Assembly: GCA_030272155.1 (NCBI GenBank)
Contig: CP126207.1
Coordinates: forward strand, 1,922,001 to 1,986,000
Length of the DNA: 64,000 nucleotides
Direction of reading: 5' to 3'
Source: Tetradesmus obliquus
Lineage: Eukaryota; Chlorophyta; Chlorophyceae; Sphaeropleales; Scenedesmaceae
Part shown: positions 1 through 64,000 of the stretch, in pieces
Numbering within the stretch: position 1 is the stretch's first letter
How the letters are laid out: every line of letters begins with the position of its first letter
Translations under genes and position numbers: made by a program
Notes under the pieces: model-generated
The model's input: only the letters and a program-made list of their open reading frames with translations
The model's database searches: none
Told to the model about the DNA's origin: nothing

Positions 1-497
1 ATAGGGGTATGTTCGGTCAATAGCAGGATGTGCTTTGCATGAAGTGGAGAGTCTATGAATAGACAGGTGGCGATTGTCTGTGTCGACAATCAGTCACCTA
101 TAAATAGGCGTCTTGTGTGTGTGTCGTAATGCTGCCTGTAAGGTGCAGCTTTTAGAGGTGTGCAAGTCACCATGCATGGATAGCTGACAGCTACACTATG
201 GACAGCTTTTGTTTCACGGGCCAGTTACGGTCTGTCACACATCACAGGACGTCATTGCGTGACTGTGATTTTAGTGGAGTCTGGGCACTCGGTCAGGTCC
301 TGGATGCCTTTCGGGGCTGCCCCGCACGGGGCTGTCTGCATGATCGTGTGACAGCGTCTCTTGGTACAAGAGACCTGTGGGGTGAGTGCGGAACAGGTTG
401 CCTCACTCTCTCAAAGGATCTTTTTGTGGAGCAAGTGCACAGTTATGTAGGTCAGCCCTTGTAACTTTCTTGCTTCAAAAAAAAAACAAAAAAAAAA
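1..497 (+). mobile_element. LINE 3' tail, sense on +, 5' end outside window
   Basis: The sequence matches the 3' UTR of the LINE family in the window and ends in the constant TTGCTTC followed by an A-rich tail (477-497, one C interruption). It sits inside an older minus-strand tail of the same family, which resumes at 498. Its 5' truncation point and left target-site duplication lie before position 1. It differs from the common tail at a few bases (for example CTCAAAGGATC where most copies have CTCAATGGATC), so it is a separate, slightly diverged insertion. Confidence 0.85.
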
Positions 498-743
498 GAG
501 ACGCTGTCACACGATCATGCAGACAGCCCCGTGCGGGGCAGCCCCGAAAGGCATCCAGGACCTGACCGAGTGCCCAGACTCCACTAAAATCACAGTTACG
601 CAATGACGTCCTGTGATGTGTGACAGACCGTGACTGGCACTTGAAACAAAAGCTGTCCATAGTGTAGCTGTCAGCTATCAATGCATGGTGACTTGCACAC
701 CTCTAAAAGCTGCACCTCACAGGCAGCAACATCTACTTCCACC

Positions 744-1484
744 CTATCCCATTCCCACTGCCACACTGCCACACTGCCACACTGCTGCAGCTATTGGGCA
801 CTCCACAAACAAGTGGGTGAGGGTCTCCAGTTGCTGCGGCTGCTGACACTGCTGTGCTGGGCAGGCAAAGTGAGCCGGCGCGCGCCTACTGGATGCCAGC
901 ATGCGCCGTGCGCCTACCTTCACTCCTGCATGCAGAAGCCGCCAGCCAAACACTCGCAGCCGCCTCGGCAGCTGGGTGTCTTTCAGCCTCTGATAACTCG
1001 CCACCCAGCGGTGCTGCCTGGCATTGGCAGCACCCATGGATTGAGTGGTCGGGTCCAGTAGATCATTGTGGGCTGGGCAGCTGATGCGCTGCTGTTGCTG
1101 CTCCTGTTGCTGCCGCTGAGCCGTGACCACTGCTGCTGCTGTTGCTGCGCGCTGTCTTGGCAGCTCCCGCTCCCTGGACGGATCCATCCAGGACGCATGG
1201 TAAGCTGCCATCATAGCTGCATCGCTAAACCGCTGGCTGTCACTGCTGCTGCTGCTGCGATTGCCAGGCGCCTCGCTACTTTGCTGCATTTGCTGGAAAG
1301 ACCGTTTCTGAGCTGCCTCCATCTCCTGCAAGCCGTCCTGTGGCGCCTCAGCACCCAGGCGGTTGCGCCACAGCCGCGGGCGCATGCCTACCCCTGACAC
1401 CCACCCCTCTTTGCACTGCCGGCTGCATTGCTCCTGCAGCAGCCTGCATGTTGCCGCCTTTTTTTTTTCTTTCTTTTGAAGCAA
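744..1484 (-). pseudogene. LINE C-terminal ORF fragment with zinc knuckle (copy 1)
   Basis: This open frame holds the part of the LINE polyprotein downstream of the Gln-rich linker. It contains an Ala/Gln/Ser-rich stretch, then the conserved block FGWRLLHAGVK and the knuckle Cys-x4-Cys-x10-His-x4-Cys (CPAQQC ... HLFVEC) typical of the zinc-binding region at the end of plant-type and algal LINE proteins (zf-RVT). The domain stops shortly after LFVECPIAAAVWQ because the deletion near 757 joins it to unrelated frame. The first codons come from the mini-insertion at 1462-1540. It is a broken fragment; the intact order is seen at 7746-8981. Confidence 0.7.
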
Positions 1485-1540
1485 GAAAGTTACAAGGGCT
1501 GACCTACATAACTGTGCACTTGCTCCACAAAAAGATCCAT
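1462..1540 (-). mobile_element. 79-bp LINE tail mini-insertion in LINE copy 1
   Basis: A T-rich run followed by GAAGCAAGAAAG and about 60 nt of the LINE 3' end in reverse orientation interrupts the LINE ORF. The 13-bp target-site duplication TGTTGCCGCCTTT is at 1449-1461 and 1541-1553. The uninterrupted site is visible in the third long copy near 61530-61545, with one substitution. The insertion brings in the stop codon that now ends the reverse transcriptase frame. Confidence 0.93.
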
Positions 1541-3865
1541 TGTTGCCGCCTTTGGTGTGAACTGCAGCAGGCTAACATCAAACCCCATCCCCCATACACT
1601 AGGATCTACGCGAATGTCTGCCCAAGCACCCACCAGGTACCATGACGGCGTGCTTTGCGATTGCTGCTGTTGCTGTTGCTGTCCCTGGTGCTGCTGCTGC
1701 TGCTGCTGCTGCTGCGGCTGCTGCTGTTCCTGTTGTTGCTGCTGTCGCGGCTGCTGCTGTGGCCATGCTGCTGGCTGCTGCTGCTGCTGCTGCTGCTGTT
1801 CCTGCTGTTGCTGCTGTCGTGGCTGCCGCTGTTGCCGTGCTGCTGGCTGTTGCCGCTGCTGCTGCTGCTGTCGCTGCTGCCGCTGCTGTTGTTGCCGCTG
1901 AAAGGCAGGGTGTGGCACTGCTTTTACATCTACCACACAACAGGGCGCCCATTGGAGGGCTGCTGTGTCCATCGGGACAGCTGTCGTGGCCGTCAAGCTG
2001 CCATCCTGCTGCACCTTGTAGCACTTGGTGGCGCCATCTTGCTGCAACTGTTGTGCCCACTGCTGCTGCGTATCGGTCTGCCATGCACCTGTGCTGCCCT
2101 CCCGCAGAGTGCGCAGCCATGTCGGCGGCAGCACTAAGCCATCTTGCTGCGGCTGTCCAGTTAGCTGCTGCTGCACCTGCCCCAGTGTGGTGCCTGCGCC
2201 GTGGCGCAGCTGGGCAGGTAGGGTGCCGGCTGCTGCCAACATCTGCCCATCTGAGCTGCTACCCACGCTGTGGTTCCCCACTAGCAGCTCAAGCTGGATC
2301 TGCTGGCGGGTCATGGCGCTGTGCTCCACGTGCCTGTGAATGCCCACACTTTGCAGCGCCTCTATGTATGCTGCAAGGCGCAGCGGCAGCCTGCCGCCCC
2401 TGGCGGCAGCCTGCAGCGGCGCCCTTGATTGCTGCACCAACGCTGCCTCCCCTAGTCCTGGCAGTGCATGGCGCAGGTTGGCCCGCATGAAGGCCTTCCA
2501 TGGGGCTCGCCGCGGCGACAGCAATGCTGCTGCTGTGCGTGCCTGCATTGCTGTGGCGTGCGCCCTGACATCAACCTGCCTCATTCCGCCCATGCTGAAA
2601 GGCAGGCTGGCCACTGCTGCCGGAGGGCTTTCATTCCACTGCCGGATGTTGGCTTCGCGAGCGCAGCCCTGCTCTGTCACAAACCCTAAGAGGCGGCGGT
2701 GCATCCTGGCCATGATATCTGCTGGGACTGGCACGAACTGCGCATGATATGTGATGCAAGATGCCATCATCTGCTGCGCAACTGCGCAGCGCCCCAAATA
2801 GCTGAGATTCTGCCGTGCCCACTGCCGCGCCCGGTATGTGATGGTTTGCAGGCGCTGCGTATACAGCGCTACTGCATGCGGCTCTGCGCCTGCTGCTGAC
2901 AGCAGCAGACCCAGGTGCCTGATCGGGTGCAGTGCTGTATCATGGAACGGTATCTGCGTGGCTGGATCCACCCCTACAAACGGCTGCTGCGTGCCTACTT
3001 CCATGCCCTGGCACTTGCTGACTCCCAGCTTGGCGCCACTCGCTGCACAAAACGGCTGTACTGCTTTCCTCACCAGCACAGCAACGCCTTGCCTGCTGGC
3101 AGCGTGCAGGGTGGTGTCGTCTGCATGCTGCATGCTGCAGGGTGCTGCTGAGCCATCGGGCATGCTGATGCTGTCCACTTCCCCTGCTGCTTGCAACGCT
3201 CTGCATTTGGCCGCCAGCGGCTGCGCTGCTAGCACATACAGCAGCGGGCTGAGTGGACTGCCCTGCGCGCAGCCAGAGGGGATGTCAAACACCCTGCTGA
3301 GGTGGCCGCCGTTGAACACGATGCGGCCCTGCGTGCCTGCCAGCAGCAGCTGTACCCACCTGCGCATGCCAGGCGGGAACTGCATTGCTGCCAAGCACTT
3401 CATCAGCCAGTCCCTGTCTAACCTGTCATAAGCCTTCTCAAAGTCCAGAAACAAAATGCAGCCGGGCTGCTGCTGCGTCCTGAGGAAGTCAACTTCCTCC
3501 AGGTGCAGCAGCACATTGTCTGCAATGTCCCTGCCTGGAACAAACGCTGTCTGAGTGCTGTCCACGACGCTGTCCAGCACTGGCGCCGCTCGCAGCACCA
3601 CCACCTTCGCCAGGATCTGCTGCTGCCCTGCTGGCGGCGCCCACACACTGAAGTCATCCAGCAGCAGCAGACGGCTGTTATTAACAGGGACCACTGCTCC
3701 TGGCTGCACAAGCTGCCACACCTGTTGCGCATACCACTGCCACACTGCTGCAGCTATTGGGCACTCCACAAACAAGTGGGTGAGGGTCTCCAGTTGCTGC
3801 GGCTGCTGACACTGCTGTAGTGGTTGTCGTTCCTCGTTGTGATGTGTTGCAAAATAGAATGGCAA
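1490..3865 (-). CDS. LINE reverse transcriptase ORF (copy 1), truncated and chimeric
   Basis: A long open frame encodes a LINE-type reverse transcriptase, which would make cDNA from the element's own RNA at a nicked target. Motif 1 reads TAFVPGRDIADNVL and motif A FLDFEKAYDRLDRDW (first catalytic Asp). Motif B reads SGCAQGSPLSPLLYV and motif C HADDTTL, with both catalytic Asp residues. Motif D lies around GAKLGVSKCQG. A thumb-like region and a very Gln-rich linker follow. The N-terminal part is wrong for a LINE: codons from the opposed insertion (3819 onward) and then a zinc-knuckle fragment precede ILAKVVV of the RT. The C terminus ends in codons of the mini-insertion at 1462-1540. No endonuclease domain is present. 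The catalytic residues are intact, but the ORF is a truncated chimera and probably not functional. Confidence 0.8.
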   Translation of the reverse strand: MPFYFATHHNEERQPLQQCQQPQQLETLTHLFVECPIAAAVWQWYAQQVWQLVQPGAVVPVNNSRLLLLDDFSVWAPPAGQQQILAKVVVLRAAPVLDSVVDSTQTAFVPGRDIADNVLLHLEEVDFLRTQQQPGCILFLDFEKAYDRLDRDWLMKCLAAMQFPPGMRRWVQLLLAGTQGRIVFNGGHLSRVFDIPSGCAQGSPLSPLLYVLAAQPLAAKCRALQAAGEVDSISMPDGSAAPCSMQHADDTTLHAASRQGVAVLVRKAVQPFCAASGAKLGVSKCQGMEVGTQQPFVGVDPATQIPFHDTALHPIRHLGLLLSAAGAEPHAVALYTQRLQTITYRARQWARQNLSYLGRCAVAQQMMASCITYHAQFVPVPADIMARMHRRLLGFVTEQGCAREANIRQWNESPPAAVASLPFSMGGMRQVDVRAHATAMQARTAAALLSPRRAPWKAFMRANLRHALPGLGEAALVQQSRAPLQAAARGGRLPLRLAAYIEALQSVGIHRHVEHSAMTRQQIQLELLVGNHSVGSSSDGQMLAAAGTLPAQLRHGAGTTLGQVQQQLTGQPQQDGLVLPPTWLRTLREGSTGAWQTDTQQQWAQQLQQDGATKCYKVQQDGSLTATTAVPMDTAALQWAPCCVVDVKAVPHPAFQRQQQQRQQRQQQQQRQQPAARQQRQPRQQQQQEQQQQQQQQPAAWPQQQPRQQQQQEQQQPQQQQQQQQHQGQQQQQQQSQSTPSWYLVGAWADIRVDPSVWGMGFDVSLLQFTPKAATMDLFVEQVHSYVGQPL

Positions 3866-4086
3866 AGGCTAAGTTGATGGCTGGGTTACGTTATGTATGC
3901 ATGCGCGTGGGTAGCAGAGTATGATTATGTGCGCAGGCATGTGCTGATAAGTTTGCGTGTGTGTATATGTGTGTCTGTGTTGGTGTCATTTTTTTTACAT
4001 ATTGCCACATGTCTCATAGGGGTATGTTCGGTCAATAGCAGGATGTGCTTTGCATGAAGTGGAGAGTCTATGAATAGACAGGTGGC

Positions 4087-4106
4087 GATTGTCTGTGTCG
4101 ACAATC
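4087..4106 (+). other. LINE 3' UTR hairpin 1
   Basis: GATTGTCTGTGTCGACAATC can fold into a perfect 7-bp stem (GATTGTC/GACAATC) with a 6-nt loop. It recurs in every LINE copy long enough to include it. A role in RNA recognition by the element's reverse transcriptase is possible but is inference. Confidence 0.6.
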
Positions 4107-4112
4107 AGTCAC

Positions 4113-4122
4113 CTATAAATAG
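4113..4122 (+). promoter_or_regulatory. TATA-like motif in LINE 3' UTR
   Basis: CTATAAATAG lies 79 bp before the ATG of the tail ORF at 4192 and is kept in nearly all long tails (some read ATAAACAGG). It matches a TATA-box consensus, but nothing in the sequence shows that it initiates transcription. Confidence 0.3.
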
Positions 4123-4191
4123 GCGTCTTGTGTGTGTGTCGTAATGCTGCCTGTAAGGTGCAGCTTTTAGAGGTGTGCAAGTCACCATGCA

Positions 4192-4479
4192 TTGATAGCT
4201 GACAGCTACACTATGGACAGCTTTTGTTTCAAGGGCCAGTCACGGTCTGTCACACATCACAGGACGTCATTGCGTGACTGTGATTTTAGTGGAGTCTGGG
4301 CACTCGGTCAGGTCCTGGATGCCTTTCGGGGCTGCCCCGCACGGGGCTGTCTGCATGATCGTGTGACAGCGTCTCTTGGTACAAGAGACCTGTGGGGTGA
4401 GTGCGGAACAGGTTGCCTCACTCTCTCAATGGATCTTTTTGTGGAGCAAGTGCACAGTTATGTAGGTCAGCCCTTGTAA
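4192..4479 (+). CDS. Possible 95-codon tail ORF in the LINE 3' UTR
   Basis: In the sense direction of the LINE, the last 300 nt of the UTR hold an open frame that begins MIADSYTMDSFCF and ends VEQVHSYVGQPL, with its TAA about 13 nt before the poly(A). The same frame is open in tails at 7003-7290, 15317-15604, 23522-23809, 26056-26343, 28062-28349, 47098-47385, 49750-50037, 51320-51607, 53966-54253 and 56616-56903. I recognise no domain. The product would be small, Cys-containing and without a signal peptide or membrane segment. Openness alone is weak evidence because all copies descend from a recent common source. It may be plain UTR. Confidence 0.25.
   Translation: MIADSYTMDSFCFKGQSRSVTHHRTSLRDCDFSGVWALGQVLDAFRGCPARGCLHDRVTASLGTRDLWGECGTGCLTLSMDLFVEQVHSYVGQPL
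4327..4346 (+). other. LINE 3' UTR GC-rich alternating hairpin
   Basis: CGGGGCTGCCCCGCACGGGG contains two overlapping, mutually exclusive stems: GGGGC/GCCCC with a one-base loop, and GCCCCG/CGGGGC (seen on the other strand) with a two-base loop. It lies about 150 nt from the 3' end and is invariant among the tails inspected. Confidence 0.5.
4371..4389 (+). other. LINE 3' UTR hairpin 2, near the tail end
   Basis: GTCTCTTGGTACAAGAGAC forms a perfect 8-bp stem with a 3-nt loop, about 100 nt upstream of poly(A). In LINEs that need a specific 3' end for target-primed reverse transcription, such a structure can be the binding site for the RT. Here that is inference. Tails shorter than about 100 bp lack it in the inserted DNA, but 5' truncation happens after RT binding, so this does not argue against the role. 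Confidence 0.55.
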
Positions 4480-4491
4480 CTTTCTTGCTTC

Positions 4492-4522
<31 letters not shown>

Positions 4523-4650
4523 CACTGCTGTGCTGGGCAGGCAAAGTGAGCCGGCGCGCGCCTACTGGATGCCAGCATGCGCCGTGCGCCTACCTTCACT
4601 CCTGCATGCAGAAGCCGCCAGCCAAACACTCGCAGCCGCCTCGGCAGCTG

Positions 4651-6462
4651 CGTACTTGCCGATCATATACGACCGCATATTGTTGTTCGTGGCATTAGTA
4701 AAAATGTGTCAACTAGTTGCAAATGTTGATCGGCTGTTCAAAATGTCAAGGCAATGACCTGGCATGCCGGATGCAGGTTGGCACGGGTGCCGATGACCTG
4801 GCATGCACCGTCACCAAAAAGCTCACGTCCGGCAAAAATACCTGCGGGTCGATCTTTGATTTTAAATGTCCGTCACTAACAATTAGAGACTTAATTTGTC
4901 TGGCAGTGCGCATTCAAGCAAATCGAAGCGGCCCGCAAACCGTCGCCGCGCTTCCAATTTTCGTCCGGGCCGCGTACTTGCCGATCATATACGACCGCAT
5001 ATTGTTGTTCGTGGCGCTAGAAAAAATGTTTCAACTAGATGCAAATGTTGATCGGCTGATCAAAATGTCAAGGCAATGACCTGGCATGCCGGATGCAGGT
5101 TGGCACGGGTGCCGATGACCTGGCATGCACCGTCACCAAAACGCTCACGTCCGGCAAAAATACCTGCGGGTCGATCTTCGATTTTACATGTCCGTCACTA
5201 ACAATTATAGACTTTATTTGTCTGGCAGTGCGCATTCAAGCAAATCGAAGCGGCCCGCAAACCGTCACCGCGCTCCCAAGTTTCGTCCGGGCCGCGTACT
5301 TGCCGATCATATACGACCGCATATTGTTGTTCGTGGCATTAGTAAAAATGTGTCAACTAGTTGCAAATGTTGATCGGCTGTTCAAAATGTCAAGGCAATG
5401 ACCTGGCATGCCGGATGCAGGTTGGCACGGGTGCCGATGACCTGGCATGCACCGTCACCAAAAAGCTCACGTCCGGCAAAAATACCTGCGGGTCGATCTT
5501 TGATTTTAAATGTCCGTCACTAACAATTAGAGACTTAATTTGTCTGGCAGTGCGCATTCAAGCAAATCGAAGCGGCCCGCAAACCGTCGCCGCGCTTCCA
5601 ATTTTCGTCCGGGCCGCGTACTTGCCGATCATATACGACCGCATATTGTTGTTCGTGGCGCTAGAAAAAATGTTTCAACTAGATGCAAATGTTGATCGGC
5701 TGATCAAAATGTCAAGGCAATGACCTGGCATGCCGGATGCAGGTTGGCACGGGTGCCGATGACCTGGCATGCACCGTCACCAAAACGCTCACGTCCGGCA
5801 AAAATACCTGCGGGTCGATCTTCGATTTTACATGTCCGTCACTAACAATTATAGACTTTATTTGTCTGGCAGTGCGCATTCAAGCAAATCGAAGCGGCCC
5901 GCAAACCGTCACCGCGCTCCCAAGTTTCGTCCGGGCCGCGTACTTGCCGATCATATACGACCGCATATTGTTGTTCGTGGCACTAGTAAAAATGTTTCAA
6001 CTTGTTGCAAAGGTTGATCGGCTGATCAAAATGTCAAGGCAATGACCTGGCATGCCGGATGCAGGTTGGCACGGGTGCCGATGACCTGGCATGCACCGTC
6101 ACCGAAAAGCGCACGTCCGACGAAAATACCTGCGGGTCGATCTTCTATTTAAAATGTCCGTCACTAACAATTAGAGACTTTATTTGTCTGGCAGTGCGCA
6201 TTCAAGCAAATCGAATTTCTTGCTTCCATAAAAAAAAAAAAAAAAAAAGGAAATCGAAGCGGCCCGCAAACCGTCACCAAAAAGCTCACGTCCGGCAAAA
6301 ATACCTGCGGGTCGATCTTTGATTTTAAATGTCCGTCACTAACAATTAAGGACTTTATTTGTCTGGCAGTGCGCATTCAAGCAAATCGAAGCGGCCCGCA
6401 AACCGTCGCCGCACTCCCAATTTTCGTCCGGGCCGCAAAAATACCTGCGGGTCGATCTTCGG
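4651..6462 (+). repeat. 322-bp satellite array A (about 5.5 monomers)
   Basis: Tandem monomers repeat every 322 bp. Two alternating variants give a 644-bp higher-order period, for example AAAAAGCTCACG with TTTAAATGTCC versus AAAACGCTCACG with TTTACATGTCC. Each full monomer has an open frame of about 102 codons starting at ATGCAGGTTGGC and ending at AGGCAATGA. The two variants differ mostly by amino-acid-changing substitutions in that frame, so coding is not supported. Near 6276 a short monomer results from a deletion between two CCGTCACC sequences. The array ends with a junction (GGGCCGCAAAAATACC) formed by another short-homology deletion, then a LINE tail. Confidence 0.93.
6216..6250 (+). 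mobile_element. Ultra-short LINE insertion in satellite (11 nt plus poly(A))
   Basis: Only TTTCTTGCTTC of the LINE 3' end plus CAT and an A-run is present, flanked by AAATCGAA at 6208-6215 and 6251-6258. The same insertion, with a longer duplication AAGCAAATCGAA, is found at seven other places in the satellite. The empty monomer is visible near 13080. Confidence 0.85.
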
Positions 6463-6974
6463 TTTTTCTTTTTTGAAGCAAGAACGTTACAAGGGCTGAC
6501 CGAATAACTGTGCACTTGCTCCACAAAAAGATCCATTGAGAGAGTGAGGCAACCTGTTCCGCACTCACCCCACAGGTCTCTTGTACCAAGAGACGCTGTC
6601 ACACGATTTTTTTTTTTTTTTTTTTTTTGAAGCAAGAAAGTTACAAGGGCTGACCTACATAACTGTGCACTTGCTCCACAAAAAGATCCATTGAGAGAGT
6701 GAGGCAACCTGTTCCGTGATCATGCAGACAGCCCCGTGCGGGGCAGCCCCGAAAGGCATCCAGGACCTGACCGAGTGCCCAGACTCCACTAAAATCACAG
6801 TTACGCAATGACGTCCTGTGATGTGTGACAGACCGTGACTGGCACTTGAAACAAAAGCTGTCCATAGTGTAGCTGTCAGCTATCAATGCATGGTGACTTG
6901 CACACCTCTAAAAGCTGCACCTCACAGGCAGCATTATGACACACACACACACAAGACGCCTATTTATAGGTGAC
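6463..6974 (-). mobile_element. LINE tail (minus) in satellite, itself carrying a nested tail
   Basis: A diverged tail begins after an imperfect T-run (6463-6474) with GAAGCAAGAACGTTAC, where most copies have AAAGTTAC, and GACCGAATAAC, where most have GACCTACATAAC. It continues through hairpin 2 to 6606, is interrupted by a nested tail (6607-6716) and resumes at 6717. Its own UTR is in turn interrupted at 6975 by LINE copy 2. The same three-level nest recurs at 14767-15282. Confidence 0.85.
6607..6716 (-). mobile_element. Nested LINE tail inside a LINE tail
   Basis: Twenty-two T (6607-6628) and about 88 nt of LINE 3' end interrupt the older tail between CACACGA and TCATGCAG of the UTR. No clean target-site duplication is visible; the right flank reads CCGTGATC. 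The insertion may have formed with a small deletion, or the junction may have mutated. Homologous events are at 14911-15024 and 19506-19622. Confidence 0.8.
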
Positions 6975-7745
6975 TTTTTTTTTTTTTTTTGAAGCAAGAA
7001 AGTTACAAGGGCTGACCTACATAACTGTGCACTTGCTCCACAAAAAGATCCATTGAGAGAGTGAGGCAACCTGTTCCGCACTCACCCCACAGGTCTCTTG
7101 TACCAAGAGACGCTGTCACACGATCATGCAGACAGCCCCGTGCGGGGCAGCCCCGAAAGGCATCCAGGACCTGACCGAGTGCCCAGACTCCACTAAAATC
7201 ACAGTCACGCAATGACGTCCTGTGATGTGTGACAGACCGTGACTGGCCCTTGAAACAAAAGCTGTCCATAGTGTAGCTGTCAGCTATCAATGCATGGTGA
7301 CTTGCACACCTCTAAAAGCTGCACCTTACAGGCAGCATTACGACACACACACAAGACGCCTATTTATAGGTGACTGATTGTCGACACAGACAATCGCCAC
7401 CTGTCTATTCATAGACTCTCCACTTCATGCAAAGCACATCCTGCTATTGACCGAACATACCCCTATGAGACATGTGGCAATATGTAAAAAAAATGACACC
7501 AACACAGACACACATCACCACACACGCAAACTTATCATCACATGCCTGCACACATCATCATACTCTGCTACCCACACGCATGCATACATAACGTAACCCA
7601 GCCATCAACTTAGCCTTTGTCATTCTATTTTGCAACACATCACAACGAGGAACGACAACCACTACTCCAACGAATGCATTGCATATCCTGCCCGAGCCGT
7701 CAAAACAGACCACCACGCCACCTATACCCGTGCCCAACCCATCAC

Positions 7746-8022
7746 TCACATGCCAGCCGTGCCGGCCCGAATCTTGATGCGACCATCGGTGCCCACCCTA
7801 TACAGTGCTCCCCACTTCTGCCAAAAGTCAACAAGTTTGATCTCAGGCGACCTTCCTTGCAGCCATGCAAACGGTATCCCACAGCCCAACCTAACATCTA
7901 CTTCCACCCTATCCCATTCCCTCTGAATTTGCTGCCGTAGCTCTGCCAGAAACCTGCACGCCACAGCCTTAGCAGCGTATGAAGAGCTGCCCGGCTCGCC
8001 AGCTGCAAACCGTTGGCTGCCC

Positions 8023-8059
<37 letters not shown>

Positions 8060-8981
8060 TGTTGTCCTCCGCACCGCTGTTGCTGTGGCTCTGCGATTGC
8101 AAACTGCTGCCTGCATTGCGGCTGCTGCCGCCCTCGCTACCACCCGCACTGGCCACAGTCACGCCAGCCCTGCTGCTGCTGCAGCGCACCACCCAAATGG
8201 ATTCCAGCAGCAGCAGACGCAGCTGCGTCCACAAATGCTGCTGCCCTGCTGGCGGCGCCCACACACTGAAGTCATCCAGCAGCAGCAGACGGCTGTTATT
8301 AACAGGGACCACTGCTCCTGGCTGCACAAGCTGCCACACCTGTTGCGCATACCACTGCCACACTGCTGCAGCTATTGGGCACTCCACAAACAAGTGGGTG
8401 AGGGTCTCCAGTTGCTGCGGCTGCTGACACTGCTGTGCTGGGCAGGCAAAGTGAGCCGGCGCGCGCCTACTGGATGCCAGCATGCGCCGTGCGCCTACCT
8501 TCACTCCTGCATGCAGAAGCCGCCAGCCAAACACTCGCAGCCGCCTCGGCAGCTGGGTGTCTTTCAGCCTCTGATAACTCGCCACCCAGCGGTGCTGCCT
8601 GGCATTGGCAGCACCCATGGATTGAGTGGTCGGGTCCAGTAGATCATTGTGGGCTGGGCAGCTGATGCGCTGCTGTTGCTGCTCCTGTTGCTGCCGCTGA
8701 GCCGTGACCACTGCTGCTGCTGTTGCTGCGCGCTGTCTTGGCAGCTCCCGCTCCCTGGACGGATCCATCCAGGACGCATGGTAAGCTGCCATCATAGCTG
8801 CATCGCTAAACCGCTGGCTGTCACTGCTGCTGCTGCTGCGATTGCCAGGCGCCTCGCTACTTTGCTGCATTTGCTGGAAAGACCGTTTCTGAGCTGCCTC
8901 CATCTCCTGCAAGCCGTCCTGTGGCGCCTCAGCACCCAGGCGGTTGCGCCACAGCCGCGGGCGCATGCCTACCCCTGACAC
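7746..8981 (-). CDS. LINE polyprotein C-terminal part, zinc knuckle (copy 2)
   Basis: This 411-codon frame is the intact C-terminal end of the LINE protein. An Ala/Gln-rich segment is followed by RLRVFGWRLLHAGVK, then the knuckle Cys-x4-Cys-x10-His-x4-Cys (CPAQQC, HLFVEC), then VWQWYAQQVWQLV. A poly-Ser/Asn linker encoded by CTG-type runs follows, and then a conserved end with FLAELRQQIQREWDRVEVD and IKIRAGTAGM before the stop. The layout after the RT and the knuckle spacing fit the zf-RVT region of L1-like plant and algal LINEs. The frame was continuous with the RT ORF before the 9043-9122 insertion, as the third long copy shows. Shorter versions are at 20248, 24265, 28805, 52010, 54660, 57309 and 58709. 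Confidence 0.75.
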
Positions 8982-9042
8982 CCACCCCTCTTTGCACTGC
9001 CGGCTGCATTGCTCCTGCAGCAGCCTGCATGTTGCCGCCTTT

Positions 9043-9122
9043 TTTTTTTTTTTTCTTTTGAAGCAAGAAAGTTACAAGGGCTGACCTACATAACTGTGCA
9101 CTTGCTCCACAAAAAGATCCAT
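9043..9122 (-). mobile_element. 80-bp LINE tail mini-insertion in LINE copy 2
   Basis: Same insertion as at 1462-1540, with TGTTGCCGCCTTT at 9030-9042 and 9123-9135 and a T-run one base different in length. Because both copies share it, it predates the duplication that made copies 1 and 2. With its duplication it adds 93 bp here (92 bp in copy 1), so only here is it in frame, yet it still brings a stop codon. Confidence 0.93.
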
Positions 9123-11498
9123 TGTTGCCGCCTTTGGTGTGAACTGCAGCAGGCTAACATCAAACCCCATCCCCCATACACTAGGATCTACGCGAATGTC
9201 TGCCCAAGCACCCACCAGGTACCATGACGGCGTGCTTTGCGATTGCTGCTGTTGCTGTTGCTGTCCCTGGTGCTGCTGCTGCTGCTGCTGCTGCTGCGGC
9301 TGCTGCTGTTCCTGTTGTTGCTGCTGTCGCGGCTGCTGCTGTGGCCATGCTGCTGGCTGCTGCTGCTGCTGCTGCTGCTGTTCCTGCTGTTGCTGCTGTC
9401 GTGGCTGCCGCTGTTGCCGTGCTGCTGGCTGTTGCCGCTGCTGCTGCTGCTGTCGCTGCTGCCGCTGCTGTTGTTGCCGCTGAAAGGCAGGGTGTGGCAC
9501 TGCTTTTACATCTACCACACAACAGGGCGCCCATTGGAGGGCTGCTGTGTCCATCGGGACAGCTGTCGTGGCCGTCAAGCTGCCATCCTGCTGCACCTTG
9601 TAGCACTTGGTGGCGCCATCTTGCTGCAACTGTTGTGCCCACTGCTGCTGCGTATCGGTCTGCCATGCACCTGTGCTGCCCTCCCGCAGAGTGCGCAGCC
9701 ATGTCGGCGGCAGCACTAAGCCATCTTGCTGCGGCTGTCCAGTTAGCTGCTGCTGCACCTGCCCCAGTGTGGTGCCTGCGCCGTGGCGCAGCTGGGCAGG
9801 TAGGGTGCCGGCTGCTGCCAACATCTGCCCATCTGAGCTGCTACCCACGCTGTGGTTCCCCACTAGCAGCTCAAGCTGGATCTGCTGGCGGGTCATGGCG
9901 CTGTGCTCCACGTGCCTGTGAATGCCCACACTTTGCAGCGCCTCTATGTATGCTGCAAGGCGCAGCGGCAGCCTGCCGCCCCTGGCGGCAGCCTGCAGCG
10001 GCGCCCTTGATTGCTGCACCAACGCTGCCTCCCCTAGTCCTGGCAGTGCATGGCGCAGGTTGGCCCGCATGAAGGCCTTCCATGGGGCTCGCCGCGGCGA
10101 CAGCAATGCTGCTGCTGTGCGTGCCTGCATTGCTGTGGCGTGCGCCCTGACATCAACCTGCCTCATTCCGCCCATGCTGAAAGGCAGGCTGGCCACTGCT
10201 GCCGGAGGGCTTTCATTCCACTGCCGGATGTTGGCTTCGCGAGCGCAGCCCTGCTCTGTCACAAACCCTAAGAGGCGGCGGTGCATCCTGGCCATGATAT
10301 CTGCTGGGACTGGCACGAACTGCGCATGATATGTGATGCAAGATGCCATCATCTGCTGCGCAACTGCGCAGCGCCCCAAATAGCTGAGATTCTGCCGTGC
10401 CCACTGCCGCGCCCGGTATGTGATGGTTTGCAGGCGCTGCGTATACAGCGCTACTGCATGCGGCTCTGCGCCTGCTGCTGACAGCAGCAGACCCAGGTGC
10501 CTGATCGGGTGCAGTGCTGTATCATGGAACGGTATCTGCGTGGCTGGATCCACCCCTACAAACGGCTGCTGCGTGCCTACTTCCATGCCCTGGCACTTGC
10601 TGACTCCCAGCTTGGCGCCACTCGCTGCACAAAACGGCTGTACTGCTTTCCTCACCAGCACAGCAACGCCTTGCCTGCTGGCAGCGTGCAGGGTGGTGTC
10701 GTCTGCATGCTGCATGCTGCAGGGTGCTGCTGAGCCATCGGGCATGCTGATGCTGTCCACTTCCCCTGCTGCTTGCAACGCTCTGCATTTGGCCGCCAGC
10801 GGCTGCGCTGCTAGCACATACAGCAGCGGGCTGAGTGGACTGCCCTGCGCGCAGCCAGAGGGGATGTCAAACACCCTGCTGAGGTGGCCGCCGTTGAACA
10901 CGATGCGGCCCTGCGTGCCTGCCAGCAGCAGCTGTACCCACCTGCGCATGCCAGGCGGGAACTGCATTGCTGCCAAGCACTTCATCAGCCAGTCCCTGTC
11001 TAACCTGTCATAAGCCTTCTCAAAGTCCAGAAACAAAATGCAGCCGGGCTGCTGCTGCGTCCTGAGGAAGTCAACTTCCTCCAGGTGCAGCAGCACATTG
11101 TCTGCAATGTCCCTGCCTGGAACAAACGCTGTCTGAGTGCTGTCCACGACGCTGTCCAGCACTGGCGCCGCTCGCAGCACCACCACCTTCGCCAGGATCT
11201 GCTGCTGCCCTGCTGGCGGCGCCCACACACTGAAGTCATCCAGCAGCAGCAGACGGCTGTTATTAACAGGGACCACTGCTCCTGGCTGCACAAGCTGCCA
11301 CACCTGTTGCGCATACCACTGCCACACTGCTGCAGCTATTGGGCACTCCACAAACAAGTGGGTGAGGGTCTCCAGTTGCTGCGGCTGCTGACACTGCTGT
11401 GCTGGGCAGGCAAAGTGAGCCGGCGCGCGCCTACTGGATGCCAGCATGCGCCGTGCGCCTACCTTCACTCCTGCATGCAGAAGCCGCCAGCCAAACAC
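9072..11498 (-). CDS. LINE reverse transcriptase ORF (copy 2), chimeric N terminus
   Basis: About 808 codons are open. Residues 1-99 are a zinc-knuckle fragment (CPAQQC about 31-36, HLFVEC 47-52) that belongs downstream of RT in this family. At residue 100 the frame switches to ILAKVVVLRAAPVLDSVVD, the RT fingers. Motif A FLDFEKAYD has its Asp near 158, motif B CAQGSPLSPLLY is near 216-227, and motif C ADD at 265-267. The thumb extends to about 460. A linker of Gln blocks broken by Arg and Pro lies at about 650-760, and the last codons come from the mini-insertion. The conserved catalytic triad suggests descent from an active enzyme. The misplaced knuckle and the missing endonuclease argue that this copy is dead. 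It is almost identical to the ORF at 1490-3865. Confidence 0.82.
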   Translation of the reverse strand: MFGWRLLHAGVKVGARRMLASSRRAPAHFACPAQQCQQPQQLETLTHLFVECPIAAAVWQWYAQQVWQLVQPGAVVPVNNSRLLLLDDFSVWAPPAGQQQILAKVVVLRAAPVLDSVVDSTQTAFVPGRDIADNVLLHLEEVDFLRTQQQPGCILFLDFEKAYDRLDRDWLMKCLAAMQFPPGMRRWVQLLLAGTQGRIVFNGGHLSRVFDIPSGCAQGSPLSPLLYVLAAQPLAAKCRALQAAGEVDSISMPDGSAAPCSMQHADDTTLHAASRQGVAVLVRKAVQPFCAASGAKLGVSKCQGMEVGTQQPFVGVDPATQIPFHDTALHPIRHLGLLLSAAGAEPHAVALYTQRLQTITYRARQWARQNLSYLGRCAVAQQMMASCITYHAQFVPVPADIMARMHRRLLGFVTEQGCAREANIRQWNESPPAAVASLPFSMGGMRQVDVRAHATAMQARTAAALLSPRRAPWKAFMRANLRHALPGLGEAALVQQSRAPLQAAARGGRLPLRLAAYIEALQSVGIHRHVEHSAMTRQQIQLELLVGNHSVGSSSDGQMLAAAGTLPAQLRHGAGTTLGQVQQQLTGQPQQDGLVLPPTWLRTLREGSTGAWQTDTQQQWAQQLQQDGATKCYKVQQDGSLTATTAVPMDTAALQWAPCCVVDVKAVPHPAFQRQQQQRQQRQQQQQRQQPAARQQRQPRQQQQQEQQQQQQQQPAAWPQQQPRQQQQQEQQQPQQQQQQQQHQGQQQQQQQSQSTPSWYLVGAWADIRVDPSVWGMGFDVSLLQFTPKAATMDLFVEQVHSYVGQPL

Positions 11499-11519
11499 TC
11501 GCAGCCGCCTCGGCAGCTG

Positions 11520-14500
11520 CGTACTTGCCGATCATATACGACCGCATATTGTTGTTCGTGGCATTAGTAAAAATGTGTCAACTAGTTGCAAATGTTGATC
11601 GGCTGTTCAAAATGTCAAGGCAATGACCTGGCATGCCGGATGCAGGTTGGCACGGGTGCCGATGACCTGGCATGCACCGTCACCAAAAAGCTCACGTCCG
11701 GCAAAAATACCTGCGGGTCGATCTTTGATTTTAAATGTCCGTCACTAACAATTAGAGACTTAATTTGTCTGGCAGTGCGCATTCAAGCAAATCGAAGCGG
11801 CCCGCAAACCGTCGCCGCGCTTCCAATTTTCGTCCGGGCCGCGTACTTGCCGATCATATACGACCGCATATTGTTGTTCGTGGCGCTAGAAAAAATGTTT
11901 CAACTAGATGCAAATGTTGATCGGCTGATCAAAATGTCAAGGCAATGACCTGGCATGCCGGATGCAGGTTGGCACGGGTGCCGATGACCTGGCATGCACC
12001 GTCACCAAAACGCTGACGTCCGGCAAAAATACCTGCGGGTCGATCTTCGATTTTACATGTCCGTCACTAACAATTAGAGACTTTATTTGTCTGGCAGTGC
12101 GCATTCAAGCAAATCGAAGCGGCCCGCAAACCGTCACCGCGCTCCCAAGTTTCGTCCGGGCCGCGTACTTGCCGATCATATACGACCGCATATTGTTGTT
12201 CGTGGCATTAGTAAAAATGTGTCAACTAGTTGCAAATGTTGATCGGCTGTTCAAAATGTCAAGGCAATGACCTGGCATGCCGGATGCAGGTTGGCACGGG
12301 TGCCGATGACCTGGCATGCACCGTCACCAAAAAGCTCACGTCCGGCAAAAATACCTGCGGGTCGATCTTTGATTTTAAATGTCCGTCACTAACAATTAGA
12401 GACTTAATTTGTCTGGCAGTGCGCATTCAAGCAAATCGAAGCGGCCCGCAAACCGTCGCCGCGCTTCCAATTTTCGTCCGGGCCGCGTACTTGCCGATCA
12501 TATACGACCGCATATTGTTGTTCGTGGCGCTAGAAAAAATGTTTCAACTAGATGCAAATGTTGATCGGCTGATCAAAATGTCAAGGCAATGACCTGGCAT
12601 GCCGGATGCAGGTTGGCACGGGTGCCGATGACCTGGCATGCACCGTCACCAAAACGCTCACGTCCGGCAAAAATACCTGCGGGTCGATCTTCGATTTTAC
12701 ATGTCCGTCACTAACAATTATAGACTTTATTTGTCTGGCAGTGCGCATTCAAGCAAATCGAAGCGGCCCGCAAACCGTCACCGCGCTCCCAAGTTTCGTC
12801 CGGGCCGCGTACTTGCCGATCATATACGACCGCATATTGTTGTTCGTGGCACTAGTAAAAATGTTTCAACTTGTTGCAAAGGTTGATCGGCTGATCAAAA
12901 TGTCAAGGCAATGACCTGGCATGCCGGATGCAGGTTGGCACGGGTGCCGATGACCTGGCATGCACCGTCACCGAAAAGCGCACGTCCGACGAAAATACCT
13001 GCGGGTCGATCTTCTATTTAAAATGTCCGTCACTAACAATTAGAGACTTTATTTGTCTGGCAGTGCGCATTCAAGCAAATCGAAGCGGCCCGCAAACCGT
13101 CGCCGCGCTTCAAATTTTCGTCCGGGCCGCGTACTTGCCGATCATATACGACCGCATATTGTTGTTCGTGGCGCTAGAAAAAATGTTTCAACTAGATGCA
13201 AATGTTGATCGGCTGATCAAAATGTCAAGGCAATGACCTGGCATGCCGGATGCAGGTTGGCACGGGTGCCGATGACCTGGCATGCACCGTCACCGAAAAG
13301 AGCACGTCCGACGAAAATACCTGCGGGTCGATCTTCGATTTTACATGTCCGTCACTAACAATTATAGACTTTATTTGTCTGGCAGTGCGCATTCAAGCAA
13401 ATCGAAGCGGCCGGCAAACCGTTGCCGCGCTTCCAATTTTCGTTTGGGCCGCGTACTTGCCGATCATCTACGACCGCATATTGTTGTTCGTGGCACTAGT
13501 AAAAATGTTTCAATTTGTTGCAAATGTTGATCGGCTGTTCAAAATGTCAAGGCAATGACCTGGCATGCCGGATGCAGGTTGGCACGGGTGCCGATGACCT
13601 GGCATGCACCGTCACCAAAAAGCTCACGTCCGGCAAAAATACCTGCGGGTCGATCTTTGATTTTAAATGTCCGTCACTAACAATTAGAGACTTAATTTGT
13701 CTGGCAGTGCGCATTCAAGCAAATCGAAGCGGCCCGCAAACCGTCGCCGCGCTTCAAATTTTCGTCCGGGCCGCGTACTTGCCGATCATATACGACCGCA
13801 TATTGTTGTTCGTGGCGCTAGAAAAAATGTTTCAACTAGATGCAAATGTTGATCGGCTGATCAAAATGTCAAGGCAATGACCTGGCATGCCGGATGCAGG
13901 TTGGCACGGGTGCCGATGACCTGGCATGCACCGTCACCAAAACGCTCACGTCCGGCAAAAATACCTGCGGGTCGATCTTCGATTTTACATGTCCGTCACT
14001 AACAATTATAGACTTTATTTGTCTGGCAGTGCGCATTCAAGCAAATCGAAGCGGCCCGCAAACCGTCACCGCGCTCCCAAGTTTCGTCCGGGCCGCGTAC
14101 TTGCCGATCATATACGACCGCATATTGTTGTTCGTGGCATTAGTAAAAATGTGTCAACTAGTTGCAAATGTTGATCGGCTGTTCAAAATGTCAAGGCAAT
14201 GACCTGGCATGCCGGATGCAGGTTGGCACGGGTGCCGATGACCTGGCATGCACCGTCACCAAAAAGCTCACGTCCGGCGAAAATACCTGCGGGTCGATCT
14301 TTGATTTTAAATGTCCGTCACTAACAATTAGAGACTTTATTTGTCTGGCAGTGCGCATTCAAGCAAATCGAAGCGGCCCGCAAACCGTCGCCGCGCTTCC
14401 AATTTTCGTCCGGGCCGCGTACTTGCCGATCATATACGACCGCATATTGTTGTTCGTGGCGCTAGAAAAAATGTTTCAACTAGATGCAAATGTTGATCGG

Positions 14501-14766
14501 CTGATCAAAATGTCAAGGCAATGACCTGGCATGCCGGATGCAGGTTGGCACGGGTGCCGATGACCTGGCATGCACCGTCACCAAAACGCTCACGTCCGGC
14601 AAAAATACCTGCGGGTCGATCTTCGATTTTACATGTCCGTCACTAACAATTATAGACTTTATTTGTCTGGCAGTGCGCATTCAAGCAAATCGAAGCGGCC
14701 CGCAAACCGTCGCCGCACTCCCAATTTTCGTCCGGGCCGCAAAAATACCTGCGGGTCGATCTTCGG
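11520..14766 (+). repeat. 322-bp satellite array B (about 10 monomers)
   Basis: This is the longest uninterrupted satellite run. The first five monomers match array A base for base with few exceptions. Monomer variants include one with GAAAAGCGCACGTCCGACGAAAATACC and one with CCGTTGCCGCGC plus CGTTTGGGCC, which recur in later arrays in the same order. The monomer near 13080 carries the intact site AAGCAAATCGAAGCGG that is filled by LINE poly(A) elsewhere. The array ends with the same GGGCCGCAAAAATACC deletion junction and LINE tail as array A. Confidence 0.93.
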
Positions 14767-15282
14767 TTTTTCTTTTTTGAAGCAAGAACGTTACAAGGGC
14801 TGACCGAATAACTGTGCACTTGCTCCACAAAAAGATCCATTGAGAGAGTGAGGCAACCTGTTCCGCACTCACCCCACAGGTCTCTTGTACCAAGAGACGC
14901 TGTCACACGATTTTTTTTTTTTTTTTTTTTTTTTTTGAAGCAAGAAAGTTACAAGGGCTGACCTACATAACTGTGCACTTGCTCCACAAAAAGATCCATT
15001 GAGAGAGTGAGGCAACCTGTTCCGTGATCATGCAGACAGCCCCGTGCGGGGCAGCCCCGAAAGGCATCCAGGACCTGACCGAGTGCCCAGACTCCACTAA
15101 AATCACAGTTACGCAATGACGTCCTGTGATGTGTGACAGACCGTGACTGGCACTTGAAACAAAAGCTGTCCATAGTGTAGCTGTCAGCTATCAATGCATG
15201 GTGACTTGCACACCTCTAAAAGCTGCACCTCACAGGCAGCATTATGACACACACACACACAAGACGCCTATTTATAGGTGAC
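14767..15282 (-). mobile_element. LINE tail nest (minus), duplicate of 6463-6974
   Basis: The same diverged outer tail (GAAGCAAGAACG), with a nested tail at 14911-15024 and resumption at 15025, leads into the poly(T) of LINE copy 4 at 15283. It is offset from the left copy by about 8.3 kb, with the same internal junctions. The nest therefore arose once and was duplicated. Confidence 0.85.
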
Positions 15283-16156
15283 TTTTTTTTTTTTTTTTTT
15301 TTTTGAAGCAAGAAAGTTACAAGGGCTGACCTACATAACTGTGCACTTGCTCCACAAAAAGATCCATTGAGAGAGTGAGGCAACCTGTTCCGCACTCACC
15401 CCACAGGTCTCTTGTACCAAGAGACGCTGTCACACGATCATGCAGACAGCCCCGTGCGGGGCAGCCCCGAAAGGCATCCAGGACCTGACCGAGTGCCCAG
15501 ACTCCACTAAAATCACAGTCACGCAATGACGTCCTGTGATGTGTGACAGACCGTGACTGGCCCTTGAAACAAAAGCTGTCCATAGTGTAGCTGTCAGCTA
15601 TCAATGCATGGTGACTTGCACACCTCTAAAAGCTGCACCTTACAGGCAGCATTACGACACACACACAAGACGCCTATTTATAGGTGACTGATTGTCGACA
15701 CAGACAATCGCCACCTGTCTATTCATAGACTCTCCACTTCATGCAAAGCACATCCTGCTATTGACCGAACATACCCCTATGAGACATGTGGCAATATGTA
15801 AAAAAAATGACACCAACACAGACACACATCACCACACACGCAAACTTATCATCACATGCCTGCACACATCATCATACTCTGCTACCCACACGCATGCATA
15901 CATAACGTAACCCAGCCATCAACTTAGCCTTTGTCATTCTATTTTGCAACACATCACAACGAGGAACGACAACCACTACTCCAACGAATGCATTGCATAT
16001 CCTGCCCGAGCCGTCAAAACAGACCACCACGCCACCTATACCCGTGCCCAACCCATCACTCACATGCCAGCCGTGCCGGCCCGAATCTTGATGCGACCAT
16101 CGGTGCCCACCCTATACAGTGCTCCCCACTTCTGCCAAAAGTCAACAAGTTTGATC

Positions 16157-16359
16157 CTGGATGCCTTTCGGGGCTGCCCCGCACGGGGCTGTCTGCATGA
16201 TCGTGTGACAGCGTCTCTTGGTACAAGAGACCTGTGGGGTGAGTGCGGAACAGGTTGCCTCACTCTCTCAATGGATCTTTTTGTGGAGCAAGTGCACAGT
16301 TATGTAGGTCAGCCCTTGTAACTTTCTTGCTTCAAAAAAAAAAAAAAAAAAAAAAAAAA
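16157..16359 (+). mobile_element. LINE tail (about 200 bp) inserted in LINE copy 4
   Basis: The insert starts at CTGGATGCC of the UTR and ends in 26 A. The duplication CAAGTTTGATC is at 16146-16156 and 16360-16370. Copies 2, 5, 6 and 8 keep the empty site (for example around 20335), so this is one of the youngest insertions in the left half. Confidence 0.95.
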
Positions 16360-16550
16360 CAAGTTTGATCTCAGGCGACCTTCCTTGCAGCCATGCAAAC
16401 GGTATCCCACAGCCCAACCTAACATCTACTTCCACCCTATCCCATTCCCTCTGAATTTGCTGCCGTAGCTCTGCCAGAAACCTGCACGCCACAGCCTTAG
16501 CAGCGTATGAAGAGCTGCCCGGCTCGCCAGCTGCAAACCGTTGGCTGCCC

Positions 16551-16590
<40 letters not shown>

Positions 16591-16612
16591 TGTTGTCCTC
16601 CGCACCGCTGTT

Positions 16613-16693
16613 TTTTTTTTTTTTTTTTTTTTTTTGAAGCAAGAAAGTTACAAGGGCTGACCTACATAACTGTGCACTTGCTCCACAAAAAGA
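16613..16693 (-). mobile_element. LINE tail (81 bp) inserted in LINE copy 4
   Basis: A T-run and 58 nt of LINE 3' end are flanked by the long duplication TCCTCCGCACCGCTGTT at 16596-16612 and 16694-16710. Copies 5 (20587-20671) and 8 (29144-29229) share it. Copies 2 (around 8070) and 6 (around 24590) have the empty site. Confidence 0.95.
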
Positions 16694-16752
16694 TCCTCCG
16701 CACCGCTGTTGCTGTGGCTCTGCGATTGCCCACACACTGAAGTCATCCAGCA

Positions 16753-16839
16753 TCAATGGATCTTTTTGTGGAGCAAGTGCACAGTTATGTAGGTCAGCCC
16801 TTGTAACTTTCTTGTTTAAAAAAAAAAAAAAAAAAAAAA
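16753..16839 (+). mobile_element. LINE tail (87 bp) inserted in LINE copy 4
   Basis: TCAATGGATC... to CTTGTTTAAAA, with 22 A, is flanked by GTCATCCAGCA at 16742-16752 and 16840-16850. The source tail is a variant with CTTGTTT in place of CTTGCTTC. Shared with 20731-20819 and 29289-29383. Confidence 0.94.
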
Positions 16840-16953
16840 GTCATCCAGCAGCAGCAGACGGCTGTTGTTAACAGGGACCACTGCTCCTGGCTGCACTAGC
16901 TGCCACACCTGTTGTGCATACCACTGCCACACTGCTGCAGCTATTGGGCACTC

Positions 16954-17621
16954 TGCTGTCACACGATCATGCAGACAGCCCCGTGCGGGGCAGCCCCGAA
17001 AGGCATCCAGGACCTGACCGAGTGCCCAGACTCCACTAAAATCACAGTCACGCAATGACGTCCTGTGATGTGTGACAGACCGTGACTGGCCCCTGAAACA
17101 AAAGCTGTCCATAGTGTAACTGTCAGCTATCAATGCATGGTGACTTGCACACCTCTAAAATCTGCACCTTACAGGCAGCATTACGGCACACACACAAGAC
17201 GCCTGTTTATAGGTGTCATTGCGTGACTGTGATTTTAGTGGAGTCTGGGCACTCGGTCAGGTCCTGGATGCCTTTCGGGGCTGCCCCGCACGGGGCTGTC
17301 TGCATGATCGTGTGACAGCGTCTCTTGGTACAAGAGACCTGTGGGGTGAGTGCGGAACAGGTTGCCTCACTCTCTCAATGGATCTTTTTGTGGAGCAAGT
17401 GCACAGTTATGTAGGTCACATATCTCATAGGGGTATGTTTGGTCAATAGCAGGATGTGCTTTGCATGAAGAGGAGAGTCTAGGAATAGTCAGGTGGTGAT
17501 TTTCTGTGCCGACAATCCCTCACCTATAAATAGGCGTCTTTTTTTTTTTTTTTTTTTGAAGCAAGAAAGTTACAAAAAAAAAACATACCCCTATGCGATA
17601 TGTGGCCTTATGTAAAAAATG
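16954..17621. mobile_element. Rearranged LINE UTR: minus tail, plus insertion, micro-inversion
   Basis: A minus-strand UTR (16954-17215) is interrupted by a plus-strand tail (from 17216). That tail breaks off at GTAGGTCA (17418) and is followed by an inverted stretch (17419 to about 17575). The stretch reads back through the UTR and ends in a T-run and GAAGCAAGAAAGTTACAA. The remaining UTR (AACATACCCCTATG...) then leads into satellite at about 17622. The 47.2-47.9 kb region holds the uninverted arrangement. The 21-bp ends 17419-17439 and 17583-17603 are inverted repeats of each other with one mismatch, so the inversion duplicated one breakpoint. Confidence 0.8.
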
Positions 17622-19361
17622 ATCATATACGACCGCATATTGTTGTTCATGGCACTAATAAAAATGTTTCAACTAGTTGCAAATGTTGATCGGCTGATCA
17701 AAATGTCAAGGCAATGACCGATCAAAATGTCAAGGCAATGACCTGGCATGCCGGATGCAGGTTGGCACGGGTGCCGATGACCTGGCATGCACCGTCACCA
17801 AAAAGCTCAGGTCCGGTAAAAATACCTGCGGGTCGATCTTCGATTTTTTTTTTTTTTTTTTTTTTTTTGAAGCAAGAAAGTTACAAGGGCTGACCTACAT
17901 AACTGTGCACTTGCTCCACAAAAAGATCTTCGATTTTACATGTCCGTCACTAACAATTAGAGACTTTATTTGTCTGGCAGTGCGCATTCAAGCAAATCGA
18001 AGCGGCCCGCAAACCGTCACCGCGCTCCCAAGTTTCGTCCCGGCCGCGTACTTGCCGATCATATACGACCGCATATTGTTGTTCGGGGCATTAGTAAAAA
18101 TGTTTCAACTTGTTGCAAAGGTTGATCGGCTGATCAAAATGTCAAGGCAATGACCTGGCATGCCGGATGCAGGTTGGCACGGGTGCCGATGACCTGGCAT
18201 GCACCGTCACCGAAAAGAGCACGTCCGACGAAAATACCTGCGGGTCGATCTTCGATTTTACATGTCCGTCACTAACAATTAAGGACTTTATTTGTCTGGC
18301 AGTGCGCATTCAAGCAAATCGAAGCGGCCGGCAAACCGTCGCCGCGCTTCCAATTTTCGTTTGGGCCGCGTACTTGCCGATCATCTACGACCGCATATTG
18401 TTGTTCGTGGCACTAGTAAAAATGTTTCAATTTGTTGCAAATGTTGATCGGCTGTTCAAAATGTCAAGGCAATGACCTGGCATGCCGGATGCAGGTTGGC
18501 ACGGGTGCCGATGACCTGGCATGCACCGTCACCAAAAAGCTCACGTCCGGCAAAAATACCTGCGGGTCGATCTTTGATTTTAAATGTCCGTCACTAACAA
18601 TTAGAGACTTAATTTGTCTGGCAGTGCGCATTCAAGCAAATCGAAGCGGCCCGCAAACCGTCGCCGCGCTTCAAATTTTCGTCCGGGCCGCGTACTTGCC
18701 GATCATATACGACCGCATATTGTTGTTCGTGGCGCTAGAAAAAATGTTTCAACTAGATGCAAATGTTGATCGGCTGATCAAAATGTCAAGGCAATGACCT
18801 GGCATGCCGGATGCAGGTTGGCACGGGTGCCGATGACCTGGCATGCACCGTCACCAAAACGCTCACGTCCGGCAAAAATACCTGCGGGTCGATCTTCGAT
18901 TTTACATGTCCGTCACTAACAATTATAGACTTTATTTGTCTGGCAGTGCGCATTCAAGCAAATCGAAGCGGCCCGCAAACCGTCGCCGCGCTTCAAATTT
19001 TCGTCCGGGCCGCGTACTTGCCGATCATATACGACCGCATATTGTTGTTCGTGGCGCTAGAAAAAATGTTTCAACTAGATGCAAATGTTGATCGGCTGAT
19101 CAAAATGTCAAGGCAATGACCTGGCATGCCGGATGCAGGTTGGCACGGGTGCCGATGACCTGGCATGCACCGTCACATAAACGCTCACGTCCGGCAAAAA
19201 TACCTGCGGGTCGATCTTCGATTTTACATGTCCGTCACTAACAATTATAGACTTTATTTGTCTGGCAGTGCGCATTCAAGCAAATCGAAGCGGCCCGCAA
19301 ACCGTCGCCGCACTCCCAATTTTCGTCCGGGCCGCAAAAATACCTGCGGGTCGATCTTCGG
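17622..19361 (+). repeat. 322-bp satellite array C
   Basis: The array starts inside a monomer at GATCATATACGACC. It begins with a 24-bp direct duplication (GATCAAAATGTCAAGGCAAT plus 4 more bases, 17697-17742) that is also found in arrays D and F and, with a substitution, near 47966-48010. A LINE tail interrupts it at 17848-17924. The monomer order matches the second half of array B. It ends at the shared GGGCCGCAAAAATACC junction. Confidence 0.92.
17848..17924 (-). mobile_element. LINE tail (77 bp) inserted in satellite
   Basis: A T-run and GAAGCAAG... to CCACAAAAA are flanked by GATCTTCGATTTT at 17835-17847 and 17925-17937. The same insertion with the same duplication recurs at 21830-21905, 30710-30786, 33225-33298 and 35738-35815. 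The monomer at 48090-48130 has the empty site. Confidence 0.95.
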
Positions 19362-19503
19362 TTTTTCTTTTTTGAAGCAAGAACGTTACAAGGGCTGACC
19401 GAATAACTGTGCACTTGCTCCACAAAAAGATCCATTGAGAGAGTGAGGCAACCTGTTCCGCACTCACCCCACAGGTCTCTTGTACCAAGAGACGCTGTCA
19501 CAC

Positions 19504-19534
<31 letters not shown>

Positions 19535-20524
19535 GAAGCAAGAAAGTTACAAGGGCTGACCTACATAACTGTGCACTTGCTCCACAAAAAGATCCATTGA
19601 GAGAGTGAGGCAACCTGTTCCGTGATCATGCAGACAGCCCCGTGCGGGGCAGCCCCGAAAGGCATCCAGGACCTGACCGAGTGCCCAGACTCCACTAAAA
19701 TCACAGTCACGCAATGACGTCCTGTGATGTGTGACAGACCGTGACTGGCCCTTGAAACAAAAGCTGTCCATAGTGTAGCTGTCAGCTATCAATGCATGGT
19801 GACTTGCACACCTCTAAAAGCTGCACCTTACAGGCAGCATTACGACACACACACAAGACGCCTATTTATAGGTGACTGATTGTCGACACAGACAATCGCC
19901 ACCTGTCTATTCATAGACTCTCCACTTCATGCAAAGCACATCCTGCTATTGACCGAACATACCCCTATGAGACATGTGGCAATATGTAAAAAAAATGACA
20001 CCAACACAGACACACATCACCACACACGCAAACTTATCATCACATGCCTGCACACATCATCATACTCTGCTACCCACACGCATGCATACATAACGTAACC
20101 CAGCCATCAACTTAGCCTTTGTCATTCTATTTTGCAACACATCACAACGAGGAACGACAACCACTACTCCAACGAATGCATTGCATATCCTGCCCGAGCC
20201 GTCAAAACAGACCACCACGCCACCTATACCCGTGCCCAACCCATCACTCACATGCCAGCCGTGCCGGCCCGAATCTTGATGCGACCATCGGTGCCCACCC
20301 TATACAGTGCTCCCCACTTCTGCCAAAAGTCAACAAGTTTGATCTCAGGCGACCTTCCTTGCAGCCATGCAAACGGTATCCCACAGCCCAACCTAACATC
20401 TACTTCCACCCTATCCCATTCCCTCTGAATTTGCTGCCGTAGCTCTGCCAGAAACCTGCACGCCACAGCCTTAGCAGCGTATGAAGAGCTGCCCGGCTCG
20501 CCAGCTGCAAACCGTTGGCTGCCC

Positions 20525-20564
<40 letters not shown>

Positions 20565-20586
20565 TGTTGTCCTCCGCACCGCTGTT

Positions 20587-20671
20587 TTTTTTTTTTTTTT
20601 TTTTTTTTTTTTTGAAGCAAGAAAGTTACAAGGGCTGACCTACATAACTGTGCACTTGCTCCACAAAAAGA
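20587..20671 (-). mobile_element. LINE tail inserted in LINE copy 5
   Basis: Duplicate of the 16613-16693 event, with the TCCTCCGCACCGCTGTT duplication at 20570-20586 and 20672-20688 and a T-run a few bases longer. Confidence 0.93.
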
Positions 20672-20730
20672 TCCTCCGCACCGCTGTTGCTGTGGCTCTG
20701 CGATTGCCCACACACTGAAGTCATCCAGCA

Positions 20731-20819
20731 TCAATGGATCTTTTTGTGGAGCAAGTGCACAGTTATGTAGGTCAGCCCTTGTAACTTTCTTGTTTAAAAA
20801 AAAAAAAAAAAAAAAAAAA
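20731..20819 (+). mobile_element. LINE tail inserted in LINE copy 5
   Basis: Duplicate of the 16753-16839 event (CTTGTTT variant, poly(A) of 24), flanked by GTCATCCAGCA at 20720-20730 and 20820-20830. Confidence 0.92.
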
Positions 20820-20933
20820 GTCATCCAGCAGCAGCAGACGGCTGTTGTTAACAGGGACCACTGCTCCTGGCTGCACTAGCTGCCACACCTGTTGTGCATA
20901 CCACTGCCACACTGCTGCAGCTATTGGGCACTC

Positions 20934-21602
20934 TGCTGTCACACGATCATGCAGACAGCCCCGTGCGGGGCAGCCCCGAAAGGCATCCAGGACCTGACCG
21001 AGTGCCCAGACTCCACTAAAATCACAGTCACGCAATGACGTCCTGTGATGTGTGACAGACCGTGACTGGCCCCTGAAACAAAAGCTGTCCATAGTGTAAC
21101 TGTCAGCTATCAATGCATGGTGACTTGCACACCTCTAAAATCTGCACCTTACAGGCAGCATTACGGCACACACACAAGACGCCTGTTTATAGGTGTCATT
21201 GCGTGACTGTGATTTTAGTGGAGTCTGGGCACTCGGTCAGGTCCTGGATGCCTTTCGGGGCTGCCCCGCACGGGGCTGTCTGCATGATCGTGTGACAGCG
21301 TCTCTTGGTACAAGAGACCTGTGGGGTGAGTGCGGAACAGGTTGCCTCACTCTCTCAATGGATCTTTTTGTGGAGCAAGTGCACAGTTATGTAGGTCACA
21401 TATCTCATAGGGGTATGTTTGGTCAATAGCAGGATGTGCTTTGCATGAAGAGGAGAGTCTAGGAATAGTCAGGTGGTGATTTTCTGTGCCGACAATCCCT
21501 CACCTATAAATAGGCGTCTTTTTTTTTTTTTTTTTTTTGAAGCAAGAAAGTTACAAAAAAAAAAACATACCCCTATGCGATATGTGGCCTTATGTAAAAA
21601 GT
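20934..21602. mobile_element. Rearranged LINE UTR with micro-inversion (second copy)
   Basis: Same structure as 16954-17621: minus UTR to 21195, plus tail 21196-21398, inverted stretch 21399 to about 21556, and UTR remainder into satellite at about 21603. The offset from the first copy is about 3.98 kb, as for the flanking LINE and satellite. Confidence 0.8.
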
Positions 21603-23477
21603 GATCATATACGACCGCATATTGTTGTTCATGGCACTAATAAAAATGTTTCAACTAGTTGCAAATGTTGATCGGCTGATCAAAATGTCAAGGCAATGAC
21701 CGATCAAAATGTCAAGGCAATGACCTGGCATGCCGGATGCAGGTTGGCACGGGTGCCGATGACCTGGCATGCACCGTCACCAAAAAGCTCAGGTCCGGTA
21801 AAAATACCTGCGGGTCGATCTTCGATTTTTTTTTTTTTTTTTTTTTTTTGAAGCAAGAAAGTTACAAGGGCTGACCTACATAACTGTGCACTTGCTCCAC
21901 AAAAAGATCTTCGATTTTACATGTCCGTCACTAACAATTAGAGACTTTATTTGTCTGGCAGTGCGCATTCAAGCAAATCGAAGCGGCCCGCAAACCGTCA
22001 CCGCGCTCCCAAGTTTCGTCCCGGCCGCGTACTTGCCGATCATATACGACCGCATATTGTTGTTCGGGGCATTAGTAAAAATGTTTCAACTTGTTGCAAA
22101 GGTTGATCGGCTGTTCAAAATGTCAAGGCAATGACCTGGCATGCCGGATGCAGGTTGGCACGGGTGCCGATGACCTGGCATGCACCGTCACCGAAAAGAG
22201 CACGTCCGACGAAAATACCTGCGGGTCGATCTTCGATTTTACATGTCCGTCACTAACAATTAAGGACTTTATTTGTCTGGCAGTGCGCATTCAAGCAAAT
22301 CGAAGCGGCCGGCAAACCGTTGCCGCGCTTCCAATTTTCGTTTGGGCCGCGTACTTGCCGATCATCTACGACCGCATATTGTTGTTCGTGGCACTAGTAA
22401 AAATGTTTCAATTTGTTGCAAATGTTGATCGGCTGTTCAAAATGTCAAGGCAATGACCTGGCATGCCGGATGCAGGTTGGCACGGGTGCCGATGACCTGG
22501 CATGCACCGTCACCAAAAAGCTCACGTCCGGCAAAAATACCTGCGGGTCGATCTTTGATTTTAAATGTCCGTCACTAACAATTAGAGACTTAATTTGTCT
22601 GGCAGTGCGCATTCAAGCAAATCGAAGCGGCCCGCAAACCGTCGCCGCGCTTCAAATTTTCGTCCGGGCCGCGTACTTGCCGATCATATACGACCGCATA
22701 TTGTTGTTCGTGGCGCTAGAAAAAATGTTTCAACTAGATGCAAATGTTGATCGGCTGATCAAAATGTCAAGGCAATGACCTGGCATGCCGGATGCAGGTT
22801 GGCACGGGTGCCGATGACCTGGCATGCACCGTCACCAAAACGCTCACGTCCGGCAAAAATACCTGCGGGTCGATCTTCGATTTTACATGTCCGTCACTAA
22901 CAATTATAGACTTTATTTGTCTGGCAGTGCGCATTCAAGCAAATCGAAGCGGCCCGCAAACCGTCACCGCGCTCCCAAGTTTCGTCCGGGCCGCGTACTT
23001 GCCGATCATATACGACCGCATATTGTTGTTCGTGGCATTAGTAAAAATGTGTCAACTAGTTGCAAATGTTGATCGGCTGTTCAAAATGTCAAGGCAATGA
23101 CCTGGCATGCCGGATGCAGGTTGGCACGGGTGCCGATGACCTGGCATGCACCGTCACCAAAAAGCTCACGTCCGGCGAAAATACCTGCGGGTCGATCTTT
23201 GATTTTAAATGTCCGTCACTAACAATTAGAGACTTTATTTGTCTGGCAGTGCGCATTCAAGCAAATCGAAGCGGCCCGCAAACCGTCGCCGCGCTTCAAA
23301 TTTTCGTCCGGGCCGCGTACTTGCCGATCATATACGACCGCATATTGTTGTTCGTGGCGCTAGAAAAAATGTTTCAACTAGATGCAAATGTTGATCGGCT
23401 GATCAAAATGTCAAGGCAATGACCTGGCATGCCGGATGCAGGTTGGCACGGGTGCCGATGACCTGGCATGCACCGTC

Positions 23478-23479
<2 letters not shown>
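21603..23479 (+). repeat. 322-bp satellite array D
   Basis: Monomer by monomer this matches array C and then continues two monomers further. A LINE tail with the GATCTTCGATTTT duplication lies at 21830-21905. The array is cut at GCACCGTCAC (23479) by LINE copy 6 and resumes with the same bases at 25766. Confidence 0.92.
21830..21905 (-). mobile_element. LINE tail inserted in satellite
   Basis: Copy of the 17848-17924 event, with GATCTTCGATTTT at 21817-21829 and 21906-21918. Confidence 0.93.
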
Positions 23480-23510
<31 letters not shown>

Positions 23511-24264
23511 AAGCAAGAAAGTTACAAGGGCTGACCTACATAACTGTGCACTTGCTCCACAAAAAGATCCATTGAGAGAGTGAGGCAACCTGTTCCGCAC
23601 TCACCCCACAGGTCTCTTGTACCAAGAGACGCTGTCACACGATCATGCAGACAGCCCCGTGCGGGGCAGCCCCGAAAGGCATCCAGGACCTGACCGAGTG
23701 CCCAGACTCCACTAAAATCACAGTCACGCAATGACGTCCTGTGATGTGTGACAGACCGTGACTGGCCGTTGAAACAAAAGCTGTCCATAGTGCAGCTGTC
23801 AGCTATCAATGCATGGTGACTTGCACACCTCTAAAAGCTGCACCTTACAGGCAGCATTACGACACACACACAAGACGCCTATTTATAGGTGACTGATTGT
23901 CGACACAGACAATCGCCACCTGTCTATTCATAGACTCTCCACTTCATGCAAAGCACATCCTGCTATTGACCGAACATACCCCTATGAGACATGTGGCAAT
24001 ATGTAAAAAAAATGACACCAACACAGACACACATCACCACACACGCAAACTTATCATCACATGCCTGCGCACATAAGCATACTCTGCTACCCACGCGCAT
24101 GCATACATAACGTAACCCAGCCATCAACTTAGCCTTTGCCATTCTATTTTGCAACACATCACAACGAGAAACGACAACCACTACTCCAACGAATGCATTG
24201 CATATCCTGCCCGAGCCGTCAAAACAGACCACCACGCCACCTATACCCGTGCCCAACCCATCAC

Positions 24265-24541
24265 TCACATGCCAGCCGTGCCGGCCCGAATATTGATGCG
24301 ACCATTGGTGCCCACCCTATACAGTGCTCCCCACTTCTGCCAAAAGTCAACAAGTTTGATCTCAGGCGACCTTCCTTGCAGCCATGCAAACGGTATCCCA
24401 CAACCCAACCTAACATCTACTTCCACCCTATCCCATTCCCTCTGAATTTGCTGCCGTAGCTCTGCCAGAAACCTGCACGCCACAGCCTTAGCAGCGTATG
24501 AAGAGCTGCCCGGCTCGCCAGCTGCAAACCGTTGGCTGCCC

Positions 24542-24581
<40 letters not shown>

Positions 24582-24749
24582 TGTTGTCCTCCGCACCGCT
24601 GTTGCTGTGGCTCTGCGATTGCAAACTGCTGCCTGCATTGCGGCTGCTGCCGCCCTCGCTACCACCCGCACTGGCCACAGTCACGCCAGCCCTGCTGCTG
24701 CTGCAGCGCACCACCCAAATGGATTCCAGCAGCAGCAGACGCAGCTGCG

Positions 24750-24751
<2 letters not shown>
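24265..24751 (-). pseudogene. LINE C-terminal coding fragment (copy 6)
   Basis: The frame holds the poly-Ser/Asn linker (14-15 CTG-type codons at 24543-24590), the FLAELRQQIQREWDRVE segment and the terminal RAGTAGM before the stop. Its upstream continuation is cut at 24751 by LINE copy 7 and resumes beyond 25570. It has no catalytic domain of its own. Confidence 0.65.
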
Positions 24752-24786
<35 letters not shown>

Positions 24787-25570
24787 AAGCAAGAAAGTTA
24801 CAAGGGCTGACCTACATAACTGTGCACTTGCTCCACAAAAAGATCCATTGAGAGAGTGAGGCAACCTGTTCCGCACTCACCCCACAGGTCTCTTGTACCA
24901 AGAGACGCTGTCACACGATCATGCAGACAGCCCCGTGCGGGGCAGCCCCGAAAGGCATCCAGGACCTGACCGAGTGCCCAGACTCCACTAAAATCACAGT
25001 CACGCAATGACGTCCTGTGATGTGTGACAGACCGTGACCGGCCCTTGAAACAAAAGCTGTCCATAGTGTATCTGTCAGCTATCAATGCATGGTGACGTGC
25101 ACACCTCTAAAAGCTGCACCTCACAGGCAGCATTACGACACACACACACAAGACGCCTATTGATAGGTGACTGATTGTCGACACAGACAATCACCACCTG
25201 TCTATTCATAGACTCGCCACTTCATGCAAATCACATCCTGCTATTGACCGAACATACCCCTATGAAGCATGTGGCATTATGTAAAACTTGACACCAACAC
25301 AGACACATATAACCACACACACAAACTTATCAGCACATGCCTGCACACATCATCATACTCTGCTACCCACACGCATGCATACATAACGTAACCCAGCCAT
25401 CAACTTAGCCTTTGTCATTCTATTTTGCAACACATCACAACGAGGAACGACAACCACTACTCCAACGAATGCATTGCATATCCTGCCGGAGCCGTCAAAA
25501 CAGACCACCACGCCACCTATACCCGTGCCCAACCCATCACTCACATGCCAGCCGTGCCGGCCCGAATCTT
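24752..25570 (-). mobile_element. LINE copy 7 (819 bp) inserted in LINE copy 6
   Basis: Poly(T) of 34 (24752-24785) and the UTR plus the last codons of the ORF (ending at CCCGAATCTT) are flanked by a 14-bp duplication, GACGCAGCTGCGTC, at 24738-24751 and 25571-25584. The duplicated target is itself a perfect palindrome. This copy belongs to a UTR subtype (ATTGATAGG, GACTCGCCACTTC, ACACATATAACC) also seen in part at 49238-50073 and 58330-58500. Confidence 0.95.
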
Positions 25571-25651
25571 GACGCAGCTGCGTCCACAACTGCTGCTGCC
25601 CTGCTGGCGGCGCCCACACACTGAAGTCATCCAGCAGCAGCAGACGGCTGT

Positions 25652-25655
<4 letters not shown>

Positions 25656-25682
<27 letters not shown>

Positions 25683-25689
25683 GAAGCAA
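25656..25689 (-). mobile_element. Ultra-short LINE insertion: poly(T) plus 7 nt
   Basis: Twenty-seven T followed by only GAAGCAA, the last 7 nt of the LINE, are flanked by a 13-bp duplication GACGGCTGTTATT at 25643-25655 and 25690-25702. It lies inside the zinc-knuckle coding region of copy 6. It is an almost pure poly(A) insertion, yet it is marked as LINE-made by its duplication and 3' end. Confidence 0.95.
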
Positions 25690-25955
25690 GACGGCTGTTA
25701 TTAACAGGGACCACTGCTCCTGGCTGCACACGCTGCCACACCTGTTGCGCATACCACTGCCACACTGCACCGTCACCAAAACGCTCACGTCCGGCAAAAA
25801 TACCTGCGGGTCGATCTTCGATTTTACATGTCCGTCACTAACAATTATAGACTTTATTTGTCTGGCAGTGCGCATTCAAGCAAATCGAAGCGGCCCGCAA
25901 ACCGTCACCGCGCTCCCAAGTTTCGTCCGGGCCGCGTACTTGCCGATCATATACG

Positions 25956-26379
25956 TCTGTGTCGACAATCAGTCACCTATAAATAGGCGTCTTGTGTGTG
26001 TGTCGTAATGCTGCCTGTAAGGTGCAGCTTTTAGAGGTGTGCAAGTCACCATGCATTGATAGCTGACAGCTACACTATGGACAGCTTTTGTTTCAAGGGC
26101 CAGTCACGGTCTGTCACACATCACAGGACGTCATTGCGTGACTGTGATTTTAGTGGAGTCTGGGCACTCGGTCAGGTCCTGGATGCCTTTCGGGGCTGCC
26201 CCGCACGGGGCTGTCTGCATGATCGTGTGACAGCGTCTCTTGGTACAAGAGACCTGTGGGGTGAGTGCGGAACAGGTTGCCTCACTCTCTCAATGGATCT
26301 TTTTGTGGAGCAAGTGCACAGTTATGTAGGTCAGCCCTTGTAACTTTCTTGCTTCAAAAAAAAAAAAAAAAAAAAAAAA
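25956..26379 (+). mobile_element. LINE tail (about 400 bp) inserted in satellite
   Basis: The insert starts at TCTGTGTCGACAATC and ends in 24 A, flanked by TCATATACG at 25947-25955 and 26380-26388. It includes the TATA-like motif and the full tail ORF (26056-26343). Confidence 0.94.
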
Positions 26380-26709
26380 TCATATACGACCGCATATTGT
26401 TGTTCGTGGCACTAGTAAAAATGTTTCAACTTGTTGCAAAGGTTGATCGGCTGATCAAAATGTCAAGGCAATGACCTGGCATGCCGGATGCAGGTTGGCA
26501 CGGGTGCCGATGACCTGGCATGCACCGTCACCGAAAAGCGCACGTCCGACGAAAATACCTGGGGGTCGATCTTCTATTTAAAATCTCCGTCACTAACAAT
26601 TAGAGACTTAATTTGTCTGGCAGTGCGCATTCAAGCAAATCGAAGCGGCCCGCAAACCGTCGCCGCGCTTCCAATTTTCGTCCGGGCCGCGTACTTGCCG
26701 ATCATATAC

Positions 26710-26835
26710 TTTTTTTTTTTTTTTTTTTTTTTTTGAAGCAAGAAAGTTACAAGGGCTGACCTACATAACTGTGCACTTGCTCCACAAAAAGATCCATTGA
26801 GAGAGTGAGGCAACCTGTTCCGCACTCACCCCACA
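26710..26835 (-). mobile_element. LINE tail (126 bp) inserted in satellite
   Basis: Poly(T) of 25 and about 100 nt of LINE 3' end are flanked by GCCGATCATATAC at 26697-26709 and 26836-26848. Confidence 0.95.
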
Positions 26836-27427
26836 GCCGATCATATACGACCGCATATTGTTGTTCGTGGCGCTAGAAAAAATGTTTCAACTAGATGCAA
26901 ATGTTGATCGGCTGATCAAAATGTCAAGGCAATGACCTGGCATGCCGGATGCAGGTTGGCACGGGTGCCGATGACCTGGCATGCACCGTCACCAAAACGC
27001 TCACGTCCGGCAAAAATACCTGCGGGTCGATCTTCGATTTTACATGTCCGTCACTAACAATTATAGACTTTATTTGTCTGGCAGTGCGCATTCAAGCAAA
27101 TCGAAGCGGCCCGCAAACCGTCACCGCGCTCCCAAGTTTCGTCCGGGCCGCGTACTTGCCGATCATATACGACCGCATATTGTTGTTCGTGGCACTAGTA
27201 AAAATGTTTCAACTTGTTGCAAAGGTTGATCGGCTGATCAAAATGTCAAGGCAATGACCTGGCATGCCGGATGCAGGTTGGCACGGGTGCCGATGACCTG
27301 GCATGCACCGTCACCGAAAAGCGCACGTCCGACGAAAATACCTGCGGGTCGATCTTCTATTTAAAATGTCCGTCACTAACAATTAGAGACTTTATTTGTC
27401 TGGCAGTGCGCATTCAAGCAAATCGAA

Positions 27428-27460
27428 TTTCTTGCTTCCATAAAAAAAAAAAAAAAAAGG
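27428..27460 (+). mobile_element. Ultra-short LINE insertion in satellite
   Basis: TTTCTTGCTTCCAT plus an A-run and GG, in AAATCGAA context. It is the same variant as at 6216-6250, including the CAT and GG differences that other copies lack. Confidence 0.85.
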
Positions 27461-27672
27461 AAATCGAAGCGGCCCGCAAACCGTCACCAAAAAGCTCACG
27501 TCCGGCAAAAATACCTGCGGGTCGATCTTTGATTTTAAATGTCCGTCACTAACAATTAAGGACTTTATTTGTCTGGCAGTGCGCATTCAAGCAAATCGAA
27601 GCGGCCCGCAAACCGTCGCCGCACTCCCAATTTTCGTCCGGGCCGCAAAAATACCTGCGGGTCGATCTTCGG

Positions 27673-28029
27673 TTTTTCTTTTTTGAAGCAAGAACGTTAC
27701 AAGGGCTGACCGAATAACTGTGCACTTGCTCCACAAAAAGATCCATTGAGAGAGTGAGGCAACCTGTTCCGTGATCATGCAGACAGCCCCGTGCGGGGCA
27801 GCCCCGAAAGGCATCCAGGACCTGACCGAGTGCCCAGACTCCACTAAAATCACAGTTACGCAATGACGTCCTGTGATGTGTGACAGACCGTGACTGGCAC
27901 TTGAAACAAAAGCTGTCCATAGTGTAGCTGTCAGCTATCAATGCATGGTGACTTGCACACCTCTAAAAGCTGCACCTCACAGGCAGCATTATGACACACA
28001 CACACACAAGACGCCTATTTATAGGTGAC
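27673..28029 (-). mobile_element. LINE tail (minus), recombined version of the nest
   Basis: The tail begins like the diverged outer tail (GAAGCAAGAACG, GACCGAATAAC) but goes directly from CTGTTCCG to TGATCATGCAG. It thus lacks the poly(T) and about 200 bp that separate these in the copies at 6463-6974 and 14767-15282. This is the product expected from a deletion by homologous recombination between the outer and the nested tail. The poly(T) of LINE copy 8 follows. Confidence 0.85.
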
Positions 28030-29081
28030 TTTTTTTTTTTTTTTTTTTTGAAGCAAGAAAGTTACAAGGGCTGACCTACATAACTGTGCACTTGCTCCAC
28101 AAAAAGATCCATTGAGAGAGTGAGGCAACCTGTTCCGCACTCACCCCACAGGTCTCTTGTACCAAGAGACGCTGTCACACGATCATGCAGACAGCCCCGT
28201 GCGGGGCAGCCCCGAAAGGCATCCAGGACCTGACCGAGTGCCCAGACTCCACTAAAATCACAGTCACGCAATGACGTCCTGTGATGTGTGACAGACCGTG
28301 ACTGGCCCTTGAAACAAAAGCTGTCCATAGTGTAGCTGTCAGCTATCAATGCATGGTGACTTGCACACCTCTAAAAGCTGCACCTTACAGGCAGCATTAC
28401 GACACACACACAAGACGCCTATTTATAGGTGACTGATTGTCGACACAGACAATCGCCACCTGTCTATTCATAGACTCTCCACTTCATGCAAAGCACATCC
28501 TGCTATTGACCGAACATACCCCTATGAGACATGTGGCAATATGTAAAAAAAATGACACCAACACAGACACACATCACCACACACGCAAACTTATCATCAC
28601 ATGCCTGCACACATCATCATACTCTGCTACCCACACGCATGCATACATAACGTAACCCAGCCATCAACTTAGCCTTTGTCATTCTATTTTGCAACACATC
28701 ACAACGAGGAACGACAACCACTACTCCAACGAATGCATTGCATATCCTGCCCGAGCCGTCAAAACAGACCACCACGCCACCTATACCCGTGCCCAACCCA
28801 TCACTCACATGCCAGCCGTGCCGGCCCGAATCTTGATGCGACCATCGGTGCCCACCCTATACAGTGCTCCCCACTTCTGCCAAAAGTCAACAAGTTTGAT
28901 CTCAGGCGACCTTCCTTGCAGCCATGCAAACGGTATCCCACAGCCCAACCTAACATCTACTTCCACCCTATCCCATTCCCTCTGAATTTGCTGCCGTAGC
29001 TCTGCCAGAAACCTGCACGCCACAGCCTTAGCAGCGTATGAAGAGCTGCCCGGCTCGCCAGCTGCAAACCGTTGGCTGCCC

Positions 29082-29121
<40 letters not shown>

Positions 29122-29140
29122 TGTTGTCCTCCGCACCGCT

Positions 29141-29143
<3 letters not shown>

Positions 29144-29172
<29 letters not shown>

Positions 29173-29229
29173 AAGCAAGAAAGTTACAAGGGCTGACCTA
29201 CATAACTGTGCACTTGCTCCACAAAAAGA
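29144..29229 (-). mobile_element. LINE tail inserted in LINE copy 8
   Basis: Same event as 16613-16693, with TCCTCCGCACCGCTGTT at 29127-29143 and 29230-29246. Confidence 0.92.
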
Positions 29230-29288
29230 TCCTCCGCACCGCTGTTGCTGTGGCTCTGCGATTGCCCACACACTGAAGTCATCCAGCA

Positions 29289-29349
29289 TCAATGGATCTT
29301 TTTGTGGAGCAAGTGCACAGTTATGTAGGTCAGCCCTTGTAACTTTCTT

Positions 29350-29383
<34 letters not shown>
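29289..29383 (+). mobile_element. LINE tail inserted in LINE copy 8
   Basis: Same event as 16753-16839, with GTCATCCAGCA at 29278-29288 and 29384-29394. Its poly(A) is 30 nt, against 22 and 24 in the sister copies. Confidence 0.92.
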
Positions 29384-29386
<3 letters not shown>

Positions 29387-29497
29387 ATCCAGCAGCAGCA
29401 GACGGCTGTTGTTAACAGGGACCACTGCTCCTGGCTGCACTAGCTGCCACACCTGTTGTGCATACCACTGCCACACTGCTGCAGCTATTGGGCACTC

Positions 29498-30168
29498 TGC
29501 TGTCACACGATCATGCAGACAGCCCCGTGCGGGGCAGCCCCGAAAGGCATCCAGGACCTGACCGAGTGCCCAGACTCCACTAAAATCACAGTCACGCAAT
29601 GACGTCCTGTGATGTGTGACAGACCGTGACTGGCCCCTGAAACAAAAGCTGTCCATAGTGTAACTGTCAGCTATCAATGCATGGTGACTTGCACACCTCT
29701 AAAATCTGCACCTTACAGGCAGCATTACGGCACACACACAAGACGCCTGTTTATAGGTGTCATTGCGTGACTGTGATTTTAGTGGAGTCTGGGCACTCGG
29801 TCAGGTCCTGGATGCCTTTCGGGGCTGCCCCGCACGGGGCTGTCTGCATGATCGTGTGACAGCGTCTCTTGGTACAAGAGACCTGTGGGGTGAGTGCGGA
29901 ACAGGTTGCCTCACTCTCTCAATGGATCTTTTTGTGGAGCAAGTGCACAGTTATGTAGGTCACATATCTCATAGGGGTATGTTTGGTCAATAGCAGGATG
30001 TGCTTTGCATGAAGAGGAGAGTCTAGGAATAGTCAGGTGGTGATTTTCTGTGCCGACAATCCCTCACCTATAAATAGGCGTCTTTTTTTTTTTTTTTTTT
30101 TTTTTGAAGCAAGAAAGTTACAAAAAAAAAACATACCCCTATGCGATATGTGGCCTTATGTAAAAAAT
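29498..30168. mobile_element. Rearranged LINE UTR with micro-inversion (third copy)
   Basis: Minus UTR to 29759, plus tail 29760-29962, inverted stretch from 29963 to about 30123, and UTR remainder. Same junctions as at 16954-17621 and 20934-21602. Confidence 0.78.
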
Positions 30169-30730
30169 GATCATATACGACCGCATATTGTTGTTCATGG
30201 CACTAATAAAAATGTTTCAACTAGTTGCAAATGTTGATCGGCTGATCAAAATGTCAAGGCAATGACCGATCAAAATGTCAAGGCAATGACCTGGCATGCC
30301 GGATGCAGGTTGGCACGGGTGCCGATGACCTGGCATGCACCGTCACCAAAAAGCTCAGGTCCGGTAAAAATACCTGCGGGTCGATCTTCGATTTTTTTTT
30401 TTTTTTTTTTTTTTTTTTGAAGCAAGAAAGTTACAAAAAAAAAAACATACCCCTATGCGATATGTGGCCTTATGTAAAAAATGATCATATACGACCGCAT
30501 ATTGTTGTTCATGGCACTAATAAAAATGTTTCAACTAGTTGCAAATGTTGATCGGCTGATCAAAATGTCAAGGCAATGACCGATCAAAATGTCAAGGCAA
30601 TGACCTGGCATGCCGGATGCAGGTTGGCACGGGTGCCGATGACCTGGCATGCACCGTCACCAAAAAGCTCAGGTCCGGTAAAAATACCTGCGGGTCGATC
30701 TTCGATTTTTTTTTTTTTTTTTTTTTTTTT
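30106..30730. repeat. 313-bp tandem duplication bounded by poly(T)-GAAGCAAG
   Basis: The unit from GAAGCAAGAAAG (30106) through UTR remnant, satellite start and next poly(T) (to 30418) is repeated at 30419-30730. The sister loci at 17558 and about 21539 have one unit. The boundaries coincide with two LINE 3' ends in the same orientation, so unequal exchange between them explains the duplication. Confidence 0.9.
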
Positions 30731-30786
30731 GAAGCAAGAAAGTTACAAGGGCTGACCTACATAACTGTGCACTTGCTCCACAAAAA
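30710..30786 (-). mobile_element. LINE tail inserted in satellite
   Basis: Same event as 17848-17924, with GATCTTCGATTTT at 30697-30709 and 30787-30799. Confidence 0.92.
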
Positions 30787-32473
30787 GATCTTCGATTTTA
30801 CATGTCCGTCACTAACAATTAGAGACTTTATTTGTCTGGCAGTGCGCATTCAAGCAAATCGAAGCGGCCCGCAAACCGTCACCGCGCTCCCAAGTTTCGT
30901 CCCGGCCGCGTACTTGCCGATCATATACGACCGCATATTGTTGTTCGGGGCATTAGTAAAAATGTTTCAACTTGTTGCAAAGGTTGATCGGCTGATCAAA
31001 ATGTCAAGGCAATGACCTGGCATGCCGGATGCAGGTTGGCACGGGTGCCGATGACCTGGCATGCACCGTCACCGAAAAGAGCACGTCCGACGAAAATACC
31101 TGCGGGTCGATCTTCGATTTTACATGTCCGTCACTAACAATTAAGGACTTTATTTGTCTGGCAGTGCGCATTCAAGCAAATCGAAGCGGCCGGCAAACCG
31201 TTGCCGCGCTTCCAATTTTCGTTTGGGCCGCGTACTTGCCGATCATCTACGACCGCATATTGTTGTTCGTGGCACTAGTAAAAATGTTTCAATTTGTTGC
31301 AAATGTTGATCGGCTGTTCAAAATGTCAAGGCAATGACCTGGCATGCCGGATGCAGGTTGGCACGGGTGCCGATGACCTGGCATGCACCGTCACCAAAAA
31401 GCTCACGTCCGGCAAAAATACCTGCGGGTCGATCTTTGATTTTAAATGTCCGTCACTAACAATTAGAGACTTAATTTGTCTGGCAGTGCGCATTCAAGCA
31501 AATCGAAGCGGCCCGCAAACCGTCGCCGCGCTTCAAATTTTCGTCCGGGCCGCGTACTTGCCGATCATATACGACCGCATATTGTTGTTCGTGGCGCTAG
31601 AAAAAATGTTTCAACTAGATGCAAATGTTGATCGGCTGATCAAAATGTCAAGGCAATGACCTGGCATGCCGGATGCAGGTTGGCACGGGTGCCGATGACC
31701 TGGCATGCACCGTCACCAAAACGCTCACGTCCGGCAAAAATACCTGCGGGTCGATCTTCGATTTTACATGTCCGTCACTAACAATTATAGACTTTATTTG
31801 TCTGGCAGTGCGCATTCAAGCAAATCGAAGCGGCCCGCAAACCGTCACCGCGCTCCCAAGATTCGTCCGGGCCGCGTACTTGCCGATCATATACGACCGC
31901 ATATTGTTGTTCGTGGCATTAGTAAAAATGTGTCAACTAGTTGCAAATGTTGATCGGCTGTTCAAAATGTCAAGGCAATGACCTGGCATGCCGGATGCAG
32001 GTTGGCACGGGTGCCGATGACCTGGCATGCACCGTCACCAAAAAGCTCACGTCCGGCGAAAATACCTGCGGGTCGATCTTTGATTTTAAATGTCCGTCAC
32101 TAACAATTAGAGACTTAATTTGTCTGGCAGTGCGCATTCAAGCAAATCGAAGCGGCCCGCAAACCGTCGCCGCGCTTCCAATTTTCGTCCGGGCCGCGTA
32201 CTTGCCGATCATATACGACCGCATATTGTTGTTCGTGGCGCTAGTAAAAATGTTTCAACTTGTTGCAAATGTTGATCGGCTGATCAAAATGTCAAGGCAA
32301 TGACCTGGCATGCCGGATGCAGGTTGGCACGGGTGCCGATGACCTGGCATGCACCGTCACCGAAAAGCGCACGTCCGACGAAAATACCTGCGGGTCGATC
32401 TTCTATTTAAAATGTCCGTCACTAACAATTAGAGACTTTATTTGTCTGGCAGTGCGCATTCAAGCAAATCGAA

Positions 32474-32500
32474 TTTCTTGCTTCAAAAAAAAAAAAAAAA
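32474..32500 (+). mobile_element. Ultra-short LINE insertion in satellite
   Basis: TTTCTTGCTTC plus an A-run, flanked by AAGCAAATCGAA at 32462-32473 and 32501-32512. Confidence 0.9.
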
Positions 32501-33224
32501 AAGCAAATCGAAGCGGCCCGCAAACCGTCACCAAAAAGCTCACGTCCGGCAAAAATACCTGCGGGTCGATATTCGATTTTACATGTCCGTCACTAACAAT
32601 TAAGGACTTTATTTGTCTGGCAGTGCGCATTCAAGCAAATCGAAGCGGCCCGCAAACCGTCACCGCGCTCCCAAGTTTCGTCCGGGCCGCGTACTTGCCG
32701 ATCATATACGACCGCATAATCTTGTTCGTGGCATTAGTAAAAATGTTTCAACTAGTTGCAAATGTTTATTGGATGATCAAAATGTCAAGGCAATGACCTG
32801 GCATGCCGGATGCAGGTTGGCACGGGTGCCGATGACCTGGCATGCACCGTCACCAAAAAGCTCACGTCCGGCAAAAATACCTGCGGGTCGATATTCGATT
32901 TTACATGTCCGTCACTAACAATTAAGGACTTAATTTGTCTGGCAGTGCGCATTCAAGCAAATCGAAGCGGCCCGCAAACCGTCGCCGCGCTTCAAATTTT
33001 CGTCCGGGCCGCGTACTTGCCGATCATCTACGACCGCATATTGTTGTTCGTGGCACTAGTAAAAATGTTTCAATTTGTTGCAAATGTTGATCGGCTGTTC
33101 AAAATGTCAAGGCAATGACCTGGCATGCCGGATGCAGGTTGGCACGGGTGCCGATGACCTGGCATGCACCGTCACCGAAAAGCGCACGTCCGGTAAAAAT
33201 ACCTGCGGGTCGATCTTCGATTTT

Positions 33225-33298
33225 TTTTTTTTTTTTTTTTTTGAAGCAAGAAAGTTACAAGGGCTGACCTACATAACTGTGCACTTGCTCCACAAAAA
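33225..33298 (-). mobile_element. LINE tail inserted in satellite
   Basis: Same event as 17848-17924, with GATCTTCGATTTT at 33212-33224 and 33299-33311. Confidence 0.92.
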
Positions 33299-34985
33299 GA
33301 TCTTCGATTTTACATGTCCGTCACTAACAATTAGAGACTTTATTTGTCTGGCAGTGCGCATTCAAGCAAATCGAAGCGGCCCGCAAACCGTCACCGCGCT
33401 CCCAAGTTTCGTCCCGGCCGCGTACTTGCCGATCATATACGACCGCATATTGTTGTTCGGGGCATTAGTAAAAATGTTTCAACTTGTTGCAAAGGTTGAT
33501 CGGCTGATCAAAATGTCAAGGCAATGACCTGGCATGCCGGATGCAGGTTGGCACGGGTGCCGATGACCTGGCATGCACCGTCACCGAAAAGAGCACGTCC
33601 GACGAAAATACCTGCGGGTCGATCTTCGATTTTACATGTCCGTCACTAACAATTAAGGACTTTATTTGTCTGGCAGTGCGCATTCAAGCAAATCGAAGCG
33701 GCCGGCAAACCGTTGCCGCGCTTCCAATTTTCGTTTGGGCCGCGTACTTGCCGATCATATACGACCGCATATTGTTGTTCGTGGCGCTAGAAAAAATGTT
33801 TCAACTAGATGCAAATGTTGATCGGCTGATCAAAATGTCAAGGCAATGACCTGGCATGCCGGATGCAGGTTGGCACGGGTGCCGATGACCTGGCATGCAC
33901 CGTCACCAAAACGCTCACGTCCGGCAAAAATACCTGCGGGTCGATCTTCGATTTTACATGTCCGTCACTAACAATTATAGACTTTATTTGTCTGGCAGTG
34001 CGCATTCAAGCAAATCGAAGCGGCCCGCAAACCGTCACCGCGCTCCCAAGTTTCGTCCGGGCCGCGTACTTGCCGATCATATACGACCGCATATTGTTGT
34101 TCGTGGCATTAGTAAAAATGTGTCAACTAGTTGCAAATGTTGATCGGCTGTTCAAAATGTCAAGGCAATGACCTGGCATGCCGGATGCAGGTTGGCACGG
34201 GTGCCGATGACCTGGCATGCACCGTCACCAAAAAGCTCACGTCCGGCGAAAATACCTGCGGGTCGATCTTTGATTTTACATGTCCGTCACTAACAATTAG
34301 AGACTTAATTTGTCTGGCAGTGCGCATTCAAGCAAATCGAAGCGGCCCGCAAACCGTCGCCGCGCTTCAAATTTTCGTCCGGGCCGCGTACTTGCCGATC
34401 ATATACGACCGCATATTGTTGTTCGTGGCGCTAGAAAAAATGTTTCAACTAGATGCAAATGTTGATCGGCTGATCAAAATGTCAAGGCAATGACCTGGCA
34501 TGCCGGATGCAGGTTGGCACGGGTGCCGATGACCTGGCATGCACCGTCACCAAAACGCTCACGTCCGGCAAAAATACCTGCGGGTCGATCTTCGATTTTA
34601 CATGTCCGTCACTAACAATTATAGACTTTATTTGTCTGGCAGTGCGCATTCAAGCAAATCGAAGCGGCCCGCAAACCGTCACCGCGCTCCCAAGTTTCGT
34701 CCGGGCCGCGTACTTGCCGATCATATACGACCGCATATTGTTGTTCGTGGCACTAGTAAAAATGTTTCAACTTGTTGCAAAGGTTGATCGGCTGATCAAA
34801 ATGTCAAGGCAATGACCTGGCATGCCGGATGCAGGTTGGCACGGGTGCCGATGACCTGGCATGCACCGTCACCGAAAAGCGCACGTCCGACGAAAATACC
34901 TGGGGGTCGATCTTCTATTTAAAATGTCCGTCACTAACAATTAGAGACTTTATTTGTCTGGCAGTGCGCATTCAAGCAAATCGAA

Positions 34986-35013
34986 TTTCTTGCTTCAAAA
35001 AAAAAAAAAAAAA
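34986..35013 (+). mobile_element. Ultra-short LINE insertion in satellite
   Basis: Same event as 32474-32500, in AAGCAAATCGAA context, in the second 2.51-kb unit. Confidence 0.9.
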
Positions 35014-35737
35014 AAGCAAATCGAAGCGGCCCGCAAACCGTCACCAAAAAGCTCACGTCCGGCAAAAATACCTGCGGGTCGATATTCGATTTTACATGTC
35101 CGTCACTAACAATTAAGGACTTTATTTGTCTGGCAGTGCGCATTCAAGCAAATCGAAGCGGCCCGCAAACCGTCACCGCGCTCCCAAGTTTCGTCCGGGC
35201 CGCGTACTTGCCGATCATATACGACCGCATAATCTTGTTCGTGGCATTAGTAAAAATGTTTCAACTAGTTGCAAATGTTTATTGGATGATCAAAATGTCA
35301 AGGCAATGACCTGGCATGCCGGATGCAGGTTGGCACGGGTGCCGATGACCTGGCATGCACCGTCACCAAAAAGCTCACGTCCGGCAAAAATACCTGCGGG
35401 TCGATATTCGATTTTACATGTCCGTCACTAACAATTAAGGACTTAATTTGTCTGGCAGTGCGCATTCAAGCAAATCGAAGCGGCCCGCAAACCGTCGCCG
35501 CGCTTCAAATTTTCGTCCGGGCCGCGTACTTGCCGATCATCTACGACCGCATATTGTTGTTCGTGGCACTAGTAAAAATGTTTCAATTTGTTGCAAATGT
35601 TGATCGGCTGTTCAAAATGTCAAGGCAATGACCTGGCATGCCGGATGCAGGTTGGCACGGGTGCCGATGACCTGGCATGCACCGTCACCAAAAAGCTCAC
35701 GTCCGGCAAAAATACCTGCGGGTCGATCTTCGATTTT

Positions 35738-35815
35738 TTTTTTTTTTTTTTTTTTTTTTGAAGCAAGAAAGTTACAAGGGCTGACCTACATAACTGTGCA
35801 CTTGCTCCACAAAAA
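35738..35815 (-). mobile_element. LINE tail inserted in satellite
   Basis: Same event as 17848-17924, with GATCTTCGATTTT at 35725-35737 and 35816-35828. Confidence 0.92.
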
Positions 35816-37502
35816 GATCTTCGATTTTACATGTCCGTCACTAACAATTAGAGACTTTATTTGTCTGGCAGTGCGCATTCAAGCAAATCGAAGCGGCCCG
35901 CAAACCGTCACCGCGCTCCCAAGTTTCGTCCCGGCCGCGTACTTGCCGATCATATACGACCGCATATTGTTGTTCGGGGCATTAGTAAAAATGTTTCAAC
36001 TTGTTGCAAAGGTTGATCGGCTGATCAAAATGTCAAGGCAATGACCTGGCATGCCGGATGCAGGTTGGCACGGGTGCCGATGACCTGGCATGCACCGTCA
36101 CCGAAAAGAGCACGTCCGACGAAAATACCTGCGGGTCGATCTTCGATTTTACATGTCCGTCACTAACAATTAAGGACTTTATTTGTCTGGCAGTGCGCAT
36201 TCAAGCAAATCGAAGCGGCCGGCAAACCGTTGCCGCGCTTCCAATTTTCGTTTGGGCCGCGTACTTGCCGATCATCTACGACCGCATATTGTTGTTCGTG
36301 GCACTAGTAAAAATGTTTCAATTTGTTGCAAATGTTGATCGGCTGTTCAAAATGTCAAGGCAATGACCTGGCATGCCGGATGCAGGTTGGCACGGGTGCC
36401 GATGACCTGGCATGCACCGTCACCAAAAAGCTCACGTCCGGCAAAAATACCTGCGGGTCGATCTTTGATTTTAAATGTCCGTCACTAACAATTAGAGACT
36501 TAATTTGTCTGGCAGTGCGCATTCAAGCAAATCGAAGCGGCCCGCAAACCGTCGCCGCGCTTCCAATTTTCGTCCGTGCCGCGTACTTGCCGATCATATA
36601 CGACCGCATATTGTTGTTCGTGGCGCTAGAAAAAATGTTTCAACTAGATGCAAATGTTGATCGGCTGATCAAAATGTCAAGGCAATGACCTGGCATGCCG
36701 GATGCAGGTTGGCACGGGTGCCGATGACCTGGCATGCACCGTCACCAAAACGCTCACGTCCGGCAAAAATACCTGCGGGTCGATCTTCGATTTTACATGT
36801 CCGTCACTAACAATTATAGACTTTATTTGTCTGGCAGTGCGCATTCAAGCAAATCGAAGCGGCCCGCAAACCGTCACCGCGCTCCCAAGTTTCGTCCGGG
36901 CCGCGTACTTGCCGATCATATACGACCGCATATTGTTGTTCGTGGCATTAGTAAAAATGTGTCAACTAGTTGCAAATGTTGATCGGATGTTCAAAATGTC
37001 AAGGCAATGACCTGGCATGCCGGATGCAGGTTGGCACGGGTGCCGATGACCTGGCATGCACCGTCACCAAAACGCTCACGTCCGGCAAAAATACCTGCGG
37101 GTCGATCTTCGATTTTACATGTCCGTCACTAACAATTATAGACTTTATTTGTCTGGCAGTGCGCATTCAAGCAAATCGAAGCGGCCCGCAAACCGTCACC
37201 GCGCTCCCAAGTTTCGTCCGGGCCGCGTACTTGCCGATCATATACGACCGCATATTGTTGTTCGTGGCACTAGTAAAAATGTTTCAACTTGTTGCAAAGG
37301 TTGATCGGCTGATCAAAATGTCAAGGCAATGACCTGGCATGCCGGATGCAGGTTGGCACGGGTGCCGATGACCTGGCATGCACCGTCACCGAAAAGCGCA
37401 CGTCCGACGAAAATACCTGGGGGTCGATCTTCTATTTAAAATGTCCGTCACTAACAATTAGAGACTTTATTTGTCTGGCAGTGCGCATTCAAGCAAATCG
37501 AA

Positions 37503-37530
37503 TTTCTTGCTTCAAAAAAAAAAAAAAAAA
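37503..37530 (+). mobile_element. Ultra-short LINE insertion in satellite
   Basis: Same AAGCAAATCGAA event; duplication at 37491-37502 and 37531-37542. Confidence 0.9.
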
Positions 37531-38318
37531 AAGCAAATCGAAGCGGCCCGCAAACCGTCACCAAAAAGCTCACGTCCGGCAAAAATACCTGCGGGTCGAT
37601 ATTCGATTTTAAATGTCCGTCACTAACAATTATAGATTTTATTTGTCTGGCAGTGCGCATTCAAGCAAATCGAAGCGGCCCGCAAACCGTCGCCGCGCCC
37701 CCAATTTTCATCCGGGCCGCGTACTTGCCGATCATATACGACCGCATATTGTTGTTCGTGGCATTAGTAAAAATGTTTCAACTAGTTGCAAATGTTGATC
37801 GGCTGATCAAAATGTCAAGGCAATGACCTGGCATGCCGGATGCAGGTTGGCACGGGTGCCGATGACCTGGCATGCACCGTCACCAAAAAGCTCACGTCCG
37901 GCAAAAATACCTGCGGGTCGATATTCGATTTTACATGTCCGTCACTAACAATTAAGGACTTTATTTGTCTGGCAGTGCGCATTCAAGCAAATCGAAGCGG
38001 CCCGCAAACCGTCGCCGCGCCCCCAATTTTCGTCCGGGCGGAGTACTTGCCGATCATCTACGACCGCATATTGTTGTTCGTGGCACTAGTAAAAATGTTT
38101 CAATTTGTTGCAAAGGTTGATCGGCTGATCAAAATGTCAAGGCAATGACCTGGCATGCCGGATGCAGGTTGGCACGGGTGCCGATGACCTGGCATGCACC
38201 GTCACCAAAAAGCGCACGTCCGACGAAAATACCTGCGGGTCGATCTTCTATTTAAAATGTCCGTCACTAACAATTAGAGACTTTATTTGTCTGGCAGTGC
38301 GCATTCAAGCAAATCAAA

Positions 38319-38346
38319 TTTCTTGCTTCAAAAAAAAAAAAAAAAA
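38319..38346 (+). mobile_element. Ultra-short LINE insertion in satellite
   Basis: Same event; the left duplication is mutated to AAGCAAATCAAA (38307-38318), the right one is intact (38347-38358). Confidence 0.88.
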
Positions 38347-39093
38347 AAGCAAATCGAAGCGGCCCGCAAACCGTCACCAAAAAGCTCACGTCCGGCAAAA
38401 ATACCTGCGGGTCGATCTTTGATTTTAAATGTCCGTCACTAACAATTATAGATTTTATTTGTCTGGCAGTGCGCATTCAAGCAAATCGAAGCGGCCCGCA
38501 AACCGTCGCCGCGCCCCCAATTTTCATCCGGGCCGCGTACTTGCCGATCATATACGACCGCATATTGTTGTTCGTGGCATTAGTAAAAATGTTTCAACTA
38601 GTTGCAAATGTTGATCGGCTGATCAAAATGTCAAGGCAATGACCTGGCATGCCGGATGCAGGTTGGCACGGGTGCCGATGACCTGGCATGCACCGTCACC
38701 AAAAAGCTCACGTCCGGCAAAAATACCTGCGGGTCGATATTCGATTTTACATGTCCGTCACTAACAATTAAGGACTTTATTTGTCTGGCAGTGCGCATTC
38801 AAGCAAATCGAAGCGGCCCGCAAACCGTCGCCGCGCCCCCAATTTTCGTCCGGGCGGAGTACTTGCCGATCATCTACGACCGCATATTGTTGTTCGTGGC
38901 ACTAGTAAAAATGTTTCAATTTGTTGCAAAGGTTGATCGGCTGATCAAAATGTCAAGGCAATGACCTGGCATGCCGGATGCAGGTTGGCACGGGTGCCGA
39001 TGACCTGGCATGCACCGTCACCGAAAAGCGCACGTCCGACGAAAATACCTGCGGGTCGATCTTCTATTTAAAATGTCCGTCACTAACAATTAA

Positions 39094-39439
39094 CCTTGCT
39101 CCATACAAAGATCCATTGAGAGAGTGAGGCAACCTGTTCCGCACTCACCCCACAGGTCTCTTGTACCAAGAGACGCTGTCACACGATCATGCAGACAGCC
39201 CCGTGCGGGGCAGCCCCGAAAGGCATCCAGGACCTGACCGAGTGCCCAGACTCCACTAAAATCACAGTCACGCAATGACACCTATAAACAGGCGTCTTGT
39301 GTGTGTGCCGTAATGCTGCCTGTAAGGTGCAGATTTTAGAGGTGTGCAAGTCACCATGCATTGATAGCTGACAGTTACATTATGGACAGCTTTTGTTTCA
39401 GGGGCCAGTCACGGTCTGTCACACATCACAGGACGTCAC
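39094..39439. mobile_element. Inverted LINE composite left of the hydroxylase gene
   Basis: A minus tail (39094-39279, truncated at both ends, starting CCTTGCTCCATAC) meets a plus UTR piece (39280-39439). The joint ACGCAATGACACCTATAAAC is the reverse complement of the joint ATAGGTG/TCATTGCGTG at 17215/17216. This block is therefore an inverted copy of the same nested insertion. It ends at GGACGTCA, where gene sequence begins. Confidence 0.8.
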
Positions 39440-39744
39440 TGCTGCCGTTTTCAGAACTTGCCACAGCAGGCCTGACAGCGCAGCAGTATGCTGCGCAGCC
39501 GGTGAGTTCTGTCCAATGATTGGCATGGGGCGGCCGCTGCTGCAGCCATCCGAGCTGGGCACTGCAGGCCTGAATGAAGAGGAAACAGTGAACCGGCCAA
39601 TGAGCACACGCAAATGTCAAGGTTGCCTGAAGAAGGGCTGCAGTGCTGGCCCTTGACAAAAAAACAGCTGAAGTAGGGCTGCAGGCTGGCCCATCCAAGC
39701 TGGACACCAGGCTCACTGGGCAGTCAGCAGAGACACCAGCTGTT

Positions 39745-39776
<32 letters not shown>

Positions 39777-39793
39777 CGCTGCCGCTGCCGCAG
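39440..39793 (+). other. Region 5' of the hydroxylase exons
   Basis: Single-copy-like sequence upstream of the first recognisable exon. A possible short exon lies at 39455-39501, between TTTTCAG and GTGAGTTC, but its translation (LATAGLTAQQYAAQP) does not resemble the usual P4H segment before IRTS. A CTG/CCG run (39738-39790) forms the polypyrimidine-poor end of the intron before the acceptor CAG. No start codon context, signal peptide exon or promoter could be identified. Confidence 0.4.
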
Positions 39794-41823
39794 ATCCGCA
39801 CCAGCATGGGTGTGTTCCTCAACCGCGCCGCCGACCCCTTTGGGCTGCTGGCGGCACTAGAAGACAAGATCGCAGCAGTCACCTTCTTCCCTCCAAGTCA
39901 TGGAGAGGTGAGCACATTATAACTATAGTTGTTTTGTATTCAGTTGAAGATGGCTGCAAATATCAACTAGCCCGTCAGGGCTGCTGGCGGCACTTGAAGG
40001 CAACGTCGCAGCAGTCACCTTCTGTTTTTTTTCACCTTCTTCTCCCCAAGCCATGGAGAGGTGAGCGCATTTCAACTTGCAGTTGTGTTTTCAACACAAC
40101 AGACTTACTTCAAGGGAACCGCAACAGCCTAGCTGTACGCAGGACTGGCCCTTCAGGGGTGCTGGAAGCAGCACAGGTCAGGGTAACAGCGTCCACCTTC
40201 ATCCCGCCCACCCCCAAATCATGGAGATCTAAGCAATCAACAACGGAAAGTGAAACCGCAGCTATGCTGGGTTGTGAGCCTTGCTGCACATTCAACTGAC
40301 TTCTAACCAGGGCCTTAAAGTATAGAAGATCTGCAACAGCAGCAGCACTGTATTGAGACTGCCCCTGCAGGACTTCACCGTGCTGCGCTACAGCCCGGGC
40401 CAGCACTACCACAGCCACATGGACACCTTTGACGGCCACAGCCACAACCACTGTATTGAGGATGCCCCCGGTTGCCCCTGCAGGACTGTGACGTGCTGCA
40501 CTACAGCCCGGGCCAGCACCACAGCCACTGCGCGCCACAGAGCAAACATGGACAGTCATATACACACAACTGGCTGACACCCGCGGCTGTGTGACGTTTG
40601 TTCCGTGCAGGACTTCAACGTGCTGCGCTACAGCCCCGGCCAGCACTACCACAGCCACATGGACACCTTTGACGCGCGCTTCGTGGCACAGACCGACCCA
40701 GGCTTTGGCCAGCGCATGGCCACCATGATCCTGTACTTGTCTGACGTTGAGGAGGGAGGAGAAACGGTTTTTAAGCGAGAGGGCAAGTACGGTGAGTCAT
40801 CAGCGTCACTTCTGTTTCCTTTGATCCTCAGGCTTTGGCCAGCGCATGGCAACGATGATCCTGTACTTGTCTGACGTGGAGGAGGGAGGAGAAACGGTGT
40901 TTAAATGAGAGGGAAAGTATGGTGAGTGCTCAACCATAACACCCACTACCCCGTAGGACTAGAATCCTTGGGATTTCAAGTGTTGTTCAGTCTGAGGACA
41001 TCATTGTTGACCGGGCTGCTGGCAGCTGTGAGACCATCGACTACAATCACAAGCAGCACAGACGCTCTGCTCTGCTGTTCTTTAGCATGGCTTGTGAAGC
41101 ATGACTTCTTTAGCATGGCTTAAGCATGACCAAGCTTCTTAAGCATGACTTCTTTAGCATGGCTTCTTTACCATGGCTCTGATGTTCTTTAGCATGCACT
41201 TCGTCCGCCTGGCTGCTGCTGCATGCCTGCCCGCCTGCCCGCCTGCCCGCCTGCCCGCCTGCCCGCCTGCCCGCCTGCCCGCCTGCCTGCCTGCCCTCCT
41301 GCCTGCGTTCCTCTCGGCCTGACTGGTATATATCCCGCTGCCTGTGCCAACACCACCACCATCCCCTCAGGCTCCTTGGGCGTGAAACATGAAGTCAGCC
41401 CTTGTAACTTTCTTGCTTCAAAAAAAAAACATGAAGTCAGCCGCACCACTTGTGAAAGCGCCGACTTCAAATACCAGCCTTTTGCGGGCAATGCGTTGCT
41501 GTTCTTCAGCATGCACTCCAAAAAGGCCTCACCACCCGCCTTGCTGCTGCCTGCCTGCCGTGCTAAAACCCAACCCCGCAGGTGCCTCAGGCGTGCAGCA
41601 CGAGGACAGCCTCACCACTTGCGAAAGCAGCGACTTCAAGTACAAGCCCCGTGCGGGTGACGCGCTGCTGTTCTTCAGCATGCACCCGGACCGCAGCATC
41701 GACCCAAGGGCGCTGCATGGCGGCTGCCCCGTGGCTGCTGGCAGCAGCGAGAAGTGGGTGGCGACAAAGTGGCTGCACGACAAGCCCATCAATGACTGGG
41801 ATGGGGAGGCTGACACAGCATGA
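39794..41823 (+). CDS. Prolyl 4-hydroxylase catalytic region, three exons, 5' end missing (copy 1)
   Basis: Exons 39794-39907, 40611-40791 and 41582-41823 splice in phase (CAG acceptors, GTGAGC/GTGAGT donors) to about 178 codons ending at TGA. The product is a 2-oxoglutarate/Fe(II) dioxygenase of the prolyl 4-hydroxylase alpha family, which hydroxylates proline in secretory-pathway proteins such as algal cell-wall glycoproteins. Visible marks are IRTSMGVFL, VLRYSPGQHYHSHMDTF with the iron ligands His54 and Asp56, and ILYLSDVEEGGETVF. Further on are AGDALLFFSMHPD, the distal iron ligand His144 in LHGGCPV, and Lys156 in EKWVATKW for 2-oxoglutarate. The N-terminal third of the usual protein is not found upstream, where LINE sequence lies. 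It is either a 5'-truncated pseudogene or a gene whose first exons lie outside. Decayed duplicate exons occupy both introns. Confidence 0.8.
39966..40540 (+). pseudogene. Decayed duplicate exons in the first P4H intron (copy 1)
   Basis: Pieces of exon 1 recur at 39978-40061 (GLLAALEGNVAAVTF, then CCATGGAGAGGTGAGC, frame broken by a T-run) and, weaker, at about 40145-40230. Pieces of exon 2 recur at 40370-40434 (CTGCAG acceptor, then DFTVLRYSPGQHYHSHMDTFD) and about 40485-40530 (DCDVLHYSPGQH, decayed). Each keeps part of its splice signal, so these are tandem exon duplications in different states of decay. Confidence 0.75.
40830..40921 (+). pseudogene. Duplicate of the 3' half of P4H exon 2 with a stop (copy 1)
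   Basis: After CTTTGATCCTCAG the sequence again encodes FGQRMATMILYLSDVEEGGE and TVF, then a TGA where the real exon has CGA, and the same GTGAGT donor. Including it would add the segment twice and truncate the protein, so it is most likely skipped. Confidence 0.8.
41225..41292 (+). repeat. 8-bp microsatellite (CCCGCCTG)n in P4H intron, copy 1
   Basis: About eight units of an 8-bp repeat fading into CCTG repeats. The equivalent in the second gene copy is at 44269-44336. Confidence 0.9.
41371..41520 (+). pseudogene. Duplicate P4H last-exon start, broken by a LINE insertion (copy 1)
   Basis: Following CCCCTCAG the sequence encodes a relative of the last exon in the same phase: SLGVKHEVS, then RTTCESADFKYQPFAGNALL and FFSMHS. 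A 27-bp LINE tail (41401-41427) splits it. It lacks the distal His and Lys segment, which only the exon at 41582 has. A still older relative (SCETIDYNHKQH, SALLFFSMA) lies near 41020-41095. Confidence 0.78.
41401..41427 (+). mobile_element. 27-bp LINE insertion in a P4H duplicate exon
   Basis: CTTGTAACTTTCTTGCTTC plus an A-run, flanked by the 15-bp duplication AACATGAAGTCAGCC at 41386-41400 and 41428-41442. Because the second gene copy has it too (44445-44471), it predates the 3.04-kb duplication. Confidence 0.95.
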
Positions 41824-41856
41824 TGTTCGTCATGACGTACGTTTGGTAAAAAGACG

Positions 41857-42072
41857 CAGGTTGGCACGGGTGCCGATGACCTGGCATGCACCGTCACCAA
41901 AACGCTCACGTCCAGCAAAAATACATGCGAGTCGATCTTCGATTTTAAATGTCCGTCACTAATAATTCGAGACTTTATTTGTCTGGCAGTGCGCATTCAA
42001 GCAAATCGAAGCGGCCCGCAAACCGTCGCCGCACTCCCAATTTTCGTCCGGGCCGCAAAAATACCTGCGGGT
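41857..42072 (+). repeat. Satellite island between the P4H copies
   Basis: A partial 322-bp satellite monomer begins at GCAGGTTGGCACGG about 30 bp after the P4H stop. It has small differences (CAGCAAAAATACATGCGAG, AATAATTCGAGAC) and ends at the shared GGGCCGCAAAAATACC junction and LINE tail. Confidence 0.9.
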
Positions 42073-42480
42073 CGATCTTCGGTTTTTCTTTTTTGAAGCA
42101 AGAACGTTACAAGGGCTGACCCAAATAACTGTGCACTTGCTCCATACAAAGATCCATTGAGAGAGTGAGGCAACCTGTTCCGCACTCACCCCACAGGTCT
42201 CTTGTACCAAGAGACGCTGTCACACGATCATGCAGACAGCCCCGTGCGGGGCAGCCCCGAAAGGCATCCAGGACCTGACCGAGTGCCCAGACTCCACTAA
42301 AATCACAGTCACGCAATGACACCTATAAACAGGCGTCTTGTGTGTGTGCCGTAATGCTGCCTGTAAGGTGCAGATTTTAGAGGTGTGCAAGTCACCATGC
42401 ATTGATAGCTGACAGTTACATTATGGACAGCTTTTGTTTCAGGGGCCAGTCACGGTCTGTCACACATCACAGGACGTCAC
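42073..42480. mobile_element. LINE composite between the P4H copies
   Basis: Imperfect T-run, minus tail (GAAGCAAGAACG, CCAAATAACTG variant) to 42319, then a plus UTR piece to about 42480. It repeats 39094-39439 but keeps the 3' end that is lost there, so it shows the ancestral left boundary of the duplicated unit. Confidence 0.85.
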
Positions 42481-42784
42481 TGCTGCCGTTTTCAGAACTT
42501 GCCACAGCAGGCCTGACAGCGCAGCAGTATGCTGCGCAGCCGGTGAGTTCTGTCCAATGATTGGCATGGGGCGGCCGCTGCTGCAGCCATCCGAGCTGGG
42601 CACTGCAGGCCTGAATGAAGAGGAAACAGTGAACCGGCCAATGAGCACACGCAAATGTCAAGGTTGCCTGAAGAAGGGCTGCAGTGCTGGCCCTTGACAA
42701 AAAACAGCTGAAGTAGGGCTGCAGGCTGGCCCATCCAAGCTGGACACCAGGCTCACTGGGCAGTCAGCAGAGACACCAGCTGTT

Positions 42785-42816
<32 letters not shown>

Positions 42817-42833
42817 CGCTGCCGCTGCCGCAG

Positions 42834-44867
42834 ATCCGCACCAGCATGGGTGTGTTCCTCAACCGCACCGCCGACCCCTTTGGGCTGCTGGCGGCACTAG
42901 AAGACAAGATCGCAGCAGTCACCTTCTTCCCTCCAAGTCATGGAGAGGTGAGCACATTATAACTATAGTTGTTTTGTATTCAGTTGAGGATGGCTGCAAA
43001 TATCAACTAGCCCGTCAGGGCTGCTGGCGGCACTTGAAGGCAACGTCGCAGCAGTCACCTTCTGTTTTTTTTCACCTTCTTCTCCCCAAGCCATGGAGAG
43101 GTGAGCGCATTTCAACTTGCAGTTGTGTTTTCAACACAACAGACTTACTTCAAGGGAACCGCAACAGCCTAGCTGTACGCAGGACTGGCCCTTCAGGGGT
43201 GCTGGAAGCAGCACAGGTCAGGGTAACAGCGTCCACCTTCATCCCGCCCACCCCCAAATCATGGAGATCTAAGCAATCAACAACGGAAAGTGAAACCGCA
43301 GCTATGCTGGGTTGTGAGCCTTGCTGCACATTCAACTGACTTCTAACCAGGGCCTTAAAGTATAGAAGATCTGCAACAGCAGCAGCACTGTATTGAGACT
43401 GCCCCTGCAGGACTTCACCGTGCTGCGCTACAGCCCGGGCCAGCACTACCACAGCCACATGGACACCTTTGACGGCCACAGCCACAACCACTGTATTGAG
43501 GATGCCCCCGGTTGCCCCTGCAGGACTGTGACGTGCTGCACTACAGCCCGGGCCAGCACCACAGCCACTGCGCGCCACAGAGCAAACATGGACAGTCATA
43601 TACACACAACTGGCTGACACCCGCGGCTGTGTGACGTTTGTTCCGTGCAGGACTTCAACGTGCTGCGCTACAGCCCCGGCCAGCACTACCACAGCCACAT
43701 GGACACCTTTGACGCGCGCTTCGTGGCACAGACCGACCCAGGCTTTGGCCAGCGCATGGCCACCATGATCCTGTACTTGTCTGACGTTGAGGAGGGAGGA
43801 GAAACGGTTTTTAAGCGAGAGGGCAAGTACGGTGAGTCATCAGCGTCACTTCTGTTTCCTTTGATCCTCAGGCTTTGGCCAGCGCATGGCAACGATGATC
43901 CTGTACTTGTCTGACGTGGAGGAGGGAGGAGAAACGGTGTTTAAATGAGAGGGAAAGTATGGTGAGTGCTCAACCATAACACCCACTACCCCGTAGGACT
44001 AGAATCCTTGGGATTTCAAGTGTTGTTCAGTCTGAGGACATCATTGTTGACCGGGCTGCTGGCAGCTGTGAGACCATCGACTACAATCACAAGCAGCACA
44101 GACGCTCTGCTCTGCTGTTCTTTAGCATGGCCTGTGAAGCATGACTTCTTTAGCATGGCTTAAGCATGACTAAGCTTCTTAAGCATGACTTCTTTAGCAT
44201 GGCTTCTTTACCATGGCTCTGATGTTCTTTAGCATGCACTTCGTCCGCCTGCCTGGCTGCTGCTGCATGCCTGCCCGCCTGCCCGCCTGCCCGCCTGCCC
44301 GCCTGCCCGCCTGCCCGCCTGCCCGCCTGCCTGCCTGCCCTCCTGCCTGCGTTCCTCTCGGCCTGACTGGTATATATCCCGCTGCCTGTGCCAACACCAC
44401 CACCATCCCCTCAGGCTCCTTGGGCGTGAAACATGAAGTCAGCCCTTGTAACTTTCTTGCTTCAAAAAAAAAACATGAAGTCAGCCGCACCACTTGTGAA
44501 AGCGCCGACTTCAAATACCAGCCTTTTGCGGGCAATGCGTTGCTGTTCTTCAGCATGCACTCCAAAAAGGCCTCACCACCCGCCTTGCTGCTGCCTGCCT
44601 GCCGTGCTAAAACCCAACCCCGCAGGTGCCTCAGGCGTGCAGCACGAGGACAGCCTCACCACTTGCGAAAGCAGCGACTTCAAGTACAAGCCCCGTGCGG
44701 GTGACGCGCTGCTGTTCTTCAGCATGCACCCGGACCGCAGCATCGACCCAAGGGCGCTGCATGGCGGCTGCCCCGTGGCTGCTGGCAGCAGCGAGAAGTG
44801 GGTGGCGACAAAGTGGCTGCACGACAAGCCCATCAATGACTGGGATGGGGAGGCTGACACAGCATGA
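42834..44867 (+). CDS. Prolyl 4-hydroxylase catalytic region, three exons, 5' end missing (copy 2)
   Basis: Exons 42834-42947, 43651-43831 and 44626-44867 repeat the first copy with in-phase splicing. The Fe(II) ligands (HSHMD, LHGG) and the 2-oxoglutarate Lys (EKWVATKW) are kept. The one coding difference noticed is Ala to Thr in NRAADPF (NRTADPF). The upstream region again contains only LINE UTR, with no N-terminal exons. Duplicate exons lie at about 43018-43575, at 43870-43961 (with the same TGA) and at 44415-44560. Two copies with the same missing 5' part point to duplication of an already truncated gene. Transcription cannot be judged from sequence. Confidence 0.78.
44269..44336 (+). repeat. 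8-bp microsatellite in P4H intron, copy 2
   Basis: (CCCGCCTG)n as in the first copy, preceded by an additional CCTG. Confidence 0.88.
44445..44471 (+). mobile_element. 27-bp LINE insertion in a P4H duplicate exon, copy 2
   Basis: Same insertion as 41401-41427, with AACATGAAGTCAGCC at 44430-44444 and 44472-44486. Confidence 0.94.
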
Positions 44868-44900
44868 TGTTCGTCATGACGTACGTTTGGTAAAAAGACG

Positions 44901-45126
44901 CAGGTTGGCACGGGTGCCGATGACCTGGCATGCACCGTCACCAAAACGCTCACGTCCAGCAAAAATACATGCGGGTCGATCTTCGATTTTAAATGTCCGT
45001 CACTAATAATTCGAGACTTTATTTGTCTGGCAGTGCGCATTCAAGCAAATCGAAGCGGCCCGCAAACCGTCGCCGCACTCCCAATTTTCGTCCGGGCCGC
45101 AAAAATACCTGCGGGTCGATCTTCGG
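44901..45126 (+). repeat. Satellite island after the second P4H copy
   Basis: Same partial monomer and end junction as 41857-42072, with one difference (ATGCGGG for ATGCGAG). Confidence 0.9.
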
Positions 45127-46188
45127 TTTTTCTTTTTTGAAGCAAGAACGTTACAAGGGCTGACCCAAATAACTGTGCACTTGCTCCATACAAAGATCCA
45201 TTGAGAGAGTGAGGCAACCTGTTCCGCACTCACCCCACAGGTCTCTTGTACCAAGAGACGCTGTCACACGATCATGCAGACAGCCCCGTGCGGGGCAGCC
45301 CCGAAAGGCATCCAGGACCTGACCGAGTGCCCAGACTCCACTAAAATCACAGTCACGCAATGACGTCCTGTGATGTGTGACAGACCGTGACTGGCCCTTG
45401 AAACAAAAGCTGTCCATAGTGTAGCTGTCAGCTATCCATGCATGGTGACTTGCACACCTCTAAAAGCTGCACCTTACAGGCAGCATTACGACACACACAC
45501 AAGACGCCTATTTATAGGTGACTGATTGTCGACACAGACAATCGCCACCTGTCTATTCATAGACTCTCCACTTCATGCAAAGCACATCCTGCTATTGACC
45601 GAACATACCCCTATGAGACATGTGGCAATATGTAAAAAAAATGACACCAACACAGACACACATCACCACACACGCAAACTTATCATCACATGCCTGCGCA
45701 CATAATCATACTCTGCTACCCACGCGCATGCATACATAACGTGACCCAGCCATCAACTTAGCCTTTGCCATTCTATTTTGCAACACATCACAACGAGAAA
45801 CGACAACCACTACTCCAACGAATGCATTGCATATCCTGCCCGAGCCGTCAAAACAGACCACCACGCCACCTATACCCGTGCCCAACCCATCACTCACATG
45901 CCAGCCGTGCCGGCCCGAATATTGATGCGACCATCGGTGCCCACCCTATACAGTGCTCCCCACTTCTGCCAAAAGTCAACAAGTTGCAACACATCACAAC
46001 GAGAAACGACAACCACTACTCCAACGAATGCATTGCATATCCTGCCCAAGCCGTCAAAACAGACCACCACGCCACCTATACCCGTGCCCAACCCATCACT
46101 CACATGCCAGCCGTGCCGGCCCGAATATTGATGCGACCATCGGTGCCCACCCTATACAGTGCTCCCCACTTCTGCCAAAAGTCAACAA
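45127..46188 (-). mobile_element. LINE tail and UTR (minus) with an internal tandem duplication
   Basis: After the imperfect T-run the CCAAATAACTG-type tail continues, unlike at 42073, through the whole UTR into the last codons of the ORF. It ends near CAAAAGTCAACAA. The segment 45779-45984 is repeated at 45985-46188. The 3.04-kb unit ends within this tail. Confidence 0.85.
45779..46188 (-). repeat. 206-bp tandem duplication in LINE UTR
   Basis: TGCAACACATCACAACGAG... to ...AAAGTCAACAAGT occurs twice in direct order with one or two differences (CCCGAGCCG versus CCCAAGCCG). The second copy runs into a plus-strand UTR at ACAATCAGTCACC. Confidence 0.92.
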
Positions 46189-46354
46189 TCAGTCACCCAT
46201 AAATAGGCGTCTTGTGTGTGTGTGTGTCGTAATGCTGCCTGTGAGGTGCAGCTTTTAGAGGTGTGCAAGTCACCATGCATTGATAGCTGACAGCTACACT
46301 ATGGACAACTTTTGTTTCAAGGGCCAGTCACGGTCTGTCACACATCACAGGACG

Positions 46355-46385
<31 letters not shown>

Positions 46386-46857
46386 GAAGCAAGAAAGTTA
46401 CAAGGGCTGACCTACATAACTGTGCACTTGCTCCACAAAAAGATCCATTGAGAGAGTGAGGCAACCTGTTCCGCACTCACCCCACAGGTCTCTTGTACCA
46501 AGAGACGCTGTCACACGATCATGCAGACAGCCCCGTGCGGGGCAGCCCCGAAAGGCATCCAGGACCTGACCGAGTGCCCAGACTCCACTAAAACTCACAG
46601 GACGTCATTGCGTAACTGTGATTTTAGTGGAGTCTGGGCACTCGGTCAGGTCCTGGATGCCTTTCGGGGCTGCCCCGCACGGGGCTGTCTGCATGATCGT
46701 GTGACAGCGTCTCTTGGTACAAGAGACCTGTGGGGTGAGTGCGGAACAGGTTGCCTCACTCTCTCAATGGATCTTTTTGTGGAGCAAGTGCACAGTTATG
46801 TAGGTCAGCCCTTGTAACTTTCTTGCTTCAAAAAAAAAAAAAAAAAAAAAAAAAAAA
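46187..46857 (+). mobile_element. LINE tail (plus) with a nested minus tail
   Basis: A plus-strand UTR from ACAATCAGTCACCC to a poly(A) of 28 (46830-46857), split by a minus-strand tail at 46357-46594. No duplication pairs its two ends: the left side is LINE UTR and the right side is knuckle coding sequence. One boundary is therefore rearranged. Confidence 0.85.
46357..46594 (-). mobile_element. LINE tail nested in a plus-strand tail
   Basis: Poly(T) of 29 and about 200 nt of UTR are flanked by TCACAGGACGTC at 46345-46356 and 46595-46606. The opposed copies create a long inverted repeat. Confidence 0.94.
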
Positions 46858-47053
46858 GAAGTCATCCAGCAGCAGCAGACGGCTGTTGTTAACAGGGACC
46901 ACTGCTCCTGGCTGCACTAGCTGCCACACCTGTTGTGCAAAGTTATGTAGGTCAGCCCTTGTAACTTTCTTGCTTCAAAAAAAAAAAATAAAAAAAAAAT
47001 AAAACACCTGTTGTGCATACCACTGCCACACTGCTGCAGCTATTGGGCACTCT
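46858..47053 (-). pseudogene. LINE zinc-knuckle fragment
   Basis: Coding sequence of the knuckle region (reverse of VWQWYAQQVWQLV and LLLLDDFSVW), with TTGTTAACAGG and GCACTAGCTGCC as in copies 4, 5 and 8, broken by the insertion at 46940-47003. It ends at GGGCACTCT, joined to UTR as in those copies. Confidence 0.75.
46940..47003 (+). mobile_element. LINE tail (64 bp) in a knuckle fragment
   Basis: AAGTTATGTAGG... plus an A-run interrupted by T, flanked by ACACCTGTTGTGCA at 46926-46939 and 47004-47017. The empty site is seen at 16900-16920. Confidence 0.94.
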
Positions 47054-47065
47054 GCTGTCACACGA

Positions 47066-47206
47066 TTTTTTTTTTTTTTTTTTTTGAAGCAAGAAAGTTA
47101 CAAGGGCTGACCTACATAACTGTGCACTTGCTCCACAAAAAGATCCATTGAGAGAGTGAGGCAACCTGTTCCGCACTCACCCCACAGGTCTCTTGTACCA
47201 AGAGAC
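47066..47206 (-). mobile_element. LINE tail (141 bp) in LINE UTR
   Basis: Poly(T) of 20 and about 120 nt of UTR are flanked by GCTGTCACACGA at 47054-47065 and 47207-47218. The empty site is intact at 16954 and 20934. The target equals the UTR sequence at which the insert happens to be truncated. Confidence 0.85.
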
Positions 47207-47467
47207 GCTGTCACACGATCATGCAGACAGCCCCGTGCGGGGCAGCCCCGAAAGGCATCCAGGACCTGACCGAGTGCCCAGACTCCACTAAAATCACAGT
47301 CACGCAATGACGTCCTGTGATGTGTGACAGACCGTGACTGGCCCCTGAAACAAAAGCTGTCCATAGTGTAACTGTCAGCTATCAATGCATGGTGACTTGC
47401 ACACCTCTAAAATCTATACCTTACAGGCAGCATTACGGCACACACACAAGACGCCTGTTTATAGGTG

Positions 47468-47753
47468 TCATTGCGTGACTGTGATTTTAATGGAGTCTGG
47501 GCACTCGGTCAGGTCCTGGATGCCTTTCGGGGCTGCCCCGCACGGGGCTGTCTGCATGATCGTGTGACAGCGTCTCTTGGTACAAGAGACCTGTGGGGTG
47601 AGTGCGGAACAGGTTGCCTCACTCTCTCAATGGATCTTTTTGTGGAGCAAGTGCACAGTTATGTAGGTCAGCCCTTGTTTTTTTTTTTTTTTTTTTTGAA
47701 GCAAGAAAGTAGGTCAGCCCTTGTAACTTTCTTGCTTCAAAAAAAAAAAAAAG
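47468..47753 (+). mobile_element. LINE tail with an 18-bp duplication, in LINE UTR
   Basis: From TCATTGCGTG to an A-run, flanked by GACGCCTGTTTATAGGTG at 47450-47467 and 47754-47771, the longest duplication found here. It contains the nested ultra-short insertion 47679-47708. Confidence 0.95.
47679..47708 (-). mobile_element. Ultra-short LINE insertion: poly(T) plus 11 nt
   Basis: Nineteen T and GAAGCAAGAAA are flanked by GTAGGTCAGCCCTTGT at 47663-47678 and 47709-47724. It lies inside the tail end of another LINE copy, so it is a third nesting level. Confidence 0.94.
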
Positions 47754-47891
47754 GACGCCTGTTTATAGGTGAGGGATTGTCGGCACAGACAATCACCACC
47801 TGACTATTCCTAGACTCTCCACTTCATGCAAAGCACATCCTGCTATTGACCATAAATACCCCTATGAGATATGTGGCCTTATGTAAAAAAT

Positions 47892-49237
47892 GATCATATA
47901 CGACCGCATATTGTTGTTCGTGGCACTAATAAAAATGTTTCAACTAGTTGCAAATGTTGATCGGCTGATCAAAATGTCAAGGCAATGACCGAACAAAATG
48001 TCAAGGCAATGACCTGGCATGCCGGATGCAGGTTGGCACGGGTGCCGATGACCTGGCATGCACCGTCACCAAAAAGCTCAGGTCCGGTAAAAATACCTGC
48101 GGGTCGATCTTCGATTTTACATGTCCGTCACTAACAATTAGAGACTTTATTTGTCTGGCAGTGCGCATTCAAGCAAATCGAAGCGGCCCGCAAACCGTCA
48201 CCGCGCTCCCAAGTTTCGTCCCGGCCGCGTACTTGCCGATCATATACGACCGCATATTGTTGTTCGGGGCATTAGTAAAAATGTTTCAACTTGTTGCAAA
48301 GGTTGATCGGCTGATCAAAATGTCAAGGCAATGACCTGGCATGCCGGATGCAGGTTGGCACGGGTGCCGATGACCTGGCATGCACCGTCACCGAAAAGAG
48401 CACGTCCGACGAAAATACCTGCGGGTCGATCTTCTATTTTAAATGTCCGTCACTAACAATTAGAGACTTTATTTGTCTGGCAGTGCGCATTCAAGCAAAT
48501 CGAATTTCTTGCTTCAAAAAAAAAAAAAAAAAAAAAGCAAATCGAAGCGGCCCGCAAACCGTCACCAAAAAGCTCACGTCCGGCAAAAATACCTGCGGGT
48601 CAATCTTTGATTTTAAATGTCCGTCACTAACAATTAAGGACTTTATTTGTCTGGCAGTGCGCATTCAAGCAAATCGAAGCGGCCCGCAAACCGTCACCGC
48701 GCTCCCAAGTTTCGTCCGGGCCGCGTACTTGCGGATCATATACGACCGCATAATGTTGTTCGTGGCATTAGTAAAAATGTTTCAACTAGTTGCAAATATT
48801 TATCGGATGATCAAAATGTCAAGGCAATGACCTGGCATGCCGGATGCAGGTTGGCACGGGTGCCGATGACCTGGCATGCACCGTCACCAAAAAGCTCACG
48901 TCCGGCAAAAATACCTGCGGGTCGATCTTCGATTTTACATGTCCGTCACTAACAATTAAGGACTTTATTTGTCTGGCAGTGCGCATTCAAGCAAATCGAA
49001 GCGGCCCGCAAACCGTTGCCGCGCTTCCAATTTTCGTCCGGGCCGCGTACTTGCCGATCATCTACGACCGCATATTGTTGTTCGTGGCACTAGTAAAAAT
49101 GTTTCAATTTGTTGCAAAGGTTGATCGGCTGATCAAAATGTCAAGGCAATGACCTGGCATGCATGATGCAGGTTGGCACGGGTGCCGATGACCTGGCATG
49201 CACCGTCACCAAAAAGCTCACGTCCGACAAAAATACC
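47892..49237 (+). repeat. 322-bp satellite array G
   Basis: About four monomers, starting as in array C. It has the empty GATCTTCGATTTT site near 48110, an ultra-short insertion at 48505-48534 and a CCGTCACC-deleted monomer. It stops at GACAAAAATACC, joined to a plus-strand LINE UTR. Confidence 0.92.
48505..48534 (+). mobile_element. Ultra-short LINE insertion in satellite
   Basis: AAGCAAATCGAA event; duplication at 48493-48504 and 48535-48546. Confidence 0.9.
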
Positions 49238-50073
49238 AGTATAGGGTGGGCACCGATGGTCGCATCAAGATTCGGGCCGGCACGGCTGGCATGTGAGTGA
49301 TGGGTTGGGCACGGGTATAGGTGGCGTGGTGGTCTGTTTTGACGGCTCGGGCAGGATATGCAATGCATTCGTTGGAGTAGTGGTTGTCGTTCCTCGTTGT
49401 GATGTGTTGCAAAATAGAATGACAAAGGCTAAGTTGATGGCTGGGTTACGTTATGTATGCATGCGTGTGGGTAGCAGAGTATGATGATGTGTGCAGGCAT
49501 GTGCTGATAAGTTTGTGTGTGTGGTTATATGTGTCTGTGTTGGTGTCAAGTTTTACATAATGCCACATGTTTCATAGGGGTATGTTCGGTCAATAGCAGG
49601 ATGTGCTTTGCATGAAGTGGCGAGTCTATGAATAGACAGGTGGTGATTGTCTGTGTCGACAATCAGTCACCTATAAATAGGCGTCTTGTGTGTGTGTCGT
49701 AATGCTGCCTGTAAGGTGCAGCTTTTAGAGGTGTGCAAGTCACCATGCATTGATAGCTGACAGCTACACTATGGACAGCTTTTGTTTCAAGGGCCAGTCA
49801 CGGTCTGTCACACATCACAGGACGTCATTGCGTGACTGTGATTTTAGTGGAGTCTGGGCACTCGGTCAGGTCCTGGATGCCTTTCGGGGCTGCCCCGCAC
49901 GGGGCTGTCTGCATGATCGTGTGACAGCGTCTCTTGGTACAAGAGACCTGTGGGGTGAGTGCGGAACAGGTTGCCTCACTCTCTCAATGGATCTTTTTGT
50001 GGAGCAAGTGCACAGTTATGTAGGTCAGCCCTTGTAACTTTCTTGCTTCAAAAAAAAAAAAAAAAAAAAAAAA
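49238..50073 (+). mobile_element. LINE 3' end (836 bp, plus)
   Basis: From GTATAGGGTGGGCACC in the last codons of the ORF through the stop and the full UTR (subtype with GGTTATATGTG and GTGGCGAGTC) to 24 A (50050-50073). Left flank is satellite, right flank is a plus-strand knuckle fragment. No target-site duplication pairs them, so a later rearrangement removed one flank. Confidence 0.9.
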
Positions 50074-50183
50074 GGTATGCACAACAGGTGTGGCAGCTAG
50101 TGCAGCCAGGAGCAGTGGTCCCTGTTAACAACAGCCGTCTGCTGCTGCTGGATGACTTCAGTGTGTGGGCGCCGCCAGCAGCA
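50074..50183 (+). pseudogene. LINE zinc-knuckle fragment, sense on +
   Basis: Encodes YAQQVWQLVQPGAVVPVNNS then RLLLLDDFSVWAPPA. It is joined to satellite at CAGCATGTCCGTCAC. It is the only coding fragment of the LINE on the plus strand in the window. Confidence 0.8.
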
Positions 50184-50842
50184 TGTCCGTCACTAACAAT
50201 TATAGACTTTATTTGTCTGGCAGTGCGCATTCAAGCAAATGGAAGCGGCCCGCAAACCGTCACCGCGCTCCCAATTTTCGTCCGGGCCGCGTACTTGCCG
50301 ATCATCTACGACCGCATATTGTTGTTCGTGGCATTAGTAAAAATGTTTCAACTTGTTGCAAAGGTTGATCGGCTGATCAAAATGTCAAGGCAATGACCTG
50401 GCATGCCGGATGCAGGTTGGCACGGGTGCCGATAACCTGGCATGCACCGTCACCGAAAAGCGCACGTCCGACGAAAATACCTGCGGGTCGATCTTCTATT
50501 TTAAATGTCCGTCACTAACAATTGAAGACTTTATTTGTCTGGCAGTGCGCATACAAGCAAATCGAATTTCTTGCTTCAAAAAAAAAAAAAAAAGCAAATC
50601 GAAGCGGCCCGCAAACCGTCACCAAAAAGCTCACGTCCGGCAAAAATACCTGCGGGTCGATCTTTGATTTTTTTTTCTTTTCTTTGATTCTTTGATCTTT
50701 GATTTTAAATGTCCGTCACTAACAATTAAGGACTTTATTTGTCTGGCAGTGCGCATTCAAGCAAATCGAAGCGGCCCGCAAACCGTCACCGCGCTCCCAA
50801 GTTTCGTCCGGGCCGCGTACTTGCCGATCATATACGACCGCA
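50184..50842 (+). repeat. 322-bp satellite island with T-rich filler
   Basis: About two monomers with an ultra-short insertion (50567-50591). At 50666-50700 a T-rich stretch built from repeats of TCTTTGAT lies inside the GGGTCGATCTTTGATTTT part of a monomer. It looks like slippage or a templated filler. The island is cut at ACGACCGCA by LINE copy 9. Confidence 0.88.
50567..50591 (+). mobile_element. Ultra-short LINE insertion in satellite
   Basis: Same AAGCAAATCGAA event; right duplication at 50592-50603. Confidence 0.88.
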
Positions 50843-52241
50843 TTTTTTTTTTTTTTTGAAGCAAGAAAGTTACAAGGGCTGACCTACATAACTGTGCACT
50901 TGCTCCACAAAAAGATCCATTGAGAGAGTGAGGCAACCTGTTCCGCACTCACCCCACAGGTCTCTTGTACCAAGAGACGCTGTCACACGATCATGCAGAC
51001 AGCCCCGTGCGGGGCAGCCCCGAAAGGCATCCAGGACCTGACCGAGTGCCCAGACTCCACTAAAATCACAGTCACGCAATGACGTCCTGTGATGTGTGAC
51101 AGACCGTGACTGGCCCTTGAAACAAAAGCTGTCCATAGTGTAGCTGTCAGCTATCCATGCATGGTGACTTGCACACCTCTAAAAGCTGCACCTTACAGGC
51201 AGCATTACGACACACACACACAAGACGCCTATTTATAGGTGACTGATTGTCGACGATGTGTGTGTGTCGTAATGCTGCCTGTAAGGTGCAGCTTTTAGAG
51301 GTGTGCAAGTCACCATGCATTGATAGCTGACAGCTACACTATGGACAGCTTTTGTTTCAAGGGCCAGTCACGGTCTGTCACACATCACAGGACGTCATTG
51401 CGTGACTGTGATTTTAGTGGAGTCTGGGCACTCGGTCAGGTCCTGGATGCCTTTCGGGGCTGCCCCGCACGGGGCTGTCTGCATGATCGTGTGACAGCGT
51501 CTCTTGGTACAAGAGACCTGTGGGGTGAGTGCGGAACAGGTTGCCTCACTCTCTCAATGGATCTTTTTGTGGAGCAAGTGCACAGTTATGTAGGTCAGCC
51601 CTTGTAACTTTCTTGCTTCAAAAAAAAAAAAAAAAAAATGATTGTCGACACAGACAATCGCCACCTGTCTATTCATAGACTCTCCACTTCATGCAAAGCA
51701 CATCCTGCTATTGACCGAACATACCCCTATGAGACATGTGGCAATATGTAAACAAAATGACACCAACACAGACACACATCACCACACACGCAAACTTATC
51801 ATCACATGCCTGCGCACATAATCATACTCTGCTACCCACGCGCATGCATACATAACGTGACCCAGCCATCAACTTAGCCTTTGCCATTCTATTTTGCAAC
51901 ACATCACAACGAGAAACGACAACCACTACTCCAACGAATGCATTGCATATCCTGCCCGAGCCGTCAAAACAGACCACCACGCCACCTATACCCGTGCCCA
52001 ACCCATCACTCACATGCCAGCCGTGCCGGCCCGAATATTGATGCGACCATCGGTGCCCACCCTATACAGTGCTCCCCACTTCTGCCAAAAGTCAACAAGT
52101 TTGATCTCAGGCGACCTTCCTTGCAGCCATGCAAACGGTATCCCACAACCCAACCTAACATCTACTTCCACCCTATCCCATTCCCTCTGAATTTGCTGCC
52201 GTAGCTCTGCCAGAAACCTGCACGCCACAGCCTTAGCAGCG
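50843..52241 (-). mobile_element. LINE copy 9 (minus) inserted in satellite
   Basis: Poly(T) of about 15, the UTR and the last codons of the ORF (to CCTTAGCAGCG) are flanked by the satellite duplication ACGACCGCA at 50834-50842 and 52242-52250. A plus-strand tail (51255-51638) is nested in it. It is also the first member of the 2.65-kb tandem units. Confidence 0.9.
51255..51638 (+). mobile_element. LINE tail nested in LINE copy 9
   Basis: From GATGTGTGTGTGTCG to an A-run of 19, flanked by TGATTGTCGAC at 51244-51254 and 51639-51649. Repeated at 53901-54287 and 56551-56936 as part of the tandem units. Confidence 0.93.
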
Positions 52242-52632
52242 ACGACCGCATATACGACCGCATAATGTTGTTCGTGGCATTAGTAAAAATGTTTCAACTA
52301 GTTGCAAATGTTTATCGGATGATCAAAATGTCAAGGCAATGACCTGGCATGCCGGATGCAGGTTGGCACGGGTGCCGATGACCTGGCATGCACCGTCACC
52401 AAAAAGCTCACGTCCGGCAAAAATACCTGCGGGTCGATCTTCGATTTTACATGTCCGTCACTAACAATTAAGGACTTTATTTGTCTGGCAGTGCGCATTC
52501 AAGCAAATCGAAGCGGCCCGCAAACCGTCGCCGCGCTTCCAATTTTCGTCCGGGCCGCGTACTTGCCGATCATCTACGACCGCATATTGTTGTTCGTGGC
52601 ACTAGTAAAAATGTTTCAATTTGTTGCAAAGG
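52242..52632 (+). repeat. Satellite fragment of unit 1
   Basis: About 1.2 monomers, starting with a short duplication (ACGACCGCATATACGACCGCATAATG) at the LINE boundary and ending at GCAAAGG before a poly(T). Repeated at 54892-55282 and 57541-57931. Confidence 0.9.
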
Positions 52633-53479
52633 TTTTTTTTTTTTTTTTTTTTTTTTTGAAGCAAGAAAGTTACAAGGGCTGACCTACATAACTGTGCACT
52701 TGCTCCACAAAAAGATCCATTGAGAGAGTGAGGCAACCTGTTCCGCACTCACCCCACAGGTCTCTTGTACCAAGAGACGCTGTCACACGATCATGCAGAC
52801 AGCCCCGTGCGGGGCAGCCCCGAAAGGCATCCAGGACCTGACCGAGTGCCCAGACTCCACTAAAATCACAGTCACGCAATGACGTCCTGTGATGTGTGAC
52901 AGACCGTGACTGGCCCTTGAAACAAAAGCTGTCCATAGTGTAGCTGTCAGCTATCAATGCATGGTGACTTGCACACCTCTAAAAGCTGCACCTTACGAAT
53001 AGGCGTCTTGTGTGTGTGTCGTAATGCTGCCTGTAAGGTGCAGCTTTTAGAGGTGTGCAAGTCACCATGCATTGATAGCTGACAGCTACACTATGGACAG
53101 CTTTTGTTTCAAGGGCCAGTCACGGTCTGTCACACATCACATGACGTCATTGCGTGACTGTGATTTTAGTGGAGTCTGGGCACTCGGTCGGGTCCTTTTT
53201 TTTTTTTTTTTTGAAGCAAGAAAGTTACAAGGGCTGACCTACATAACTTTGCACTTGCTCCACAAAAAGATCCATTGAGAGAGTGAGGCAACCTGTTCCG
53301 CACTCACCCCACAGGTCTCTTGTACCAAGAGACGCTGTCACACGATCATGCAGACAGCCCCGTGCGGGGCAGCCCCGAAAGGCATCCAGGACCTGACCGA
53401 GTGCCCAGACTCCACTAAAATCACAGTCGGTCAGGTCCTGGATGCCTTTCGGGGCTGCCCCGCACGGGGCTGTCTGCAT
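52633..53479. mobile_element. Minus tail, plus tail and nested minus tail (unit 1)
   Basis: A minus tail (52633-52995) stops at CACCTTAC and meets a plus UTR (GAATAGGCGTC, 52996-53479). The plus UTR is broken by a minus tail at 53196-53427 with the duplication CGGTC(G/A)GGTCC at 53185-53195 and 53428-53438. The minus tail 52633-52995 corresponds to the 3' end of LINE copy 3, which in unit 3 continues as a long element. Confidence 0.82.
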
Positions 53480-54891
53480 TTTTTTTTTTTTTTTTTTTTT
53501 TTTTTGAAGCAAGAAAGTTACAAGGGCTGACCTACATAACTGTGCACTTGCTCCACAAAAAGATCCATTGAGAGAGTGAGGCAACCTGTTCCGCACTCAC
53601 CCCACAGGTCTCTTGTACCAAGAGACGCTGTCACACGATCATGCAGACAGCCCCGTGCGGGGCAGCCCCGAAAGGCATCCAGGACCTGACCGAGTGCCCA
53701 GACTCCACTAAAATCACAGTCACGCAATGACGTCCTGTGATGTGTGACAGACCGTGACTGGCCCTTGAAACAAAAGCTGTCCATAGTGTAGCTGTCAGCT
53801 ATCCATGCATGGTGACTTGCACACCTCTAAAAGCTGCACCTTACAGGCAGCATTACGACACACACACAAGACGCCTATTTATAGGTGACTGATTGTCGAC
53901 GATGTGTGTGTGTCGTAATGCTGCCTGTAAGGTGCAGCTTTTAGAGGTGTGCAAGTCACCATGCATTGATAGCTGACAGCTACACTATGGACAGCTTTTG
54001 TTTCAAGGGCCAGTCACGGTCTGTCACACATCACAGGACGTCATTGCGTGACTGTGATTTTAGTGGAGTCTGGGCACTCGGTCAGGTCCTGGATGCCTTT
54101 CGGGGCTGCCCCGCACGGGGCTGTCTGCATGATCGTGTGACAGCGTCTCTTGGTACAAGAGACCTGTGGGGTGAGTGCGGAACAGGTTGCCTCACTCTCT
54201 CAATGGATCTTTTTGTGGAGCAAGTGCACAGTTATGTAGGTCAGCCCTTGTAACTTTCTTGCTTCAAAAAAAAAAAAAAAAAAAAAACTGATTGTCGACA
54301 CAGACAATCGCCACCTGTCTATTCATAGACTCTCCACTTCATGCAAAGCACATCCTGCTATTGACCGAACATACCCCTATGAGACATGTGGCAATATGTA
54401 AACAAAATGACACCAACACAGACACACATCACCACACACGCAAACTTATCATCACATGCCTGCGCACATAATCATACTCTGCTACCCACGCGCATGCATA
54501 CATAACGTAACCCAGCCATCAACTTAGCCTTTGCCATTCTATTTTGCAACACATCACAACGAGAAACGACAACCACTACTCCAACGAATGCATTGCATAT
54601 CCTGCCCGAGCCGTCAAAACAGACCACCACGCCACCTATACCCGTGCCCAACCCATCACTCACATGCCAGCCGTGCCGGCCCGAATATTGATGCGACCAT
54701 CGGTGCCCACCCTATACAGTGCTCCCCACTTCTGCCAAAAGTCAACAAGTTTGATCTCAGGCGACCTTCCTTGCAGCCATGCAAACGGTATCCCACAACC
54801 CAACCTAACATCTACTTCCACCCTATCCCATTCCCTCTGAATTTGCTGCCGTAGCTCTGCCAGAAACCTGCACGCCACAGCCTTAGCAGCG
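53480..54891 (-). mobile_element. LINE copy of unit 2, with nested plus tail
   Basis: Repeats LINE copy 9, with the nested plus tail at 53901-54287 (CTGATTGTCGAC at 53889-53900 and 54288-54299). Its left flank is LINE UTR, not satellite, so it arose by duplication and not by insertion here. Confidence 0.88.
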
Positions 54892-55277
54892 ACGACCGCA
54901 TATACGACCGCATAATGTTGTTCGTGGCATTAGTAAAAATGTTTCAACTAGTTGCAAATGTTTATCGGATGATCAAAATGTCAAGGCAATGACCTGGCAT
55001 GCCGGATGCAGGTTGGCACGGGTGCCGATGACCTGGCATGCACCGTCACCAAAAAGCTCACGTCCGGCAAAAATACCTGCGGGTCGATCTTCGATTTTAC
55101 ATGTCCGTCACTAACAATTAAGGACTTTATTTGTCTGGCAGTGCGCATTCAAGCAAATCGAAGCGGCCCGCAAACCGTCGCCGCGCTTCCAATTTTCGTC
55201 CGGGCCGCGTACTTGCCGATCATCTACGACCGCATATTGTTGTTCGTGGCACTAGTAAAAATGTTTCAATTTGTTGC

Positions 55278-55282
<5 letters not shown>
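54892..55282 (+). repeat. Satellite fragment of unit 2
   Basis: Collinear with 52242-52632. Confidence 0.9.
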
Positions 55283-55308
<26 letters not shown>

Positions 55309-56129
55309 GAAGCAAGAAAGTTACAAGGGCTGACCTACATAACTGTGCACTTGCTCCACAAAAAGATCCATTGAGAGAGTGAGGCAACCTGTTCCGCACT
55401 CACCCCACAGGTCTCTTGTACCAAGAGACGCTGTCACACGATCATGCAGACAGCCCCGTGCGGGGCAGCCCCGAAAGGCATCCAGGACCTGACCGAGTGC
55501 CCAGACTCCACTAAAATCACAGTCACGCAATGACGTCCTGTGATGTGTGACAGACCGTGACTGGCCCTTGAAACAAAAGCTGTCCATAGTGTAGCTGTCA
55601 GCTATCAATGCATGGTGACTTGCACACCTCTAAAAGCTGCACCTTACGAATAGGCGTCTTGTGTGTGTGTCGTAATGCTGCCTGTAAGGTGCAGCTTTTA
55701 GAGGTGTGCAAGTCACCATGCATTGATAGCTGACAGCTACACTATGGACAGCTTTTGTTTCAAGGGCCAGTCACGGTCTGTCACACATCACATGACGTCA
55801 TTGCGTGACTGTGATTTTAGTGGAGTCTGGGCACTCGGTCGGGTCCTTTTTTTTTTTTTTTTTGAAGCAAGAAAGTTACAAGGGCTGACCTACATAACTT
55901 TGCACTTGCTCCACAAAAAGATCCATTGAGAGAGTGAGGCAACCTGTTCCGCACTCACCCCACAGGTCTCTTGTACCAAGAGACGCTGTCACACGATCAT
56001 GCAGACAGCCCCGTGCGGGGCAGCCCCGAAAGGCATCCAGGACCTGACCGAGTGCCCAGACTCCACTAAAATCACAGTCGGTCAGGTCCTGGATGCCTTT
56101 CGGGGCTGCCCCGCACGGGGCTGTCTGCA
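55283..56129. mobile_element. Minus tail, plus tail and nested minus tail (unit 2)
   Basis: Collinear with 52633-53479: minus tail to 55647, plus UTR 55648-56129, nested minus tail 55847-56078. Confidence 0.82.
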
Positions 56130-57540
56130 TTTTTTTTTTTTTTTTTTTTTTTTTTGAAGCAAGAAAGTTACAAGGGCTGACCTACATAACTGTGCACTTG
56201 CTCCACAAAAAGATCCATTGAGAGAGTGAGGCAACCTGTTCCGCACTCACCCCACAGGTCTCTTGTACCAAGAGACGCTGTCACACGATCATGCAGACAG
56301 CCCCGTGCGGGGCAGCCCCGAAAGGCATCCAGGACCTGACCGAGTGCCCAGACTCCACTAAAATCACAGTCACGCAATGACGTCCTGTGATGTGTGACAG
56401 ACCGTGACTGGCCCTTGAAACAAAAGCTGTCCATAGTGTAGCTGTCAGCTATCAATGCATGGTGACTTGCACACCTCTAAAAGCTGCACCTTACAGGCAG
56501 CATTACGACACACACACAAGACGCCTATTTATAGGTGACTGATTGTCGACGATGTGTGTGTGTCGTAATGCTGCCTGTAAGGTGCAGCTTTTAGAGGTGT
56601 GCAAGTCACCATGCATTGATAGCTGACAGCTACACTATGGACAGCTTTTGTTTCAAGGGCCAGTCACGGTCTGTCACACATCACAGGACGTCATTGCGTG
56701 ACTGTGATTTTAGTGGAGTCTGGGCACTCGGTCAGGTCCTGGATGCCTTTCGGGGCTGCCCCGCACGGGGCTGTCTGCATGATCGTGTGACAGCGTCTCT
56801 TGGTACAAGAGACCTGTGGGGTGAGTGCGGAACAGGTTGCCTCACTCTCTCAATGGATCTTTTTGTGGAGCAAGTGCACAGTTATGTAGGTCAGCCCTTG
56901 TAACTTTCTTGCTTCAAAAAAAAAAAAAAAAAAAAACTGATTGTCGACACAGACAATCGCCACCTGTCTATTCATAGACTCTCCACTTCATGCAAAGCAC
57001 ATCCTGCTATTGACCGAACATACCCCTATGAGACATGTGGCAATATGTAAACAAAATGACACCAACACAGACACACATCACCACACACGCAAACTTATCA
57101 TCACATGCCTGCGCACATAATCATACTCTGCTACCCACGCGCATGCATACATAACGTAACCCAGCCATCAACTTAGCCTTTGCCATTCTATTTTGCAACA
57201 CATCACAACGAGAAACGACAACCACTACTCCAACGAATGCATTGCATATCCTGCCCGAGCCGTCAAAACAGACCACCACGCCACCTATACCCGTGCCCAA
57301 CCCATCACTCACATGCCAGCCGTGCCGGCCCGAATATTGATGCGACCATCGGTGCCCACCCTATACAGTGCTCCCCACTTCTGCCAAAAGTCAACAAGTT
57401 TGATCTCAGGCGACCTTCCTTGCAGCCATGCAAACGGTATCCCACAACCCAACCTAACATCTACTTCCACCCTATCCCATTCCCTCTGAATTTGCTGCCG
57501 TAGCTCTGCCAGAAACCTGCACGCCACAGCCTTAGCAGCG
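56130..57540 (-). mobile_element. LINE copy of unit 3, with nested plus tail
   Basis: Collinear with 53480-54891; the nested plus tail is at 56551-56936 with CTGATTGTCGAC on both sides. Confidence 0.88.
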
Positions 57541-57931
57541 ACGACCGCATATACGACCGCATAATGTTGTTCGTGGCATTAGTAAAAATGTTTCAACTAG
57601 TTGCAAATGTTTATCGGATGATCAAAATGTCAAGGCAATGACCTGGCATGCCGGATGCAGGTTGGCACGGGTGCCGATGACCTGGCATGCACCGTCACCA
57701 AAAAGCTCACGTCCGGCAAAAATACCTGCGGGTCGATCTTCGATTTTACATGTCCGTCACTAACAATTAAGGACTTTATTTGTCTGGCAGTGCGCATTCA
57801 AGCAAATCGAAGCGGCCCGCAAACCGTCGCCGCGCTTCCAATTTTCGTCCGGGCCGCGTACTTGCCGATCATCTACGACCGCATATTGTTGTTCGTGGCA
57901 CTAGTAAAAATGTTTCAATTTGTTGCAAAGG
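57541..57931 (+). repeat. Satellite fragment of unit 3
   Basis: Collinear with 52242-52632; the poly(T) of LINE copy 3 follows at 57932. Confidence 0.9.
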
Positions 57932-58984
57932 TTTTTTTTTTTTTTTTTTTTTTTTGAAGCAAGAAAGTTACAAGGGCTGACCTACATAACTGTGCACTTG
58001 CTCCACAAAAAGATCCATTGAGAGAGTGAGGCAACCTGTTCCGCACTCACCCCACAGGTCTCTTGTACCAAGAGACGCTGTCACACGATCATGCAGACAG
58101 CCCCGTGCGGGGCAGCCCCGAAAGGCATCCAGGACCTGACCGAGTGCCCAGACTCCACTAAAATCACAGTCACGCAATGACGTCCTGTGATGTGTGACAG
58201 ACCGTGACTGGCCCTTGAAACAAAAGCTGTCCATAGTGTAGCTGTCAGCTATCAATGCATGGTGACTTGCACACCTCTAAAAGCTGCACCTTACAGGCAG
58301 CATTACGACACACACACAAGACGCCTATTTATAGGTGACTGATTGTCGACACAGACAATCACCACCTGTCTGTTCATAGACTCGCCACTTCATGCAAAGC
58401 ACATCCTGCTATGGACCGAACATACCCCTATGAGACATTTGGTATTATGTAAAAAATGACACCAACACAAACACATATAACCACACACACAAACTTATCA
58501 TCACATGCCTGCACACATCATCATACTCTGCTACCCACACGCATGCATACATAACGTAATCCAGCCATCAACTTAGCCTTTGCCATTCTATTTTGCAACA
58601 CATCACAACGAGGAACGACAACCACTACTCCAACGAATGCATTGCATATCCTGCCCGAGCCGTCAAAACAGACCACCACGCCACCTTTACCCGTGCCCAA
58701 CCCATCACTCACATGCCAGCCGTGCCGGCCCGAATCTTGATGCGACCATCGGTGCCCACCCTATACAGTGCTCCCCACTTCTGCCAAAAGTCAACAAGTT
58801 TGATCTCAGGCGACCTTCCTTGCAGCCATGCAAACGGTATCCCACAACCCAACCTAACATCTACTTCCACCCTATCCCATTCCCTCTGAATTTGCTGCCG
58901 TAGCTCTGCCAGAAACTGCACGCCACAGCCTTAGCAGCGTATGATGAGCTGCCCGGCTCGCCAGCTGCAAACCGTTGGCTGCCC

Positions 58985-59024
<40 letters not shown>

Positions 59025-59063
59025 TGTTGTCCTCCGCCCCGCTGTTGCTGTGGCTCTGCGATT

Positions 59064-59811
59064 TTTTTTTTTTTTTTTTTTTGAAGCAAGAAAGTTACAA
59101 GGGCTGACCTACATAACTGTGCACTTGCTCCACAAAAAGATCCATTGAGAGAGTGAGGCAACCTGTTCCGCACTCACCCCACAGGTCTCTTGTACCAAGA
59201 GACGCTGTCACACGATCATGCAGACAGCCCCGTGCGGGGCAGCCCCGAAAGGCATCCAGGACCTGACCGAGTGCCCAGACTCCACTAAAATCACAGTTAC
59301 GCAATGACGTCCTGTGATGTGTGACAGACCGTGACTGGCCCTTGAAACAAAAGTTGTCCATAGTGTAGCTGTCAGCTATCAATGCATGGTGACTTGCACA
59401 CCTCTAAAAGCTGCACCTCACAGTCACCATGCATTGATAGCTGACAGCTACACTATGGACAGCTTTTGTTTCAAGGGCCAGTCACGGTCTGTCACACATC
59501 ACAGGACGTCATTGCGTGACTGTGATTTTAGTGGAGTCTGGGCACTCGGTCAGGTCCTGGATGCCTTTCGGGGCTGCCCCGCACGGGGCTGTCTGCATGA
59601 TCGTGTGACAGCGTCTCTTGGTACAAGAGACCTGTGGGGTGAGTGCGGAACAGGTTGCCTCACTCTCTCAATGGATCTTTTTGTGGAGCAAGTGCACAGT
59701 TATGTAGGTCAGCCCTTGTAACTTTCTTGCTTCAAAAAAAAAAAAAAAAAAAAAAAAAACGCTGCACCTCACAGGCAGCATTACGACACACACACACACA
59801 AGACGCCTACC
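59064..59811 (-). mobile_element. LINE tail inserted in copy 3, itself interrupted
   Basis: Flanked by GGCTCTGCGATT at 59052-59063 and 59812-59823. It consists of T-run, tail and UTR up to AAGACGCCTACC, split by the plus tail at 59424-59760. Confidence 0.93.
59424..59760 (+). mobile_element. LINE tail (plus) nested in the 59064-59811 tail
   Basis: From TCACCATGCATTG to 26 A, flanked by GCTGCACCTCACAG at 59410-59423 and 59761-59774. Confidence 0.95.
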
Positions 59812-60252
59812 GGCTCTGCGATTGCAAACCGCTGCCTGCATTGCGGCTGCTGCCGCCCTCGCTACCACCCGCACTGGCCACAGTCACGCCAGCCCTGCTG
59901 CTGCTGCAGCGCACCACCCAAATGGATTCCAGCAGCAGCAGACGCAGCTGCGTCCACAACTGCTGCTGCCCTGCTGGCGGCGCCCACACACTGAAGTCAT
60001 CCAGCAGCAGCAGACGGCTGTTATTAACAGGGACCACTGCTCCTGGCTGCACAAGCTGCCACACCTGTTGCGCATACCACTGCCACACTGCTGCAGCTAT
60101 TGGGCACTCCACAAACAAGTGGGTGAGGGTCTCCAGTTGCTGCGGCTGCTGACACTGCTGTGCTCGGCAGGCAAAGTGAGCCGGCGCGCGCCTACTGGAT
60201 GCCAGCATGCGCCGTGCGCCTACCTTCACTCCTGCATGCAGAAGCCGCCAGC

Positions 60253-60254
60253 TT

Positions 60255-60296
<42 letters not shown>
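60253..60296 (+). mobile_element. Almost pure poly(A) insertion (TTC plus 41 A)
   Basis: A 41-A run preceded by TTC (GCTTC if the flank is counted) is flanked by GAAGCCGCCAGC at 60241-60252 and 60297-60308. It splits the knuckle coding region of copy 3. It is the most extreme 5' truncation of the family in the window. Confidence 0.92.
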
Positions 60297-60298
<2 letters not shown>

Positions 60299-60403
60299 AG
60301 CCGCCAGCCAAACACTCGCAGCCGCCTCGGCAGCTGGGTGTCTTTCAGCCTATGATAACTCGCCACCCAGCGGTGCTGCCTGGCATCGGCAGCACCCATG
60401 GAT

Positions 60404-61108
60404 ATTTTTTTTTTTTTTTGAAGCAAGAAAGTTACAAGGGCTGACCTACATAACTGTGCACTTGCTCCACAAAAAGATCCATTGAGAGAGTGAGGCAACC
60501 TGTTCCGCACTCACCCCACAGGTCTCTTGTACCAAGAGACGCTGTCACACGATCATGCAGACAGCCCCGTGCGGGGCAGCCCCGAAAGGCATCCAGGACC
60601 TGACCGAGTGCCCAGACTCCACTAAAATCACAGTCACGCAATGACGTCCTGTGATGTGTGACAGACCGTGACTGGCCCTTGAAACAAAAGCTGTCCATAG
60701 TGTAGCTGTCAGCTATCCATGCATGGTGACTTGCACACCTCTAAAAGCTGCACCTTACAGGCAGCATTACGACACACACACAAGACGCCTATTTATAGGT
60801 GACTGATTGTCGACACAGACAATCGCCACCTGTCTATTCATAGACTCTCCACTTCATGCAAAGCACATCCTGCTATTGACCGAACATACCCCTATGAGAC
60901 ATGTGGCAATATGTAAAAAAAATGACACCAACACAGACACACATCACCACACACGCAAACTTATCATCACATGCCTGCGCACATAATCATACTCTGCTAC
61001 CCACGCGCATGCATACATAACGTAACCCAGCCATCAACTTAGCCTTTGCCATTCTATTTTGCAACACATCACAACGAGAAACGACAACCACTACTCCAAC
61101 GAATGCAT
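60404..61108 (-). mobile_element. LINE tail (705 bp) inserted in copy 3
   Basis: Poly(T), complete distal UTR to CCAACGAATGCAT, flanked by CAGCACCCATGGAT at 60390-60403 and 61109-61122. The apparent fusion of the LINE ORF with UTR at 61108 is this insertion boundary, not a deletion. Confidence 0.95.
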
Positions 61109-62569
61109 CAGCACCCATGGATTGAGTGATCGGGTCCAGTAGACCATTGTGTGCTGGGCAGCTGATGCGCTGCTGTTGCTGCTCCTGTTGCTGCCGCTGA
61201 GCCGTGACCACTGCTGCTGCTGTTGCTGCGCGCTGTCTTGGCAGCTCCCGCTCCCTGGACGGATCCATCCAGGACGCATGGTAAGCTGCCATCATAGCTG
61301 CATCGCTAAACCGCTGGTTGTCACTGCTGCTGCCGCTGGGATTGCCAGGCGCCTCGCTACTTTGCTGCATTTGCTGGAAAGACCGTTTCTGAGCTGCCTC
61401 CATCTCCTGCAAGCCGTCCTGTGGCGCCTCAGCACCCAGGCGGTTGCGCCACAGCCGCGGGCGCATGCCTACCCCTGACACCCACCCCTCTTTGCACTGC
61501 CGGCTGCATTGCTCCTGCAGCAGCCTGCATGTTGCCACCTTTGGTGTGAACTGCAGCAGGCTAACAGCAAACCCCATCCCCCATACACTAGGATCTACGC
61601 GAATGTCTGCCCAAGCACCCACCAGGTACCATGACGGCGTGCTTTGCGATTGCTGCTGTTGCTGTTGCTGTCCCTGGTGCTGCTGCTGCTGCTGCTGCTG
61701 CTGCTGCGGCTGCTGCTGTTCCTGTTGTTGCTGCTGTCGCGGCTGCTGCTGTGGCCATGCTGCTGGCTGCTGCTGCTGCTGCTGCTGCTGTTCCTGCTGT
61801 TGCTGCTGTCGAGGCTGCCGCTGTTGCCGTGCTGCTGGCTGTTGCCGCTGCTGCTGCTGTTGTCGCTGCTGTCGCTGCTGTTGTTGCCGCTGAAAGGCAG
61901 GGTGCGGCACTGCTTTTACATCTACCACACAACAGGGCGCCCATTGGAGGGCTGCTGTGTCCATTGGGACAGCTGTCGTGGCCGTCAAGCTGCCATCCTG
62001 CTGCACCTTGTAGCACTTGGTGGCGCCATCTTGCTGCAACTGTTGTGCCCACTGCTGCTGCGTATCGGTCTGCCATGCACCTGTGTTGCCCTCCCGCAGA
62101 GTGCGCAGCCATGTCGGCGGCAGCACTAAGCCATCTTGCTGCGGCTGTCCAGTTAGCTGCTGCTGCACCTGCCCCAGTGTGGTGCCTGCGCCGTGGCGCA
62201 GCTGAGCAGGTACGGTGCCGGCTGCTGCCAACATCTGCCCATCTGAGCTGCTACCCACGCTGTGGTTCCCCACTAGCAGCTCAAGCTGGATCTGCTGGCG
62301 GGTCATGGCGCTGTGCTCCACGTGCCTGTGAATGCCCACATTTTGCAGCGCCTCTATGTATGCTGCAAGGCGCAGCGGCAGCCTGCCGCCCCTGGCGGCA
62401 GCCTGCAGCGGCGCCCTTGATTGCTGCACCAACGCTGCCTCCCCTAGTCCTGGCAGTGCATGGCGCAGGTTGGCCCGCATGAAGGCCTTCCATGGGGCTC
62501 GCCGCGGCGACAGCAATGCTGCTGCTGTGCGTGCCTGCATTGCTGTGGCGTGCGCCCTGACATCAACCT
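61109..62569 (-). CDS. LINE ORF middle part: thumb, Gln-rich linker, C-terminal linker (copy 3)
   Basis: An uninterrupted frame runs from the end of the RT thumb (MQARTAAALLSPRRAPWKAF) through the Gln-rich linker (about 61650-61890, CTG-type codons) and FTPKVATCRLLQEQCSRQCK into SMGA before the knuckle. It shows the true joint between linker and C-terminal part that the mini-insertion disrupts in copies 1 and 2. The RT part continues beyond the insertion at 62570-62812. No catalytic motif lies in this segment itself. Confidence 0.7.
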
Positions 62570-62812
62570 CATTGCGTGACTGTGATTTTAGTGGAGTCTG
62601 GGCACTCGGTCAGGTCCTGGATGCCTTTCGGGGCTGCCCCGCACGGGGCTGTCTGCATGATCGTGTGACAGCGTCTCTTGGTACAAGAGACCTGTGGGGT
62701 GAGTGCGGAACAGGTTGCCTCACTCTCTCAATGGATCTTTTTGTGGAGCAAGTGCACAGTTATGTAGGTCAGCCCTTGTAACTTTCTTGCTTCAAAAAAA
62801 AAAAAAAAAAAA
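62570..62812 (+). mobile_element. LINE tail (243 bp) inserted in copy 3
   Basis: From CATTGCGTGACTG to an A-run, flanked by ACATCAACCT at 62560-62569 and 62813-62822. The empty site is intact in copies 1 (around 2570) and 2 (around 10150). Confidence 0.95.
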
Positions 62813-63378
62813 ACATCAACCTGCCTCATTCCGCCCATGCTGAAAGGCAGGCTGGCCACTGCTGCCGGAGGGCTTTCATTCCACTGCCGGATGTTGGCTT
62901 CTCGAGCGCAGCCCTGCTCTGTCACAAACCCTAAGAGGCGGCGGTGCATCCTGGCCATGATATCTGCTGGGACTGGCACGAACTGCGCATGATATGTGAT
63001 GCAAGATGCCATCATCTGCTGCGCAACTGCGCAGCGCCCCAAATAGCTGAGATTCTGCCGTGCCCACTGCCGCGCCCGGTATGTGATGGTTTGCAGGCGC
63101 TGCGTATACAGCGCTACTGCATGCGGCTCTGCGCCTGCTGCTGACAGCAGCAGACCCAGGTGCCTGATCGGGTGCAGTGCTGTATCATGGAACGGTATCT
63201 GCGTGGCTGGATCCACCCCTACAAACGGCTGCTGCGTGCCTACTTCCATGCCCTGGCACTTGCTGACTCCCAGCTTGGCGCCACTCGCTGCACAAAACGG
63301 CTGTACTGCTTTCCTCACCAGCACAGCAACGCCTTGCCTGCTGGCAGCGTGCAGGGTGGTGTCGTCTGCATGCTGCAT
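62813..63378 (-). pseudogene. LINE RT fragment, motif C to thumb (copy 3)
   Basis: Reads HADDTTLHAASRQGVAV (motif C), GAKLGVSKCQGM (motif D) and RHLGLLLSAAGAEPHAVAL, then the thumb. Motifs A and B are missing because the RT is cut at about 63381 and joined to a zinc-knuckle fragment (LFVECPVAAAAWQWYAQQVW). Not functional as it stands. Confidence 0.78.
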
Positions 63379-63381
63379 GCA

Positions 63382-63500
63382 CTCGCTGCCACACCTGTTG
63401 CGCGTACCACTGCCACGCTGCTGCAGCTACTGGGCACTCCACAAACAAGTGGGTGAGGGTCTCCAGTTGCTGCGGCTGCTGACACTGCTGTGCTGGGCAG
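63382..63500 (-). pseudogene. Zinc-knuckle fragment 5' of the RT in copy 3
   Basis: A diverged knuckle piece (GCGCGTACCACTGCCACGCTG, CTACTGGGCACTCC) that stops at GCTGGGCAG. It marks the end of the LINE-dense region. Confidence 0.7.
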
Positions 63501-63524
63501 AGGGGTCATTTTTACCTTAGGGTG

Positions 63525-63671
63525 CATGGTCGTGTGACAGTGTCTCTTGGTACAAGAGACCTGTGGGGTGAGTGCGGAACAGGTTGCCTCACTCAATGGA
63601 TCTTTTTATGGAGCAAGTGTACAGTTATTTAGGTCAGCCCTTGTAACTTTCTTGCTTCAAAATAAAAAAAA
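63525..63671 (+). mobile_element. Diverged LINE tail (plus)
   Basis: From GCATGGTCGTGTGACAGTG to CTTGCTTCAAAATAAAAAAAA, with several differences from the common tail (a 4-bp deletion in CTCTCTCAATGG, TATGGAGC, GTGTACAG, TTATTTAGG). It is an older insertion. No target-site duplication is evident. Confidence 0.85.
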
Positions 63672-64000
63672 CCATATCCATAGTGCAACATCACGGTGGC
63701 CTAGCTTTTGCTGCTGCAGCAGCTGCTGCTGCTGCTGGTGCCGTACTTGCTGCTGTCTGCCGGCATCATGGCATCAGCACGCTGTGGTGCTCTGCACGCT
63801 GCGGTGTTGCTGTGGCTGCCAGCACATGCAGCTCATGCAGGCATCATCATCATCATCATGTTACCCTTCAAGCCATAGCATGCAGCTCATGCAGGCATCA
63901 TCATCATCATCATGTTTACCCTTGAAGCCATAGCATGCAGCTCATGCAGGCACGGGTTGGTGGACTACCAGCCAGACGTTCATGCTGCCCGGTGCAGCAC
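63672..64000. other. Low-complexity right end without recognisable gene
   Basis: A sequence not seen elsewhere in the window, with GCAGCAGCTGCTGCTG runs and a CAT-rich minisatellite. Short open frames exist on the plus strand but resemble no family I know and are rich in simple repeats. Confidence 0.5.
63828..63951 (+). repeat. 54-55 bp minisatellite with CAT runs (2.3 copies)
   Basis: GCAGCTCATGCAGGCATCAT starts at 63828, 63882 and, with divergence after GGCA, 63937. The units differ at TTACCCTTCAAG versus TTTACCCTTGAAG. Confidence 0.85.

Follow-up and report, generated by a model that had tools for sequence, protein, structure and literature searches.

A window of 64,000 nucleotides of Tetradesmus obliquus DNA (the whole stretch analysed here, C17:1922001-1986000) falls in a LINE-built island; 16 of the 17 contigs carry one such island each, and these are probably the centromeres. 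The LINE that builds them falls into two lineages, A and B, partitioned by chromosome; this is a new observation, and among the titles and abstract openings of the open-licence literature none was found to describe, in any alga, centromeric LINEs whose lineages divide by chromosome set. We infer that the simplest and most likely reading of the partition is that of two separate histories recently united. The genome comprises 104,662,953 bases in 17 contigs (C1-C17).

Positions 1-63671 of the window consist of L1-clade LINE (57.9%), a 322-bp satellite (34.4%) and sequence that is neither (7.7%). The features are as follows (window coordinates; RT, reverse transcriptase; TSD, target-site duplication):

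1-63671, no strand: LINE/satellite island, part of C17:1904903-1985660 (~81 kb), with its right end inside the window
1490-3865, minus strand: second ORF2/RT fragment (Pfam), overlapping 772-3818, a duplicate of 8353-11400
3817-4520, plus strand: LINE insertion of 676 bp with a poly(A) of 28, in a host LINE of opposite orientation, 11-bp TSD
4650-6466, plus strand: first block of the satellite array (322-bp repeat; tiling)
9072-11498, minus strand: LINE ORF2 with RT domain, 5'-truncated (Pfam RVT_1, E 1.4e-22), in an interrupted copy from ~6990
11519-14770, plus strand: longest uninterrupted satellite array, ~10 units (repeat detection; tiling)
16155-16359, plus strand: LINE insertion of 180 bp in a host LINE of opposite orientation, 13-bp TSD
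25955-26379, plus strand: LINE insertion of 404 bp in satellite, 10-bp TSD
30169-39092, plus strand: satellite arrays broken by very short LINE 3' ends, part duplicated at an offset of ~2.5 kb
47085-47752, no strand: nested LINE pieces, 47085-47467 (minus) and 47467-47678 (plus), with a tail at 47709-47739 (plus); no TSD found
50843-58294, no strand: tandem blocks of satellite and nested LINE, offset ~2.65 kb, 99.7% alike
57932-60403, minus strand: three-level LINE nest in satellite, 57955-59063 (minus), 59082-59430 (minus) and, innermost, 59422-59734 (plus) with a 14-bp TSD
63672-64000, no strand: right flank begins, free of LINE and satellite (repeat density)

LINE and satellite together span about C17:1907309 to 1985660, with both flanks at background repeat density in the 204 kb of C17 examined, and the edges of the island are sharp. 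Its GC content, in 4-kb steps, is 0.47-0.59, below the 0.54-0.61 of the flanks. Pfam searches with 10 flank ORFs, chosen among the longer ones of low bias, matched no family and identified no flank gene. A 1.95-kb segment matching neither the LINE nor the satellite occurs at 39443-41393 and 42484-44437, and again at C17:1904903-1906850 (three copies 99.5-99.8% alike, the last at 99.8%); it encodes a 218-aa ORF (39643-40299) with no Pfam match and also contains GCCTGCCC repeats. This third copy extends the repeated island to ~81 kb. Duplicated blocks recur inside it: 772-3818 and 8353-11400 share 99.9% identity, and 50843-55647 with 53491-58294, like 39095-42320 with 42136-45364, are alike at 99.7%. 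The satellite amounts to ~68 copy-equivalents in the window. All 72 matches of the satellite probe fall on C17, at 1.907-1.980 Mb (genome search, 15 of 15 candidates scored), and the satellite is thus no common component of the islands.

Judged by its sequence, the element is an L1-clade LINE, with endonuclease, RT, poly(A), 5' truncation and TSDs all present. In the copies fetched from C10, C11, C14 and C15, ORF2 is an open frame of 1,896-1,898 residues (~1,795 from the ATG), and a glutamine-rich ORF1 overlapping it, which matched no Pfam family, was seen on C10, C14 and C15. Pfam places Exo_endo_phos (E 3.9e-12) and RVT_1 (E 1.1e-28) in ORF2, with zf-RVT below the cut-off, and the best relative of solved structure is LINE-1 ORF2p (8uw3, E 3.6e-39); this APE-type endonuclease, the RT and the LINE-1 relative bear out the L1 affinity proposed earlier. 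A quick RT tree was built from 137 rows gathered by searching with the element itself, so that the size of its group is biased; the rows include no known Zepp/ZeppL sequence. The four centromeric copies cluster together in it (support 100) beside proteins of Scenedesmus sp. PABB004 and of metagenomes, away from three dispersed L1-like RTs that this genome also carries; support for the branch separating centromeric from dispersed RTs is 94, under the tool's star at 95. Identity of the centromeric RT is 53-55% to four RTs of Scenedesmus sp. PABB004 and 31-32% to the three dispersed ones. Hits in three protein searches were mostly unnamed; among algae, named hits came from Scenedesmus sp. PABB004 and from Chlamydomonas sp. 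UWO 241, and none was labelled Zepp. The closest relatives with a name belong to the Scenedesmaceae.

LINE tails on both strands number 65 at up to 3 errors; the junction count uses the 60 found at up to 2 substitutions, leaving out five very short ones that match at 3 errors only. Because several blocks are tandem copies, the 60 tails collapse to 33 distinct 3' junctions, in some of which one event may still be split. Judged from the first member of each class (n=33), the host is LINE at 25 junctions, satellite at 6 and other DNA at 2, and the earlier observation that tails lie in other LINE copies or in the satellite holds; the 25 LINE-in-LINE junctions comprise 13 in opposite and 12 in the same orientation. 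Two nests had been singled out: the one running inward from 57932 through 59064 to 59424 is confirmed by tiling and by the TSD of its innermost insertion, and that from 47207 through 47468 to 47679 is consistent with the tiling, but has no detectable TSD. TSDs of 10-17 bp flank 27 of the 60 tails (16 distinct) and TSDs of 6 bp two more; the script found none at 31 of 60, many of which are copies with an interrupted 5' end. No common sequence is visible by eye among the 16 distinct TSDs. Copies are strongly 5'-truncated and carry poly(A), the shortest consisting of ~12 LINE bases plus poly(A) in satellite (e.g. 32469-32485). Such very short ends occur on the plus strand at 32469, 34981, 37498, 48500 and 50562, and apparently derive from a single insertion that was then multiplied along with the satellite.

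LINE is slightly overrepresented among hosts, at 25 of 33 junctions where its abundance in the island predicts 19 (p ~0.05), which leaves room for a mild sequence preference. Overall, the hosts mirror the composition of the island (92% LINE plus satellite), so nesting shows confinement more than a preference for its own kind, and is largely expected for any element confined to such an island. Self-targeting through a fixed target sequence is unsupported, given the varied hosts and TSDs, even though LINE slightly exceeds its share. With satellite and other DNA also serving as hosts, the description of a family that inserts into itself is better worded as insertion into the island. The variety of host DNA and orientation argues for recognition of local chromatin rather than of sequence. 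We suggest that the element is copied by target-primed reverse transcription, usually with 5' truncation, that it would land almost only in the islands, whether the host there is LINE, satellite or other sequence and whichever way round it inserts, probably by targeting centromeric chromatin, and that the island would be further enlarged by tandem duplication of blocks.

Across the genome, a 35-mer of the 3' UTR, located ~440 bases upstream from the tail, yields 149 exact matches, and 149 of 149 fall into single clusters, with 16 of the 17 contigs carrying one each; the dispersal along chromosome arms that would have spoken against a centromeric or subtelomeric island was not seen. Spans of these clusters sum to 1.25% of the genome, with 32-152 kb each on the 15 contigs that hold at least three copies. 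An RT probe gave 70 matches among the best 67 of 300 candidates, of which 69 fall within 15 clusters, one per contig; the lone match outside is C5:4667891-4668214 (the C5 cluster lies at 2.61-2.73 Mb). With an endonuclease probe (117 of 124 candidates scored), all 26 matches at 90-100% identity are in clusters, on 11 contigs, and five weak matches at 28-43% outside them are probably other LINEs. A search with the RT family, covering the best 150 of 267 candidates, found many other RT matches along the arms; other-family RT matches also sit inside LINE islands at C8:4106594, C9:4156956 and C6:3115930 (L098). With one mismatch allowed, the tail pattern is found 1,063 times, against 0 for the reversed control, and the 100 listed of these 1,063 form single clusters on C1 (36) and C2 (64). 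At C1:4425606-4433687 LINE tails are evenly spaced at ~1,245 bases, as if a LINE-derived unit had turned into a tandem array. On C3 (8148155 bases) none of six probes revealed a LINE cluster, three of them being scored over the best 67 of 300, 40 of 902 and 40 of 562 candidates, and a third pattern being listed for 100 of 344 matches, past C3; the centromere of C3 might be built differently, be absent or have diverged.

Since each cluster is single and internal, the islands look centromeric rather than subtelomeric. Telomere repeats open 16 of the 17 contig starts (CCCTAAA; the C2 start is N), and TTTAGGG closes C17, the one contig whose end was fetched. The C17 island lies 1.07 Mb from the nearer contig end, and the cluster matches closest to any end, over all probes, are on C16, at 0.53 Mb. 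Of the two placements first offered, centromeric or subtelomeric, the latter is therefore ruled out and the former fits. That the islands are heterochromatic sinks or assembly artefacts, as the lack of an island on C3 might suggest, is improbable, for there is one per contig, internal and with sharp edges, and C17 carries telomere repeats at both ends. A centromeric function appears likely.

The two lineages were recognized by a diagnostic base within the 35-mer, which is A in 69 copies (C1 7, C4 1, C5 9, C7 7, C8 23, C12 4, C16 1 and C17 17) and G in 80 (C2 3, C4 9, C5 1, C6 8, C9 12, C10 5, C11 15, C13 5, C14 13 and C15 9). The majority allele of its own contig is carried by 147 of the 149 copies, a number reached in 0 of 20,000 shuffles (mean 93.2); seven contigs are A, among them C16 on the strength of one copy, and nine are B. 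When each lineage is counted no more than once per 10 kb, 70 of 72 copies agree (0 of 20,000 shuffles). Two further sites tell the same: at the tail, 100 of 100 listed matches agree (C1 all G, C2 all T; 100 of 1,063 listed), and at a third site 99 of 100 (100 of 344 listed). Along the last 456 bp of the 3' UTR, 24 substitutions separate an A copy from a B copy; 13 copies whose 3' end is incomplete were set aside. The 53 ends of this kind (400-460 bases, starting with the 35-mer) divide into 27 of type A on A contigs, 25 of type B on B contigs and one that is B-like on C12. The latter belongs to a sub-lineage, B', with 16 B and 7 A states at the 24 sites, found on C10, on C14 and in this one C12 copy (L078, C12:3721900-3723300), the clearest crossing of a lineage into an island of the other set. 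Three other apparent exceptions were read at the diagnostic sites: the B-type copy on C5 (L076) is A at 22 of the 24, that of A type on C4 (L075) has diverged (13 A, 4 B and 1 other of 18 covered sites), and the odd copy on C6 (L077) is mixed (14 A and 3 B of 17 sites). Older or mixed copies stand at some island edges (L075, L077 and C17:1907564).

Over ORF2 (six copies, two of them A), A and B differ with a dS of 0.10-0.11 and a dN/dS of 0.25-0.27, against a dS of 0.002-0.023 within lineages, which indicates that both have been working elements. Copies of A show no contig structure (mean distance 0.0117 within and 0.0102 between contigs; 1432 of 2000 shuffles reach the observed value), and those of B do (0.0046 within, 0.0142 between; 0 of 2000 shuffles), largely, we think, through B'. 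Identical 3'-UTR ends are shared across contigs by 65 pairs in A and 27 in B; thus, copies move between the contigs of a set, and hardly between sets. These patterns bear on a model of fast turnover, in which islands are periodically refilled by one lineage through duplication or gene conversion, A and B being successive waves. The common tandem blocks, the older or mixed copies at island edges and the contig structure of B would all suit it; yet refilling in place should create contig structure, which A lacks, and a single opposite-lineage copy is found among the 53 full-length ends, so that we hold this model unlikely. Still less likely, in our view, is that the lineages recognize themselves, with A machinery inserting into A islands and B machinery into B. 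Long open ORF2 frames in copies of both, free movement within sets with almost none between, and the slight excess of LINE among hosts speak for it. Nonetheless, hosts include LINE of either strand, satellite and unrelated DNA, the 16 distinct TSDs are without a common sequence by eye and a B' copy is present in an A island; insertion sites lacking a fixed sequence make self-recognition less likely.

We give about an even chance to a genome of two parents, whose centromeres bore different LINE lineages and in which each chromosome shows that of its own parent; this holds jointly for two variants, in which the assembly is either a single haplotype of a hybrid diploid, picked chromosome by chromosome, or a haploid recombinant. 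The LINE would have moved freely among the centromeres within each parent, and the two pools would have had little time to mix. Such an origin is consistent with the majority agreement of copies and its shuffles, before and after thinning; with the seven A and nine B contigs, roughly equal as a random choice of homologue per chromosome would give; with the identical ends shared within A and within B and the missing contig structure of A; and with the divergence of the A and B ORF2 under a low dN/dS. Exons of MCM genes, one gene family, gave 32 matches at 8 loci (44 of 44 candidates scored), presumably the number expected for MCM2-9 once each. No sign of a duplicated set appears, which agrees with two parents, and subgenomes of an allopolyploid are, by the same eight loci, unsupported. 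A phased diploid Scenedesmus obliquus with divergent haplotypes has reportedly been described by Biondi et al. in 2024 (cited in PMC12633428 and PMC12301720). PMC7955037 also counts in favour, describing a Scenedesmus strain as likely diploid with a haploid assembly of 103.4 Mb. Against the two-parent origin stands the third sub-lineage, B', on C10 and C14 and once in an A contig, C12; mosaic ancestry was read from the LINE. Somewhat short of an even chance, we propose that the centromeric LINE could act as a parental barcode, its lineage marking the parent of each chromosome and how recently the genomes met: two diverged parental genomes would have come together, each LINE having spread in its own chromosome set and hardly crossed. 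The lineage split makes two questions testable, namely whether centromere LINEs recognize chromatin or sequence, and whether hybrid ancestry can be read from centromere repeats without the parents in hand.

In Chlorella vulgaris, Zepp lies at a chromosome end and adjoins telomere repeats, in contrast to the internal islands found here. Green algae with transposon-rich centromeres identified thus far are, according to PMC12633428, Chlorella, Coccomyxa and Chlamydomonas. Two other papers describe Copia-built centromeres in Chromochloris zofingiensis (PMC11005252) and its place in the Sphaeropleales (PMC7955037); an L1-type LINE as centromere builder in this order would widen the Zepp-like pattern. 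Two features of Zepp/ZeppL-type elements recur here, one cluster per chromosome (on 16 of 17 contigs, with C3 and one C5 RT match as exceptions) and nested arrays mostly of 3' ends; the resemblance is one of pattern and working, and may or may not reflect shared descent. Zepp of Coccomyxa subellipsoidea (PMC3446292) marks putative centromeres with nested LINEs, strictly one cluster per chromosome; the clustering of nested copies is alike, whereas Zepp raises GC there and the C17 island falls below its flanks. Celine of poplar (PMC11288735) is a LINE found mostly in centromeres, with TSDs of at least 10 bp and nested in other elements. It shares with the present element the confinement to putative centromeres, such TSDs and the nesting; yet the hosts of Celine are mainly Gypsy-like elements, CRM among them, and those of ours LINE itself and satellite, and 84% of Celine copies lie within CENH3 domains, whereas the islands here are putative centromeres. 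A further parallel in pattern is the L1-clade ZeppL-1_cRei (L1-1_CR) of Chlamydomonas reinhardtii, taken as the centromeric repeat in PMC8226300 and PMC10030371: each is an L1-clade LINE that forms a single cluster per chromosome and is lacking, or almost so, in the rest of the genome. The islands described here differ in being smaller (32-152 kb by the 35-mer on 15 contigs, against 252-480 kb as reported for ZeppL-1_cRei), in the satellite of a single chromosome that fills a third of the C17 island, and in their two LINE lineages, split by chromosome.
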